A stretch of DNA of 64,000 nt from Patiria pectinifera (taxonomy: Eukaryota > Echinodermata > Asteroidea > Valvatida > Asterinidae). The notes below the pieces were generated by a model that was given only the letters and a program-made list of their open reading frames with translations, was not told where the DNA came from and did no database searches. The stretch is taken from NCBI GenBank assembly GCA_029964075.1, contig CM057149.1, positions 14,267,197 through 14,331,196 of the forward strand, written 5' to 3'. The position numbers and the translations under genes are program-made. Below, piece by piece: positions 1-64,000 of the stretch; position 1 is the stretch's first letter, and each line of letters starts with the position of its first letter.

Positions 1-68
1 TACTCTTATTGTTATTTTTAATTGTATTTTTAATTATATTTTGCATAACTGCTTAATATTTTAAATAT

Positions 69-74
69 TTTATT
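69..74 (-). terminator. Candidate polyadenylation signal (AATAAA)
   Basis: On the minus strand an AATAAA lies about 310 nt beyond the TAG stop. Position and strand fit the 3' end of the gene, but the region is AT-rich and the motif could occur by chance. A LINE tail in the opposite orientation lies between stop and signal. Confidence 0.3.
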
Positions 75-114
75 TAATGAATTTTATCCTAAATGTATTA
101 ATCACTGTTATCCA

Positions 115-315
115 ATTAGTTTGGAGAGCCCCTCGACAGAAACTTGTTTCTTTTGGGTAATCCTACGGGAGCTTTTGGGTGTTGTTTTCTGTTATGTTTT
201 CTGTTATGTTTACTACTCAGTGTTATTTGTACATGTACCGGGTAATTGTTTTGTCTATGATTCACTATTTGTAATATCCCGGAAAATGAAATAAATAAAA
301 TAATAAATAAATAAA
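115..315 (+). mobile_element. 3' end of a non-LTR retrotransposon
   Basis: It starts at GAGAGCCCCTCGACAG, carries a T/G-rich 3' UTR-like stretch and ends in AATAAA-type short repeats (291-315), typical of a 5'-truncated CR1/L2-like LINE tail. It is opposite in strand to the gene. The exact clade cannot be told from the tail. Confidence 0.4.
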
Positions 316-380
316 TGTTGTGACTGTCCACTACATGTATATGAAACACACTAGAATTAATGCCGTCATTAGTTTGTGGC

Positions 381-514
381 CTACCATTCCATGGATCTGT
401 TGGGCACAGCATCATTGGGGTCCTCTTGAGGGACATTGCCTTGAGTAAGTGTAGACACTGAGCCATCAAAACTCTCCCGTTGCTCCACGGACTGCAAGAG
501 GTCAGTCTTAGAAT
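381..514 (-). CDS. Exon 29: polar C-terminal tail and stop (aa 1124-1167)
   Basis: Acceptor TTTTCAG|ATTCTA. It encodes a Ser/Gln/Asp-rich tail (SVEQRESFDGSVSTLTQG ... NRSMEW) ending at TAG 383-381. The stop overlaps a possible donor (GAATG|GTAGGC, phase 2), so the tail could instead continue outside the window. The whole reading frame closing here favours the stop. Confidence 0.75.
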
Positions 515-3500
515 CTGAAAAATATACAACAAAATTGGTGTTACAATATGATAAATGCATTGTAAATGGGGCCCCATTTCATAGCACTGCTTATGTTGGC
601 ATTTATGACCCCAAACAAAGTGACTTCATTTGCATAACATATGGGCGACATGCGCAACTGCTCCCTCAATGATATGTTAGAAAGGGAAAGTTGGGGAGAC
701 CTGGGACATACATTCCAACGCATTGTCGACAACCCCATAAAGTCACTAATAATGGTTTAAAGTGCCAAGCTTCATTCGAGTCTTACTAATAATTTGGTTT
801 TGGCTAGTCGTTGGGATTGCGGTCATAAATTGTTGAAAATGCTTGGGGAGTCAGGTTGGCGTAGCGGTACTTTCCTCGCCTTCCACCGCTGTGACCCGGG
901 TTCGAATCCCGCCTTGGTCAATATGTGAATTAGGTTTTTAGTCCCTACCTGATTCTGTGGGTTTTCCCCAGAATATCTCCTGGACTTTTCCTCCCACCTC
1001 TAAAACTGTAATTTCTTCTCATTGTCTTCTCTCTGAGTTGGTGTGACGTTTCCCTTGGGATGCTTTACCGACTATAATTTAACCCCAACTCCCTAGGCCT
1101 TTTTGCTAGGATGTAGCCTCAATTCTGAAAAATCCTCCAATTGGCCTCATGGAAAAATAGCATATAGCCTCAATCCTGCAAATTCCTCCGCTATTTCTTG
1201 AATATGGTCCATGGAGGGGTGACCACTGCCTGAATCCTGCAAAATCCTCCGGCTATGACTGTCAATAGGCTGAGGCAGAGGCAGTGACATCCTGGAGCAG
1301 TGCGGAGGATGTCAAGTATAATCAAGGGCTAAATTCATGCACGGCTGAGCATAAACAACACAAGGTCTGGCCCAAGACCTTGACACAGTGCGTACTTCGA
1401 AATCAGCAACCCACTTTTGCCATGTAACCTCAATCCTGCAAATTCCTCCAATTTGCAAAAAGGATTTTGGAGGATTCAGGGCGGTTAGGGATAAAGATAC
1501 AGATGACCACGGCTTTTGGAGGTTTGTATTACCTGGAGGTCTGCCCTGTCCTTCCTTGATGATCAGGAATGGCTTGCCTGCCAGGCTGCCACCGTTTGGC
1601 AGGTGGATGTTGTCCAGACAGAGGGGCAGGATCAGCTGCAGCTCGTTGGATAGGAAGCCGTCTGATACATCTGAAGGTTAGAAAATACAATTCAGCAAAA
1701 TTTCAATCTACGGATTTACTATTTCCAATGACAAATCATGTACGGAAAGTGTATTATACAAATATTGAGTAGCTCAGCGTGGAATGGGAGGAATATTATC
1801 GCAAGGTAAAATCTGGACTTTTCCATTTCACGAGGCGAAGCCGAGTGAACTGGAAAATCCAGATTTTAAAGAGCGATAATATTTCTCCAATTTCACAATT
1901 TATAGCCACTCAATATTTGTTTTCTATAACTGACATATAGATCCTTGTCATTTGATATATTTGAACTTTTATTTCAATACAAAACTGGAGGAAAATGTAT
2001 TTCTCTCTTCCAAACCACCCCTTCACGAAAATGTTTGAACCCAACGCTGTAGCGCTGGCTCTTTGGAACAATACGCGCTATGCGCAACGCTGAACGCGCA
2101 CACCAGCATGCATTTGCACGCAAATACCGCGTCATAGAACAAGAATGATCCTAATTGTTCAATAGCATTTCCCATTCCCCATGGGCAGATAGTACTTTTT
2201 GAGCCGTGGCGTGAATGGGAGCAATAACGAATGTCACACGATGTGAGTTCCACCAATCAAATGACAAGGATCTGTATCTCAATGCTTGTGATAAAATATC
2301 ACACGTAAACTCTGGTGGGACTTGAGCAAATGACCTTCTGTTTACTTTAAAGCAGACAATTTAGCACTCGACTACTAAGGCCAAAAAAAAAAAGTCTCCG
2401 GTTTTTGGTATGGAGCTTGCCCCAAAAGTGGTGCGGCAACGCGGCTTTTTTTTTTTTTTACCTGTTTTTTTTTTTTTTTTTGGCTTCAAATGTCGGCTGA
2501 TGACTGCAAATGGTGCCCGACTAAACTTAGTGCAAATATATGGGAGTCCAGAGAGGCCACATAAAGCTTATTCTCGACCATAACCCCATCTAAAAACACG
2601 TTAAAATTGTGCAGCAGCAGGATTCCAGTCAAACCAGTGAGTTTGGCGGTTTTGAGACATCATCTTGTATTGAAAAAAAAACTTTTTCATTTTGCCGACG
2701 CGCATGGCTGCGGCGACGCGCGCGCATACCAGAAACCGGAGACTCTTTTTTTTGGCCTAAGCTTATCAATGAAAGCCTGGCATCAAAAACTAGAATCATT
2801 AGGGTAAACTGGGGTAAAAACGCCCATGGGGTAAAAACGCCCACTTGACTTGTTTCCACTGCTAGTAAAAAATGACAAGATGAATTGTTCAATGGAATAT
2901 ATTTTTAATAAGTACAATGTAGTTAAAAACTAATAATAAAAAGAATTAAATTCATTAACATATTTGAAGGGTATGTAGGTGCTGTTGAAAAAAATATTTA
3001 AAAAAAAGTTTTAAAAAATGGCCGTCGAAGGTTTAGCCTGTATCGCTTAAAATTATTGTATAAAAAAAAGTATCTTATATTTTTATTACTCTTTAGTTGA
3101 TATATATTAAGAAGGGTTAATAACATAATTATAAATGATTACAATATTAAAATCTATTTTAATATTTGCTTAATAATGTTTTTTGAGTGGGCGTTTTTAC
3201 CCCAGGCAAAATCAGGGGTCTCGGGGTAAAAACGCCCAGTACTTTTCTTGATATCAAACTCTATTGCAGCCTCATTTATCTTCAAAAACCTCATTGTTAG
3301 AACTTTCTACAGCATTATATTTGTTGTATGAGTAAGTATTAGCTATAAGAGTCCCACTACATAAATATTAAACAGTCAGGCGGGGATCGGAGGGTCACCC
3401 CGCTCTGTCCAAAAAAAAAAAATTATCATACAAATTCCCCAAAAAATAAGTCGAACCCCCTGCTGTGACACCTTAACAAAAATTATACGGGTATAATGTC

Positions 3501-6500
3501 CGCCTGTTCGAAATACGGTACATCATTCTGTAATCTAGTGTTAATAATCATCGAATTTGAATATTCTCCCCCCCCCCAGCTTTTGGTTTTATAGAGGCAA
3601 AGTGTCCGGAGAAAAAAAACCTGTGTACATTTTTTGATTTTTTTTTGCTGATGAAATCCCCCCCCCCCTCCCCACAAAAACTCCTGGATCCGCCCCTGAC
3701 AGTGTACCGGTATTGTGTGAAGTGGGGAGGTACATGTAGGCGGTACATCACTAACTGACGTTACGTAGTGGCAAGGAATCTGGCATTTGTTTAGTGGCGA
3801 ATGCCATGGGTCTATGATATGTGAGCAGATTCGCTGATTAATTAGGCAAGGCCCCGCCTCTTGACCTCCTAGATTTTGACCAATCAGTGGGCACTTTCTA
3901 TATCGGGTCTTCGGTCATTCACCGTTGCGCATCATAGACAATGGATTAAAAAGCCCTGCGTCACGCACTCTGTTACCATTTTACGCGATAACGCGCCCGG
4001 CTGTTGTTGCATTACAAAACACTGTATTCGAATTGACCAATCAAATGTTTAGTCCTGATTTGGGAATGAAATGACGTCCCGATTTAGTAAAGTTGACTCC
4101 GATTGGCTGAGGCGCGAGATCGCATAAATATGCATGCTTTGATATATCAGACGTCAGACAGGAGTCTGGGCTCCGTGGATAACGGGTGATACTCAGACTA
4201 GCATTTATTAGGGAATGCTCGAGAAATCATGAGCTCATGGCATTTTCTCAAGAAAAAAAAAATAACACCTCTATGGTGATTTGAGTGTACTTTTAATAAG
4301 TAAAAATGACTAGAAATTGCTCTAGTCTAAGACCCAACTGGACCGGTTTCTGCTCTCATGCTATAATAGCAGAGCTTCATCCGTAGTAAGCCAAATCCAG
4401 TATTTTATATTCGGCTAAATTAGTCGTGTCAAATGTTACGGTGCATAGATACACATTAGTGCATCTAATAACATTTTGTGTGAACCTTTTAATGAGTCCA
4501 ATTCCCGGTTATTGATAAACCTTGATTTGACAAGTACACCTTTAAGATTTTTGGCCTTTTATAGGCAGGAATTGGTTTGCTGGGAAACAGATTGCATACA
4601 TGTACATGTAATTTCAGGTGTTCCGGAATTAAATGCCAGTCTTTCAGCAATACTTTTGTTAGCTGCTGGGTTTTGATGTGTGGTGTGTAGATTATCTTGA
4701 AGACTAGAGGTGGTTCTTTTGGTCATGTTTCATTCATGATGTATTGCTCACAGATTTCAAATTGTATGTCTTTTATGACTGTCAATTTCCTCTTTCTTGT
4801 GGTTACAGAGTAGAAGTTTCTCCATGAACGAATTTCTTTTCTCTAAGAAATATGTCTTGTTGTCACAGAAATGTGCGTATCTTAGTACTGTAGTTCTCCT
4901 TTGATTAAGCCTTAGGTTACCAGCAGTAGGCTAGAAGCACAATATACAAAAATGCCTAATAACATAGAACTATGATTTGGCTAAACAAGATTGAAATAGA
5001 TTTTTCAATATTGGCAGGTTTTATCATAACCTACAAGTTTGTTATGGGCGAATTATGTACGCTAATGTTCCACTTCCTTCCACATAAAAATACCTGTTTC
5101 AAATGATCAAGTTTGTAGTTATAATTAACCAGTTGTGTTTGAAAAGTTATTTGTATTTGATGAAGTATCCCTCCATATTAAATTAATTACAAAAATATGA
5201 CTATACTACAGGGAAACCTGTGGTATAGCAATTTTTTTTTTATAAATGTGGGCGGGCGTTTTTACCCCGAGGCCCGGGTAAAAACGCCCGCCAAACTTCC
5301 TCCCGAAAAGGGGGGAAAATTTCCCCTTATCAATATAATGACCATGATATTATATTTGCACCTGATAGAGGAGACATGTACACTGTATTGCATAAAACCA
5401 CACATTTATTTCCTGGTGTCTCAATGTAGTACTAAGATATTTAACAAAAACCTCAAAATCGGGCGTTTTTACCCCAGTTTACCCTACTTAGTTGGCATCA
5501 AACTCGTTCTCAAGGGGTACCCTGCCCCTCAAAATAAGAATGCACGCGATTTGTGCTTGTGCGTGGCACCACCTCATACCGATAGCTACCGGTAGATTTA
5601 TTTATTTATTTATTATCGGGCAAACAAGATAAAAATATTAAAAACAAACAGCCCCAACGATTTCCCAAAAGCGAAACAAATCACTATTTAAAGGGATCTC
5701 CAGACAACAGATAAAATACAAACAGTAAACAAATATACTCACATATACATAAATAGACAACATATACATAAATAGACCCCAAAAAAACATTGACATAGAA
5801 CAATTTTAAACAGCATCCAGTCATTAGACGCATAAAAAAATATTTAAAATATATATATATATAAAAATTCATGTATTACTGCCATATACATGTATATATA
5901 TAAAAAGTTCTAAATTTCACAAGAGGAGGGCGCCCCACAATAAAAAAAATTAGATACATATATTTTAAAAATACAGGAATAAAATTACATGGATGTAAAA
6001 AAAAAAAAAAAAAAAACCAAAGACCAACAGCATGTTGCGGCCACCCTGACTTCATCCAACCCAAATCAACTCAACCAAAAACGAGGCCGGAAGGAAAAAC
6101 AGACCGGTTCCCCCCGTACAAAAAACATGAACTCAGCACCGTCACCGGACACAGGGAACACGACCGAAATGGTGGCAGCATGACAACGGTCTATATTAAA
6201 GTCGTAGACAAACCTTATTACTTATTAAAAAAAAAAAAAAAAAAAGGGCAATGTTATCATTCCAAAATGTGGCGATGTATAACAGTTTTGTAGTTCGTTG
6301 AGTTGATGGCTTGGTCTCTAACATCAACAGGCAAACTATAGATTAGTCTATAATAGCAACAGGTACTGCAGTTATATAGTGCTCACAGGTCAGCACAAGT
6401 CAACCACAAGTCATCCTGTCTCAGGTCTAAAGAATGTAAGTAAGTAAAGTCTGTCCCGAGCCAATGTGGCTCATCATGCCGGCGTTTATCTCTGGTTTCA

Positions 6501-9500
6501 GTAGCATGAAACGACTGAGAATATTTCTACTCCCCCTGGATGGGATGCTAGTCCATCGCAGGTTACTCCCCAGCTAATGCCGGTACCCATTTATACTCCT
6601 GGGTGGAGAGGGGCAAGTGGGGGTGAAGTGCCTTGCCCAAGGACACAATATATGACCAGCGGCTGGATTCGAACCCCGGACCTCTGATCATGAGTCACGA
6701 ACCCTAACCACTAGGCCACACACTCCCCTAAAGATTGTAGCTACATTTTATTAATAAATACCTTGGAGAGTTGATGGCTTCTGATTGGTCGAGACTCGAT
6801 CACGTGGGGTGTATTAACGGTGATATAAAGACCGGCTTCAAAGAACGAGCAAATAAATGGCCCCTGAAGCAGCATTGATTCAGCTCCATGCAAGCCAATG
6901 ATTGGGCAAATTTACAACAGTCCTACGGCAGCTTGTAACAATACAACACTGCACATATGCGCTCAACCACCATCACGTGAAGCCTTACGCGCACGTTACA
7001 AAACAGTTACTATGGGTGCGCGCGTGAGGAAGTTTTCAAACAACATCGTACAGCAATATGGGCTTTTCACCAAAAGCTAAAATATGGCCCATGAACATGA
7101 ATAAAAAAAAAGCCAAAAATATCGTCGAAAAAAGTCACAAAATTGGAGCATTTTAACTGTTTATTTTGTTAAAAAGGTATTTATTAATGGGAATAACAGT
7201 GTGAGGATCCGGTCATCACTGCGTGATAATGACCAGGTTTGGAGGTGACCGCTGTTAATGGACCGAGACGAAAACAGCGGTCACCCCAAAGCCGGTCATT
7301 ATCACGCAGTGAAGACCGGATCCTCACACTGTTATTCCCTTATTAAAACTAACAATGATCAAGGCGTTCCTTTTCATATTTCACCCCCTGTATGTGTGAC
7401 TTTACAAACAATTTCAGTTGGGAAGACTTACCGGTACTTAGCTTCTCTCCAGGCAGTGCCAGAATGAACACTGCTAGAGGTGCCTCGTGTACCTCTCTGT
7501 GAGGTAGAGTCAGCTGGCACTTCTTGTAGTCACCGATTGTCTTGGTCTGTTGAATCGGAAAATCGGAAAACCATCATGTACAAGGAATATGTGCACAATC
7601 CCAAAGAACACTCAAGTCTTCATTCAGAGAGAGGTAGAAATGCTTACACAGCGCATAGCAAGCAATTAATGGTAGAGTATATCATTTGTAGCTATATCAA
7701 AAAAGTAACCAACCAAATTATTGTTGAAAAGCTTACTTGGTTTAGAGATGGTAATGGCTCTAAACTCCCTGTGAAATCATTCTTCTAGCATGCTTTCATT
7801 TGAAGAAAACAATAAAAGAAGGCCATTTCCAAAGATGCATCTGGTGATGCATTTTTGAAAATTTCTGTTAGTAGCTCGTTTTTAATTCGGCAAAGCCGTG
7901 AATGAGTGCGCGAAAGCATTGACATGACGCTCACGTGCGCGCAGTTGCTATTATTCGTCGATTCAGTGCGTGACATCGCATAGCTGCAATCGGTTGTATG
8001 AGAGTGTGAACCGGACGTTGATTTCGGGCGCAATTCAAAACATGACTTCACAACTCTGAGCATTCTCTGAGCTAAAATTGCATCAGGTTAGTAGTTAAAT
8101 ACCCTTCTTTAGATTTTGAGCACTTGTGTTGCTTCGCACACAAAAAATGCTTTACATCCAAATTATAGTTGAAAAGCTTACTTGGTTTAAAGATAGTAAT
8201 GGCTCTAAACTCCCTGTGAAATCATTCTTCTAGCTTGCTGTTATTTGAAGAAAACAATTAAAGAAGGCCATTTCCAAAGATGCATCTGGTGACACATTTT
8301 TTGGAAATTTCCGTTGACACGACGCACACGTATGCGCGGTTGCTATTATTCGTCGATTCAGTGCATGACATCATGCTGCAATCGGTTGTACTTGTATGAG
8401 AGTGTTAACCGGACGCTGATTTCGGGCGCAATTCAAAACATGACTCCGCAACTCTTGAATTGAAATCGAGATCCAGGATTATAGTTTTCTCGGAATATAC
8501 AGCATTCTCTGAATACCCTTCTTTAGATTTTGAGCACTTGTGTTGCTTCGAACAAAAAAAATGCACCAATGACAAATGATATACTCTACCAATTAAAGGT
8601 ACAGTCCATCATTTGTAATTTGTGCATTTTGTTAGTTTAAAGCAACAACCATGCTCAAAATCTAAAGAGGGGTGCTGAACAACTAACCTGATGAAATTTC
8701 AGCTCAGCTCCAATTGTATATTCCGAGAAAAACAACATTCTAGGATCTCGATTTCAAATCAAAAGTTGCTGAATCATGTTTTGAATTGGGCCTGAATTCA
8801 GCATTCTCGAAGAGCTGATTGCAGCTTTGCAATGTCCGCACTGAACTGTCTAATTATAGCAACCGTGCACGCATGTGCATCATGTCAATGCTTGCACGCT
8901 TTGCCGAATAAAAAAAACCACAAGAACTACTCACGGAAATTTCCAACGATGCGTCTTTAGACGCATCGTTGGAAAGGCCCTCTTTCTCGGATTTCTTCAA
9001 AATGTCAGCATGACAGAAAGAATCTCTCACAGGGAGTTTAGTCCCCTTACTATCTTTCAAGCAAGTATTTTTTCCAAAAACAATTACATCAGTTACTTTT
9101 TGGATAGCTGCAAATGATGGACTGTAGCTTTAAATCAAAGAAACAGGGAGGACTATATGCCTGCCCTAAAATATAAGTACTACAATGTAGACTATTTTCT
9201 GCTGCAAACAGATTATACTGAACCTACCAGTGTTAAAGATGAGATATATGAAATGGGTCACAAGTTACAACAAGTCCCAAGTCAACCCACAAACTATAGT
9301 CAAACATTCCTTTATTGTTCACCACCTTTTACTTGTGATCTATACTTTTGAATTTACTTGTGACCAGGGCCCAATTTCATAGCGCTGCTTAACAGCCGAC
9401 TTTGTGCTTACCGAGCCTTCATCTATTTCATGGAAACCGTTAAGCAGTAAGCACAGCAAAATCACGCTTAACCCCAGAAGAAAACTTTGCTTAAATCAAT

Positions 9501-12500
9501 GACGTAACAATAGAAATCTCCATGCGCGCGCAACCGTTAGCATGAAATAGTGCTTAAGCAGCAGCATGATTTTCTGCTATAGTAAGCACAACTTTTCTGC
9601 TTACTGTTAAGGGCCCGTGACCATTCAGCCCCGGTATGAAAAGGGTCCCCCAGTAAGCTCGTCCCCTCCCAAGAAGTCCTCTCCTACCGTCCCAGCTACC
9701 GGCCCAGGAGCTGGTCCGGTTGCTAATCAGGAACTCCTCTATCCTGGGGTCTATTGTTTGTAAGTATTGACACATGTAATATATCCCAGAAGAAACCTGC
9801 TTGTGGTTTTCATCTCTCAGCGCGAAACAATAGAACACTTTCGTCGGCACAGATCAAAACCCCTGCCATGCGGTTTCGCGCACAATGGGACCGTAAATAC
9901 CTAGGCGTTATGGAAGGATTTTATCTTTAATCCGGTAAGTCTGCTATTGCTCTGCTCTGGACGTTCTCTGAAGGGCAATAAATTGATGCGCCTGACTGAC
10001 TTCAAAACTTCTGGTCAGACAGGACCATGTACCGGACGAGACTGGGCTGAAGACCAGACTGGCTTTGGACCGGACGAGGTACCGGGGGGCCCTTTTCACA
10101 CCAGGGCTGAATGGTCACGGTCCCTAAGCAGTGCTATGAAATTGGGCCCAGGCCTGTGATGTACTTGTCATCTGTCACAAGCACCTCGATACAACACTGG
10201 TGCCTACCTCAACGGGTGTCTCTCTGCCGTCCACATAGACCACATACTTGGTGGGCTCGGTGTACAGGTAATCCAGCGCTGTCCAGACTAGGTTGATGGT
10301 GTCTTCCTGATCGGTGACCTCACATGACAGGATGGGACCTCCGAGCTCATAGATAGATGGGCAGGTCACTCTCTGTGGGAAAGTATCAAATATATCAAAG
10401 GATTTGAATGAGTGTATTATTAAAAACTCCAGATTTGTGGGTAATTCTGTCAAATTAGGTTTGCCCTTTACCGACGTTTAAACACTGTATACTCAGTGTG
10501 TTACCTCCCGAGTGAAAGTTGGAAAAATCACTGAGGTGGGACTCCAACCCACGACCTCCTGCTTTCTAGGGCAGATAATTCTGCACATTGTGGGTTCGAG
10601 TCCATCCTGGGGTTGTGGTATGTGTGTGTCTTTGGGCAAGACACTTTGTCACTATTGCTTCTCCCTACCTAGGAGTAAATGGGTACCTGTGATTGTTTTT
10701 TGCTGCTTTACATCCAAATGGTAGCATCAAGCTGTATACTCCTCAGGGAGCCGAGATGGTCTTTGGAATGTTTCATTGGTAGAACCTTCGATTCAGCCAA
10801 AATACTGGTGAATATGTACACTTTCCAAATCCTTAATATAAATATTATTATGATTATATTATTATCGACGTCAAACAGGGGCAACAAAAGAAATCCAGTT
10901 TCCATGCTTAAGAAAACAAAAAAAAGGATAAATCAAGTTTAGTACCAGTTTATTTGATTCCTGCGGCAGCAGTGTGGAGTCCCTGGGCTGTGCAATGATG
11001 GATATGACGTAGGTCTGGTTCCCTGTCAACCCATCTACAGTGATGCTATGGCAAGTCGGTGGAAGGTCGTTGTGATAGCAGATTCCATTCACGTAGAGCT
11101 GTTTGAAGGACAGACGACAAGTTGGGTAGAGCAAAATTCCAAGTTAAATACATATATAACTCACAAGTTTTCCAATTACAAATATTAATAAATTTTTCTT
11201 TTGGGGTTTTTCTCTTTCATTAAACTTGACAACACGAATCATCAACTCAATATTTATACACATGTGTATTTTATTTATTTCTTTTTCTTTTTGAAATAAG
11301 CCAATGATCCTTCAAAAGTGTACAGCCAGTGTAGCTTTGAAGCCTGAAGAAACCTAAAGGGAGAAGACACCAATGAGAAGAATAATGTTTAGTTTAAGAT
11401 GTTGGAGGAACACACCCAACCAAGCCCACATCCCCCCCCCCCCTCCATTGATGTTCCAGGCAAAGACCCAAATCATCAGCTACAGCCTCAACACCCAATG
11501 CCCCGTGCAGGATTAAATCCTGGGTCACAGCCATGGAAGACAAGACATGTCAAATGCACAAATTAACCTGCACCCGATTTCACGAAGCGCTGCGACGCGT
11601 CGCAACTCGAGTTAGGACGTGTAACATGTCGCAACTCACGACGCGTCGTATCATCCATTTCATGAAAGTTGCGATGTGTTGAATGCATGGTAAGTTCCTT
11701 GACAACGGCTTAAAACACGTCGCAAGTTACGACGTGTCTAGTGGTCATGGCAAAATAAGAAGAGTCCCTTTCTTAGCCAGTTTAATGCCATAAACATTAC
11801 ATAAATGAGATTATAATACCGAGGCAATGTGTGTAAAGTTGTAAATAGAAACTTCATTGAATAATTATGAATTAGATTGGAACATTGCAGTTGAAATTTT
11901 AAAGTAGCTATACAGTCCACTGAGAGCTTGTTTTCCTTCAAAATTGCATCACACGACCGCCATTTTGTTTTACCTTTTAACAAATTTGAAGCTGAGATCC
12001 GACGACTCTTTGTTGAATATCAGACGACTATTTACTGTACGCTGACTAAATACATGAAACAGTCACCGAGTTGTGCTGTAAATACACCTACGACGCGTCG
12101 CACTTACGACATGTTTTGTGAAATGGATCGTAGGACGTATCGCAGCTGCGACGCATCATAGGGTTACGACGCGTTGCGAAGAGTTACGAAGAGTTTGATG
12201 AAATCGGGTGCTGACTTCCCTGAAATCGCAAGTTGCCATCAATTATTTAAACTTCCCCTGCTATACCTGATATGACTTGAGCTGGCCTCTGTAAGGAACA
12301 CTGGGCAGCTCCCAATAGATCTCAATGGAGTTATCAGAGGAGTTGTGCAGCCATCCACTGATGGCCGGTACGCAGTTCCACCACTGCCATTTGTTGGTCT
12401 AAATGGGCGATAAAACGTTAAAGGGTATACATGTAACAGAGATGAAACTGGCATATGGCAACAAAATCGGAAAATAGGCCAAACAAAAATACGTGTCCGA

Positions 12501-15500
12501 AATCTGGGCCGCGCTGCAGTTACACACATGTACATGCATGTACAATACACTTCATGCCCAATTTCCGGACACCTACTCCTGCTTTGTTTTCGATTCAAAC
12601 AACATTTTACGATGAAAAAAAATGGTCAGTGGTCAGTGTTTTCATTGCATAAAACGCCTGAATTACAGCTAGAGTACTGGAGTCATCAACAAAGGAGTTC
12701 ACTTCTTACTTGTGAAAGTCGAGGAAAAAGTCCGAAAGACAAGGCACCGTTCACGGTGCTTCAATCATGTCCATGATTCAACCACACAACTCCACTACTC
12801 CACTTGCATTCGTACGTCTCTTCCAACAAATGCCAGTGAAATGTTTCGCTAATGCTCTCTTTGCTATCCTCAAGATAATCGTCATGATTTTTAAAGCATT
12901 GCATTTTGTACAACTTAATACCTCCGAAAATCGCACAACATAATGATTTTATCCACTGGATCGTTCACAACCGGCCATGTGCTAGCGGCTGGACAGTTCA
13001 GTGCGGTACGTACTCTGGTACGTACGTGCATATCATCTTTGTACAGTACATACATGTATGCACGTGCGTGCGACACAGTGATTTTTCCATGTCACCTGTC
13101 AATGTTTAACTTTTTGTCCAGCCGGAAAAGGCTCCGATCAGTGTTATGGCCTGTGTTTCTACCGTTGAAACACTCCAATAACGACTGGTGAAAGAGATTA
13201 AAACTACGTTCGCGATGATTTTAACGTGCCATTTCCATCGACTTTTCATCGACTTTTCTTCGAAATTATGATTGAAATAAAATGACATTTTGTGAAAAAA
13301 TCGTTACACAACATCAAATATTGTGGGACACATTGTAAGAAAATCGGAAATTCCGTTGGAAAATTCAAGAAGTCGGATTTCCGATTAAAATCGGAAAAGT
13401 TTCATCGCTGATGTAAAACAAGATTTGTTGATGTTTCAAATTTTCAAGTGGATGTTTTGAACAAATGTTGGCCAACATACAGTCGACCTTCATTTCACTG
13501 ATATGAAAATGTCTCAGGTATACATGAAGCAACCTGTCATTTTGTCATCAAACAAAAACAGCAATAATCTACAAAACTATTGTGGCGTGGGATCTCCCCG
13601 GGCCAAACCTAAGCTTGTTGGGACCAAGTCTGGCACCTATTAGAGTGTAGCTGATCTTCCCAAACATTGTTATAGCATTCATAGCGACGTTTCACTGAGT
13701 CACTCTGACCTCCATGATAAGAAACTTGTATGTACAGCAATTGGGAAAATCCTAGAAATTGGATAGTATACAAATATAACATGGTTTGAAGGTGGACAGT
13801 CGATATTCGCTCCCCGAGGTATTGGAAGTTGACAAACTAGTTCCCGAGGCGAAGCCGAGGGAACTAGTTTGTCGACTTCCAATACCGAGGGGAGCTAATA
13901 TCGACTGTCAACCCGAAATAAACCATGTTATATTTGTTTTACTATACCTCATACATATTCAGTTGCCGAATTTTGTTTTATTATTATGCACCTAAAACAA
14001 AATTCGGGGAAACTTGTACAGCTCACCAAAAGATTCAACTTCAATTACTAGTTCGGTTCGTTTGCAATATAATACAGTTACTACAGTTGTAAATACAGTT
14101 GTTTGCAATGTGTACAACTTTCTTTTGTACGGGAGACATCTTTACACGGTCTATACATTTTCTCCAGTACGGCATCATTGAGCTCTAGAATTAACATTTA
14201 CGCGAACCGTGCAACCATGCATCTCTCCTGTGCGATGTTCGCGCGTGCGTACTGCACCCGTGCGACAGTTCCTCGATTGCTCTGTAAAGCGCATGCGTAG
14301 TAGACTGTCGCACGGGTAACCCATGCGACAGTCTACTACGCATGCGTATTTACAATGTGCATGAATCCTCGCGCGCGCGTTTGGTAAACAGCAAGAATAA
14401 CATCTGGCACGTGATGGTGAATTGACCAGTGAACGTTCGGCTCTCGATCATGCATATGTATGAGGTATAGTAATTACTGATGGCCAACTTCAAGATAAGG
14501 TCAAAAAACAAAAAATATTCAGTCTCTGGTCAGACCAAAGTTCCGGAATTGACGAGGGGACGCGGCTTCTTTTTTTTTTTTTCAAGCTTGGATTGTACAG
14601 ACAAGGTGGGGTACTATTTTGCTTTTTGGTGTCTTCATGTACATTGGTGTCCTCCATAATTTGCCTTGGTGCTTTCGATCATTTGCCTTGGTGCAATTTC
14701 CCATTCCTTTCTTGCTCTTTGATAAAACAAATTGAGGAGGTGCGGCAATAGAGGGCGCTGTTGGAGCTACCGCGGAACATTTTGGGGGAAAAAAGATTGA
14801 CGTGCATGATTAAAATCGACGCGCGCGCTGACCAGAGACCGACTTTTTTTTTTTTTTGGCCTAACTGAACTTACAGGTCCTGGACCATTGTTCTGCATCT
14901 CGGCTTCAAAGTCATCTGTTGCCATGGAAATAGCATCGTCGTCCTCCGAGCTGTGGCCAACGTTTCCCTCGAGCACCCAGAATCGTCTGCATGAGATGGG
15001 AACGTAATTGTGGCAATGGATGTAAAAATTACAAATAAAAACAAAATAAAAAAATTCCAATTATACAACCCGAACTGGCATGCAAACCCCAAGCTTGGGC
15101 CAAGTTCGGGCAAGGACCATTAGTCGACTAGTGGTTGATTTGTGACGTACCTTACGCCTGCGCACTGATAGCAACGTGCGAACGTCTCTAGTCAAACGCT
15201 GGTCAAAATGTCTTTGCAAAACTTCTGGATCCTGGCTCTCTGCTAGCGTTATGAATGCGCGCAGCTATTGGTTACCAGCGAAGCAACCAACCCCAGTAGG
15301 TTGGTTCCAAATAGTTGACTAGCGTAGTCAACCACCGTTGACTAGACAGAGTTCGGGCAAACGTTAGTTAGCCATTGGTCAACTATAGTCCTTGCGTGAA
15401 CTTGGCCTTGGTTGCTGAGTAGTTGTTTTTATAATATTTTTCCGTCCCAATGTTTGGTCTGTTCTTAAATTTTACAATATCTGTTCCATCACAAAGCATA

Positions 15501-18500
15501 AACCCTAACCCCTGGGCCCTTTTGGCTAGGAACCACACCGAATCCTGCAAAAAATTATCCAACTGCCATAATATCACAATTGGATTCAGCCTTAATCCTC
15601 CAAAATCATATGTTACTTCTGGAATTTAATCAGTGGAGGGATGACCATTGCATCAATCCTTTAAAACCCTCCAACAATCACTGGTAATGGATCGAGGCAG
15701 TGCCGATGACATTCAGAAGCAGTGCGGATGATATCGAGCTTAACCCTTTCCGTACCATGGGCGACTTTTGTCGACAAGTACCCCCCTGCTGGTTCCCATG
15801 GGCGACTTTAGTCGACCAGGAAACCACACACAAAACACCCTCAGCACAGATTTAGTCGACCAGGAAACCACACACAAAACACCCTCAACACAGATATATT
15901 CACTACTTTTCAGAAAGGCGGCATGTTGATATGTGTAACCGCCCATACATCAACTATACACCAGCTGAAAGAGTATTTTCGGATCTTTCTATTGGTGTGG
16001 TTTATTCATAGTGTTACCACTACAAAAAAAAAGAGAAAAGTGCTTCAGAAGTATCCACGCACAATTTGAGGTATGGAGTGCCATTTGGTCATTGTGGTGA
16101 AATGGCTTGCAGTTTGATAATTGGGACCAGATGAACAAAAAGGCATAACTTTCTTATATTTGCACGTATGGACTTCATTTTTACATCACATAAAAGAGTA
16201 AGGTTCAAGGATTTAGGAACAAACTTTACACACAACACCTATGATTTTAATCACTCCTTGGCAGTGAAAATCTGGGTTGAAAAAAGTGAGTTTTTGACTC
16301 GTGCTCATTTTGTTCACGCTCTAGTGATTTCCGCATGACTGAGCAAACAATTTGGTCCTGGGGAGAGCCAAGTCAATAAACAATGTGGGCATGAAAGGGA
16401 TAATGCAGGGCTCAATTATGCATGACTGAACACAAACAATGCAGGATAAAGCTTATGAACTCAACACTATGCATTCCCCAAAATGAACCGACACTTTCTT
16501 TTGCCATTCAGCCACAACACTCCTCCAGAACCGCCTTGAGGATTTTGGAGGATTTTGGAGGATTGTGGAGGATTGTGGAGGGTTAGGGTTACCATTTCCC
16601 ACGGATCCATTGACCCATCAGGTGTTTATTTGATACCTACTTGGAAGTGTAGACTGGACTTGGTAGCAGACCGTTGCTTATTGTTATGGCTCTGATGATG
16701 TGAAGACCAGGTCGCCTTAGACAGATGCCTTTCTCCGATTTGTAAACCTGCATTAAGGCAAAAAAAAAGTCAATCTTAAACAAAAGAACTTCTATGAACA
16801 TGAAGTAAAAAATAATGAATTTGCTCGACCATGTGAGTGCTATAAAGGTAGAGTATTTCATTTGTCATTTGTACATTTTTTATTCTGTTTGAAGCGACAA
16901 GAGTGCTCAAAATCTAAGGAAGGGTGCTTAACAACTAAGCTGATTAAATTTTAGCTCTGTTAATTAATGCTGTATATTCCGAGAAAACAATCATTATTCT
17001 TGGATCTCGATTTGAATTCAAAAGTTGCAGAGTCACGTATTGAATTGCGCCCGAAATCAGCTTCCGGGACACGTTCTCCTTCAGCCGATTGTAGCTACGC
17101 GATGTCACGCACTGAACCGACCAATTACAGCAACCGCGCGTACCCATGCATTCACATGATTAATGGCTTTGCCAAATTCAAAACGAACAACACACGCTTC
17201 TTTGGAAATGACAATTTTGTATTGGTTTCTTCAAAATGGCAGCATGCCAGAGAAAATATTCACATTGATATTACTAAGTATGCTTTTCAACAATAATTTC
17301 ATCAGTCACTTTTTGGATAGCTGCAAATGACATACTCTACCTTAAATCATCGATCTAATTTTTTTTTCTTCATAGGTTTCATGTTCTTCAGGTGCTTTTT
17401 GAGTGTACACTTCGAAAAAAAGCATTTAATGCAAACATTCTTACTGTAATTGAATTTTAAAAGAAACTAATGCTTCATTTTTTTTTTTACTTGATCAGAA
17501 TCAACATGATTAAAGGTATTATCTTCAAGCAAACTTGAATCCTCGATCCTGATTGGTCGATCCATGGCAACAAGCCGTGCTACATATAACCATACCGCAC
17601 GGCCACGGTCCATACCGCACTCCGGGTATTGCACTATTCTAAGCCTACGTGACGCGATCAGTGCTGCACAATTCACTGTGAATTCAAAAGTTGCGCGTAG
17701 GTTGCACAGCATGCGTGTTCCAACTTTACTGTGCGTCAAGTTTGCTTGTGAAGATAAATTCGTTATCGCGCTCGCGCTCGTGGAACACGGAAAATGTAGT
17801 ACGTCTGTGTCCCACATACCACTCGGCCGAAATATGTGGGACACAGACGCACTACATTATTCCGTGTTCCACTCGCGCTCGCAAGATAACTAATAATATA
17901 CACATACCCTGGTAGCACTGCCGTGAAGTTCTGGAATGGAGCCATCCAATGTATAGAGAATGCTGGCCGTCTGTGAGGTACATGTAGACTGAAGCTCAAC
18001 GGTGTGGAAACGTTCAACGACACCGCCGTTTGAACTTGATGTGATGATGGGCATGGCCGAGAGAGACTCTGAAATATTTGTAAAGGGTTGAACAAAATTA
18101 AGTTGCAGTAATAACCCAAAAATCCCCAGTCACACATTTTACGGTTTGGAGCTACGGATCTCCACGGTTTGAAATTTGTGATAAACCGTGGGAGTACCGT
18201 ATTCATCCTTCTTAAGTACCTCCGTGGTTATCCGTCATCTTCCTTGGGTATTCGTGGAGGGGTTACGGAAGTTATAAACTGTTCAAACCTTCCGTTGTGA
18301 AACGTCATGAAACTCAATCCGTAGTGCAACCGTGGGACAACCGTACTGATTCATAGTGTTATTTGCGGCTATTTGTAAATATTCTTGGAGATTCGTAGCT
18401 CATTCGTGATAGAAATCTGTACGAATTCGCTATGAATGTCCTACGGATACGCCCGGATGTGCTAGGGTTCTGCTAAGTTTGTCCTACAAATATCCACAGT

Positions 18501-21500
18501 ATATTCGTAGGATAACCTTGGCATAACCGTGGCATTAATGTCACTATTCTTAGTAATACCATCGATATTCTTAACCAATCCGTCCATATTCTTGATAAAG
18601 CATGTATCCGTAGAGAAACCGTAGGACAGTCGTGGCTATCCGTCCTGAAACCATAGTGCATTCTTAGAAAGTTGATTTCTCTACGAATCTCAACGATTCA
18701 TCGTGATCGATTGATTGCGGCCCTATTTTGGTAAAATGATGTATCTCACTTGAAGGACATTTTGAGAAAAAAGTGATTTAAAGATTGAAATGTTGCCGTT
18801 TTGGTCTTTAGGTCTTCAAGACTGTGAAGCAGTCATTTTCTGATGTCTTGGAGCCATTATTTTGTTTACTTACATAATTCACTAAATTTCGTGGATATTT
18901 CTAGAGATATAGAATGTTTTTGGAAGATACATCATTTACTAAAAAAGACTTCCAATGGAAAGCTTGGATTTGTTACGCAGTAATAATGTACGTATGTGTG
19001 TACATATCATTTGGAATAATCATGAAAAGACTTAAAAACGAAACAGTCTGCATTTAAGCCTGTGAAAAGGGTAGTTTCGTTTATGATGAAAATAATGCAA
19101 ATGACTTTCCCCAGTTTACTTACATGTCAGGGGAAACAAATGGGATATGCATGAATTCAAACAAACAGTGCTATTTTGGTAAAAAGCTGCACTATTTAAG
19201 TTTTCCACAGTGAGATACATATAATATCTTTTAAGCGCTTCATTTCTTGACTCTAATATTTTCTGAATCGGAAACAGCGCCCTCACTTTATCGGGATTTG
19301 ACTCTAACTCAAAATTGCCCAAAAATCGACTTTATACATCATTTTACCAAAATAGGGCCGCGTGGATATTCGTAGCTCCGAACCATAAATGTGTGACTGC
19401 GACTTTCGAAGCTGTGCTACACTAGCCATACGCCTGGTATTAGACTACTCTTGTCATATCAACGTACCATCATCAAGAACATGTACAACCCCGACACAAC
19501 CTGGGGCCCCTTCTGACGTCTCATAGAACGTCCCCGGCTCCTCAAAGGTGAACATGAAGCTATTGTTGGGCTGTGGGTTACCGCTGCTGAAGGCCAGGGG
19601 ACCGGTGACAGGGCTGTAGGGACGCTCATGGGAAGGGGGATTGGCGTGGACGATGTTGTGGGTTTCAAACTGGCTGCCTTTCCAGGACCAGAGTACGCTC
19701 TGACCCTGTAAAAACACAAACAGTAGTATGTGTTTGGCCGGTTATAAAAAAAGCACGACTATCTGTAGAAACCGGTACATTCATCTTCATAAGAGCGTCG
19801 GGTGCCCTCACCAATACATTCAATACCAGTTGTTTGCCAACTACAACTTTGTAGCCATTGAACCAACTCGGAAGGGTTCGTCATATCCTTCGGAAGCCTA
19901 TTGACGAGCCAGTTAACATCATGGCCGACGCAGACTAAGTCGTCAGCGCCTACTCTACCCAGAGTACATCGCTAGACTATTGTCACAGGAGTTTCTGCTC
20001 TCCCCGCTAGAGATCTAGTCTATGTAATAGACCACGGCGAATCTATCACGCGCGAACAGATTTGCTGATTAATTAGGCAAGACCCCGCCTCTTGACTTCC
20101 TAGATTTTGACCAATCAGAACGCGCTTTCTATAGGTCTATCGGGTCTTTGGTCATTCACCCGTTGCGCGTCATAGACATGGATTTTTAAAATAAATGTCA
20201 CGGCGCGCGGCGCTCGGTATCATGTTATGCCAATGCGCTCCTGGCTGTTGTCGTATTACAAAACACTGCATTCGAATTGACCAATCACGGCGCGCGGCGC
20301 TTGGTATCATGTTACGCGAATGCGCTCCCGGCTGTTGTATTACAAAACGTTGCATACGAATTGACCAATCACAGCGTTAGTCCTGATTTTGGGATGAAAT
20401 GACGTCACGATTTAGTTAAGTCGACTCCGATTGGCTGGCGCGCGGCTTGCATAAATCTGCATGCTTTGACATATCAGACGTTAGACAGGAGATGGCTCCG
20501 TGGATAACGGGTGATACTCAGACTACTAGAGATCCGGAGACTTGCACAAAACAGAGATGAATAGGGAAAACTTGTGTCCGCCTGCTGTGCAATCGACTGA
20601 TGACATGGATGATGATGAACCATTGAGGGGGTACTTGTGCACAGAGTGAGGCTTTTTAGAGCACTTACCCTGTGTATGCTGACTGCAGGAGGTTTGAATC
20701 CTTTACTGGACACCATGACAGTGAAGGAACCGCTGGGGTTACTGACGACCACACTGCTGAGGACTGTCTTACTGCTGTGCTCATACTGTCAGTATTAGGA
20801 AAACACAGGGGAGTCAGGTTGGCGTAGCGGTACTTTCCTCGCCTTCCACCGCTGTGACCCGGGTTCGAATCCCGCCTGGGCCAACATGTGGATTGGGTTT
20901 TCACTCCCTGCCTGATTCCGTGGGTTTTCCCCAGAATATTCTTCTGGGCTTTTCCTCCACCTCTAAAACTGTAACTTCTTCTCATTGTCTTTTCTCCACA
21001 GGTTTCTTCAGGCTTGCGAGCTACAGTGCCTAGGGCGCTTTTGAGGAATCCTTGGTTTCATTACCAGAAATGATTAATAATAATAATAATAACAGGAAAC
21101 AAGGTTTGATACTTGTTTCAAAAAGTCAGACAAAAATGGGATAAAGTGTCTGAGAGGCATTAGAAACAATTTTTGGGTAACTTTGATAAATCATTGTCAA
21201 CAAATTTAGTTGACTGCATTTATTGTGATCAGATCTGCTAATATAAAAAAAAAAATTAAAACTGATGCAATTATTTTGATAATATGAAACCATTATAGAA
21301 TTGATCGAATACGTTGAATTTGATACAACGTATATTTTTCATACTCTTGATAGTGTCAGAAAGAAGAGATTTTGAGAGTAAACGTTTGTACTTGTATGTA
21401 TATAAAAAAGTACATTAAAGTAATTTTCAAATGTTTTTTTTATTTCAGTTGCCTTAAAATACAATTGGGACAAGATTCAGTCTTTGGACTGCGAGAATGG

Positions 21501-24500
21501 TAGGAACAATAAACAAAAACCTTCAAACCTTCAAAAAATGAAGATTTCTACTTTTAAAACAAATTTTGCAACATGTACATGTAACTTGTTGAAATCACCC
21601 ACACAACTTATACCAAAGATAACTCGGCTTCATAAAAATGTAAAAAAATACACAAAAAACATGCATTTCTGTACATAAGGTGCTGTAAAAAGAAGTCCAT
21701 TAACATGTGTTACACTTGAAGTTATAATGGCTCTTACCATAAACTTGTCAGTTTTATTGGAGAATGCTTTGCTGTAGTAGTGGTAGACTCCCGGGTTGGA
21801 GAACCTCAATGCACAACAGCGCCTGGATAATGCAACACATCACAAACATGACATAGATTTTTTTCCGGTTTGCGGTAACACCATGTGGTAATAACTACTG
21901 CTTAGAAGATATTTAGTTCTGAAAAGAACTTGTCCTGCTGATTATCAACTTTCGCTAAATAGTTTTTGTTCTGATAAGAACAGTCCTGCTTTACACGTAA
22001 GTTCTAAAAGAACTTGTCTTTGGTCTCAATGTTTCGACTAGCCTGCTCTAGTCATCGTCAGGAGACTGAAGAGAGTTGGAGATGCTACTCCTTAAGTAGG
22101 CTGTGTTAGGATTGGGAGTGCTTGTATTGGTTGTCTGTTGTCATTGGGTTATAGTGGGATGCCCTGCTCGCTCGGGTGTATCACATGGTGTTACCGCAAA
22201 CCGAAACGATACCGATACTCCACCATGCAAAGCCTGAAATCTTACATGACATAGATTGATTTTACAAATAAACTTTTTGGCTGGAGGCTAACTCCTAACA
22301 ATTTCGAACAATATTTAAAAAGCCAAATGTTATTTTCAGGTACCGCAACAGGTGTTTTCAACGAGCCCCACTCACTATATGTGGGCAACAACATAAGGGC
22401 TTGTCTCAGTTCATATTTCACGAGTGGCGGACAAGTTGCTGGTAGAATCATTCACTTTGTCCGGACGAAGCTCTGCATTTGTACCGGACAAGTTCCGGGG
22501 AAATTTTCATTAGCAACTACTTGACTCGCCAATACTGATAACTGCATTGCAGAAAGATTGTTGGGAAGTTGTTCAGAATCCTGCAGCTTGTACCAGATAG
22601 AATGTCCGCAACTTTTCTGGAACTTGTCCTGGAAAGAAATTGAGACAGGCCCTAGGCACAGCTACATGGATCTCTCAAATGCCACACTGAAGATACGCGG
22701 TTACCAGATGTGCGCATCATATGTGACCTGTTCTGTCAAAATCAGACTCTTCTGGGCATAAGGTCAAAAATGAGATTTTTGCATATTGTTAAAATATGTT
22801 CTTTTTCCTTTTAATAGGCGGTTCAGTTTTTGAAACCAGTCATTCCTGGGTAGAGTTATGCTATTTTGAAGTTTATTGTGTTGAAAAGTAGAAAACTGAG
22901 AAAATGGCCACGAACGTCACAAAACAGTAATATCTTTAACTGATACGTCTTAACAAATCATCAAAAATACTATATTTAGAGCTCAAATTAGGGTTTCAAA
23001 CGTTTATAGTATATTTTAGACATGTTCAGGATTACAAATATATGCAAACATTTGAAAATCGAAAAAAATCGCCTCCACAGCGTTTTTTGGCCTTATCTTC
23101 ATTTCAACCTCTGCCGAGAAGCGTCTGCTTTTGACAGAACAGGTCACATATGTAAGAGCACAGATGTTGGACCTTTGTCAGATATTTGGTTTTGCAATTA
23201 CGGATACATGTATGCTTGGCCGAAACATAATAGAGTGGGGTTTGATGTCTACGTCCATGGCATTTAAACGTGATCAAACTGCACCTCTTTTTGTCAAATT
23301 ACACTCTCTCACCCTGTCCGATATTAACAAGCTTCAAACTGGCATTTTCATGTTCAAGTTTACTAATAATCTCCTTCCTGCTACGTTTTCTTCTTTTTTT
23401 TACTCCAGTTAAAGGGAATATACATGTACATCATTTGCTTTTGCTGTAATTTTCAGAAATGGATGGAATTGGGGGGTTGGAAATATATAGCAAATATAGT
23501 TACACTGACTTATTTTAGGTTTTGGGTTCGAAAATGCTATAAAAACCAAGAAAAACAATCATTTTCCTGTAGTCTGGTTCCCTGACTCCATTTAAAAAGA
23601 AACAGAGCAGTTTACATATATTGGGGAATTTTAAGGTCAGGGAACCAGTCTAACTGGCTTGTACCCGTTCATACCGGTAGGTGTGTAATCGATTGCAAAC
23701 AAGTGCGACGGTCAACTGGGGCCAGTATTTGAAAAAAAGCTAGTTTTTTCCAACGCTGATCGGCCGATCAGCGTTGGAAATTGATACAAAAATACCACTT
23801 TTCTTGAAAATGACAGTATACCAGGTGCCATGATTTTACAGGATGCTTAACACTGTCATTCACTAACAGTCCAGCAAGGTATTTCAAAATGATTTGGTAG
23901 TTTTATTTTTTGATGTTTGCAAATGTTGTATTTTCCCTTTAACGTCATTCACCACTATCACACTAGATCACACAGCAACCTTTACATACCTTTCAAGCGC
24001 ACATCTCTGTACAAGAACACACTTCGCTTCTACGGTCCCAGTCTTTGGAATAGCATTGACCAATCAATTAAGTCCAAAATCCTCCGTGGGCTCTTTTATG
24101 AACTCTTTCAAAGAGTATCTTATCTCCCAATCTGTAGCATACATTTTTTTTCTCCTTTGATTTGTTCTCCAGTGTTGCCATCTCTCTTGCAGTTTTTATG
24201 TTGTTTTTTTCCCAAGTCATTTTTCTTAATCTATTTCTGGTCAGATTACTTTGTCCTCTTGTTTATCTTTGTCTTTGACGTAATTAACTATTTGATTATT
24301 TCATGTCTTTGTTCTCTTTTCTAAAGGCACTCCGCTACAAGCCTTGGCTTATTAGGATTGGGCCTCCACAATATTGTATTTCGCTTTCTATTATGCTATT
24401 GTTCGGTATGAAAATAAATGTAAGGCCAAAAAAAAAAATAAGTCGGTCTCTGGTCAGCGTGCGCGTCGATTTTAATCATGCGCGTCGATCTTTTTTTTTC

Positions 24501-27500
24501 CAAAATGTTCCGCGGTAGCTCCAACAGCGCCCTCTATTTCCGTACCTCCTCAATTTTTTTTTACCAAAGAGCACCAAGGAATGGGAAATTGCACCAAGGC
24601 AAATGATCGAAAGCCCCAAGGCAAATTATGGAGGACACCAATGTACATGAGGACACCAAAAATGCAAAATAGTACCCCACCTTGTCTGTACAATCCAAGC
24701 TTGAAGAAAAAAAAAAAAAAAAAAAAAAGCCGCGTGGCCGCGTCATTCCGGAACTTCGGTCTGACCAGAGACCGAATATTGGTTTTTTTTGGCCTAATAC
24801 TGAACTGAATTGAATTGAACCTGACCTTGGTGTGACGACGTCTTGAGTGTAGGTCTGAAGCTCAAAGACCTGCTGTGTGTTAGTCAGTTGCGTCAGGCCG
24901 TGCTTGCGGAGTACTGGCCAGACCCAGGCCACGCAGTCATAGGTCTGGGCAAGCACTGGGTCCGGCTGCAAGTGGTTCTTGGCCACCAACACTTGATGGA
25001 TCTACATGTAAAGAATGGTTGTAAAGAAAAGGTGTAAACCATAACTTTGCGGTTTAAGTAGGAAATTTGGCACGTGGATAAAAACAGGCAAGAAATCATT
25101 TTAAGAGGAAGATCCATCTTAGATGTTGCCCATTTTCGGGGGACAAAATGAACCTAGGCAGCGCCACTCTAGTGCCAGAGTTACTGAAAGCGGAAAGATG
25201 GTATGGTTCTTGATGTAATTTCTTTGGGTGTTGGGGAATTAGCAACTTAATCCTTGTTTAACTGGAAGGTCTAATCAATCCAAAAACCACTGTTTGCATT
25301 CTAGTAAAAATAATGACTGTTTAAAACAGTGTAAGATAGCTTCTCTTTTAGCCAGCCCATTTTTTCCGTGCAGTCAAAGTTAGGAAACATATACTATTGT
25401 AAAGGAAGAAAATGTGGACAACGCTTTCACATTTTCAATAAGCCAGCTCAGTGTTTCAACTGTGCATGCACGCAATGATGGGTCACAGGTCAGTCGGGAA
25501 AATTCAAAGCTGATAAAAGGCACCTGAATGCACACGGACATGGCTGCACAATGCTCGCACGATGCTTGCATGACACTCGCACGTTAGTTACGAGCAAAAT
25601 AGGTGTTCGCACAAACAAGACGCTTGAGTTTCGCTCGTACCCCCGCCCTGCAAACAGGACGCTGGGATACACTGATGAGCTTCACAGAATCTTGTGAAGG
25701 AAGTGGCTTATGACCTATGTATAAATCATCTGGCTGCGGCTGTTCAAGACCGCATTTAGACAATGTGCGCAAATGCTATCCGAAAACTTCCCATAGAAAT
25801 GCGTACATTCCATACCGGATGTGATTTCTGTTTCATTGCGGACCATGTGGACACAATTTTGAGCGTCGCATAATGCAATCCGACCGTTCGTGATTCGAAA
25901 CGGATCCTTAGCAAGTGCCAGGAATTGTAAATTCACAACACAGATAAGTTTTACAGAATTTCTTCATTATTACGCTTTTCAACGAAAAAAAGAAACATCT
26001 CAAAACTGGAATAAAAGAGTAATGAATCAGTCGTAACGGCCGTTTCAAACCTTGCAGAGTCTTGACCGTCATGACGCGCAGGTCACAGGTCACGCAAAAT
26101 CCATCCAATCAGAGCGTGAATTCATCAGAGTATCCCAGCGTCCTGTTTGCAGGGCGGGGGGGACGAGCGAAGAGTTGAGTCAGCCATTTTATCCCAAATG
26201 ACCTTCGACCTGGACTAATTCATTGAGATGCCGAACTGGCTTGCTGACAATTCTCTTTAACATTGTATTTAATATTACATCAGTCTTACCTGGGCTTGTG
26301 ATACGGCCACTACTGCACCGTACAGCTTCGGCAGGGCAACACTGAAAAAATAGAAAGAAAATAATAATTAAATTAGTCTAATCATACTTTGCAACACAGT
26401 GCATCCGAGCCAGTGCACACATACAGTGTGTATCACTCATTGAGCTCTCGTGAGCGGTCACAAAAGTGCAATCTTGTTCCTTCATGGCCATTGCACCTCC
26501 AATTCGGGCGATTCACAATGCAGTGCGCCACCAAGAGTTTGGCACAGAGAGTTGATGTTTCCCCAGTGCATTGTGGGAGATGGTCGACAAATTTGCAGAG
26601 CTGGACATTTGAAATTATTACTTTTTCCGGTCAGTAGTTTCGCAAACGTATGATTCGAGTTTGTGTTTGCCCTTTTCTTTTGCTTTTATCAAAATGGTGT
26701 TTTTTTGTAAGGCAGCAGAACGCCATGCCCCAATCTATAACAAATTAGCTCAAGTTGTCTACTGACACTCTTGGTGGCGCACAGCACTTTGAATCGCCTG
26801 AATTGTACTATGGTAAAAATGCATATTCCTTTTATATGCCCTGTTTATCCATTCTTTTAAGCGTTAACTTAAAAAAATCAGTGCCACAAATTGTATGAAT
26901 CTTAAACTGTGTATAAACAAAACTCCACTTTCCATACAAAACAAAACATCTGTAACCCCTTTTTTAATTCATGAATTATATGGTAACTTACCTCTGATAG
27001 TAGACTACAGCGCCAGCATTGAACTGTCTGACGAATGCCGCTGGGCTGTCCTGGGGCAGGCCACTGCAGAAACCTTCCTTGGTGGGATGGCCATGACGAG
27101 ATACCTACATTTTCAATGAAACATACACACAGACAGAAATATGAGGTTGTGCATTGGTGCAACAATGGAATATAAATGTACCGTAATTTTCGGAATATAA
27201 GCCGCGGCTTATACGTTGAATTTGCCCATGAAAATGTTTACTGCGGCTTATACATAGGGCGGCTTATACGCCAAGACTTGAAGAATAAAAATGACATTTA
27301 CATGTGTATTTAATGTACTGGTACTTTCTTGGGAACAATAATTACCAATATTTCCCCTGTTTAAAAAAAGAAAAAAGACAACTAATACTTTTTATGGAGT
27401 TTGAAACATATCTTTATTTGATAATCAGTTGTTCAACGTCACAATATAATTTTTTTTCTTGAAATGTATTCAAGAAACGATGTAAAACTCAAAACAGGGG

Positions 27501-30500
27501 TGAAATCACCCCTTACGAAATTAATGGATTCATCCATAAAAATCTCAGCATCGTGTTGACTGTTATCGAAGAAAGTTACGATCCAAACTTGAATTTTTGA
27601 CGTTACTACTCGTTAGTAATCACAACAATTTGATAAGTTTTGCTGTAAAATGGACTTGTTTATCCTTTAGGACAAAACAACTCAGCTTCTGTTGCCACAA
27701 AGCAGGATTTGTAGCGCTCCAGTCAGACAACACATGGTGGGTTGCATACTCTCTCAAGTGCTGGGGGAAAATAATGTCAGTCGCCGGCACAGGCTCATTG
27801 ACGAGCCAGCCGGCAGCAATTCCCGTTTTTTATTTCTCATCATCAATTTCCATATTTGTTTGTAAGAGTATTCGACTGTAAATGGTTTGACATAACTTTT
27901 GTGGCCCTTTTATAGCTTTCGTAGTGTAAATGGAACTGGTTCAGAGCATTTTGACTAGAATTTGGAGGCCTTACAAAATTGAACCGCTGCGGTTGGTGCC
28001 GCTTATACGCCGATGCGGCTTATATGTTGACTTCAAATCTTAATTTGCAGATTTTTGCGTGCTGCGGCTTATATTCCGAAAATTACGGTACTACGGGTTT
28101 GAATACCATCTCACTGATCACAAATTGAAAAGTAAAGCTCTGTCATTGATAGCAGGGCCACACTTCATTGTCATGAGGTCATGAAGGACCAGGGCATTCA
28201 TCCTCCTGTATATTTACTTCTCAATTCTGTTTTTCTAATTATTTTGTGTGTGTGTGCTAAACCTTAATGAGTTTGCAGGCTGATCATGTCTTGTGGATAT
28301 TTTTCGCACAATTCCATTAAAAAAGAAAGCTGGCGTAGTGTTTTGGCAAAATGTCAAGTTGTTACAAGGGGCCACCAAGAAAATAATTTTAGCTTCCTTT
28401 GACCGTAAAAAGAAACACACACTTGTTTACGTATGGAACTGTTGACTATGCATGACTATCAAAATCAAAAACGATTATTGGGGTGAAGACACTCTTCCCA
28501 AACCACATGAACCAAGGCTCTTCCCTAGATGAGAGATCACTCAGAGCGACCTCCAAAACTAAGGGTGCAGGTCCGTTTTGGTGGAAATCTACCCCCCCCC
28601 CCTCGATTGTGAATGATTGTTAATTACCCTGTTAATTGCCCAATGAACCTGAACAGAGCCTGATACAGAATTGTTGATAACTTCAAGCAACATTATGATC
28701 ATAATATAGTCAACAATAATCAACAAATGTACACTAATTGGAATTAATAGGCTTGTTTGTTTTATTATCTGGGTCCTTTAACTATTGGAGAGATGAGCCA
28801 AGTCTACTGCACGCAGCAGCAATGCGCAACAGCATCCAAAATGCACAACAATGTCAGCAATGCACCGCAATGTCAGCAATGCATCACAATGTCTACAATG
28901 CACCCAAGCAACAGCAATGTACAACCGCAAAGGCAATGTACAACAGCATAAACAATGTACAACAGCATAAGCAATGCACACTAGTACAGCCTTGTACCCG
29001 CTATGTATCCACCATGCAAGCCAGTCAGCAACGTACAGCTGTACAGCCTTGTACGTGCTACACATCAGCCTTACACGCCAGGGTAACCCCAGCACAGTTC
29101 ATACGACTATGTACACTTCGCGCATATAAGCATTTCCCAAAACACAGAGCACAAGTAATTCACCTCTTGCTCACTCACTGTCCGCAACATCAACTCCTCG
29201 CAATCACGTGAGTATAGTACAGCCCTCACGTATACGGATACGCGCATAAATGTACATGCACTTAACCTTTGGCACACTAAACCTATGGCACTTGTCTAAA
29301 CCAACCCCCTACATGCAGCAACTAACGGAGCTCCTAAACTCCACCCAGTCACTAACACACAGTGGATTAAACATTAATGCTACAGTCCATCATTTGCAGC
29401 TATCCAAAAAGTAACTGACATAATTATTGTTGAAAAACATATTTGGTTGGTAAATAGTAAGGGGACTAAACTCCCTGTGAATTTATTCTTTCTAGCAAGC
29501 TGTCATTTTGAAGAAATCAACGAAAGAAGGCATTTTCAACTGTGCTTGCTAAGACGCACCGTAGGAAATTTAAACTAGTACTTCGTTTTGTTATTCGACG
29601 AAGCGCAAGCAAGCTTTGGCACGACGCACACGCGCGCACGGTTGCTATAATTTATCGGATCGGTGCACGACATCGCGTAGCTGCAATCGGCTCAGTGAGA
29701 ACGTGTCTCGGACGCTGAATTCAGGCCCAATTCAAAACATGATTCAGCAACTTTTGATTAGAAATCGAGATCCTAGAATGCTGTTTTTCTCGGAATATAC
29801 AGATGAAGCTGAGCTGAAACTTTATCAGGTTAGTTGTTCAGTACCCTTCTTTAGATTTTTGAGCACTTTTGTTGCTTCAAACGAACAAAAATGCAGAAAT
29901 TACAAATGATGGACTATTCCTTTAATGCTATGTGTATGACATCACAAATAAACTGGCTCTAAGCTAACACACGTTCTGCAACAGTACTGAGAACGAATTT
30001 ATTCTATTATGTATTCCCACCCCAAATTTCATCAAAATAGGCAATTGCATTTCTGAGTCAAATGTGAAGGGGACTGAGCATGGGCCGTTTACGAGCCACT
30101 TACCTGAATGATGTTATGTTGTTGTTTGGTGTTCTCCCACACCCACCACACCCTGTCACCAGGGTGGACCCGCAGGACTTTAGGTTCAAAGCCCGTGTCA
30201 CTGACTGTGATGCAATGATTCTGTCAAGACAATTCAAGTCAGAAAGTACATGTGCATCTTTACATTTGTAACAAATAAGCACCTGGATACATTGTATTAA
30301 AGCTATAGTCGATCATTTGCAGTCATCCGAAAAAGTAACTGGCGTATTATTGTTGAAAAACATACTCGGTTGAAAGATAGTAAGTGGACTAAACTCCCTG
30401 TGAAATTAATCTTTCTGGCAAGCTATCATTTTGAAGTGATCAACGAAAGAAGGCCTTTCCAATGGTGCGTCTTCAGACGCACCGTAGGAAAATTTAAATT

Positions 30501-33500
30501 AGTAGTTTGTTTTGTTATTCGGCGCGGCGCGCGCAAGCATTGGCACGACGCACAGGCGCACGCGGTTGCTATAATTCGTCGGATCAGTGCGCGACATCGC
30601 ATATAGCTGCATATTCAAAACAATTCAAAATATGATTCAGCAACTTTTGATTTGAAATTGAGATCCTAGAATGCTGTTTTTCTTGGAATATACAGCTGAA
30701 GCTGAGCTGAAACTTCATCAGGTTAGTTGTTCAGTATCCTTCATTAGATTTTGAACACTTTTGTTGCTTCAAACGAACAAAATGCACAAATTACAAATGA
30801 TGGACTATATCTTTAATACATTGTATTACATTGCATTACAGTACACTGCATAGATTTCTTGATGAATCCATGAACCATGTTGTGCTCCGGCGGTTATGGG
30901 CACCATAGAGACTAATGGTGTGCATTTACGGGTAGTGCCTGGGTGCCCGTAAAGGAAACCCATCCCCAACATTCAAATCCCAGAAGTTGTCTGATAAAGT
31001 GCTTTTATAGCTTTACGGTGTAAACTGCAACTTTTGTGAGTATCCTCTGTCGCTCGTTAGAATACAAATAAATTCATGAATTGGTTTTCCATGTAGCCTG
31101 ATTTTTATTTTAAAAACTCCCTGCAAATGGCTCTCAAAATGTGTTTCAATGTCCGAGAAGCTACTAAGTAATTAGAAGTTACTAAGTTATTTGCAAAGTT
31201 GGTTACGGTGTCACGGTCTCACTTCTCTGGCGTGCTAGCTTCTCCGGGTGGATTCGACGGATATATGAGCACGTTACAGTGCACGTTGCATGAGCACGAT
31301 ACATGCTCATGTGTCCGCTGTGCTTACTTTTCCTCGGGCTGTGCTCAGATCAAGTCCATAAATAACACAGTGAGGAACATCCAAGAATGTGTTATGTAAC
31401 ACTTCCTGTGGGTCAAGCTATTGAGGAGTATGGTCATTCCATGGTCTTGCAAGCATTCTGATTTGTGTTCACAGCGTCATGCGTGTGTGTTCATGGAGGA
31501 ATAATTAAGAACGAACTCCTTGGTCTGTGTTCCTTGCTCGTTTGTGGTCCATCACATGTCCAATTTGTCTTTATTTTGCAACCACGGTTTAAAATAAATG
31601 TGCATCAAGTTTTTTGGTTATTGGAAGTTGGGCGCGCCACGAAAATTCTGCATTCGACTGGTACCCAGTAACGTGTAAATACAAATAATCTTAAGATCTG
31701 ACGTGCACCACCCCAAAGAACTCAGCACACAAATAAGGTTGGCTAAAATGTACACTACTGCGCAATTTTGTGCATGCGTGTTGAAGCGAAATTTCCCTCT
31801 CGGAGAAGCTAGCACGCCGGAGAAGTGAGACCGTGACACCGGGTCCCCGATCCCTTAATCTTGAACCGGAGGGTAGGTGGCTTCCTGTGTGATGCCAACC
31901 TTTCTCCACTGTGCGTTGATGAGAGGTAGTCAAATCACCAAACAACTCTAGATCAGCAACTTCTTCATTTCAAACTTCTTCCTTTCAAAGCATTTTCTAT
32001 TTGTATATTACCTTCTGGCCTGGGTTAACAATGACGGAGCAGCACCCTACAGTGATGGGGGTATCGGATACCCTGTAATGGAATACTCCAGGCGTGCTGA
32101 GCTGCACGGTGGCCAGTCCTATGTTGGTGATCATCTCCGCTGCCTTTGGTGTGAGGTGGGTGCAAAAATCTAGGGAGAACAGGTTGAATGGAAGTTGGTG
32201 GACATTTGACAAACTGAGAAATACAGCATTGGCAAATTTTAAAAAATACAGGTAGCTACTTGTAAATGCACAATGTATACAAATTGATATCACCATATAA
32301 ACAGACAAAAAACAAAATTCATAAAATAGCCAAGTCGTATTACAAAACAAGGAAAATCTGTCATGAACAGTGACAATGTATCGGTAATATAACAATAAAA
32401 GCAAAATACTAATATTGAGAAAAATGTACAGACTTACTATTGCAATCTACTTCAGCAACAGTTTTATTGTCGCTTGCTACACAGCTATCCACCTGTAACA
32501 TGAGAAGTGTATGAAACGTTTATAACTAAAAAAAATAAAAAAATAAAATCCAAGCTGATGTTCTAGTTCATTCAAGAAATCCCTTCTGACAAATGCTTCT
32601 GTCTTTTACAGGAATCAGAAGCGAATGTTCAAACACACAAAACATTTCCATGACACCAAAACAATAATCATCACTGTACTGCCTTGCATCGAAGTGAAGA
32701 AAGATTGCCCAAGCACTCGCTAGCAAGCTCAGACAAAGTTACTTTTGTTAACGTGAACACCAAGGAGGTCCATCTTTTACCTGCATGACAGAGAAGCTAT
32801 CCTGGATATTATCCACATCCCAGTTCCACCAGATCCTATCACCACTGTTGATCACACTCAGATCTAAAATGAAAATGACATGCATTTCTTCTTGAAGCGT
32901 TGCACTACCACAGCATAACAAGACTTCAACATTTTCCATTGGAAAATTCAATATCGTGGACATTTCAATAGGATGAGCCTTAGCTCATTCCATGATTGCG
33001 CTGGACTCATACGCCAAATTGAGAAATCTAAATTGTATACAGCGTGTGTCAATAAAAACGCAGGATTCAAAGCGATTTTTTTTCTGAGAAAATTATGCTA
33101 CTGATGGGCCTAATTTAATAAGGATTTGATTGTCCATAATTTCATCTTTGACAAGATTTTTGTTTGGTGGAATTTGGACTTTTGGTTCAAAAGTTATGAC
33201 AAGTTTTGTGAAGCCCTTCTGAAGCGGGTTGGTCTGATTCAATGACCTTAACACAACGACCAGTTATGTACAATGCAGGTATGCATTGAAGACAATTAAA
33301 CCAGAACAAAACTTTCTTTGAAACAACTGATGATAAGTATCACTTAAATTTAATAACTGGACTATCATTGTTTCGAAGCATCATGAATTATTGACTAATA
33401 ACATTGATTGTGGACTAAAGGATTATGTAAGCCTAATCCTGCCACACATGTCCTTCTTTGTGATCCACAAATACTTTCACCTGTACTGAATTCAAACCTT

Positions 33501-36500
33501 TCATTAGGTATGTGTGATTTCACAAATCAGACCAGCTTGGAATTTATAACCCTTCTCCAATGTACTCTATCTCTGGACAGGATTGTCCAAATGAGATGGG
33601 ATAAAAAGCATAGTGAAGAGAAGGAAAGGTACTTTGAAAAGAGGGTTAACATTATGATGAATAGGGGTGGTTTAAATTCTTAATATTTTTATTTCTAATC
33701 CTGCGTTTTTATTGACACACGCTGTATAAACTTTGCTCTGCTGCATTCACAGGGTTGGAGACATGAAAATGTGGTAATTTGCTTTCTCTGATACAAACAA
33801 AATGGTCGCCATGCTGGATTGAAACTAAGATTCAAAGACTGTCAAAAGTCAGAAATGCAAATTGGAAGTCACTAAATAGGAATTTCCCACCTGAGGAAGT
33901 AAAATGCAAGAGATGTTCAGTTTACATGTATCTGTGGCAATGCTGCGAGCCTTGCGAGCCTCAAAAGACTACAGTCTACATGAATAACGAACGAACCAAA
34001 AAGTATACAACTTTCATAAATAGCTAAGACAGGTTACCCATTCCTACTGGTCGAGAGCCCGTCACGTGGCCGGTCTTAAACCGTTGATAAAGACCGGCTG
34101 GCTGATCTGAAACACTTTTCCAGTGTCGCATTAAATTTGGACTCCTATGAAATCTGTTGCCTGTTACCGCTTTATTGGTTAACCGTTCCCAATCCTCCGT
34201 AAGCATGCTCAATGAATAACGAACAAACCAAATAGTATACAACTTTCATAAATAGCTAAAGATAGGTTACCCATTCCTACTGGTTGAGAGCCCGTCACGT
34301 GGCCGGTCTTAAACCGTTGATAAAGACCGGCTGGCTGGTGTTAAACACTTTTCCAGTGTCACATTAAATTTGGACTCCTATGAAATCTGTTGCCTGTTAC
34401 CACTTTATTGGTTACCGTTCCCAATCCTCCGTTAGCATTCTCAATACTACCAGTAAGGCAGAATTGAAATTGACAACACACTGGCACAGCTGCGCTGTGC
34501 GCCACATCATGCAGTACGCGCTTGCCAATTTCCATATAAAGACTTGTTTACGACACTCACGAGACTAGACATACCGTAACATATATAGCTAAAGGGGTGT
34601 CTTAAAAAAACATGAGGTAAAAACTGTTGAACAAAATCATTGGAAATATATAATTTTTGACTTGTTTTGACTTTTGGACCAAACAGTTTATTTTTTTGAC
34701 TGAAAAGGTATTTATGAATTCGGCTCGGGTAATTATCAGCATCCAGATTCCAACCGGTCTTAAACGGAGTGTTTAAAACTGGCCAAGCACACACTTATTC
34801 CCTTAATGATCAATAACACACCTGGGTAGAACCCCTCCGCTGTGACCTCTACATGGTGCTCCTTGGCCCTGGGTTTGACAACCACCACACCAAGGTACTC
34901 CCGATTGTCATCGTAATTATTGTCACAGTAGTAGAACACACCGGGCTCATGAAAGATGTGAGACATCATACCAGCTCGGCTAGGCATAACACACAAAAAC
35001 AATTAAAATTTAGAAACTGAGCTAGTTTCTTGCCAGGCTCATTGTACAGTCTGTGAGGGAAAACTTAGGATAACATTCAGCACCAATACAATAAGGCTCA
35101 GACATGATTCTGAGAGAGCAATCAGTGCGATGCAAGAAATGGCTATTGCATGCATACACATGCACTGCAAATGCTTTAACCCTAACCACCCTGAATCTTT
35201 CAAAATCCTCTTTGCCGAATCATTGAGGTTACATGGCAAAAGTGCGTTACTGATTTCGTAGGATGCACTTTGGCAAGGTCTTCTTGTTAATTTTGCTCAG
35301 CCATGCATAAATATAGGCCATGATTATGCTTGAGATCCTCCCTACTGCTCCAAGATGTCACTGGTCAGACCTCAACATATTGACAGTCACTGCCGCAGGA
35401 TTTTGCAGGATTCAGGCAGTGGTCACACCTCCATGGACCATACTCAAGAAATAATGGAGACATTTGCAGGATTGAGGCTATGCTATTTTTCCATGAGGCC
35501 AATTGGAGGATTTTGCAGGATTGAGGCTACATCCTAGCAAAAAAGGCCTAGGGAGTTACGGTTAAAGGTATCCAAACATTCAATATCATACATTTGGCAC
35601 ATGATGCAATTTAGCATTGGGGAGATGTCACTTCAATAATTTGCCCTCACTGTCGTAAATGTATACTCCATGCAAAGAGCTTGAGAAAAAAATTCACAAG
35701 CTAAGGCCAAAAAAAAAAGTCTCCGGTTTCTGGTATGCGAGCGCGTCGCCGTAGCCATGCGCGTCGGCAAAATGAAAAAGGTTTTTTTCAATGAAAGATG
35801 ATGTCTCAAAGCCGCCAAACTCACTAGTTTGACTGGAATCCTGCTGCTGCACAATTTTAACGTGTTTTTAGATTGGGTTATGGTCGAGAATAAGCTTTAT
35901 GTGGCCTCTTTGGACTCCCATATATTTGCACTAAGTTTAGTCGGGCACCATTTGCAGTCATCAGTCGACATTTGAAGCAAAGAAATCAGGTAAAAAAAAA
36001 AAAAAAACGGCGTCGCCGCACCACTTAGGTGAACTCGAAGCCACAACTTCCTGCTTAATAACTTCTTAAAATAACAATGGATTGAAACAGAACTGCTAGG
36101 AGTGACTCACCTAGGAGCATCACTGCTGAATCCTCCTTTGACAGGTCTTGGGAACGGATCACTGACAGCATGGCCGGTCGGAACCTCCATCTGCTGGATA
36201 CGGTGCTTCTTCTTGCACTTTGGTGACAATAGGAATGCAATATAACCATTTTGAATTCATTTTAAAATCTGTAGCTGTGTCTTGAGACAAGATGTCGGAA
36301 TTGTAGTTGAGTCCACTGCAAGGCAATTACGAGTGAAATCACGAGTGAAATCTCATACTCTGTCACTGGGCTCAATGAGCACGGTAAAAATGAAGTGCGC
36401 ATGTGTAACACCTATACCAATGGATATGTGCAGCCCTTATAAACAAATACGGCAGCAGCCAATATTTCTGTGGTGGCACCAGGCTCACACGAGTCAGCTC

Positions 36501-39500
36501 AGGGGCAGATTGCAATAACCGGTCTTAAAGCTGTCTATGTGCTTGAGACAGTCTAAAAGCTCTGGCTGTCAGTCAGTCTATAAGTAAGACCAATGCAATG
36601 ACACGGTCTAAGTATTAAGACAGTCTTAAAATAGTTAGCCTGGGTAGGGCTGGCTTAAAATGGTCTATAGTTGGGATTTTTGGAATTCATTGGTGTGTTG
36701 AATTATTCTTTCCTAACATGTTTTTTTTCAGTTGATGATCAGTGTGTGATAATCTTAAAAAAAAGAAAGAAGAGAATACTGCTTGGAGGGAGGATTCTCC
36801 AGGATAGAAGGAATCTTCTAGAAATTTTTTTAATGACACCGAGTTGTACTGCAAATGCAATATTCTCTCAACATAAAATCTTGGAATTGACAGATTTGAT
36901 TTTGCATGATTTGAATCACACAAACCTACAAAAAAATTTGTGCAGTCTCTCCGGTATTTGCTCGTAACTATGGAATGTTTGTTTGTGAATCATTACTCTA
37001 AGCGGGCTTTGTAAAGACCAGCTTATTGCAATGGGCTAAGTTTGGTGTCTTAACCAAGACCGTCTAAGAGCAATAGCAGGCTAAAATGCTTTGTTATTAT
37101 TATTATTTTGTCAGATACTGTGCGCCTTACAAATGCTTTGTTATTATTATTATTTTTGTCAGATACTGTGCGCCTTACAAACGCTTTGTTATTATTATTA
37201 TTTTTGTCAGATACTGTGCGCCTTACAAATGCTTTGTTATTATTATTATTTTTGTCAGATACTGTGCGCCTTACAAATGCTTTGTTATTATTATTATTTT
37301 TGTCAGATACTGTGCGCCTTACAAATGCTTTGTTATTATTATTATTTTTGTCAGATACTGTGCGCCTTACAAATGCTTTGTTATTATTATTATTTTTGTC
37401 AGATACTGTGCGCCTTACAAATGCTTTGTTATTATTATTATTATTATTAAAATCGGACTGGTTTTGCCAGCCGACTTAGACCACGTTATTGCAATCCGCC
37501 CCAGGTAGTACACATGCACTCCGGGCTCCAAAATGCGAGTGCGCCTCGTCTTTAAAGCTATAGTCCATCATTTGCAGCTATTCCAAAAGTAACTGGCGCA
37601 ATTATTGTTGAAAAACATACTTGGTTGAAAGATAGCAAGGGGACTAAACTCCCTGTGAAATTATTCTTTCTGGCAAACTGTCATTTTGAAGTAATCAACG
37701 AAAGAAGGCCTTTCCAACAGTGCGTCTTAAGACACACCGTAGGATATTTAAATAAGTAGTTCGTTTCGTTATTCGGCGCAGCGCGCAAGCATTGGCACCA
37801 CGCAGCGGTTGCTATAATTCGTCGGATCAGTACGCGACACGTAGCTGCAATTGCCTCAGCGAGAACGTGTCTCGGACGCTGAATTCAGGCCCAATGCAAA
37901 ACATGATTCGGCAACTTTTGATTTGAAATTGAGATCCTAGAATGCTGTTTTTCTCGGAATATACAGCTGAAGCTGAGCTGAAACTTCATCAGGTTAGTTG
38001 TTCAGCACCCTTCTTTAGATTTTGAGCACTTTTGTTGCTTCAAACGAAAAAAATGCACAAATTACAAATGATGGACTAGATCTTTAAGAACGCGTGAGCG
38101 TGACACCACCGCAGTAAAAGCTTCTAATTCTGGTCGCTGGATTCTACTACACATGTACATTTTTGTACACTTTGTCACTGGTCGGTCCCACTTACTGATG
38201 ACCTGACTTGTGAAAGGAATTGCGATTTTCTTGTGGTTGACATGTGATGGACTCGACCACTATAATGGTATACTGACCTTGAATCTATCCCACAGCCACC
38301 AGACCCGATCTCCCTGTGACACCGTGAGCAGTCTGGGGTTGAATCGTCTGTCGGTCACCTCCACGAAGTGGTGTCGCTGGGTTTCCTTGACGTGGACCAC
38401 ACACAGCTGCATCTCGCCGTCCTCTGGCCCTTCTGTCTGGAAGTAGAACAGGCCTGGATGTCTGCAACGATAACGATTCAGAGGTCAGTTGATTTAGAGT
38501 ACCGAAGTGTTCCTGCCTATTCTGGTTCACATGCATAGGGTAAGTGTGTGTTGACATCAACGCCCTAACCAACGTGTGAACCAGAACCAAGACAGATAAC
38601 ACCACACTTCTGTACTCAATAAATAAAATAATTATAATAATACCAATATTGATTATGTAGCGCACTTACATGTATTACATAGCTATTGATGGGTAACATA
38701 ATGTATCTTATGCTGGCTGTTTGATTTTGATATTCAGTATTATAACACCTCACCCACAGATTCCGTGTCTTGATTGGCCGAGAGCGAGTCACGTGTTACT
38801 TTCTAATTTTGCTATCTTTCTGTGCACTGTCAAAAGTACTATACCCGTAGCAACCAAAGTACTATACCATTAGCAACCAAAGTACTATTTCCACGGCGCG
38901 GTATTTGTGTGCAAATGGATGCTGGTGTGCGCGTTGCGCATTGCGCGTAGCGCGTATTGTTCCAAAGAGAGCGCGCCGCAGACTTGGGTTCATACATTTC
39001 GTGAAGGGGTAGTTTGGAAGAGAGAAATACATTTTCCACCAATTTTGTATTGAAATTGAAGTTTATTTCAACTGTGTTCAGATTTAAATAATTTAAAATA
39101 TTAAAATCAAGCAGAATCTGTGGGTGAAGTGTTATAAAACGAATATTGAATGCTTTATCTCGTGGTAAAGTAATCCTAGCCTCCCTCGGTGATCGATGGA
39201 CCATTCTATTTTCCCTCGGCTTCGCCTCGGGAAAATAGAATGGTCCATGGATCACCTCGGGAGGCTAGTTTTACTACACCACTCGAAGCATTCAATATTT
39301 GTATACTACACACTGTACAGTAGCAGTGCTGTAGGTGTGTCCGCCAAAAATTCTTCTTCACAAGTACAATGTACATCACAAATAATTCAACCTGTCTTAA
39401 ATGAAGTCACAAACTCTATAAATGAACTGCCACTAAGGGATTCCATTGTTAAAGCGTATTTTCTAGACAACGATGACTGAAGTTTCGTTGCTTCATAAAA

Positions 39501-42500
39501 TTCTTGGTAAGTATGAACCAGGCTTGTTGTTCACTACCGGTACTTGTTACTTGTGTCCGGACTTGTGAACAGACTTGTGATACTTGAAACCGGACTTGTG
39601 ATGGTCTCGGTCACAACACTGTACACTAGTTCTGTATTTTTCACACTGATTTTAATGATTGAGAGAATGGTCATATGAGCTACATGCAATGTGAAGAACT
39701 TGCTGTTAGACCCTAATATCTTAAGGCCCTGTCACACTGTCTGCAATCTTATATGCACTCTCACTGCGTCCTTGAAAAATAGCTGGGGCGCAACAACTAC
39801 TAGATCGCAACGACAACTACATAGGTCGCCAGATGGGCGCCAGAGAGTCTTAATGGTCTCCGATGAGCGCAAAGGTCTTTGAACATGCTCAAAACAATCG
39901 CAACACCTCTGCGCTCTGGCCAGGGCGCCGTAATGACGCAATTTACTCGGGCGCTGTGCGAGCGTGAAACGTGCGACATTGAAGTGGCACTGAGACAGCT
40001 TATAGGCGCAAGGCAGTCGATGTAGTCTCTATGAGAAAGTAACATGACTGCGATGAACTTGTATAATATTTTTTGAAACTGGACTGTGTATTGACTGTTT
40101 TGTCGTAGTATTTATACAGTGCAAGTGACGTCACATGAGCGTATAAAGGACGTATCAACAGCGAGCAGAGCGTAGTGTGAGCGCAGTGACAGCGGAGCGG
40201 CAGCGACTAGATCGAGTAATTGGGCTTGACAGGGGCGCATAGAGAGCGAGTTGAGCGCATCGTAAGCACGGGAAGAGCACAGTATGAGTGTAGCTTGAGC
40301 TTCTTTGAGACAGAAAGTTGTCATTTTCTTGCGTCCTCGCTGCGATTGTTCAATTTATGAAAAAAAAATTGGTCGCCGTAAGGTCTCCTATGAGAGTGCA
40401 TATAATGTGACAGGCCCTTTAGCAATTAGGCACTGCGGATCTTCATTTCTCTCAGTGATAAGCACCTCAACTTTTGCTGGTATAATTTACATGTAGCATA
40501 CGTTTTTCTTGTGTAACAACTGGTATCCGATTTGAAAAATTACTCACGGAAACTCATGCTTGTAGGATCCAGACTGCATGGGTGCTGAGGTCCTATGAAA
40601 GAAAGCAAATATTGGAAAAGGTTATTTCTAAATAACTGAACCACAGTCTAGCTGACTCAGTTATGCAAATGCAGTTTAACTAGCCATGCATATTGACGCT
40701 GTGTTCAGACAAAATGAAGAAAACACTTGCTGAGGTAGGATCAGAGTTTAAGTTTGGGTAAGAGGTTCAGGGTGAGTAAAAAAAAAAGCAGAACCCTAAC
40801 CCCAAAAATTATGCTTCATACTTTTTTATTTTGTAGAACATGTTAAAATTTGTAGAACCAAAAATAATAATGACTTGAAAGCCAATTTCATAAGCCACTT
40901 TTAGATGAAAAAACAAGGCAATTTATTGTGTATTCTTACTGTTTGGAACAACAAAGAAAATGACACAGAATACTTGTTTCAACAACTGTCAACAACTGTA
41001 GTACACAATATCTTTATTAACAACCCTGGTTAGGCAAACAATATGATTTATAAAATCCAAGTTTTTGAAAAGACGGGCCTTCAAAACAACATTGTTGAAT
41101 ATTTTCAACTTTTAAACTGAGGTTTTATCGCTGGTGTTTTATCGCGTGATGTTTGAGCACAATTGTGACGATGATTCTTGAAATCGCTTTTTTGGACGAA
41201 AGAGGTTTTAGGGTCATTGCGTTTAAATGGTGATATTCTTTGAACGGATTGAGCAATTTCAGTAATTTTTTTCATCTAATAGTAGCTTATGAAATTGGCT
41301 TTCAAGTCATTATTATTTTTGGTGCTACATATCTTTTTAAATATGAAATTTAATTTTGGGGGTTTGGGTTCCTCTTTTAAATAAATAAATAATAATAATT
41401 TGGGAGGCTAATCATCCTTACTCGCAGCTGGTAAGCTGAATTGCGAAGGACGCGGCTACAACGTGGTCGGGCCGCTGGCACGTAAAGGCGCCTATGGCTG
41501 CCGGCCACATCGACCCATATATGACCACGGAGCACAGCATGAGATCGAAAGTGTTTGATTTTTCCGGAGGGAGGAAAACCGGAGGGCCCGGAGAAAAACC
41601 CTCGTGGCACAGGAGAGAACCAACGCACAACTCTACTCACATGCGATCCGCGGCCAGGATTCGAACCGTGGTCACCTTGGTGAGAGGCGAGCGCTTTACG
41701 CACAAGCCACCCATGCCATCCATTATTTGACTCACCCTGTGGTAAAATATTGGTATCTGTGGATCTTTCCTTGGAATGATGAAGAGACCATACATGTACT
41801 CACCCTCCGTTTGTCTGAAGGATGCCGCAGTGCTTGGGACACAGTTTGACTTCTCTGACGGAGTGGGCTCGATGGATGGAGTTCCACACCCACTTGACAG
41901 AATTGCCCTGCTCAATGTGCAGCAAGCTGGGAACAAATCGTTCCTCTGTCAGCTGCAAAAGAAACGAACCCGCTTTGCAATCAATTCAGAAGAATGTTTG
42001 TACCAACTGCATCAAGCACACTGCCAATATTTAAGAAATGTTCATTAATTGTTAGTTACGTCAAATTTAGAGGGCAGCATGGTGAGCGATTTTAAGTACA
42101 TGTGTTCAGGCATGGGTTGAATGCCAATTATAATGTTAAAGGGAATATACATCATTTGCTTTTGCTGTAAGTTTCAGAAATGGATGGAATTGGGGGGTTG
42201 GAAATATATAGCAAATATAGTTACACTGACTTTTTTTAGGTTTTTGGTTCGAAAATGCTATAAAAACCAAAAAAAAAAAATCATTTTCCTGTAGTCTGGT
42301 TCCCTGACTCCATTTAAGAAGAAACAGAGCAGTTTATATATATTGGGGAATTGTAAGGTCAGGGAACCAGTGTAGCTGGCTCGTACCCGTTCATAGGTGT
42401 GTAATCGATTGCAAACAAGTGCGATGGTCAACTGGGGCCAGTATTCAGGTATTTGAAAAAAAGCCAGTTTTTTCCAACGCTAATCGGCCAATCAGCGTTG

Positions 42501-45500
42501 GAAATTGATACATGTACAAAAATAGCACTTTTCTTGAAAATGACAGTATACCAGGTGCCATGATTTTACAGGATGCTTTACACTGTCATTCACTAACAGT
42601 CCAGCAAGGTATTTCAAAATGATTTGGTAGTTTTATTTTTTGATGTTTGCAAATGTTGTATTTTCCCTTTAAGGCACCGGTATGTCACAAACATGCCATC
42701 CACATGCAATTTCTCAGCCCACTGCAATTCCTGGAGTTGAGCATGTTGAAGTAGGGAGTTACCATGGGATGTTGACCAAGGCAGAATTTCAGTTCTAAAC
42801 TGATTGAAATTAGTTCCCACTGAAGTATATTTCCATTTCCACTTTGTGCAAATGCGCAAGTGCATTTCTTTTATATGTACATGTACGTGTATGAAACAAA
42901 AACAAATTTTTACATTTTCAAAGGAACCACAAAGGGAAACTGGCTAGGCGCATAACATGTATAATAATTTGTTTGTAAATGTTAAAAGTTGAAAAAAAGA
43001 AATGGACTGGAGCAGGGTTTGAACCTGCGACATCCCAATTACCGATCCAGCGCTCTACCAACTGATGCTATCCAGCCCTAAATGTATGCCCAATTACAGT
43101 CAATTTCTTTGTTGAAATAAAAAAAATTGTATTCATTCACCTACAAATTGGCTGTTTGTGAGTAGACCAGAGCATAATCTACATACTGTACACACTCCTT
43201 CACATTATAGCCTTAGAGTCTTACATTGTCTTAAGCAAATCTTACCTCTGCCATAACATAGTGTCTTGATTTCACCGTCACATGGAGAACCTTGCCACTG
43301 TTTGCCTCATAGCCTTCACTGCAAATATCGTGGACATCTCTCCATTACATTATTATCAGGTAGGCGTGTACATGTATGTTGAAAGATTGCAAGTCACAGT
43401 TGTTTAAAACAACTCCCCAGTCATTGGACCGATCCAGTAAGCCCCGCCCACTGCACACGTGGGCTAATTAACACGTGCTCCTCTCCAATGCCACACTGCA
43501 TTTTCCTGCTCCGCGCGTCATACGCACGTGCACGCATGTCGGACTTTTGTGCACGCATGTCGGACATAAATCACGGCTGTGATTGGTCAGAATACCATGG
43601 GGCGGTGCTTACTGGATCGGTCCATTAGGGTTCCCGCACCTTTAGGACAATACAATTTCATGACTTTTCCATGAGCAAATGCAGCTATCGAAACTGTAAA
43701 TTTACTCATACGCATACTCATGACAAAGTACTCGTACTCTTGCAAATAATATCCCGCAAGATTTTTTTTTTATTTAAGAGCTACCGGTACATGCAAGAAC
43801 CAGTTTTGTACTGTTTGGGAGGTTTATGCAATTGTTTAAAATATAGTTTCCCAGCAAAAAGCCTTTGAAAACATGTGACACATTGAAATTTGCTCCCACT
43901 ACGAGCACATTTCTTGGTACTCGTACTCATGGAAAAAAATTACCTTGTACTCATACTCGTGCTCATACTCATGACAAATACCTCGGACTCATACTCGGTC
44001 TGTACAACTACTCATGGAAAAGTACTTGTACTCGTACTTGTGGAGATAGAAATGTACTTGACTACAACACAACGTGCGCAACTCTTGAAGGCTACATGTA
44101 CGGAATAACCAGGTGTTACAGGGTGGTTTGTCACTGCCTTCAATGGCAAAGAATTGAATGCAAAAAAAACCTCGAATTCACCAACCTGACAAATTTGAAT
44201 TCTCCTTGCAGATTGAACTGAATGTCAAAGTTACCATCCTGGGTCAGGGGACCGCTGTTGTAACCTCCTTGCACAGAATGCACAGCCTGGCCGTCGAATA
44301 CAACCTGGGGGAATGGTATAACAAATACAACCTGAGGTAATGGTATAACAAATACAACCTGGGATAATGGTATAACAAATACAACCTGGGGGAATGGTAT
44401 AAAAAAATACAACCTGGGAAAATGGTATAACAAATACAACCTGAGGTAATGGTATAACAAATACAACCTGGGATAATGGTATAACAAATACAACCTGAGG
44501 TAATGGTATAACAAATACAACCTGAGGTAATGGTATAACAAATACAACCTGGGGTAATCAGGTAATGGTATAACAAATACAACCTGAGGTAATGGTATAA
44601 CAAATACAACCTGAGGTAATGGTATAACAAATACAACCTGGGGTAATGGTATAACAAATACAACCTGGGGTAATGGTATAACAAATACAACCTGGGGTAA
44701 TGGTATAACAAATACAACCTGGGGTAATGGTATAACAAATACAACCTGGGGTAATGGTATAACAAATACAACCTGGGGTAATGGTATAACAAATACAACC
44801 TGGGTAATGGTATAACAAATACAACCTGGGGTAATGGTATAACAAATACAACCTGGGATAATGGTATAACAAATACAACCTGGGATAATGGTATAACAAA
44901 TACAACCTGGGATAATGGTATAACAAATACAACCTGGGGTAATGGTATAACAAATACAACCTGGGATAATGGTATAACACATACAACCTGGGGTAATGGT
45001 ATAACAAATACAACCTCGGATAATGGTATAACAAATACAACCTGGGATAATGGTATAACAAATAAAAACTAGGATAATGGTATAACAAATACAACCTGGG
45101 ATAATGGTATAACAAATACAACCTGGGATAATGGTATAACAAATACAACCTGGGGTCATGGTATAACAAATACAACCATGACAACCTGGGGTAATGGTAT
45201 AACAAATACAACCTGGGATAATACAATCTGGGATAATGGTATAACAAATACAACCTGGGGTAATGGTAAAAATACAACCTGAGGTAAGGGTATAACAAAT
45301 ACAACCTGGGATAATGGTATGACAAATAAAACCTGGGGTAATGGTATAACAAATACAACCTGGGGAAATGGTATAACAAATACAACCATGACAACCTGGG
45401 GGAATGGTATAACAAATACAACCTGGGGTAATGGTATAACAAATACAAGCATGACAACCTGGGATAATGGTATAACAAATACAACCTGGGGTAATGGTAT

Positions 45501-48500
45501 AACAAATACAACCATGACAACCTGGGATAATGGTATAACAAATACAACCTGGGGTAATGGTATACTGGGGTAATAGTGTCTTTTATACCATACCGGTATG
45601 CTATGCCAAATCAGCTGAGAAGTAACAACTTACGTAACTTGCAATGTACATGTTTGGCTGTATTTGCTGAGCAAATTTCAGCATTTTAAATTAACCCAGA
45701 TGATAGGCCCATGTGCATGTGTCTGGTGCGCAAACCACAGAATATTGGTTGCACGTACCGGTAATGGCTACATTACAATGTACACGTACCGGTATTGTGA
45801 CCAATATTGTTTGTACATGGCATACTGTCATGAATATAAAAAAAATTAATTTAGACGTTCTACATGTGGATTTTTTTGGGGTTAACTACAAGAGATGTTA
45901 TAATTCACTGCATGTGATTGTACTCATGCATGATGTCCATGCGTCAACCATCCAAATCCTCCAACTTCAAGGAAGTCATCAGAGATTAATGGACCTGGAA
46001 TTCAATTACAGAACACTCCCATTGCCATTTCCAAATAGGCATGTTAAGTACCGGTATCGATCTACCGTAGCTGTACCGGGTACAATGTATGCGAAGTTTT
46101 TGCATCAAGCCCACAACATCAAATTAACCTGAATACTCCAGGGAATCATATAGTGATTTCTTGTGCAAAGCTAGGCCACGATCAATGCAATTCATAATTG
46201 GGTTTTATATTACATGTACCAACTGGTTCAAGTACATGCACATGTACACATGTGCATGTACGTATACACGATGTATACACATGTACATGTAACTGTACGA
46301 TCATGTTGATGAATGAGAAATATTCAGCATGAACAAATATATATATTTAATGCTGAATTTATAATTGCCATCAAGTGTAGGAATACATTAATGTATGGTC
46401 AAATGGAAATGTGGAATGGAAAAAAAAAAAAAAAAAAATGCTCAAATTAGAGCAAATCATGCAAATCTTGCTGTCTTTTGCATGATGTCCCAGTACATGT
46501 GCGTGTAAATGTTAACATCAAAACATATTCTGCACTAACATGACTACATACGTTCACCCATGTTAAAATTTGGTTGTAAGGCTTTAAGGGATTATTATTG
46601 AGTTGACATGGACCATCAGTGTTTATGATTTCTATGTTTTAAAGCATGCATCAAGTTTAAAAAAAACAAGTTTTTCTGTTGCCACTTAGTGTCATTAATT
46701 ATTAAATAAATTTCCAATGACCTAGCTTGAAGTGTATGCATCTTATAAAATATACATTTCACTAGAAACTTCATATAGTTGCTGCCTGATGATAATCCAA
46801 GGAAAGAAGGATGAATTATAGATGAGGAGGTGTTTTTTTCTGGAGTACATGTACATGGAAAAAATGTGTCTGTTTCCTGAGGGCAAAGCCTGATTTGCAC
46901 CGGTACAGGTGCCAATAATACAATGTACATGTACGGTATACTGGGCAATTCCACTGAGAAGTGCAGGGCTGAAAAGAACAACGAGCACCACAACCTCAAA
47001 AAGGTATCAAATTAATGGGGACGAGAATGTTCATTTAAAGTGGTGTACCTGTACCATTGAGATGGAATTTAGTTACAAGTGTTTTGGGTTTGTTTAGTCA
47101 AAAACCTGGTTTATTGTGCTAAAATTATGGATTTTTGGTAGTCATTTGGCACCTTGTGTTAACACGCAAAACGAGAGTGTTATTGTGAGTTTTTGTTTTG
47201 AAGAGAGAGAGAAAAGGTTCATATTCAACGTGTTCAATGCAAAAAGAGCTTTTTGGTTTGATTGTTAGTTTCTTTATATGTTTTCATCAGGGAATGTAAC
47301 GGTACAATATTTACTTGTGCTGCAATTTTCAGAAATAAATGAATTTGAAGGATTAGTACATGTACCGTACCAGACCAAAATTTGTTCAACAATCTTCCCA
47401 CTGCAACTTGAAATGATTAATACAAAGCCTAAAGGAAAGGAAACAAGGAATACAAAATTTTGTTTGAATTCTTCAATAAAGATACGCGCATCTGAAAATT
47501 GAAAATAAAGTCTAGCCATCATGACCGAGTCAACAGCCAGTGGCAAAGCATAACATCAAAATCTCCAATCTGTCTGCCTGAAGACTTTCAAATCCTCACA
47601 AAGGTCAGGCACCAGAAGCTCTCTGCACGGCGACACATGACCAGGGATAGAAAATTGCAAGACTGCGATACGTGTATGATACAAGAGCAATCAGTATTAT
47701 AGCAGCAAAAGCTTACCTGCCGTATATTATGCCCATTGCTGCCCAAAGTTGCATTCCAATGTATTGAGATGCTCTGAACAAAAACAAGAATACGAAAGCA
47801 ATATGATTACAATTTGATGCCAAACCACTGTTGATTTCAATTCATTCTTTGTTGTTATCATTTTTCAAACCAATCAACCAACTTCCACCAGTTCGTTAAT
47901 CAGAGAATCCAGAATGTTATTTCTTGTCAATACAAGAAGTACACGTATGCATTAGTATTAATTGTTCTGTTTTTTTTTTTGGTTTTTTTTAATCTTTCTG
48001 ATTAAAAGCTCATGTATTGTTAATGAAATTCGGTTGCATTTTTTATTCAGATGGTCTTTGATAACAATTTCTTTGTAGCATCCTTCAACTTTTTAATCAA
48101 CTTCCACCAAATACTCAATTTGTCAGAAATATCAAAGCCAGTTTTGTTAGTTAAAGAAAAAAAAGGAGGACCATGTTATAGTCATTAGCAATGAAAATTT
48201 GATAATAAGAGCAGGGATAAAAACCACTATACCTGACGGATTCCCAGCACATCTGCAAAGGTTGTAATTGAGACATTTGACATTTGATTTTCATTATAAA
48301 TGGTACTTGTGAAAAAGCCAGTTTTCAGCCAGCCTCAAAGCAAACACTCAATGTTTTACAGCTGTTTTTCCAGTGTCTAGGGCTCTTTAATCTGTAATGT
48401 TTAGATATATACCAGTAGCTGGGAGAGGCGACACTAGGCAGGGATTGTTTTTTGGGTAAACATGACGCTCTTCTGACTTAGTTGGCATACATTGTACGAC

Positions 48501-51500
48501 ATGTCACAAAGATATTTGATGAACATGTATACATGTATGTACAAGGTGAGTAAAAAAAATCCGGAACCCAAACCCCCAAAAATATATTTCATATTTAAAA
48601 AAATTTGTAGCACCAAACATAATAATGACTGGAAAGCCTATCTCATAAGCTACTTTTAGATGAAAAAAAATTACTGAAATTGCTTAATCCATTTGAAGAG
48701 TATCACCATTTAAACGCAATGACCCTAAAACCTGTTTCGTCCAAAAAAGCAGTTTATTGTGTATTCTGACTGTTTGGAACAACAAAGAAAATGACACAGG
48801 ATGTTTGTTTCAAAACTGTCAACAACTGTAGTACACAATATCTTTATTAACAACCCTGGTTAGGCAAACAATATGATTTATAAAATCAAACTTTTTTTTT
48901 ATAAAGACGGGCCTTCAAAAGGACTTTTAAACTGAGGTTTTATCGCTGGTGATGTTTGAAGACAATTGAAACGACGATTCGTGAAATCGCATTTTTGGAC
49001 GAAATTGGCTTTCTAGTCATTATTATGTTTGGTGCTACATATTTTTTTTTAAATATGAAATACAATTGTTGGGGTTGGGATTCCACTTTTTTTGACTCAC
49101 CCTGTACAATGAGGCTATAAATACAATGTGCTTCAAATGCACCTTAAGCTTCACCTCAGCGTTCACAATGGACTTTGCTGAGTACCTGCGTAGATGTACA
49201 TGTAGACAAGTGTACATACATGTACATTATTTTCTAAGGCTTTCGAGCTGAAAATATCATAGCGCAACAAAGTGATAATGTGCAACAGTCTTCATGATGT
49301 TTACAATGTACATGTACATGTATGTGTAAAATAGTTAGGAAGGGAACCTTTCTTATGGAATGCGCCTTTTTCGGAAAGATCACTTATAAGTACAATTAAT
49401 GTACATTGCAAACATGCAAACAACAATACCGAGAACATTTGAGAAGGTATTATTTTTCTTGCAATGGAATTTCCGGGTGCACAATTGTGCACTTGGAAAG
49501 AGTCTTTTGTCATGTTTATGGGCTAGCCCAAGCCACATGTTTTCTTGTCAGAAATCTCCATCGCCAACACACTTGTTGCTCAACTTGCTGGGCATGTATT
49601 GTAAGCATGGTAAGTGACGCCAGCCTGACATTGATGGGTTTTGCTCATATAATTAATGGCTTTATTCATTGCAACCACATCTACGACAAGGTAAAAAAAA
49701 AAAAAGGAAAAAGCTGCCAAATCAAATTAAAACAGTACTTTTGGGTTTTAATTCAATATTTAATTTGTGAATAAGACAAGATTCCCTTTTCACGTACATG
49801 TATATGTAACCTTCAAAATATTGGTAGTAAACAATAAAACCTCTTAGGCCGAGTAAAAAAAAAAAAATAGTTTCTCGTCCATGATTTTTGAAAAAAGGGA
49901 GGAAGCAGGGCTTTTTATTTTTTATTTTTTATTTTTTTCAAGATGACCGCCTTTTCAAAATTTCCTGCAACCGTTGGTGTTCCACTGTTCAAAGACACTT
50001 TTAAAGATGAAAGACAAGTTGGACAAGAGAACTGAACATATTTACAGTGTCATTTAGAGTTGTATTGGTATTGGTATTTATTTTCCGATGAATTTGTAGA
50101 CTTTTTCGGTGTTTTTCTACTACATTTTTCAAAAATAAAAAATAATAAAAAAATCCAGGCGGCCTCCAAAAAGGAAGCGGGCGGGGACGAGAAACTTGTT
50201 TTGTTTTTTTACTTCGCCTTAATTTTGGCGGAATCCAGACGAAATGTGTACCATAAACATGATAATTCAAATGCTGCATGTAAAATGCTGAATATAATTG
50301 TATACATACATGTACATTTTGTGTACATGTACATGTACCATCTGCCAGTACATGTACCGGTAATTCTGGGGGGAAAAAATTAATTAATCCAGACTACAGT
50401 ACATATCCTGCCTATCATACATTCGGTTTTCACATGCAGCTCATGTGCTAAACGTAATCAGCCGTTAATGATCACCCTGAAAGCTGTGCACACAAAACAA
50501 TTTTAAGCATGCCTGCTGTTTCCATGGCAACGTCGCCCAGCCCCCCATGAAGGCCCTTATATTAATCACTTGTGTTGGTAACAAACTGATAGCCGTCAGT
50601 GTCAGATCAGTTGCTAGGACTAATTGGTCGGACATGTCTAAATCAAAGTCCACCACGACAATGAGCTACCGTCAGACCGTACATGTTTGTACAATGCACA
50701 CTAAAAGAGAAAGTATAAAATTCCATATTTGCTGTTTTCGTTTACTGTAGCTATCGTATGCATTGTATTACAATGTGTATCAATGTATATCGTGGTATAA
50801 ACATACATGTACATTTAATACAATATTTTATCAGACATACACGTATGTACATTAGATGTGAGGTCTATGAGGCTATATATATTGACAACATTTATCTTAA
50901 TTTCTCCCCCCCCCCTCCCCACAGTAATGAGTTTATTTAGGGCTTTATGAATACAATCTAGCGTTTTTGCAAATCTTTTTGGAAACATGCTTGGAAAATT
51001 TCTTGGAAATATTCTTTTGGAAAAATTTTAAAATATTGAGCCAATCTAATTTTTTTATAAATATATTCCAGGTTAATCTAGTAAGTGAGCACTTTGCAGC
51101 ATTTTTTTTTTTTTATGGAAAAATTATTGACGGTTTCTACATTTCTATTTTAAAAAACAAAGGATCTCTCAAAAAACCTGGTCCCCCCAAAAAATATATA
51201 CAGTATAATGTAAACCTCAAAGGAAGGACAAAGTATTCCTTTGTCCTTTGTCCCTAGTTTAACCAGGAATATATACAAACTTGTAAAAAATTACAGCGGC
51301 CTTAGTATTTTAAATAATTTTTCCAAAAGAACATGTACACATGTACTAATCTTCATATTTTATGGTGTTCTATATCATCTCATGGCTCGCGATCTGGCGC
51401 TGATTCTGCCGCTACTACAAGGGATTCGTGCGCGCGCCTCGCGGATCTTCGCCGATCTTCGGAATCTCGCATCGGGCCGCTGCGCCTCGGATCTCGGGCC

Positions 51501-54500
51501 CTCGCCGCCTCGCCTCGCAGATCGCGCCCGACAGATCGCGCCGCCGCGAGCGCGCGATCGCGGATCTCGATCTCGCCTCGCTGCCTCGCGGATCTCGCCT
51601 CCCCTTTCGCCTTCTCGATCTCGCTTACGCATTTACGCATCGCGGATCTCGCCTCGCCTCCTGCTTTATCTTTTTTTCTCTCTGCATAGATGCAGCATGC
51701 AATAAAATATAAGAAAGAAATGCGCTAAGACAACACCAGAAGGCTTGCGAGGCGAAGAAATATGTGGAAATGTCGTGGAAATGCGCATGCAGCACAAGAA
51801 TCCGCGAGGCGCGCGATCGCGAGGCGGATCCGCGAGGCGAGATCGCGCGAGGCCGGATCCGCGAGGCGGCGATCCGGCAGCGGCGAATCCGCTGGCGCGA
51901 GGCGCGAGATCAGCGAGCGGAGGCGACGCGAGATCCGCGCGACCGTGATCCCGCCAAGCGAATGGCGCGGCGCGAACATGGCAATATTTAAACAACATTG
52001 GTACTTGAAGTACGAGTACATGTAGAAAGAAGAATTTAGCAATTTATTAAAATATGCAAGGATAAAATTCCTTCTTCATGGCATACTTGTTATAATGAAA
52101 TGAATGACAAACAAAGTACCTGTCCTTCACTAACAGTGACTTCTGCTGGGGAGAAGCCAAGTTTGGTCAGACCTATACGAACGATGTCTGTGGTGCCTGT
52201 ATTTCCTGAGGACGAAAAGGAAGCAATTAGAACAAACAAGGGGTCCATTAATAGTCCAGAATCTTGCACACCCCTAGGGGTTAATAAATTGGATTGCCGA
52301 AAGTTTTGGCTGATTTGGCTGGTTGGGAACACCTATGTTTGCGACAGAGGTGATGATTGTCACACCGATTGTCAAAGAAATGGATTTTGGGTCTTGAGCA
52401 CAGTCTATCGGTCTTTATAACACATCGCCCGCAGATTCTGTGTCTTGATTGGCTGAGAGCGAGTCACATGATACTTTCTATCTTTCTGTGCACGGCCAAA
52501 AGTACTATACCCGTAGCAACCAAAGTACTATACCATTAGCAACCAAAGTACTATTTCCACGGCGCGGTATTTGTGTGCAAATGCATGCTGGTGTGCACGT
52601 TGCGCGTAGCGCATTTTGTTCCAAAGAAAGCGCGCCACAGAGTTGGGTTCAAATATTTCGCGAAGGGGAGGTTTGAAAGAGAGAAATACATTTTCCTCCA
52701 ATTTTGTATTGAAATTGAAGTTTATTTCAACTGTGTTCAGATTTAAATAATTTAAAATATTAAAACCAAGCAGAATCTGTGGGTGAAGTGTTATAATTAT
52801 AAAACAAATATTGAATGCTTTATCTTGTGGTGAAGTAAAACTAGCCTCCCTCGGTGATCCATAGAGCATTCTATTTTCCCTCAGCTTCGCCTCGGCTTCG
52901 CCTCGGCTTCGCCTCAGGAAAATAGAATGTCCATGGATCACCTCGGGAGGCTAGTTTTACTACACCACTCGAAGCATTCAATATTTGTATAATGTACATG
53001 TGCAGTACGTACATGTACATTGTATCCACTTGTCTACACAAATGTTGACAATATCATTAGTGCACAATAAACATACCGTAGCATTCCACGGTGATCAATT
53101 GAGGAGTATTAAACATCAATATTTTCATTTGCATTATTATCATTCATCGTTGTTCATGGTTATTTCATTTAAAATGACACATGGCAGCCAGCAATTTAAT
53201 AGAGGCCATCTCACAAAAGTAAATAACGTGCATAATTTTCTTTATAAATGAAGATTATATTATACAAATATTGAATGCTTCGAGTGGTGTAGTAAAACTA
53301 GCCTCCCGAGGTGATCCATGGACATTCTATTTTCCAGAGGCGAAGCCGAGGGAAAATAGAATGGTCCATGGATCACCGAGGGAGGCTAGTTTTACTTCAC
53401 CACGAGATAAAGCATTCAATATTTGTTTTATAACACTTCACCCACAGATTCTGCTTGATTTTAATATTTTAAATTATTTAAATCTGAACACTGTTGAAAA
53501 AAACTTCAATTCCAATACAAAGTTGGTGGAAAATGTATTTCTCTCTTCCAAACTACCCCTTCATGAAATGTTTGAAGTTGAACCCAAGTCTGCGGCGCGC
53601 TCTCTTTGGAACAATACGCGCTACGCGCAACGCGCACACCAGCATCCATTTGCACACAAATACCGCGTCGTGGAAATAGTACCGTACTTTGGTTGCTAAC
53701 ATATAGTACTTTGGTTGCTACGGGTATAGTACTTTTGGCCATGCACAGAAAGATAGTAAAATTAGAAAGTAACATGTGACTCGCTCTCGGCCAATCAAAA
53801 CACAGAATCTGTGGGTGAGGTGTTATAAAACTAATTACATTTTGTACAAGTCTTAATGCTAGTTTTACTGGACCAGGTGTTTCAGGTAAAGCAGTCAACA
53901 TTTAAAGAGCTGATTGAAATCCAATGGAAATATACACTTTTTCCTTCCATTAAAAAAAAAAAAAAAAAATCCCATAAAGAGTTGTTAACACCCAAATCTG
54001 AAGTGCCTCACCATGCATACATAAAAAAATTCTAGGCACAATTTATCATGTGACCAACTATATTCGCATACAACTTCCCCTTTAAAATTTTGTTGCAATG
54101 CTATTGCTGTGTTTCAGTAATTATTTTGAGTGGAGACAATGGATAAAAAACAAGCAACAAATAAATAAAAGAAACAAAAAAGCAATGTTTCATAAAATAA
54201 CATGCAGTTTGTGTTAAAGGGAATATACAACATTTGCAAACATTGAAAAATAAAACTACCAAGTTTTTACGAAACACCTTACTAGGATGTTGGTAAATGA
54301 CAGTCTAAAGCATCCTGTAAAATTATGGCACCTGGTGTGAAGTCATTTTCAAGAAGATGATATTTTTGTATACATTTCCAGCGGTGGTCGGCCGACCACC
54401 GTTGGAAAAACCTAACTATTTTGCAACTACTGCTCCAAATTAACCATCTTTTATTCAGTTCAAATTTTGTTTGCTATTGGTTACATATTCATGAACGGGT

Positions 54501-54988
54501 GTAGGCCAGCTAGACTTGTTCCCTTACCTTACAGTTTTCCGGCATCTGGAAATTGATCCATTTTATCTTTGGTGGAGTCAGGGAACCAGACTACTTGAAC
54601 ATTTTTGGGGTTTTTTTGTTTTTCAAGCATTTTCGAACAAAAAACTTCAAACATGTCAGCGTAACAAAATTTGATCTTTTATGCTAACCCCCTAAATAGT
54701 TCATTTCTGAAAATTACAGCAAAAGCCAATGGTGTACATTCCCTTTCAACGAGGTTTGCCTTTCAGTTTCATGCAACAACAGAAGAAACTACATAGTAAA
54801 ATCTTGAAAAAAATAACAAACAAAAAAACAAAAAGCAAGGAAAAAGAGAACTAAAACCACCAGGTTTTTGTACCTTTCTTGGGAGGCTGTGACTTAGAAG
54901 TCCAAGTGCTGCTACTGTTTTTCTTAATCTTGTGGGGGTGGCTTGGCATCAGCGTTGCGGCAGTATCTTTGGACGCACCAGTCCCCAT
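381..54988 (-). CDS. 29-exon gene: seven cupredoxin-like modules, chitobiase-C-like module, two FN3 modules (1,167 aa)
   Basis: Joined coding sequence of 29 exons (listed separately), 3,504 nt from ATG at 54988 to TAG at 383-381. All junctions are GT-AG and keep frame, which is strong evidence for one intact gene. Order: basic N-terminus starting MGTGASK (1-39); cupredoxin-like modules at about 45-141, 142-239, 240-348, 349-460, 464-554, 558-660 and 663-762; chitobiase/hexosaminidase C-terminal-like module 783-850; acidic linker 862-882; FN3-like modules 898-984 and 985-1077; polar tail to 1167. Cupredoxin signs are a G-[DN]-x-[VI]-x-W-x-W strand, an HNI[RI]Q-like histidine strand, and PG[VL]F[YH]Y before each module's last strand. 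The Cys-His-Met copper loop is absent throughout. No signal peptide or membrane segment is seen, so an intracellular or membrane-tethered structural role is inferred. Function is unknown and I do not recognise a named orthologue. Confidence 0.88.
565..740. mobile_element. Partial MITE-like fragment (GGGCCCATTTCATAGC type)
   Basis: It contains GGGGCCCCATTTCATAGCA, close to the terminus of the inverted-repeat element at 9367-10150. Only one end is recognisable. Confidence 0.3.
845..1076 (+). mobile_element. tRNA-derived SINE, copy 1
   Basis: Pol III box A (TGGCGTAGCGG, 857-867) and box B (GGTTCGAATCC, 899-909) are followed by a shared body with GGGTTTTCCCCAGAATAT. A second copy is at 20808. 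The tail is truncated. Confidence 0.75.
1081..1490. mobile_element. MITE with CCCTAACC-type ends and AATCCTCC motifs, copy 1
   Basis: The ends AACCCCAACTCCCTAGGCC and GGCGGTTAGGG form a weak inverted repeat. The interior repeats AATCCTGCAAAATCCTCC. Further copies at 15501-16590 and 35176-35566 define the family. It ends about 40 bp from exon 28. Confidence 0.6.
1533..1670 (-). CDS. Exon 28: C-terminal region (aa 1078-1124)
   Basis: Acceptor CCTTCAG|ATGTAT, donor CTCCAG|GTAATA. It encodes DGFLSNELQLILPLCLDNIH, LPNGG and KPFLIIKEGQGRPP. I recognise no domain; it may be a further beta-strand extension of FN3 module 2. It lies about 5.8 kb downstream of exon 27, across the most repeat-rich intron. 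Confidence 0.82.
1754..2275. mobile_element. Foldback element with GAGGCGAAGCCGAG apex
   Basis: Palindrome 1754-1927 (tips TATACAAATATTGAG) with apex at 1832-1845, followed by a flanking arm carrying the inverted motif GATCCTTGTCATTTGA (about 1950 and 2260). The internal sequence CTCTTCCAAACCACCCCTTC is shared with elements at 38741, 52416 and 53261. Confidence 0.65.
2376..2760. mobile_element. MITE with TAGGCCAAAA termini, copy 1
   Basis: Terminal inverted repeats AAGGCCAAAAAAA ... AAAGTCTCCGG and CCGGAGACTC ... TTTGGCCTAA. An inverted, truncated copy is at 35701-36035. The interior has poly(T) tracts and GCGGCGACGCG motifs. Confidence 0.7.
2801..5485. mobile_element. 2.7-kb inverted-repeat element (AGGGTAAACTGGGGTAAAAA ends)
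   Basis: The left terminus at 2801 is matched by its reverse complement ending at 5485. Extra inverted copies of GGGGTAAAAACGCCC occur at 2830, 3187-3240 and 5250-5290, forming internal hairpins. The AT-rich interior contains another repeat (3808-4201). No transposase frame is recognisable. Confidence 0.65.
3808..4201. repeat. Interspersed repeat, shared with 20018-20526
   Basis: It shares GCTGATTAATTAGGCAAG, CCTAGATTTTGACCAATCAG and the end GTGGATAACGGGTGATACTC with the second copy inside the intron between exons 19 and 20. It contains CCAAT-like ACCAATCA motifs and GC-rich stretches. Confidence 0.6.
5596..6245. mobile_element. Retroposon debris with TTTA repeat and poly(A) tracts
   Basis: It opens with TTTATTTATTTATTTATT (a likely reverse-oriented LINE tail) and includes A tracts at about 5998-6016 and 6225-6245. 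No coding motif is recognisable. Confidence 0.35.
6425..6727 (-). mobile_element. tRNA-derived SINE (reverse orientation)
   Basis: On the minus strand it starts GGGGAGTGTGTGGCCTAGTGG (box A) with box B GGTTCGAATCC, followed by TGTCCTTGGGCAAGGCACTT and GGAGTATAAATGGGTACC. This is a body type widespread in marine invertebrates. Confidence 0.8.
7186..7343. repeat. Long perfect-like hairpin
   Basis: GGGAATAACAGTGTGAGGAT is mirrored by ATCCTCACACTGTTATTCCC. The arms continue inward through CCGGTCAT and TCACTGCGTGATAATGACC. It is a foldback MITE or part of one, and ends about 90 bp from exon 27. Confidence 0.6.
7432..7546 (-). CDS. Exon 27: second half of FN3-like module 2 (aa 1040-1078)
   Basis: Acceptor TTCAACAG|ACCAAG, donor TACCG|GTAAGT. 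It encodes TIGDYKKCQLTLPHREVHEA and PLAVFILALPGEKLST, resembling the last two FN3 strands. Phase 0 in, phase 1 out. Confidence 0.83.
7667..9132. mobile_element. Cluster of three TTAA MITE copies (family B)
   Basis: Two same-sense copies (about 7667-8150 and 8155-8597) are followed by an inverted copy (8597-9132). Shared features are ends of the type TTAAAG[CG]TAcAGTCCATCA, the GACTAAACTCCCTGTGA block, a small TGCGTC/GACGCA hairpin and CTCGGAATATACAGC. Confidence 0.7.
9367..10150. mobile_element. Inverted-repeat element carrying a second nested inverted-repeat element
   Basis: The outer ends GGGCCCAATTTCATAGCGCT and GCTATGAAATTGGGCCC bracket an inner element (9611-10124) with ends GGGCCCGTGACCATTCAG and CTGAATGGTCACGGTCCC. 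The outer interior is rich in TGCTTA/TAAGCA motifs. Confidence 0.7.
10208..10372 (-). CDS. Exon 26: first half of FN3-like module 2 (aa 985-1039)
   Basis: Acceptor CCCACAG|AGAGTG, donor GTTGAG|GTAGGC, phase 0 to 0. It encodes CEVTDQEDTINLVWTALDYL, then EPTKYVVYVDGRETPVE. The core Trp and the Y-x-V-Y-x-D-G strand fit FN3. Cys988 and Cys1001 could pair. Confidence 0.86.
10570..10775 (+). mobile_element. SINE-like fragment
   Basis: Box B-like GGGTTCGAGTCC, then TGTCTTTGGGCAAGACACTT and AGTAAATGGGTACCTG, match the body of the SINE at 6425-6727 in the opposite orientation. The tRNA head is degraded. Confidence 0.55.
10946..11098 (-). CDS. Exon 25: second half of FN3-like module 1 (aa 934-984)
   Basis: Acceptor CAAACAG|CTCTAC, donor AAACTG|GTACTA, phase 0 to 0. 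It encodes LYVNGICYHNDLPPTCHSIT and VDGLTGNQTYVISIIAQPRD then QESNKL, the [VI]-x-GL-x-x-x-T-x-Y-x(3)-[IV]-x-A signature of FN3. Confidence 0.88.
11571..12210. mobile_element. Inverted-repeat element with ACGACGCGTCGC motifs
   Basis: The ends CACCCGATTTCA and TGAAATCGGGTG are inverted. Both subterminal zones hold repeated ACGACGCGTCG/CGACGTG motifs on an otherwise AT-rich interior. Confidence 0.65.
12267..12398 (-). CDS. Exon 24: first half of FN3-like module 1 (aa 890-933)
   Basis: Acceptor CATTTAG|ACCAAC, donor TATCAG|GTATAG, phase 0 to 0. It encodes PAISGWLHNSSDNSIEIYWE, LPSVPYRGQLKSYQ. The P-x-I start, I-x-I-x-W strand and closing Y fit fibronectin type III. Confidence 0.86.
13767..13940. 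repeat. Hairpin element with GAGGCGAAGCCGAG apex (family F)
   Basis: The arms TATACAAATATAACATGG ... TATTGGAAGTTGACAAACTAG are mirrored around the apex at 13846-13859. A diverged copy in opposite order is at 58568-58720. Confidence 0.7.
13943..14473. mobile_element. Inverted-repeat element with CTATACCTCATACATAT ends (family E)
   Basis: The ends TACTATACCTCATACATATT and CATATGTATGAGGTATAGTA are inverted. An internal hairpin at 14285-14350 has arms GCGCATGCGTAGTAGACTGT. An inverted copy lies at 58030-58567. Confidence 0.7.
14496..14864. mobile_element. MITE with TTAGGCCAAAA termini, subfamily 2, copy 1
   Basis: It shares AACATTTTGGGGGAAAAAAG, the GCAATAGAGGGCGCTGTTGG block and GTCTCTGGTCAGACC ends with the copy at 24420-24797. 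Its right end is 10 nt from the 5' splice site of exon 23. Confidence 0.7.
14875..14986 (-). CDS. Exon 23: acidic linker (aa 852-889)
   Basis: Acceptor CATGCAG|ACGATT, donor GGACCT|GTAAGT. It encodes RFWVLEGNVGHSSEDDDAIS then TDDFEAEMQNNGPGP, a strongly acidic and probably flexible hinge between the chitobiase-like and FN3 modules. A MITE terminus begins 10 nt inside the intron (14864). Confidence 0.84.
15501..16590. mobile_element. MITE of the CCCTAACC family, copy 2, with insertion
   Basis: The flanks match copies 1 and 3, but 15740-16405 is extra sequence bounded by TTAACCCTTTC and GAAAGGGATAA, an inverted pair suggesting a second transposon. Within it, about 48 bp containing TTTAGTCGACCAGGAAACCA is tandemly duplicated at 15803-15895. 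The right end holds GGATTTTGGA repeats. Confidence 0.6.
16641..16747 (-). CDS. Exon 22: second half of chitobiase C-terminal-like module (aa 817-852)
   Basis: Acceptor AATGCAG|GTTTAC, donor TCCAA|GTAGGT. It encodes VYKSEKGICLRRPGLHIIRA and ITISNGLLPSPVYTS, matching the Y-x(n)-G-x-[HY]-x-I-[KR]-A and S-x-V pattern of the fold. Reading through the donor would hit TAG at once. Splicing to exon 23 restores the frame (Lys852). Confidence 0.87.
16842..17345. mobile_element. TTAA MITE, family B copy 4
   Basis: The ends TAAAGGTAGAGTATTTCATT and AAATGACATACTCTACCTTA are inverted. The interior matches the 7667-9132 cluster (CTCAAAATCTAAGGAAGGGT). Confidence 0.65.
17762..17890. repeat. Hairpin beside exon 21
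   Basis: The arms GTTATCGCGCTCGCGCTCGT ... CTGTGTCCCACAT are mirrored around a TACCACTCGGCCGAAAT loop. It ends 17 nt from the exon 21 donor and so can be transcribed in the intron. Confidence 0.65.
17908..18068 (-). CDS. Exon 21: first half of chitobiase C-terminal-like module (aa 763-816)
   Basis: Acceptor ATATTTCAG|AGTCTC, donor ACCAGG|GTATGT. It encodes VERFHTVELQSTCTSQTASI then LYTLDGSIPELHGSATR. YTLDGS-x-P is the hallmark of the chitobiase/beta-hexosaminidase C-terminal fold (CHB_HEX_C type), which is continued in frame by exon 22. A long hairpin ends 17 nt into the next intron. Confidence 0.87.
18127..19400. mobile_element. 1.3-kb inverted-repeat element with a nested element
   Basis: The ends CAGTCACACATTTTACGG and CCATAAATGTGTGACTG bracket subterminal GGAGCTACG motifs and many internal CCGTNGTNA-like words. 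The inner element 18717-19361 has ends GCGGCCCTATTTTGGTAAAA and its reverse complement. Confidence 0.7.
19468..19705 (-). CDS. Exon 20: main body of cupredoxin 7 (aa 684-763)
   Basis: Largest coding exon (238 nt), acceptor TTTACAG|GGTCAG, donor GATGATG|GTACGT. It encodes GQSVLWSWKGSQFETHNIVH (His699 as ligand-position His), FTFEEPGTFYETSEGAPGC and VGVVHVLDD. It is a nearly complete plastocyanin-like profile except for the absent Cys-His-Met loop. Confidence 0.92.
20018..20526. repeat. Interspersed repeat, second copy, with internal 86-bp duplication
   Basis: It matches 3808-4201. Inside, a block around CACGGCGCGCGGCGCT (20200 and 20286) is duplicated in tandem, followed by CACTGCATTCGAATTGACCA. 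Confidence 0.6.
20669..20785 (-). CDS. Exon 19: end of cupredoxin 6, start of cupredoxin 7 (aa 645-683)
   Basis: Acceptor CTGACAG|TATGAG, donor CACAGG|GTAAGT, phase 0 to 0. It encodes TVLSSVVVSNPSGSFTVMVS then KGFKPPAVSIHR, joining the last strand of one module to the GF-x-P start of the next. Confidence 0.87.
20808..21092 (+). mobile_element. tRNA-derived SINE, copy 2 (full length)
   Basis: Box A at 20820-20830, box B at 20862-20872, body as in copy 1 and an ATA-repeat tail at 21072-21091. It sits 22 nt upstream (gene sense) of exon 19's acceptor. Confidence 0.78.
21738..21822 (-). CDS. Exon 18: cupredoxin 6, PGVYHYY strand (aa 616-644)
   Basis: Acceptor TATCCAG|GCGCTG, donor TTTATG|GTAAGA. 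It encodes RCCALRFSNPGVYHYYSKAF and then NKTDKFM. It repeats the PG[VL][FY] strand seen in modules 2, 3, 4 and 7. Confidence 0.86.
21865..22203. mobile_element. Inverted-repeat element with a hammerhead-like core
   Basis: The ends CGGTTTGCGGTAACACCATG and its reverse complement define a 339-bp unit. On the minus strand 22061-22031 reads CTGACGA, a stem of TGACTAG/CTAGTC, then GAAAC, the ordered core of a hammerhead ribozyme, as found in Penelope-like and related retroelements. Confidence 0.55.
22395..22654. mobile_element. Small MITE (AGGGC[TC]TGTCTCA ends)
   Basis: AGGGCTTGTCTCAGTTCAT is mirrored by TTTCTTTCCAGGAC ... TGAGACAGGCCCT. Internal GACAAGTT/AACTTGTC pairs occur. Confidence 0.6.
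22718..23151. mobile_element. MITE with ATATGTGACCTGTTCTGTCA ends
   Basis: The left terminus at 22718 and its reverse complement ending at 23151 extend about 45 bp with few mismatches (GGCATAAGG/CCTTATC region). No coding content. Confidence 0.7.
23269..24347 (+). pseudogene. LINE reverse-transcriptase C-terminal fragment, split by a MITE
   Basis: Frame pieces LFVKLHSLTLSDINKLQTGI and FMFKFTNNLLP precede the insertion at 23409-23942. HHYHTRSHSNLYIPFKRTSL and RFYGPSLWNSI follow it. These are typical of the ORF2 C-terminus of CR1/L2-group non-LTR elements. A poly(T) tract near 23390-23400 also shifts frame. It is a dead copy. Confidence 0.75.
23409..23942. mobile_element. TTAA MITE family A, copy 1
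   Basis: TTAA at 23409-23412 and 23939-23942 flank inverted ends AAGGGAATATACA and TGTATTTTCCCTT. The interior matches 42136-42672 closely. This is the signature of piggyBac-type non-autonomous elements. Confidence 0.8.
24420..24797. mobile_element. MITE with TTAGGCCAAAA termini, subfamily 2, copy 2
   Basis: The ends TAAGGCCAAAA ... GTCGGTCTCTGGTCAG and CTGACCAGAGACCGA ... TTTTGGCCTAA are inverted. It is opposite in orientation to copy 1. It ends 28 nt from the exon 17 donor. Confidence 0.75.
24826..25001 (-). CDS. Exon 17: cupredoxin 6, first part (aa 558-616)
   Basis: Acceptor ACATGTAG|ATCCAT, donor CCAAG|GTCAGG. It encodes HQVLVAKNHLQPDPVLAQTY, WVWPVLRKHGLTQL and VFELQTYTQDVVTP. His591 aligns with the first ligand. 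A MITE terminus lies only 28 nt into the following intron (at 24797). Confidence 0.88.
25628..26172. mobile_element. Inverted-repeat element (CTCGTACCCCCGCCCTGC ends)
   Basis: Left arm TACCCCCGCCCTGCAAACAG ... CGCTGGGATAC near 25636-25672 is repeated in reverse at 26127-26165. The interior is unrecognised. Confidence 0.65.
26290..26341 (-). CDS. Exon 16: last strand of cupredoxin 5 (aa 540-557)
   Basis: 52-nt exon, acceptor TTTTTTCAG|TGTTGC, donor GCCCAG|GTAAGA. It encodes SVALPKLYGAVVAVSQAQ, the closing strand with no Cys, His or Met ligand. Confidence 0.83.
26992..27104 (-). CDS. Exon 15: middle of cupredoxin 5 (aa 503-540)
   Basis: Acceptor AATGTAG|GTATCT, donor CAGAG|GTAAGT. It encodes VSRHGHPTKEGFCSGLP, then FVRQFNAGAVVYYQ, the strand before the ligand loop position. 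Phase 0 in, phase 2 out. Confidence 0.87.
27178..28091. mobile_element. 0.9-kb DNA transposon relic (ACCGTAATTTTCGGAATATA ends)
   Basis: Both ends carry ACCGTAATTTTCGGAATATA then AGCCGC in inverted orientation, with repeated GGCTTATA words inside each end. No intact transposase frame. The type of terminus is common among animal MITEs. Confidence 0.7.
28800..29075 (+). repeat. Imperfect short tandem repeats (CAATGTACAACAGCATAA type)
   Basis: Repeated CAATGCA/CAATGTACAACAGCATAA words create an open frame with Q/C/T-rich peptide. It is best read as minisatellite-like low complexity, not a gene. Confidence 0.5.
29374..29924. mobile_element. TTAA MITE, family B copy 5
   Basis: The ends TTAATGCTACAGTCCATCAT and ATGATGGACTATTCCTTTAA are inverted. 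It contains the family hairpin and the CTCGGAATATACAG block. It lies about 180 bp downstream of exon 14 in gene sense. Confidence 0.75.
30104..30220 (-). CDS. Exon 14: first half of cupredoxin 5 (aa 464-502)
   Basis: Acceptor TTGACAG|AATCATT, donor ATTCAG|GTAAGT, phase 0 to 0. It encodes ITVSDTGFEPKVLRVHPGDR, WWVWEN and QQHNIIQ. His498 aligns with the first copper ligand. This is the clearest cupredoxin half-domain in the protein. Confidence 0.9.
30297..30815. mobile_element. TTAA MITE, family B copy 6
   Basis: TTAA-flanked ends AAGCTATAGTCGATCATTTG and ACAAATGATGGACTATATCT. Hairpin TGCGTCTTCAGACGCA in the middle. Confidence 0.78.
31207..31840. mobile_element. Inverted-repeat element (GGTGTCACGGTCTCACTTCT ends)
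   Basis: The left terminus at 31207 and its reverse complement ending at 31840 match over about 40 bp including GCGTGCTAGCTTCTCCG. It lies about 170 bp beyond exon 13 in gene sense. Confidence 0.75.
32012..32169 (-). CDS. Exon 13: second half of cupredoxin 4 (aa 411-463)
   Basis: Acceptor CTCCCTAG|ATTTTT, donor CAGAAG|GTAATA. It encodes LATVQLSTPGVFHYRVSD and then CCSVIVNPGQK, the PGVF-x-Y strand and closing strand of the module. A Cys-Cys pair lies at 453-454. Phase 0 out. Confidence 0.88.
32438..32492 (-). CDS. Exon 12: cupredoxin 4 insert (aa 393-411)
   Basis: 55-nt exon, acceptor GTTACAG|GTGGAT, donor CAATA|GTAAGT. It encodes VDSCVASDNKTVAEVDCN with two cysteines that could form a module-specific pair. 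Phase 0 in, phase 1 out. Confidence 0.8.
32781..32863 (-). CDS. Exon 11: Trp strand of cupredoxin 4 (aa 365-392)
   Basis: Acceptor ATTTTAG|ATCTG, donor ATGCAG|GTAAAA. It encodes LSVINSGDRIWWNWDVDNIQ then DSFSVMQ. This is the only module whose strand lacks the copper-ligand His (DSFSVMQ in place of HNIxQ). Confidence 0.87.
33036..33728. mobile_element. Tc1/mariner-like non-autonomous element
   Basis: The inverted ends TACAGCGTGTGTCAATAAAA and TTTTTATTGACACACGCTGT are flanked by TA. GTGTCAATAA-type termini and TA targets suit Tc1/mariner. No catalytic frame survives. Confidence 0.65.
33977..34450 (+). repeat. Tandem duplication, about 234-bp period
   Basis: AGGTTACCCATTCCTACTGG recurs at about 34031 and 34265 with the surrounding GTCACGTGGCCGGTCTTAAA and CACTTTTCCAGTGTC in the same order, giving two adjacent near-identical units. 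Confidence 0.75.
34822..34979 (-). CDS. Exon 10: end of cupredoxin 3, start of cupredoxin 4 (aa 312-365)
   Basis: Acceptor ATGCCTAG|CCGAGC, donor CCCAG|GTGTGT. It encodes HIFHEPGVFYYCDNNYDDN and LGVVVVKP. Cys330 sits where blue-copper proteins have their Cys, but no His or Met follows at ligand spacing. It then opens module 4 with HHVEVTAEGFYP. Confidence 0.9.
35176..35566. mobile_element. MITE of the CCCTAACC family, copy 3 (inverted)
   Basis: It matches copy 1 in reverse orientation: TAACCCTAACCACCCTGAAT at the left and GCCTAGGGAGTTACGGTTAA at the right. Confidence 0.62.
35701..36035. mobile_element. MITE with TAGGCCAAAA termini, truncated copy 2
   Basis: Reverse copy of 2376-2760, sharing GTCTCCGGTTTCTGGTATG and GACTCCCATATATTTGCACT. 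The right terminus is missing. Confidence 0.65.
36111..36217 (-). CDS. Exon 9: histidine strand of cupredoxin 3 (aa 277-312)
   Basis: Acceptor CACCAAAG|TGCAAG (short pyrimidine tract), donor CCTAG|GTGAGT. It encodes CKKKHRIQQMEVPTGHAV and then FPRPVKGGFSSDAP. His281 aligns with the first copper ligand. As in modules 1, 4 and 5, a phase-0 intron lies at or next to this strand. Confidence 0.83.
36502..37502. mobile_element. 1-kb inverted-repeat element containing a 48-bp tandem array
   Basis: The ends GGGGCAGATTGCAATAAC and GTTATTGCAATCCGCCCC are inverted. Its right half is filled by the array at 37085-37450. GTCTTAA/TTAAGAC words recur in both arms. Confidence 0.65.
37085..37450 (+). repeat. 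48-bp minisatellite, about 7.5 copies
   Basis: The unit contains GCTTTGTTATTATTATTATT then TTTGTCAGATACTGTGCGCC and is nearly identical in all copies. Because 48 is a multiple of 3 it creates long meaningless open frames. Confidence 0.92.
37552..38087. mobile_element. TTAA MITE, family B copy 7
   Basis: Flanked by TTAA on both sides. Ends AAGCTATAGTCCATCATTTG and ACAAATGATGGACTAGATCT. It lies about 190 bp downstream of exon 8 in gene sense. Confidence 0.8.
38278..38461 (-). CDS. Exon 8: end of cupredoxin 2 and start of cupredoxin 3 (aa 215-276)
   Basis: Acceptor TTGCAG|ACATCC, donor TTCAAG|GTCAGT. It encodes HPGLFYFQTEGPEDGEMQLC then VVHV (last strand of module 2, no Cys-His-Met loop), followed by RRFNPRLLTVSQGDRVWWLW, the canonical opening of module 3. 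Confidence 0.9.
38741..39307. mobile_element. Foldback element family C, copy (apex 39215-39228)
   Basis: It carries the block TATAACACCTCACCCACAGA, GTAGCAACCAAAGTACTAT repeats, TTTCAACTGTGTTCAGATTT and a terminal hairpin whose arms (GATGGACCATTCTATTTTCC) meet at CTCGGCTTCGCCTC. Confidence 0.75.
39720..40422. mobile_element. MITE with AAGGGCCTGTCACA-type ends
   Basis: TTAAGGCCCTGTCACACTG and TATAATGTGACAGGCCCTTT are inverted, with subterminal TATATGCACTCTCA/TGAGAGTGCATATA. The interior is GC-rich with AGCG words. Confidence 0.7.
40548..40592 (-). CDS. Exon 7: short linker exon in cupredoxin 2 (aa 200-215)
   Basis: 45-nt exon, acceptor CATAG|GACC, donor TTTCC|GTGAGT. It encodes TSAPMQSGSYKHEF and is too short for most ORF finders. 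It is supported by exact phase 2 to phase 2 joining and by the expected ...Y-x-H-x-F strand before the PGLFYF motif of exon 8. Confidence 0.82.
40768..41742. mobile_element. CAGGGTGAGT-ended element interrupted by a SINE
   Basis: The left end CAGGGTGAGTAAAA and the right end GACTCACCCTG (41729-41739) are inverted. The interior matches 48541-49106. The SINE at 41379-41726 separates the right terminus. Confidence 0.7.
41379..41726 (-). mobile_element. tRNA-derived SINE (reverse orientation)
   Basis: Minus-strand head GATGGCATGGGTGGCTTGTG with box B GGTTCGAATCC, a GC-rich body (CTCCGGGCCCTCCGG) and an ATTATTATTT-type tail at the low-coordinate end. Confidence 0.72.
41804..41952 (-). CDS. Exon 6: core of cupredoxin 2 (aa 151-200)
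   Basis: Acceptor TGCAG|CTGACAG, donor GGAGG|GTGAGTA. It encodes RFVPSLLHIEQGNSVKWVWN and then RAHSVREV, where His180 aligns with the first copper ligand. It also carries CPKHCG. Phase 0 in, phase 2 out. Confidence 0.88.
42136..42672. mobile_element. TTAA MITE family A, copy 2
   Basis: Near-identical to 23409-23942. TTAA at both borders, ends AAGGGAATATACATCATTTG and GCAAATGTTGTATTTTCCC. It contains hairpin TTTTTCCAACGCTAATCGGC. Confidence 0.82.
43006..43078 (-). repeat. tRNA-like sequence (probable SINE head or tRNA pseudogene)
   Basis: On the minus strand GGGCTGG at the start pairs with CCAGTCC at the end as a 7-bp acceptor stem, with AGTTGGTAGAGCG and GGTTCAAACCC boxes. The anticodon arm is mismatched, so a functional tRNA is doubtful. 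Confidence 0.5.
43246..43318 (-). CDS. Exon 5: end of cupredoxin 1, start of cupredoxin 2 (aa 126-150)
   Basis: Acceptor TTTGCAG|TGAAGG, donor GCAGAG|GTAAGA. With the split Ser126 it reads SEGYEANSGKVLHVTV, the position of the plastocyanin Cys-His-Met loop plus last strand. Cys and Met are missing. The exon then opens module 2 with SRHYVMAE. Confidence 0.85.
43426..43623. mobile_element. 198-bp MITE (GGACCGATCCAGTAAGC ends)
   Basis: GGACCGATCCAGTAAGCCCC and GTGCTTACTGGATCGGTCC are inverted. The interior has a duplicated GTGCACGCATGTCGGAC. It lies about 110 bp upstream (gene sense) of exon 5. Confidence 0.72.
44186..44304 (-). CDS. Exon 4: middle of cupredoxin 1 (aa 87-126)
   Basis: Acceptor CCCCCAG|GTTGTATTC, donor GTCAG|GTTGGT. 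It begins VVFDGQAV, so the joined sequence reads HNIRQ-VVFDG, like the HN[IV]VFD of plastocyanins, and ends GEFKFV. The acceptor touches a 27-bp minisatellite (44305-45575) whose unit resembles this same junction. Confidence 0.87.
44305..45575 (-). repeat. 27-bp minisatellite, roughly 45 copies, abutting the exon 4 acceptor
   Basis: In gene sense the unit reads CCATTACCCCAG then GTTGTATTTGTTATA. The true junction is CCATTCCCCCAG|GTTGTATTC, so the unit looks like a copy of the intron-exon border. Some units vary (AA/GG/GA before CCTGG) or are longer. The repeat has no stop in any of the three gene-sense frames and produces frames of up to 339 codons. Confidence 0.93.
45576..47716. other. Intron 3, no recognised element
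   Basis: AT-rich intron sequence with many TACATGTA and ACCGGTA palindromes and an A tract at about 46420. I see no exon, transposon ends or conserved frame here. Confidence 0.5.
47717..47773 (-). CDS. Exon 3: histidine strand of cupredoxin 1 (aa 68-86)
   Basis: 57-nt exon, acceptor TGTTCAG|AGC, donor CGGCAG|GTAAGC, phase 0 to 0. It encodes SISIHWNATLGSNGHNIRQ, the classic Trp strand followed by the first copper-ligand His (His82) in GHNIRQ. Only this frame continues the domain from exon 2 into exon 4. Confidence 0.85.
47774..48540. other. Intron 2, 3' part, with an unused 20-nt exon-like segment
   Basis: Mostly unremarkable AT-rich intron. At 48252-48233 (minus) TTTGCAG/ATGTGCT...CGTCAG/GTATAG looks like a microexon, but including it destroys the frame. 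Confidence 0.45.
48541..49106. mobile_element. CAGGGTGAGT-ended element, intact copy
   Basis: The ends CAAGGTGAGTAAAAAAAA and TTTTTTTGACTCACCCTGTA are inverted. Long subterminal inverted repeats include TTTGTAGCACCAAACATAAT. Confidence 0.72.
49846..50226. mobile_element. MITE with TTAGGCCGAGTAAAA ends
   Basis: TTAGGCCGAGTAAAAAAA ... GTTTCTCGTCC and GGACGAGAAAC ... TTTTTTACTTCGCCTTAA are inverted. Related in style to the TAGGCCAAAA elements. Confidence 0.65.
51375..51995. repeat. Extremely CpG-rich foldback of GCGGATCTCGCCTCG words
   Basis: 51375-51660 repeats CGCGGATCTCGCCTCG in one sense and 51730-51960 repeats its reverse complement, with an AT-rich spacer. This contrasts sharply with AT-rich flanks. 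It produces Arg/Ala/Ser-rich open frames on both strands that are composition artefacts. Confidence 0.8.
52120..52205 (-). CDS. Exon 2: first strands of cupredoxin 1 (aa 40-67)
   Basis: Acceptor CCTCAG|GAAAT, donor GACAG|GTACTT. It completes Gly39 and encodes the opening strands, with VRIGLTKLGFSPAEVTVSEG matching the GF-x-P-x-x-[VL]-x-V-x-x-G start of a cupredoxin. It ends in phase 0, which fixes exon 3 as its partner. Confidence 0.85.
52416..52992. mobile_element. Foldback element family C, forward copy
   Basis: Same layout as 38741-39307. The hairpin apex is expanded to three CTCGGCTTCGC units (52881-52915). Confidence 0.75.
53261..53829. mobile_element. Foldback element family C, reverse copy
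   Basis: Inverted relative to 52416-52992 and only about 270 bp away. Apex GAGGCGAAGCCGAG at 53337-53350. Confidence 0.75.
54214..54749. mobile_element. TTAA MITE family A, diverged copy 3
   Basis: TTAAAGGGAATATACAACAT at the left and GGTGTACATTCCCTTTCAA at the right. The interior is inverted with respect to copies 1 and 2 and more diverged. Confidence 0.65.
54874..54988 (-). CDS. Exon 1: start codon and basic N-terminus (aa 1-39)
   Basis: The ATG at 54988-54986 sits in ACACCATGG, a strong eukaryotic start context, and an in-frame TAG lies 51 nt upstream at 55042-55040. This start is therefore preferred and 54989-55039 is read as 5' UTR. The peptide begins MGTGASK, fitting the N-myristoylation pattern (Gly2, small residue at 6, Lys7), and continues with a Ser/Lys-rich segment (HPHKIKKN). 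There is no hydrophobic signal peptide. It ends AAAG|GTACAA in phase 1. Alternatively the real start lies in an unseen exon and the CTAG at 55040 is a splice acceptor. Confidence 0.7.
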
Positions 54989-55039
54989 GGTGTTGCTTGC
55001 CCGCTGCTCATACGCGTGTGATCCTGGGAGTTTCTGCAC
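54989..55039 (-). promoter_or_regulatory. Presumed 5' UTR adjoining the start codon
   Basis: 51 nt between the in-frame TAG (55042-55040) and the ATG. No TATA box could be recognised upstream. A splice acceptor at 55040 (TGCATCTAG) cannot be excluded, in which case more 5' exons exist. Confidence 0.4.
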
Positions 55040-55726
55040 CTAGATGCAGGCTGTCAGCGGCCCGAGTCATTCCACTGGAGGTCATCCTGATTATTCAGTT
55101 GCTCGGTTACCGGTGCGTGTGGCTAGTTTCTCTGTGATGACGAAAATGAAAAAAAGAAAAAAAGGAAATTGGAAAGTGTACAAATGCACTTCAACGGTAC
55201 ACGTTTACGTTTACAATGTATGCAACTGCAAAGTCTGTATCTTACCGGTACATGTCCTAGGGCATTCCCAAGAAAATAAACAGTATCATGCAATCCCCAC
55301 CCCCCTCAAGCATGTCAAGTGCAGAAATATCCATTTTAGAAAGAAATTAAATACAAGTTTGTAGACCAGTTGACTGGTTACAATGCACTTGTGGCTGTTA
55401 TTAAAATACATACATTTCTGATCCAGTGGAAATTAAATCAATCCCATGCACCAGAAACTACAGACCGTGTAATTATTGGGGGTTTTTTTTCAGATTACCT
55501 GAGTGCAGGAACATCAACCGTTGGCAGAACACTCATTTTTAATTAGACACCCATAGCAACACAGGGATTATATTGACCGTACACAAGTTTTGCTTAGCAA
55601 CCACACGTCACATGAGAAACCCATCATTATATGATATAGCAGAGTTGCAACTTGGCTGCCATTCCTATGCCACCATGCATCGCATGCATGCATATACATG
55701 TAAGGCTATACTGACCATGTTTTAAA

Positions 55727-56135
55727 AGAGGTTGTGGAATGCTCGAAGACATTTCCGTCATTTTTTGGGTATATGTAGCCTAAGGTGTGATAAAATAAAA
55801 ACGACCATTGTTTCTGTCATGAAATGAGTACAAAGGGTACTTTTGAGAGCTATTTTCAAAACAGGACTCGTTTATGCTACTCTGCATCAGGAGTCCTGTT
55901 TATTACGTCACGATTTACTGTGTTTTGTTTGCTGCCCGCAACAACGACTTTTACACAAATTTCACGTTCGGGTCGAAACAGGCATGACAGGACTAGAAAA
56001 ACAGCTCTCAAAAGTACCTTTTGTACTCATTTTATGACAGAAACAATAGTCGTTTTTATTTCATCATACCTTAGGCTACATACCGGTATACCCGAAAAAT
56101 GACGGAAATATCTTCGAGCATTCCACAACCTCTTT
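55727..56135. mobile_element. Foldback element with about 130-bp inverted arms
   Basis: AGAGGTTGTGGAATGCTCGA at the left is mirrored at the right end. The arms also share GACGGAAATNTCTTCGAGCA and GTACTTTTGAGAGCT. The spacer is about 150 bp. Confidence 0.75.
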
Positions 56136-56151
56136 AACCATATCATTAGTA

Positions 56152-56680
56152 CAGTATGATGGTATACAAATAATGAATGTTTGTGAGTGCAATGGTAAGA
56201 ATAATTTCATGAGGTGACAGATGAAATGTTCCATTCCACGAGGCGATCGCCGAGTGGAATGGAACATTTCATCTGTCACCGAATGAAATTATTATTTCCA
56301 TTGCACGAACGTGAAACATTCATTATTTGTTTTATATAACACCTGAATAAATTCTTGTCATCTGATTGGTTGACTTTTAATAGCCAATTTATTCAGGTTA
56401 AAAACTGTTAAAAAGTTCGACAAGTTCATCATATTTATATTAATGCAAACTGTTCAACAGGTTGAGAACAATCACATTCAATTTATCTCGATTTAATACA
56501 GCGCCACCACCAGCAGCAGTGACAAGTGGAATGGAAGTTCTATTCACCGTGCAATAGAACTTCCATTGCACTACGCGCCACGCGCGCGCCATGGGTTGGT
56601 ACGAATAATTCAATGACATGTGATCAACGATCCACCAATCAGATGACGGGGATTTATTCAGGTGTTGTATAATTAATTAG
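56152..56680. mobile_element. Foldback element with CGAGGCGATCGCCGAG apex
   Basis: Hairpin arms TACAAATAATGAATG ... GAAATGTTCCATTCCAC meet at 56239-56254. The adjoining arm has AATTCTTGTCATCTGATTGG, with an inverted partner near 56635. Related in plan to 1754-2275. Confidence 0.6.
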
Positions 56681-56805
56681 ATGGTCAGTCTAGGTATTTT
56701 CTGAAGATTTATTCATCAGCTACCTGTACCGGGTATTTAGGCCTATATGCAGCACTTGACTGTACATTTGAAGTCCTCTTCACAAGATGTCAAAAAAAAC
56801 CATCA

Positions 56806-57250
56806 AAGTTATTATTATTATTATTATATATTCGACATTAAAAACCACTACAAACAACAAACATTCACAAAATATTATTAAAAAAAACAAGAAAACATTC
56901 ACGAAAGCCAGAGGCATATGCCCGGAATTTTAAAAAATGTACCTCAAGCATTGTAAAAACTGCGGCCCGAAGGCCTTCAATTCCAATACCTCTGGCTACA
57001 CAAACAAATATCTTAATCTACCGGTTTAAATATCTACAAAAAAATGTATTAACAATAAACACATATATTAAAAATGGCAGAGGTATAACTGCAAAAAAGT
57101 TAATGTCTCCGTTAAAAAAAAAAAAGAGTTAGGATTATCCCCACAATTAACATCAAAGTACCACGATGATATAAAACAAGATGAAAATAAACCCAAACAA
57201 TTGTCCAGCAAAAGAAAGGAAAAATCCCCCTCCCCCATTAAAAAAAAATG
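56806..57250 (-). mobile_element. LINE 3' UTR-like fragment (reverse orientation)
   Basis: It starts with ATTATTATTATTATT at the low-coordinate end (a reversed tail). The body on the minus strand contains CAGAGGTATTGGAATTGAAG and GGCCTTCGGGCCGCAG. No coding frame. Confidence 0.4.
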
Positions 57251-57538
57251 TATTCAAGGACCAAATTATTGTGGATGTCCGGTAGTACACTGTATAGCTA
57301 CCAACTCAATACTACTATACGGTATGGTCATACAGTACTAGCACGTTTGTTTATGGTGTAGTAAAACTAGCCTCCCAAGGTGATCCACGAAGCATTCTAT
57401 TTTTGCCGAGGCGAAGCCAAGAGAAAATAGAATGCTCCATGGATCACCGAGGGAGGCTACTTTTACTACACCACGAGATAAAACATTCAATATTTTTAAT
57501 TTGTTTTATAACACCTCTCCCCTAGATTCTGCTTGTTT

Positions 57539-58026
57539 TTAAAGCTATAGTCCATCATTTGCAGCCATCTGAAAAAGTAACTGGCGTATTATTGTTGAAA
57601 AACATACTTGGTTGAAAGATAGTAAGTGGACTAAACTCCCTGTGAAATTAATCTTTCTGGCAAGCTATCATTTTGAAGTAATCATCGAAAGAAGGCTTTT
57701 CCACAGTAGGAAAATTTAAATTAGTAGTTCGTTTTGTTATTCGACGCAGCGCGCGCAAGCATTGGCACGACGCACAGGCGCGCGCGGTTGCTATAATTCG
57801 TCGGATCAGTGCGCGACATCGCGTAAAGCTGCAATTCAAAACATGATTCGGAAACTTTTGATTTGAAATTGAGATCCTAGAATGCTGTTTTTCTCGGAAT
57901 ATACAGCTGAAGCTGAGCTGAAACTTCATCAGGTTAGTTGTTCAGTATCCTTCAGTAGATTTTGAACACTTTATTGCTTCAAACAAACAACATGCACAAA
58001 TTACAAATGATGGACTATATCTTTAA
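57539..58026. mobile_element. TTAA MITE, family B copy 8
   Basis: TTAA on both sides. Ends AAGCTATAGTCCATCATTTG and ACAAATGATGGACTATATCT. It lacks part of the central hairpin. Confidence 0.78.
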
Positions 58027-58029
58027 GCA

Positions 58030-58720
58030 ATTAATTTATTTTACTATACCTCATACATATTCATGATCGAGAGCCGAACTCTCACTGGTCAATTCACCAT
58101 CACGTGCCAGATGTTATTCTTGCTGTTTACCAAACGCGCGCGCGAGGAATCACGCACATTGTAAATACGCATGCGTAGTAGACTGTCTCATGGGTTACCC
58201 GTGCGACAGTCTACTACGCATGCGCTTTACAGAGCAATCGAGGAACTGCCGCACGGGTGCAGTACGCACGCGCGAACATCGCCCAGGAGAGATGCATGGT
58301 TACACGGTTCGCGTAAATGTTAATTGCCGTACTGGAGAGAATGTATAGACCGTGTAAAGCTGTCTCCTGTACAAAAGAAAGTTGTACACACTGCAAACAA
58401 CTGTATTTACAACTGTAGTAACTGTATTAAATTGCAAACGAACCGAACTAGTGATTGAAGTTGAGCAACAATATTCTTTTGGTGAGCTGTACAAGTTTTC
58501 TCGAATTTTGTTTTAGTGCATTATAATAAAAAAAAATCGGCAACTGAATATGCATGAGGTATAGTAAAACAAATATAACATGACAGTCGATATGTCAGCT
58601 AGGTATTGGAAGTTCTGTCTCTTCGGCCTCTCGGAAACTAGTTTGTCAACTTCCAATACCTCGGGGAGCGAATATCGACTGTCCACCCTCAAACCATGTT
58701 ATATTTGTATACTGAATACT
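58030..58720. mobile_element. Families E and F, inverted copy of 13767-14473
   Basis: E (58030-58567) has CTATACCTCATACATATT ends and the ACGCATGCGTAGTAGACTGT hairpin. F (58568-58720) has the ATATTCGCTCCCCGAGG arm (seen here in reverse) but a diverged apex. Confidence 0.68.
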
Positions 58721-58952
58721 ATTAAAATTTACTTCTATTTGAATACAAAATTAGTTGAAAATTAACTTGCACTTTTCTAAACTACCCCTTCACGAAATGT
58801 TTGAACCTAGCTCTGTAGCGCTAGCGCTTGGGAACAATACGCGCAACGCACAATGCGTATAGTACACAATGCGTATAGTACTTTGGTTGCTATGGGTATA
58901 GTACTTTGGTTGCTACGGGTATAGTAATTTTGGCCGTGCACAGCAAGATAGG

Positions 58953-59670
58953 TTAAGGACAATACACGAGAAAGTGTGGATTCGTAATTTATGAGGCCCA
59001 AAGCACCGAGTGAATTCGTAAATTAAGAATCCACACTTGCGAGTGTATTCTTCAACTTAAACCATTGCTTCAACAGAAGTATTGGAAAGAATGTTGCAAC
59101 CTGACGCCACTTTTTTCTTCATAAATCATCTCAATGAAGGTCATTCGTTGCAAAAATGATGATTAAGACATGAATCTGGGACTGAGAAATGTTTCCAATT
59201 TTGTTAGGAAATACTTGAAATGACTCTCCATAGACTTTGTGTACACAAGCGCAGACGTGGCGTCAGGTTGCAACATTTTTTTCTTGGCGTGTTTAGCATG
59301 TGTATCGCCACACCCGTACAACCAAGAGATTTTGTGTGTATAGGCTCCTTGCGTCAACATGGATATATTTCAGATAATTTCTTTCTGACTAAAACTTAAA
59401 AGTAGATTTTGCAGTAACGGCGGAGAATCTGACAGTGAAGATGCATTGGTAATTTTCGGAAAGCAAATTTTCACGCAGACGGTCCTATATTCATGCTCAT
59501 AATGGAGAACAAATTGTCTGACGTGTTCAAAGTGTGGATTCGTAATTCCGAATCCACACTTTACTAAACATTCGCTTTTCCGAATCCACACTTTGTGAGC
59601 AGTGTAAGAGATTCGTAGATCCGAATCCACACTTTTAACAATAGTGTGACGTCATAGCAATGGTTTAACA
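58953..59670. repeat. Insertion with repeated GAATCCACACTT hairpins
   Basis: AAGTGTGGATTCG and its reverse complement recur at about 58972, 59020, 59530, 59560, 59580 and 59620, forming several small stem-loops near both ends. Confidence 0.55.
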
Positions 59671-59728
59671 CTAGTGAATGCCATGTGACTCGCTCTCGGC
59701 CAATCAAGATACAGAATCTTTTTGTGAC

Positions 59729-61350
59729 ACCCGTAGGCGTTCTCCGACTGTTGATGCATCTATAGCTCATTCTAATACACCTGTGATACCTGTGATACCT
59801 GTGATACATCATTAATTATAAAGGTCTACACACGACCACGCAGCGTGGCCGTTTGCGACGCATCGCATGACCCCACTGCATCGCATGACCCACATTGCAT
59901 ATTGATTTTACCAATGGAAAAATATACAAATGAAGGCATAATGCCTGTTGCATGGTTTTGGATACTTCAAAATATACGGTTTTGTGCTATTCCTACAGAA
60001 ATAAAGTCTAAAGCATATTTATTCCAACCACCAACTTAGTGCAGAGATCGGAATCTCGGCAAAAAAGATTGTAAAATAACTAAATAATTATAATGCACAC
60101 GTCATTTTTCATGCTCCGTTAAATGTTCTGGTTGATAGGCCTACATGTACATGTGTATGCCCTCTGTATAGTTTAGTTAAAGTCAATCGAAATTCTCAAT
60201 TACATTTCGGAGCTGGACAGCAACAATGAATGATCTTGAACTCCTCATAACTGATTGTTAATTAGTTTTCTGGGCCACTCAATCAAGACAATGAATATTT
60301 GGCCGGCGCCAGCTTTTTTTTTGCCGAAAATTTCAAAACTTTCAAAAGGCAAATTTTCCAGCCTAATTTTCCAGCACAAATTTTCCAGCCTAATTTTCAA
60401 GGAAAATCGTGATATCTGCCCCAAGAAACTGTTCCAAATTTCAAAACGGATGTCATTAGAATTGAGAAAAATCTGTTTTTGATGGTAAAGTTGATGTTTG
60501 ACCAATAAAAAACATTTTTGACTCTAATTTGATCAAAACAAAAAAAGGCCCTACATGTACACTACACTAGGCGATCGTTTTTGAACAGATTCTTGGGGTA
60601 GAAATCAGGATTTTCCTGCGCGGTTTGTGCCTTGCGATTCAGCACGCCCTGCGTGCTCACAGTACATCGCGCGGTGATCGCCATCTTTATTTTCGGGTCG
60701 CATGTTGTTGCCGCGCTGTCATCGTCATTTTACCCCCAAATTTCCCTCAAAAAATCAAAACCCTGCCCTCTATCCATGATAATACAAATGTACCTGTTTA
60801 TTGAGAATGTCGCCAACTAGCATGACTAGTTTGGTAGGTCCAATAATATTAAAGTGAATTTTGTTCCCTTATAGGAACCGGGCCCTACACTACACGATCG
60901 CCCTACACTATCGCCCTCCCAAATTTTAGGTGCACAGGCAATGCAGAGGCATTTGTCACGAACTAGTCCGAGTAACTTGGACCCAACTTATCGCCTTTTT
61001 AACATTTGGACATGGTCTGGCGATAGTAGGGTCCAAGCTAATCGTTATATGCCGAGCAACACAATGTTGTCCTTGACCCAAAAACCCAACATTGCCCAAC
61101 AAAAACATCAGATTTCACCCTACAAATTACTAGATACGCCGCTTGAGGTACAAGTACAAAATGTAGACATCGATGATTAAGATGGTTGTACTGAAGTTTA
61201 CTTATGATCCAGATGAAAAGTGAAATTTCCCGTTCAATTCCGAGAGCTTTCTTCGCGATCGTGAACACGTTAAATTTCCGACTCGTGTTAATGTTTGAAC
61301 GATGCCATGTGGTCTTCATGCCCAGCGTACATTCCATGGTTCCCGTATCC
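59729..61350. other. 5' flank, no recognised gene
   Basis: It contains short direct repeats of AATTTTCCAGCCT (60350-60400) and scattered CGATCGCC words (60570, 60893-60910). No conserved frame or splice-consistent exon was seen. Confidence 0.45.
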
Positions 61351-61356
61351 CGAGTG

Positions 61357-61610
61357 CGATTCCGTTACCGAGCGCAATGCATTGATTATGATAATGAGTA
61401 GACTGGATCTCGTTTATAAACACAAGTGCATTTCGAACGGTAAAGGGGAGTCGGGAACTTGCTTGAACTGGTTTCTGCCCATTAAAGCTGCCCAGGTAGT
61501 TCCCGACTCCCTATTATTGTATGAAATGTACTTGTGTTTACAAACAGGATCCAATCTACTCATTATCATAATCAATGCATCGCGCGCACTCAGTAACAGA
61601 ATCGCGCAGA
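61357..61610. repeat. Foldback with about 100-bp arms
   Basis: GCAATGCATTGATTATGATA with GAGTAGACTGGATC is mirrored by GATCCAATCTACTC and TATCATAATCAATGCAT. Inner arms GGGGAGTCGGGAACT/AGTTCCCGACTCCC. Confidence 0.7.
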
Positions 61611-61781
61611 ATGATCACAGTCATTTCGGGTTCGATCGCTCGGAGCACGCCGCGGGGGGTACGTTCTTGCACTTGTACGCATGCGCATACTATCGTTCCG
61701 CTCCTACACCACACCCCCCGCTGCGCGCTCCGAGCGATCGAACCGAAAATGACTGCGATCATTCTGCGCGCGTGCACGTTT
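61604..61781. repeat. Adjacent GC-rich hairpin
   Basis: GCGCAGAATGATCACAGTCA ... GGTTCGATCGCTCGGAGC is mirrored by GCTCCGAGCGATCGAACC ... GACTGCGATCATTCTGCGC. It directly abuts the previous foldback. Confidence 0.7.
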
Positions 61782-62269
61782 CAAGTGTCAGGTTGGCTCG
61801 GTGCGGAAAAGGCATATTTTTCATCATTTTTGCCGAAAAACCGACAGAATCCACCGATGTTTGTTTGGTGCACATAACGTGAGTATGTCATGAGGTATTG
61901 TACAGAGTTTAGGGGCAAACTGTGCAGCAGTTCTGTGGGAAAAAGCTTGGTTGGGATGGACGTTTTTGTACTTAATTAGTGTTTTGTGCTGACAACAATT
62001 TTGCGGGGTTCTAACTCTATGAGGCTCCACTACCATACTAGCTCTAGGAGTAGCTAGTTCCCAGTCCTCCGTTATTACAAAACTTCCCATAGTGGGCAGA
62101 AAAAAAGCAATAATAACAGGTTTAATTTGATTCAAATCATCGTAGTTATATGAGTACACAAGCGAGAAAAGAAAATGATCTAGAGATCATTTTCTTTTCT
62201 CGTTATACATGTTATATGAATTATTTCCCTTTAACCGCTAAAAGGCGCTATACATTTCATAACATAATT

Positions 62270-63057
62270 TAGCCCGACTGCGTCTGGCCGTACAGTACTA
62301 TCGCAAGCTCTGTAGTACGGCCAGACGCCCGATGCTTCCACAGAGACTGAATTTTGTTGGCCGCGATAGCTTACATCTTTCGATCGCGATTATCTTTCAT
62401 CCAGGACACAAATTTCCAAAGTTCGAACGTAGAGCAACTCATACCTTTTCAAAAAAAATATCTTTCATCCATCTGGCCACAAGATTTAATTTCAGTCATC
62501 AGATTCCACAAATATCGCTGCCTTCATGCGATCCCATGATTTCAAAATGGCGTCGCTAATGTATGTAATATGAAGCGCCACAGAAACTCATGAATATGCA
62601 TAAACAGTCTGTGACGTATGACCGTACGGCCCCGCCGCGCACGCACGTCCAAAACCACGAGGTCATACGTCACAGACTGTTTATGCATATTCATGAGTTT
62701 GCGCGGGCGCGCCTGCATATTGCATACATTACAGCCCGGCCGCCATTTTGAAATCGCATGGTGGATCGCATGGGGGACGATATTTGTGGAATCTGATGAC
62801 TGAAATTTGTCTTGTGGCCAGATGGATGAAAATATTGAGACCAAAGAACGTTTTTTCGAAAAGGTATGAGTTGCTCTACGACTACGAACCTTAACTTTGG
62901 AAATTTGTGTCCTGGATGAAAAGATAATCGCGATCGAAAGATGTAGCAAAATCGCTACATCGGCGGCCAACAAAATTCAGTCTCTGTGGAAGCATCGGGC
63001 GTCTGGCCGTACTACAGAGCTTGCGATAGTACTGTACGGCCAGACGCAGTCGGGCTA
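62270..63057. mobile_element. 788-bp palindromic element with 9-bp target duplication
   Basis: The ends TAGCCCGACTGCGTCTGGCC and its reverse complement are flanked by AACATAATT at 62261-62269 and 63058-63066. The arms stay alike for about 250 bp. Each tip holds its own hairpin (GCGTCTGGCCGTAC ... GTACGGCCAGACGC) and the centre has a third (AAACTCATGAATATGCATAA). A 9-bp duplication and long inverted arms suit Mutator-like non-autonomous elements. Confidence 0.8.
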
Positions 63058-63066
63058 AACATAATT

Positions 63067-64000
63067 ATGCTGTGCAATGTTTGTTAAGATTGCGCAAAAT
63101 TCATAAATTGCGCACGTGATATTCCCAATCCCATGCAATCTTATGAATGAGCGCTCACTCTTCACATTGCGTGCTCATTCTTAAGAATGCGCGCTCGTTC
63201 TTAAGAATGCGCGAATTGCAAGAAAGCGCACAACATGCATCACAAACGTTACGAACGTACAGACGTAATGCAACTTGCAGTTCTGCAACTTGTGCAAGGA
63301 CCAAGGTTATTTCCCATTTATTAATTTTAAATCCATTGTCTTACCAGAGAGATGCAGATTGAATGCGAAAGACTGAATCATTTATGTAGGCTTAGCATCT
63401 TCTATTAATCATGACATGGACAAGGTCCTGAGTTCCAAAGGTTTACAGCATGCACACCACAAAAATCGTCTGTGTTTTGCACCGATCACTCCTCAGTCAT
63501 CTTTTTTTTTTCTTGTCGCTGATGGACTGTATCCCCGACTTATCAAATTTTCAGATACACGTTGTAGTTGTGTTGTTAGGGTACCCGTCTAAGTTGTTTA
63601 TACTGCAGCGAAAAAAAAAATCAATTTGCCAGAATTATCTACGGAGTCCTCCACCTACCACCTTTTTCTCGGGAGGGAGGAGGTGGGAGTGGTTGTAAGA
63701 TATTTGCATGTTACCTTGAATAATTATGATTTGATGTTACAGATATCAAGCTTACTATATAAGCTGGTGACAGCCTGGTTAATTTCCTGACATTAGATTC
63801 AAATTACATGCCAAAAGGTAATATTTCACCACAAATTTACTTCTGCATGCACTCATTAATTCATTTGTTAGAAATTAATGAAATGAGAAATCATAGAGCT
63901 ATATGCAATTTGTGCATAAATGCATGCTCTATTAAATTTACCATTTTCATTGTATCATCTCCATAGCTGTTTAGTTGAAGCCCAGAAGAGGATAGAAAGG
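63067..64000. other. Right flank, no recognised gene
   Basis: 63090-63230 holds short inverted words (TGCGCAA, TTCTTAAGAATGCGCGC). The remainder is AT-rich with no supported feature. Confidence 0.4.

Follow-up and report, generated by a model that had tools for sequence, protein, structure and literature searches.

A predicted 29-exon gene of Patiria pectinifera for an array of seven cupredoxin-like modules that looks like an undescribed scaffold protein

Background

What does a protein do that joins seven plastocyanin-like modules in a row, carries a chitobiase C-terminal (CHB) module and FN3 sequence behind them, and starts with no apparent signal peptide? This question is raised by a gene predicted on the minus strand of a 64,000-nt stretch of DNA from the sea star Patiria pectinifera (the window; positions are counted from its first nucleotide). 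Most known animal proteins with the cupredoxin fold act outside the cell, as enzymes, carriers, or ephrin ligands, mitochondrial oxidase subunit 2 being an exception. In the literature searched (titles and the starts of abstracts), no protein with the order cupredoxin, CHB, FN3 has been named, and unnamed orthologues may well exist in databases. When the pattern of module 5, one of the seven, was searched in sequences of prokaryotes and viruses, 51 matches were found in genome_contigs and three in viral_contigs, and none is confirmed as a relative. The protein looks like an undescribed scaffold.

Structure of the gene

The predicted gene runs from 54988 to 381 on the minus strand. As shown in Table 1, it is a chain of 29 exons, separated by 28 GT-AG introns, and it forms one open frame of 1,145 codons plus stop with no internal stop codon. 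The original prediction of 29 exons with GT-AG borders, agreeing phases, and an open frame holds in the rebuilt chain, which has the same start, stop, and exon number. Its length of 1,167 codons plus stop was not reproduced, the rebuilt frame being 22 codons different. Downstream of exon 29, AATAAA is found at 74 and ATTAAA at 78, 34, and 22; such motifs are unspecific in AT-rich DNA.

Table 1. Exons of the predicted gene, with the part of the protein encoded by each
Exon	Position	Strand	Content and remarks
1	54874..54988	-	Start codon, MGTGASK N-terminus, basic linker; ACCATGG context, in-frame TAG upstream
2	52120..52205	-	Cupredoxin module 1, first strands
3	47717..47773	-	Module 1, first ligand-histidine loop (GHNI); acceptor 2.7, donor 5.2; picked by resemblance to module 7
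4	44186..44304	-	Module 1; alternative in-frame acceptor 18 nt downstream
5	43246..43318	-	End of module 1, start of module 2
6	41804..41952	-	Module 2
7	40548..40592	-	Module 2
8	38278..38461	-	End of module 2, start of module 3
9	36111..36217	-	Module 3; in-frame alternative acceptors, e.g., 36190
10	34822..34979	-	End of module 3, start of module 4
11	32781..32863	-	Module 4
12	32438..32492	-	Loop of module 4; phase-compatible candidate, among the least certain exons
13	32012..32169	-	Module 4
14	30104..30220	-	First half of module 5; within the best Cupredoxin_1 stretch, residues 460-498
15	26992..27104	-	Module 5; alternative acceptor 27077
16	26290..26341	-	End of module 5
17	24826..25001	-	Module 6
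18	24681..24699	-	Module 6; 19-nt micro-exon, uncertain
19	20669..20785	-	End of module 6, start of module 7
20	19468..19705	-	Most of module 7; plastocyanin match in PDB, E 0.0014 (module 7)
21	17908..18068	-	CHB module, YTLDGS motif
22	16641..16747	-	Remainder of CHB module; CHB_HEX_C_1 28.5 bits with exon 22 included, cut-off 22
23	14875..14986	-	Acidic linker
24	12267..12398	-	FN3 module 1; fn3 25.5 bits for the isolated module, cut-off 25
25	10946..11098	-	FN3 module 1; fibronectin FN3 in PDB, E 1.2e-4
26	10208..10372	-	Candidate FN3 module 2; single PDB match KIAA0343, E 0.27
27	7432..7546	-	Candidate FN3 module 2
28	1533..1670	-	C-terminal region
29	381..514	-	C-terminus and stop

Identity of the modules

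The family to which the repeated modules belong is indicated by several kinds of profile search. Against the whole model, the NCBIfam plastocyanin profile (TIGR02656, an equivalog) reaches 5.2e-15 over four stretches (55.7 bits, under the cut-off of 87.85), and that of halocyanin 4.7e-13, also under its cut-off. In Pfam, both Cupredoxin_1 (1.9e-10, 41.1 bits, cut-off 27) and Copper-bind (3e-9, 37.6 bits, cut-off 21.2) match the whole protein over their cut-offs. Taken singly, two of the seven modules (1 and 5) have a cupredoxin match in Pfam, both under the cut-offs, and the other five (2, 3, 4, 6, and 7) have none. Module 7 alone finds plastocyanin in PDB (Table 1), and a profile of all seven modules finds PDB plastocyanins at 8.6e-6. 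In the latter search cupredoxin-fold copper proteins are the best 39 of 48 matches and 44 of the 48 overall, nine of them at E <=0.001. The hhalign probability for a segment of plastocyanin 1m9w is 95.7 percent. When each module was scored against a profile built from the remaining six, it exceeded every shuffle for which a score was reported (between 461 and 498 of the 500), scores that are partly circular because some exons had been selected by module homology. The margin is narrow for module 6 (9.9 vs 8.1 bits for the shuffles), which is the most degenerate of the seven. A fold prediction covered exon 20 alone and gave a mean pLDDT of 42.4, too low to be informative about the fold.

Two other assignments of these modules were rejected. 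Three antibody light chains occur in the PDB search with the seven-module profile, only at E 0.48 or worse, so an Ig nature is not supported by the profiles. No Ephrin match was found in Pfam with the whole protein or the single modules, and the ephrin reading was discarded.

The modules that follow the array differ in how clearly they are recognised. CHB_HEX_C_1 passes its cut-off both with the isolated CHB module (Table 1) and with the whole protein (24.0 bits, 3.7e-5), and the module has no match in PDB. FN3 module 1 matches fn3 narrowly over the cut-off when isolated, vs 21.5 bits (2.8e-4) in the whole protein, which is under it, and its PDB match is to a fibronectin FN3 module (Table 1). 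Fn3_assoc matches the whole protein at 1.9e-4, under its cut-off. FN3 module 2 has no fn3 match in Pfam and one weak match in PDB, and it shows no significant similarity to FN3 module 1 outside a common six-residue overlap. The original prediction had named seven cupredoxin rather than Ig modules, a chitobiase C-terminal module, and two FN3 modules, in this order. The sequence profiles agree with the cupredoxin array, the CHB module, and the order. The first FN3 module also stands, and the second is better called a candidate.

Cellular location

The start codon is the first in-frame ATG and has the Kozak context ACCATGG. An in-frame TAG lies 51 nt upstream (55042-55040), with no in-frame ATG between. 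The N-terminus is hydrophilic and consists of MGTGASK followed by a lysine-rich linker; a PROSITE-type N-myristoylation pattern matches at residue 1. The 1,145-aa model shows no evident signal peptide or transmembrane segment, and its highest 19-residue hydropathy is 1.27. The number of cysteines per cupredoxin module varies from 0 to 5 between modules. Because of the Kozak start, the upstream stop, MGTGASK, the low hydropathy, and the uneven cysteines, a cytosolic, lipid-anchored location is favoured. The predicted protein looks like an intracellular one, probably attached to a membrane there, an assignment that an unseen upstream exon providing a signal peptide could reverse.

Such an exon is what the main alternative supposes: the true 5' end would lie further upstream, and the product would be a secreted or cell-surface binding protein whose modules work in the extracellular space, like those of ephrins or fibronectin. 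The CHB, FN3, and cupredoxin modules of known proteins are mostly extracellular, and the model contains seven NxS/T sites. Ephrins are an extracellular example of the cupredoxin fold (PMC6485061). The first in-frame ATG in its Kozak context, the stop upstream of it, the hydrophilic N-terminus, and the unequal cysteine counts all speak against export, and we regard a secreted protein as possible but doubtful.

Copper ligands

In the alignment to plastocyanin, His39 is kept in six of the seven modules. Cys83 is found in none of them (a cysteine of module 3 lies one position off the ligand column), His86 only in module 6, where the alignment is uncertain, and Met91 only in module 2. Thus the full type-1 set of His, Cys, His, and Met is present in 0 of the 7 modules, and by this alignment the predicted array is one in which the copper-site ligands are lost.

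The histidines that are kept have a possible meaning of their own. Each of modules 2-6 has a histidine within its first three residues, and these, together with the first ligand histidine of the HNI/HSV loop, might form non-canonical copper or zinc sites in a metal-binding protein for metal storage or sensing. Such a role is improbable, as the Cys, His, and Met ligands are missing from nearly all modules and retention of the loop histidine may have a structural reason. A copper-free array with a scaffold or binding function remains the reading that we prefer.

Origin of the array

Expansion by module duplication, as originally proposed, is supported by the homology of the modules and by their common intron positions. 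When the introns are placed on the aligned modules, five pairs agree in exact column and phase, vs 0.52 expected (p about 0.001); the coincidence is weaker with slack, at 0.022 for one column and 0.047 for two. A phase-0 intron directly after the HNI-type loop is common to modules 1, 4, and 5 (three pairs), and modules 1 and 5 also share a phase-2 intron. Modules 5 and 6 have another phase-0 intron in common where each begins. Since most introns lie off the module borders, simple exon shuffling is not the explanation, and since other introns differ between modules, the duplications look old. We infer that the cupredoxin array arose by old internal duplications accompanied by loss of the copper sites.

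Reconstruction of the exon chain

The gene finder was a simple one, which used human codon usage and splice-site weights. With only the ATG at 54988 and the stop at 381 fixed and without homology anchors, it predicted a protein of 980 aa from 24 exons (score 143.9, exon penalty 9). At other penalties, the exon number ranged from 19 to 40. Seventeen of the 24 exons are unchanged in the final chain, four have one border changed, and three are absent. Of 20 dinucleotide shuffles, 3 produced a chain, the best of them scoring -2.0. As a further control, 90 trials were run on the plus strand and on two non-biological strands; 11 of them produced a chain, with a top score of 7.1. Note that the contrast with these controls is rough, as most of them yield no chain because the fixed end exon is unreachable.

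The chain was completed with anchored codons (6, then 10) and barred stretches, followed by manual choices guided by module homology and phase. More than one in-frame acceptor is available for several exons; in exons 9 and 15, the acceptor used was chosen for its fit to the modules and scores slightly lower than an alternative. The chain is weak at three acceptors (exons 5, 9, and 15), at three donors (exons 1, 7, and 25), and in exons 12 and 18. From an early draft to the model with the added exons, the scores rose from 37.4 to 41.1 bits for Cupredoxin_1, from 29.7 to 37.6 bits for Copper-bind, and from 17.5 to 24.0 bits for CHB_HEX_C_1; this rise is supportive but not independent, because some of the added exons were picked by their resemblance to the modules.

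For exon 3, the stretch 49587-49537 (long form 49624-49537) was considered first and gave way to the exon in Table 1, which has better splice scores and the match to module 7. Other proposed exons had no domain fit and were barred or removed (49185-49101, 41736-41676, 41600-41422, 11519-11430, 10606-10505, 15164-15151, 51891-51737, 10133-10033, and 9743-9605).

Weak splice sites, a 19-nt exon, and a chain that is partly hand-picked are also what a pseudogene, or an exon chain that arose by chance, could present. Such an origin is very improbable in view of 29 exons, 1,145 stop-free codons, domains recognised at the level of profiles, and the far lower scores of the shuffle and other-strand controls. 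That the locus holds a real protein-coding gene of about 55 kb and 29 exons, with its domains and apart from any mechanism, is almost certain.

Repeats and other elements in the window

A minisatellite of 27-bp units (44297-45564, about 34 to 47 copies) extends beyond exon 4's acceptor and takes in 8 bases of this exon. In the stretch inspected, most units have a CAG/GTTGTATT sequence resembling exon 4's own 3' splice site, which gives many decoy acceptors. Two further tandem repeats are a 48-bp unit at 37084-37442 (7.5 copies, 99% matches), in which several frames are open, and an intronic 233-bp unit at 33980-34445 (two copies, 94% matches). An intronic tRNA-like stretch on the minus strand (43004-43077; Rfam, 38.1 bits) is not called by ARAGORN and is probably a tRNA-derived SINE. 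On the plus strand, the open stretches at 23056-24324 presumably resemble the end of a LINE reverse-transcriptase gene; the two ORFs there have no Pfam match at E 0.1. A 157-aa open stretch at 28738-29211 (+) contains 19-bp tandem repeats, and its sole Pfam match, HPF1, is far under the cut-off. Nine inverted pairs are found in 55-64 kb, among them one at 62268-63059 with 97-nt arms that are 100% complementary and 598 nt apart. These pairs are perhaps fold-back transposable elements.

Proposed function

The function proposed here is that of a scaffold or binding protein. The predicted protein of about 1,145 aa would consist of MGTGASK and a basic linker, seven cupredoxin-fold modules, the CHB module, the firmly assigned FN3 module 1, perhaps a second FN3 module, and a short tail. 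It would be synthesized without a signal peptide, N-myristoylated, and held at a membrane by the lipid and the basic residues. Its beta-sandwich modules would form an elongated rod in the cytosol and bind partner proteins. Neither electron transport nor substrate oxidation would be carried out by the protein. An enzyme of the diverged multicopper oxidase kind is scarcely credible and was rejected on Pfam profiles and missing ligands: the tandem cupredoxin modules are near in number to the six of ceruloplasmin-type oxidases, which occur also in a coral and other non-chordate animals (PMC3600357, PMC4890752), but no Cu-oxidase family is among the Pfam matches of the whole protein up to E 10 and a complete type-1 site is absent.

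Taken as a whole, with its gene, domains, and mechanism, the cytosolic, lipid-anchored beta-sandwich scaffold is our best explanation, and we consider it about equally probable to be right or wrong. More tentatively, the seven copper-free cupredoxin modules with their CHB and FN3 companions, anchored by myristoyl within the cell, might represent a new class of animal scaffold, of the membrane-cytoskeleton or the cilium, in which a redox fold is reused and the kept histidines are perhaps new metal sites. If the array is indeed cytosolic and has lost its copper sites, the cupredoxin fold has been taken over in animal cells for a structural or binding role. The gene is defined and open to testing in laboratory invertebrates.

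Comparison with known proteins

The modules are most readily compared with plastocyanin and halocyanin. They share the strand pattern F.P...V..G..V.W, the HNI loop, and the PG.F.Y strand, and the profile matches are significant. The known proteins are monodomain, whereas here seven modules are linked, the Cys, His, and Met copper ligands are lost, CHB and FN3 modules are added, and the gene has 29 exons. The model is also under the NCBIfam equivalog and subfamily cut-offs.

DZANK1 is an animal protein in which a CHB-type module occurs inside the cell, as would be the case for the predicted protein. It differs in its zinc ribbons and ankyrin repeats, and it is not known to contain cupredoxins. 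A literature search found no paper that treats DZANK1 together with chitobiase.

Tandem cupredoxin-fold domains are also present in the ceruloplasmin-type six-domain multicopper proteins. One source includes among them factor V, which is without conserved copper ligands, and mentions intracellular isoforms of ceruloplasmin (PMC3600357), an exception to the mostly extracellular location of animal cupredoxin-fold proteins; a coral member appears in another (PMC4890752). Unlike these proteins, the one predicted here has seven modules, no Cu-oxidase match in Pfam, no signal peptide seen, and CHB and FN3 modules after the array. In the ephrin receptor-binding domain, as presented in PMC6485061, the cupredoxin fold has lost its copper and turned into a binding module, which is a single extracellular domain. 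Ascidian tuphoxin and mollusc haemocyanin are given in PMC9395347 as animal proteins with cupredoxin-like domains that have no copper ligands. Their domains are joined to tyrosinase-type copper proteins and form no long array. With ephrins, factor V, ascidian tuphoxin, and mollusc haemocyanin, the loss of copper in animal cupredoxin domains has precedents.
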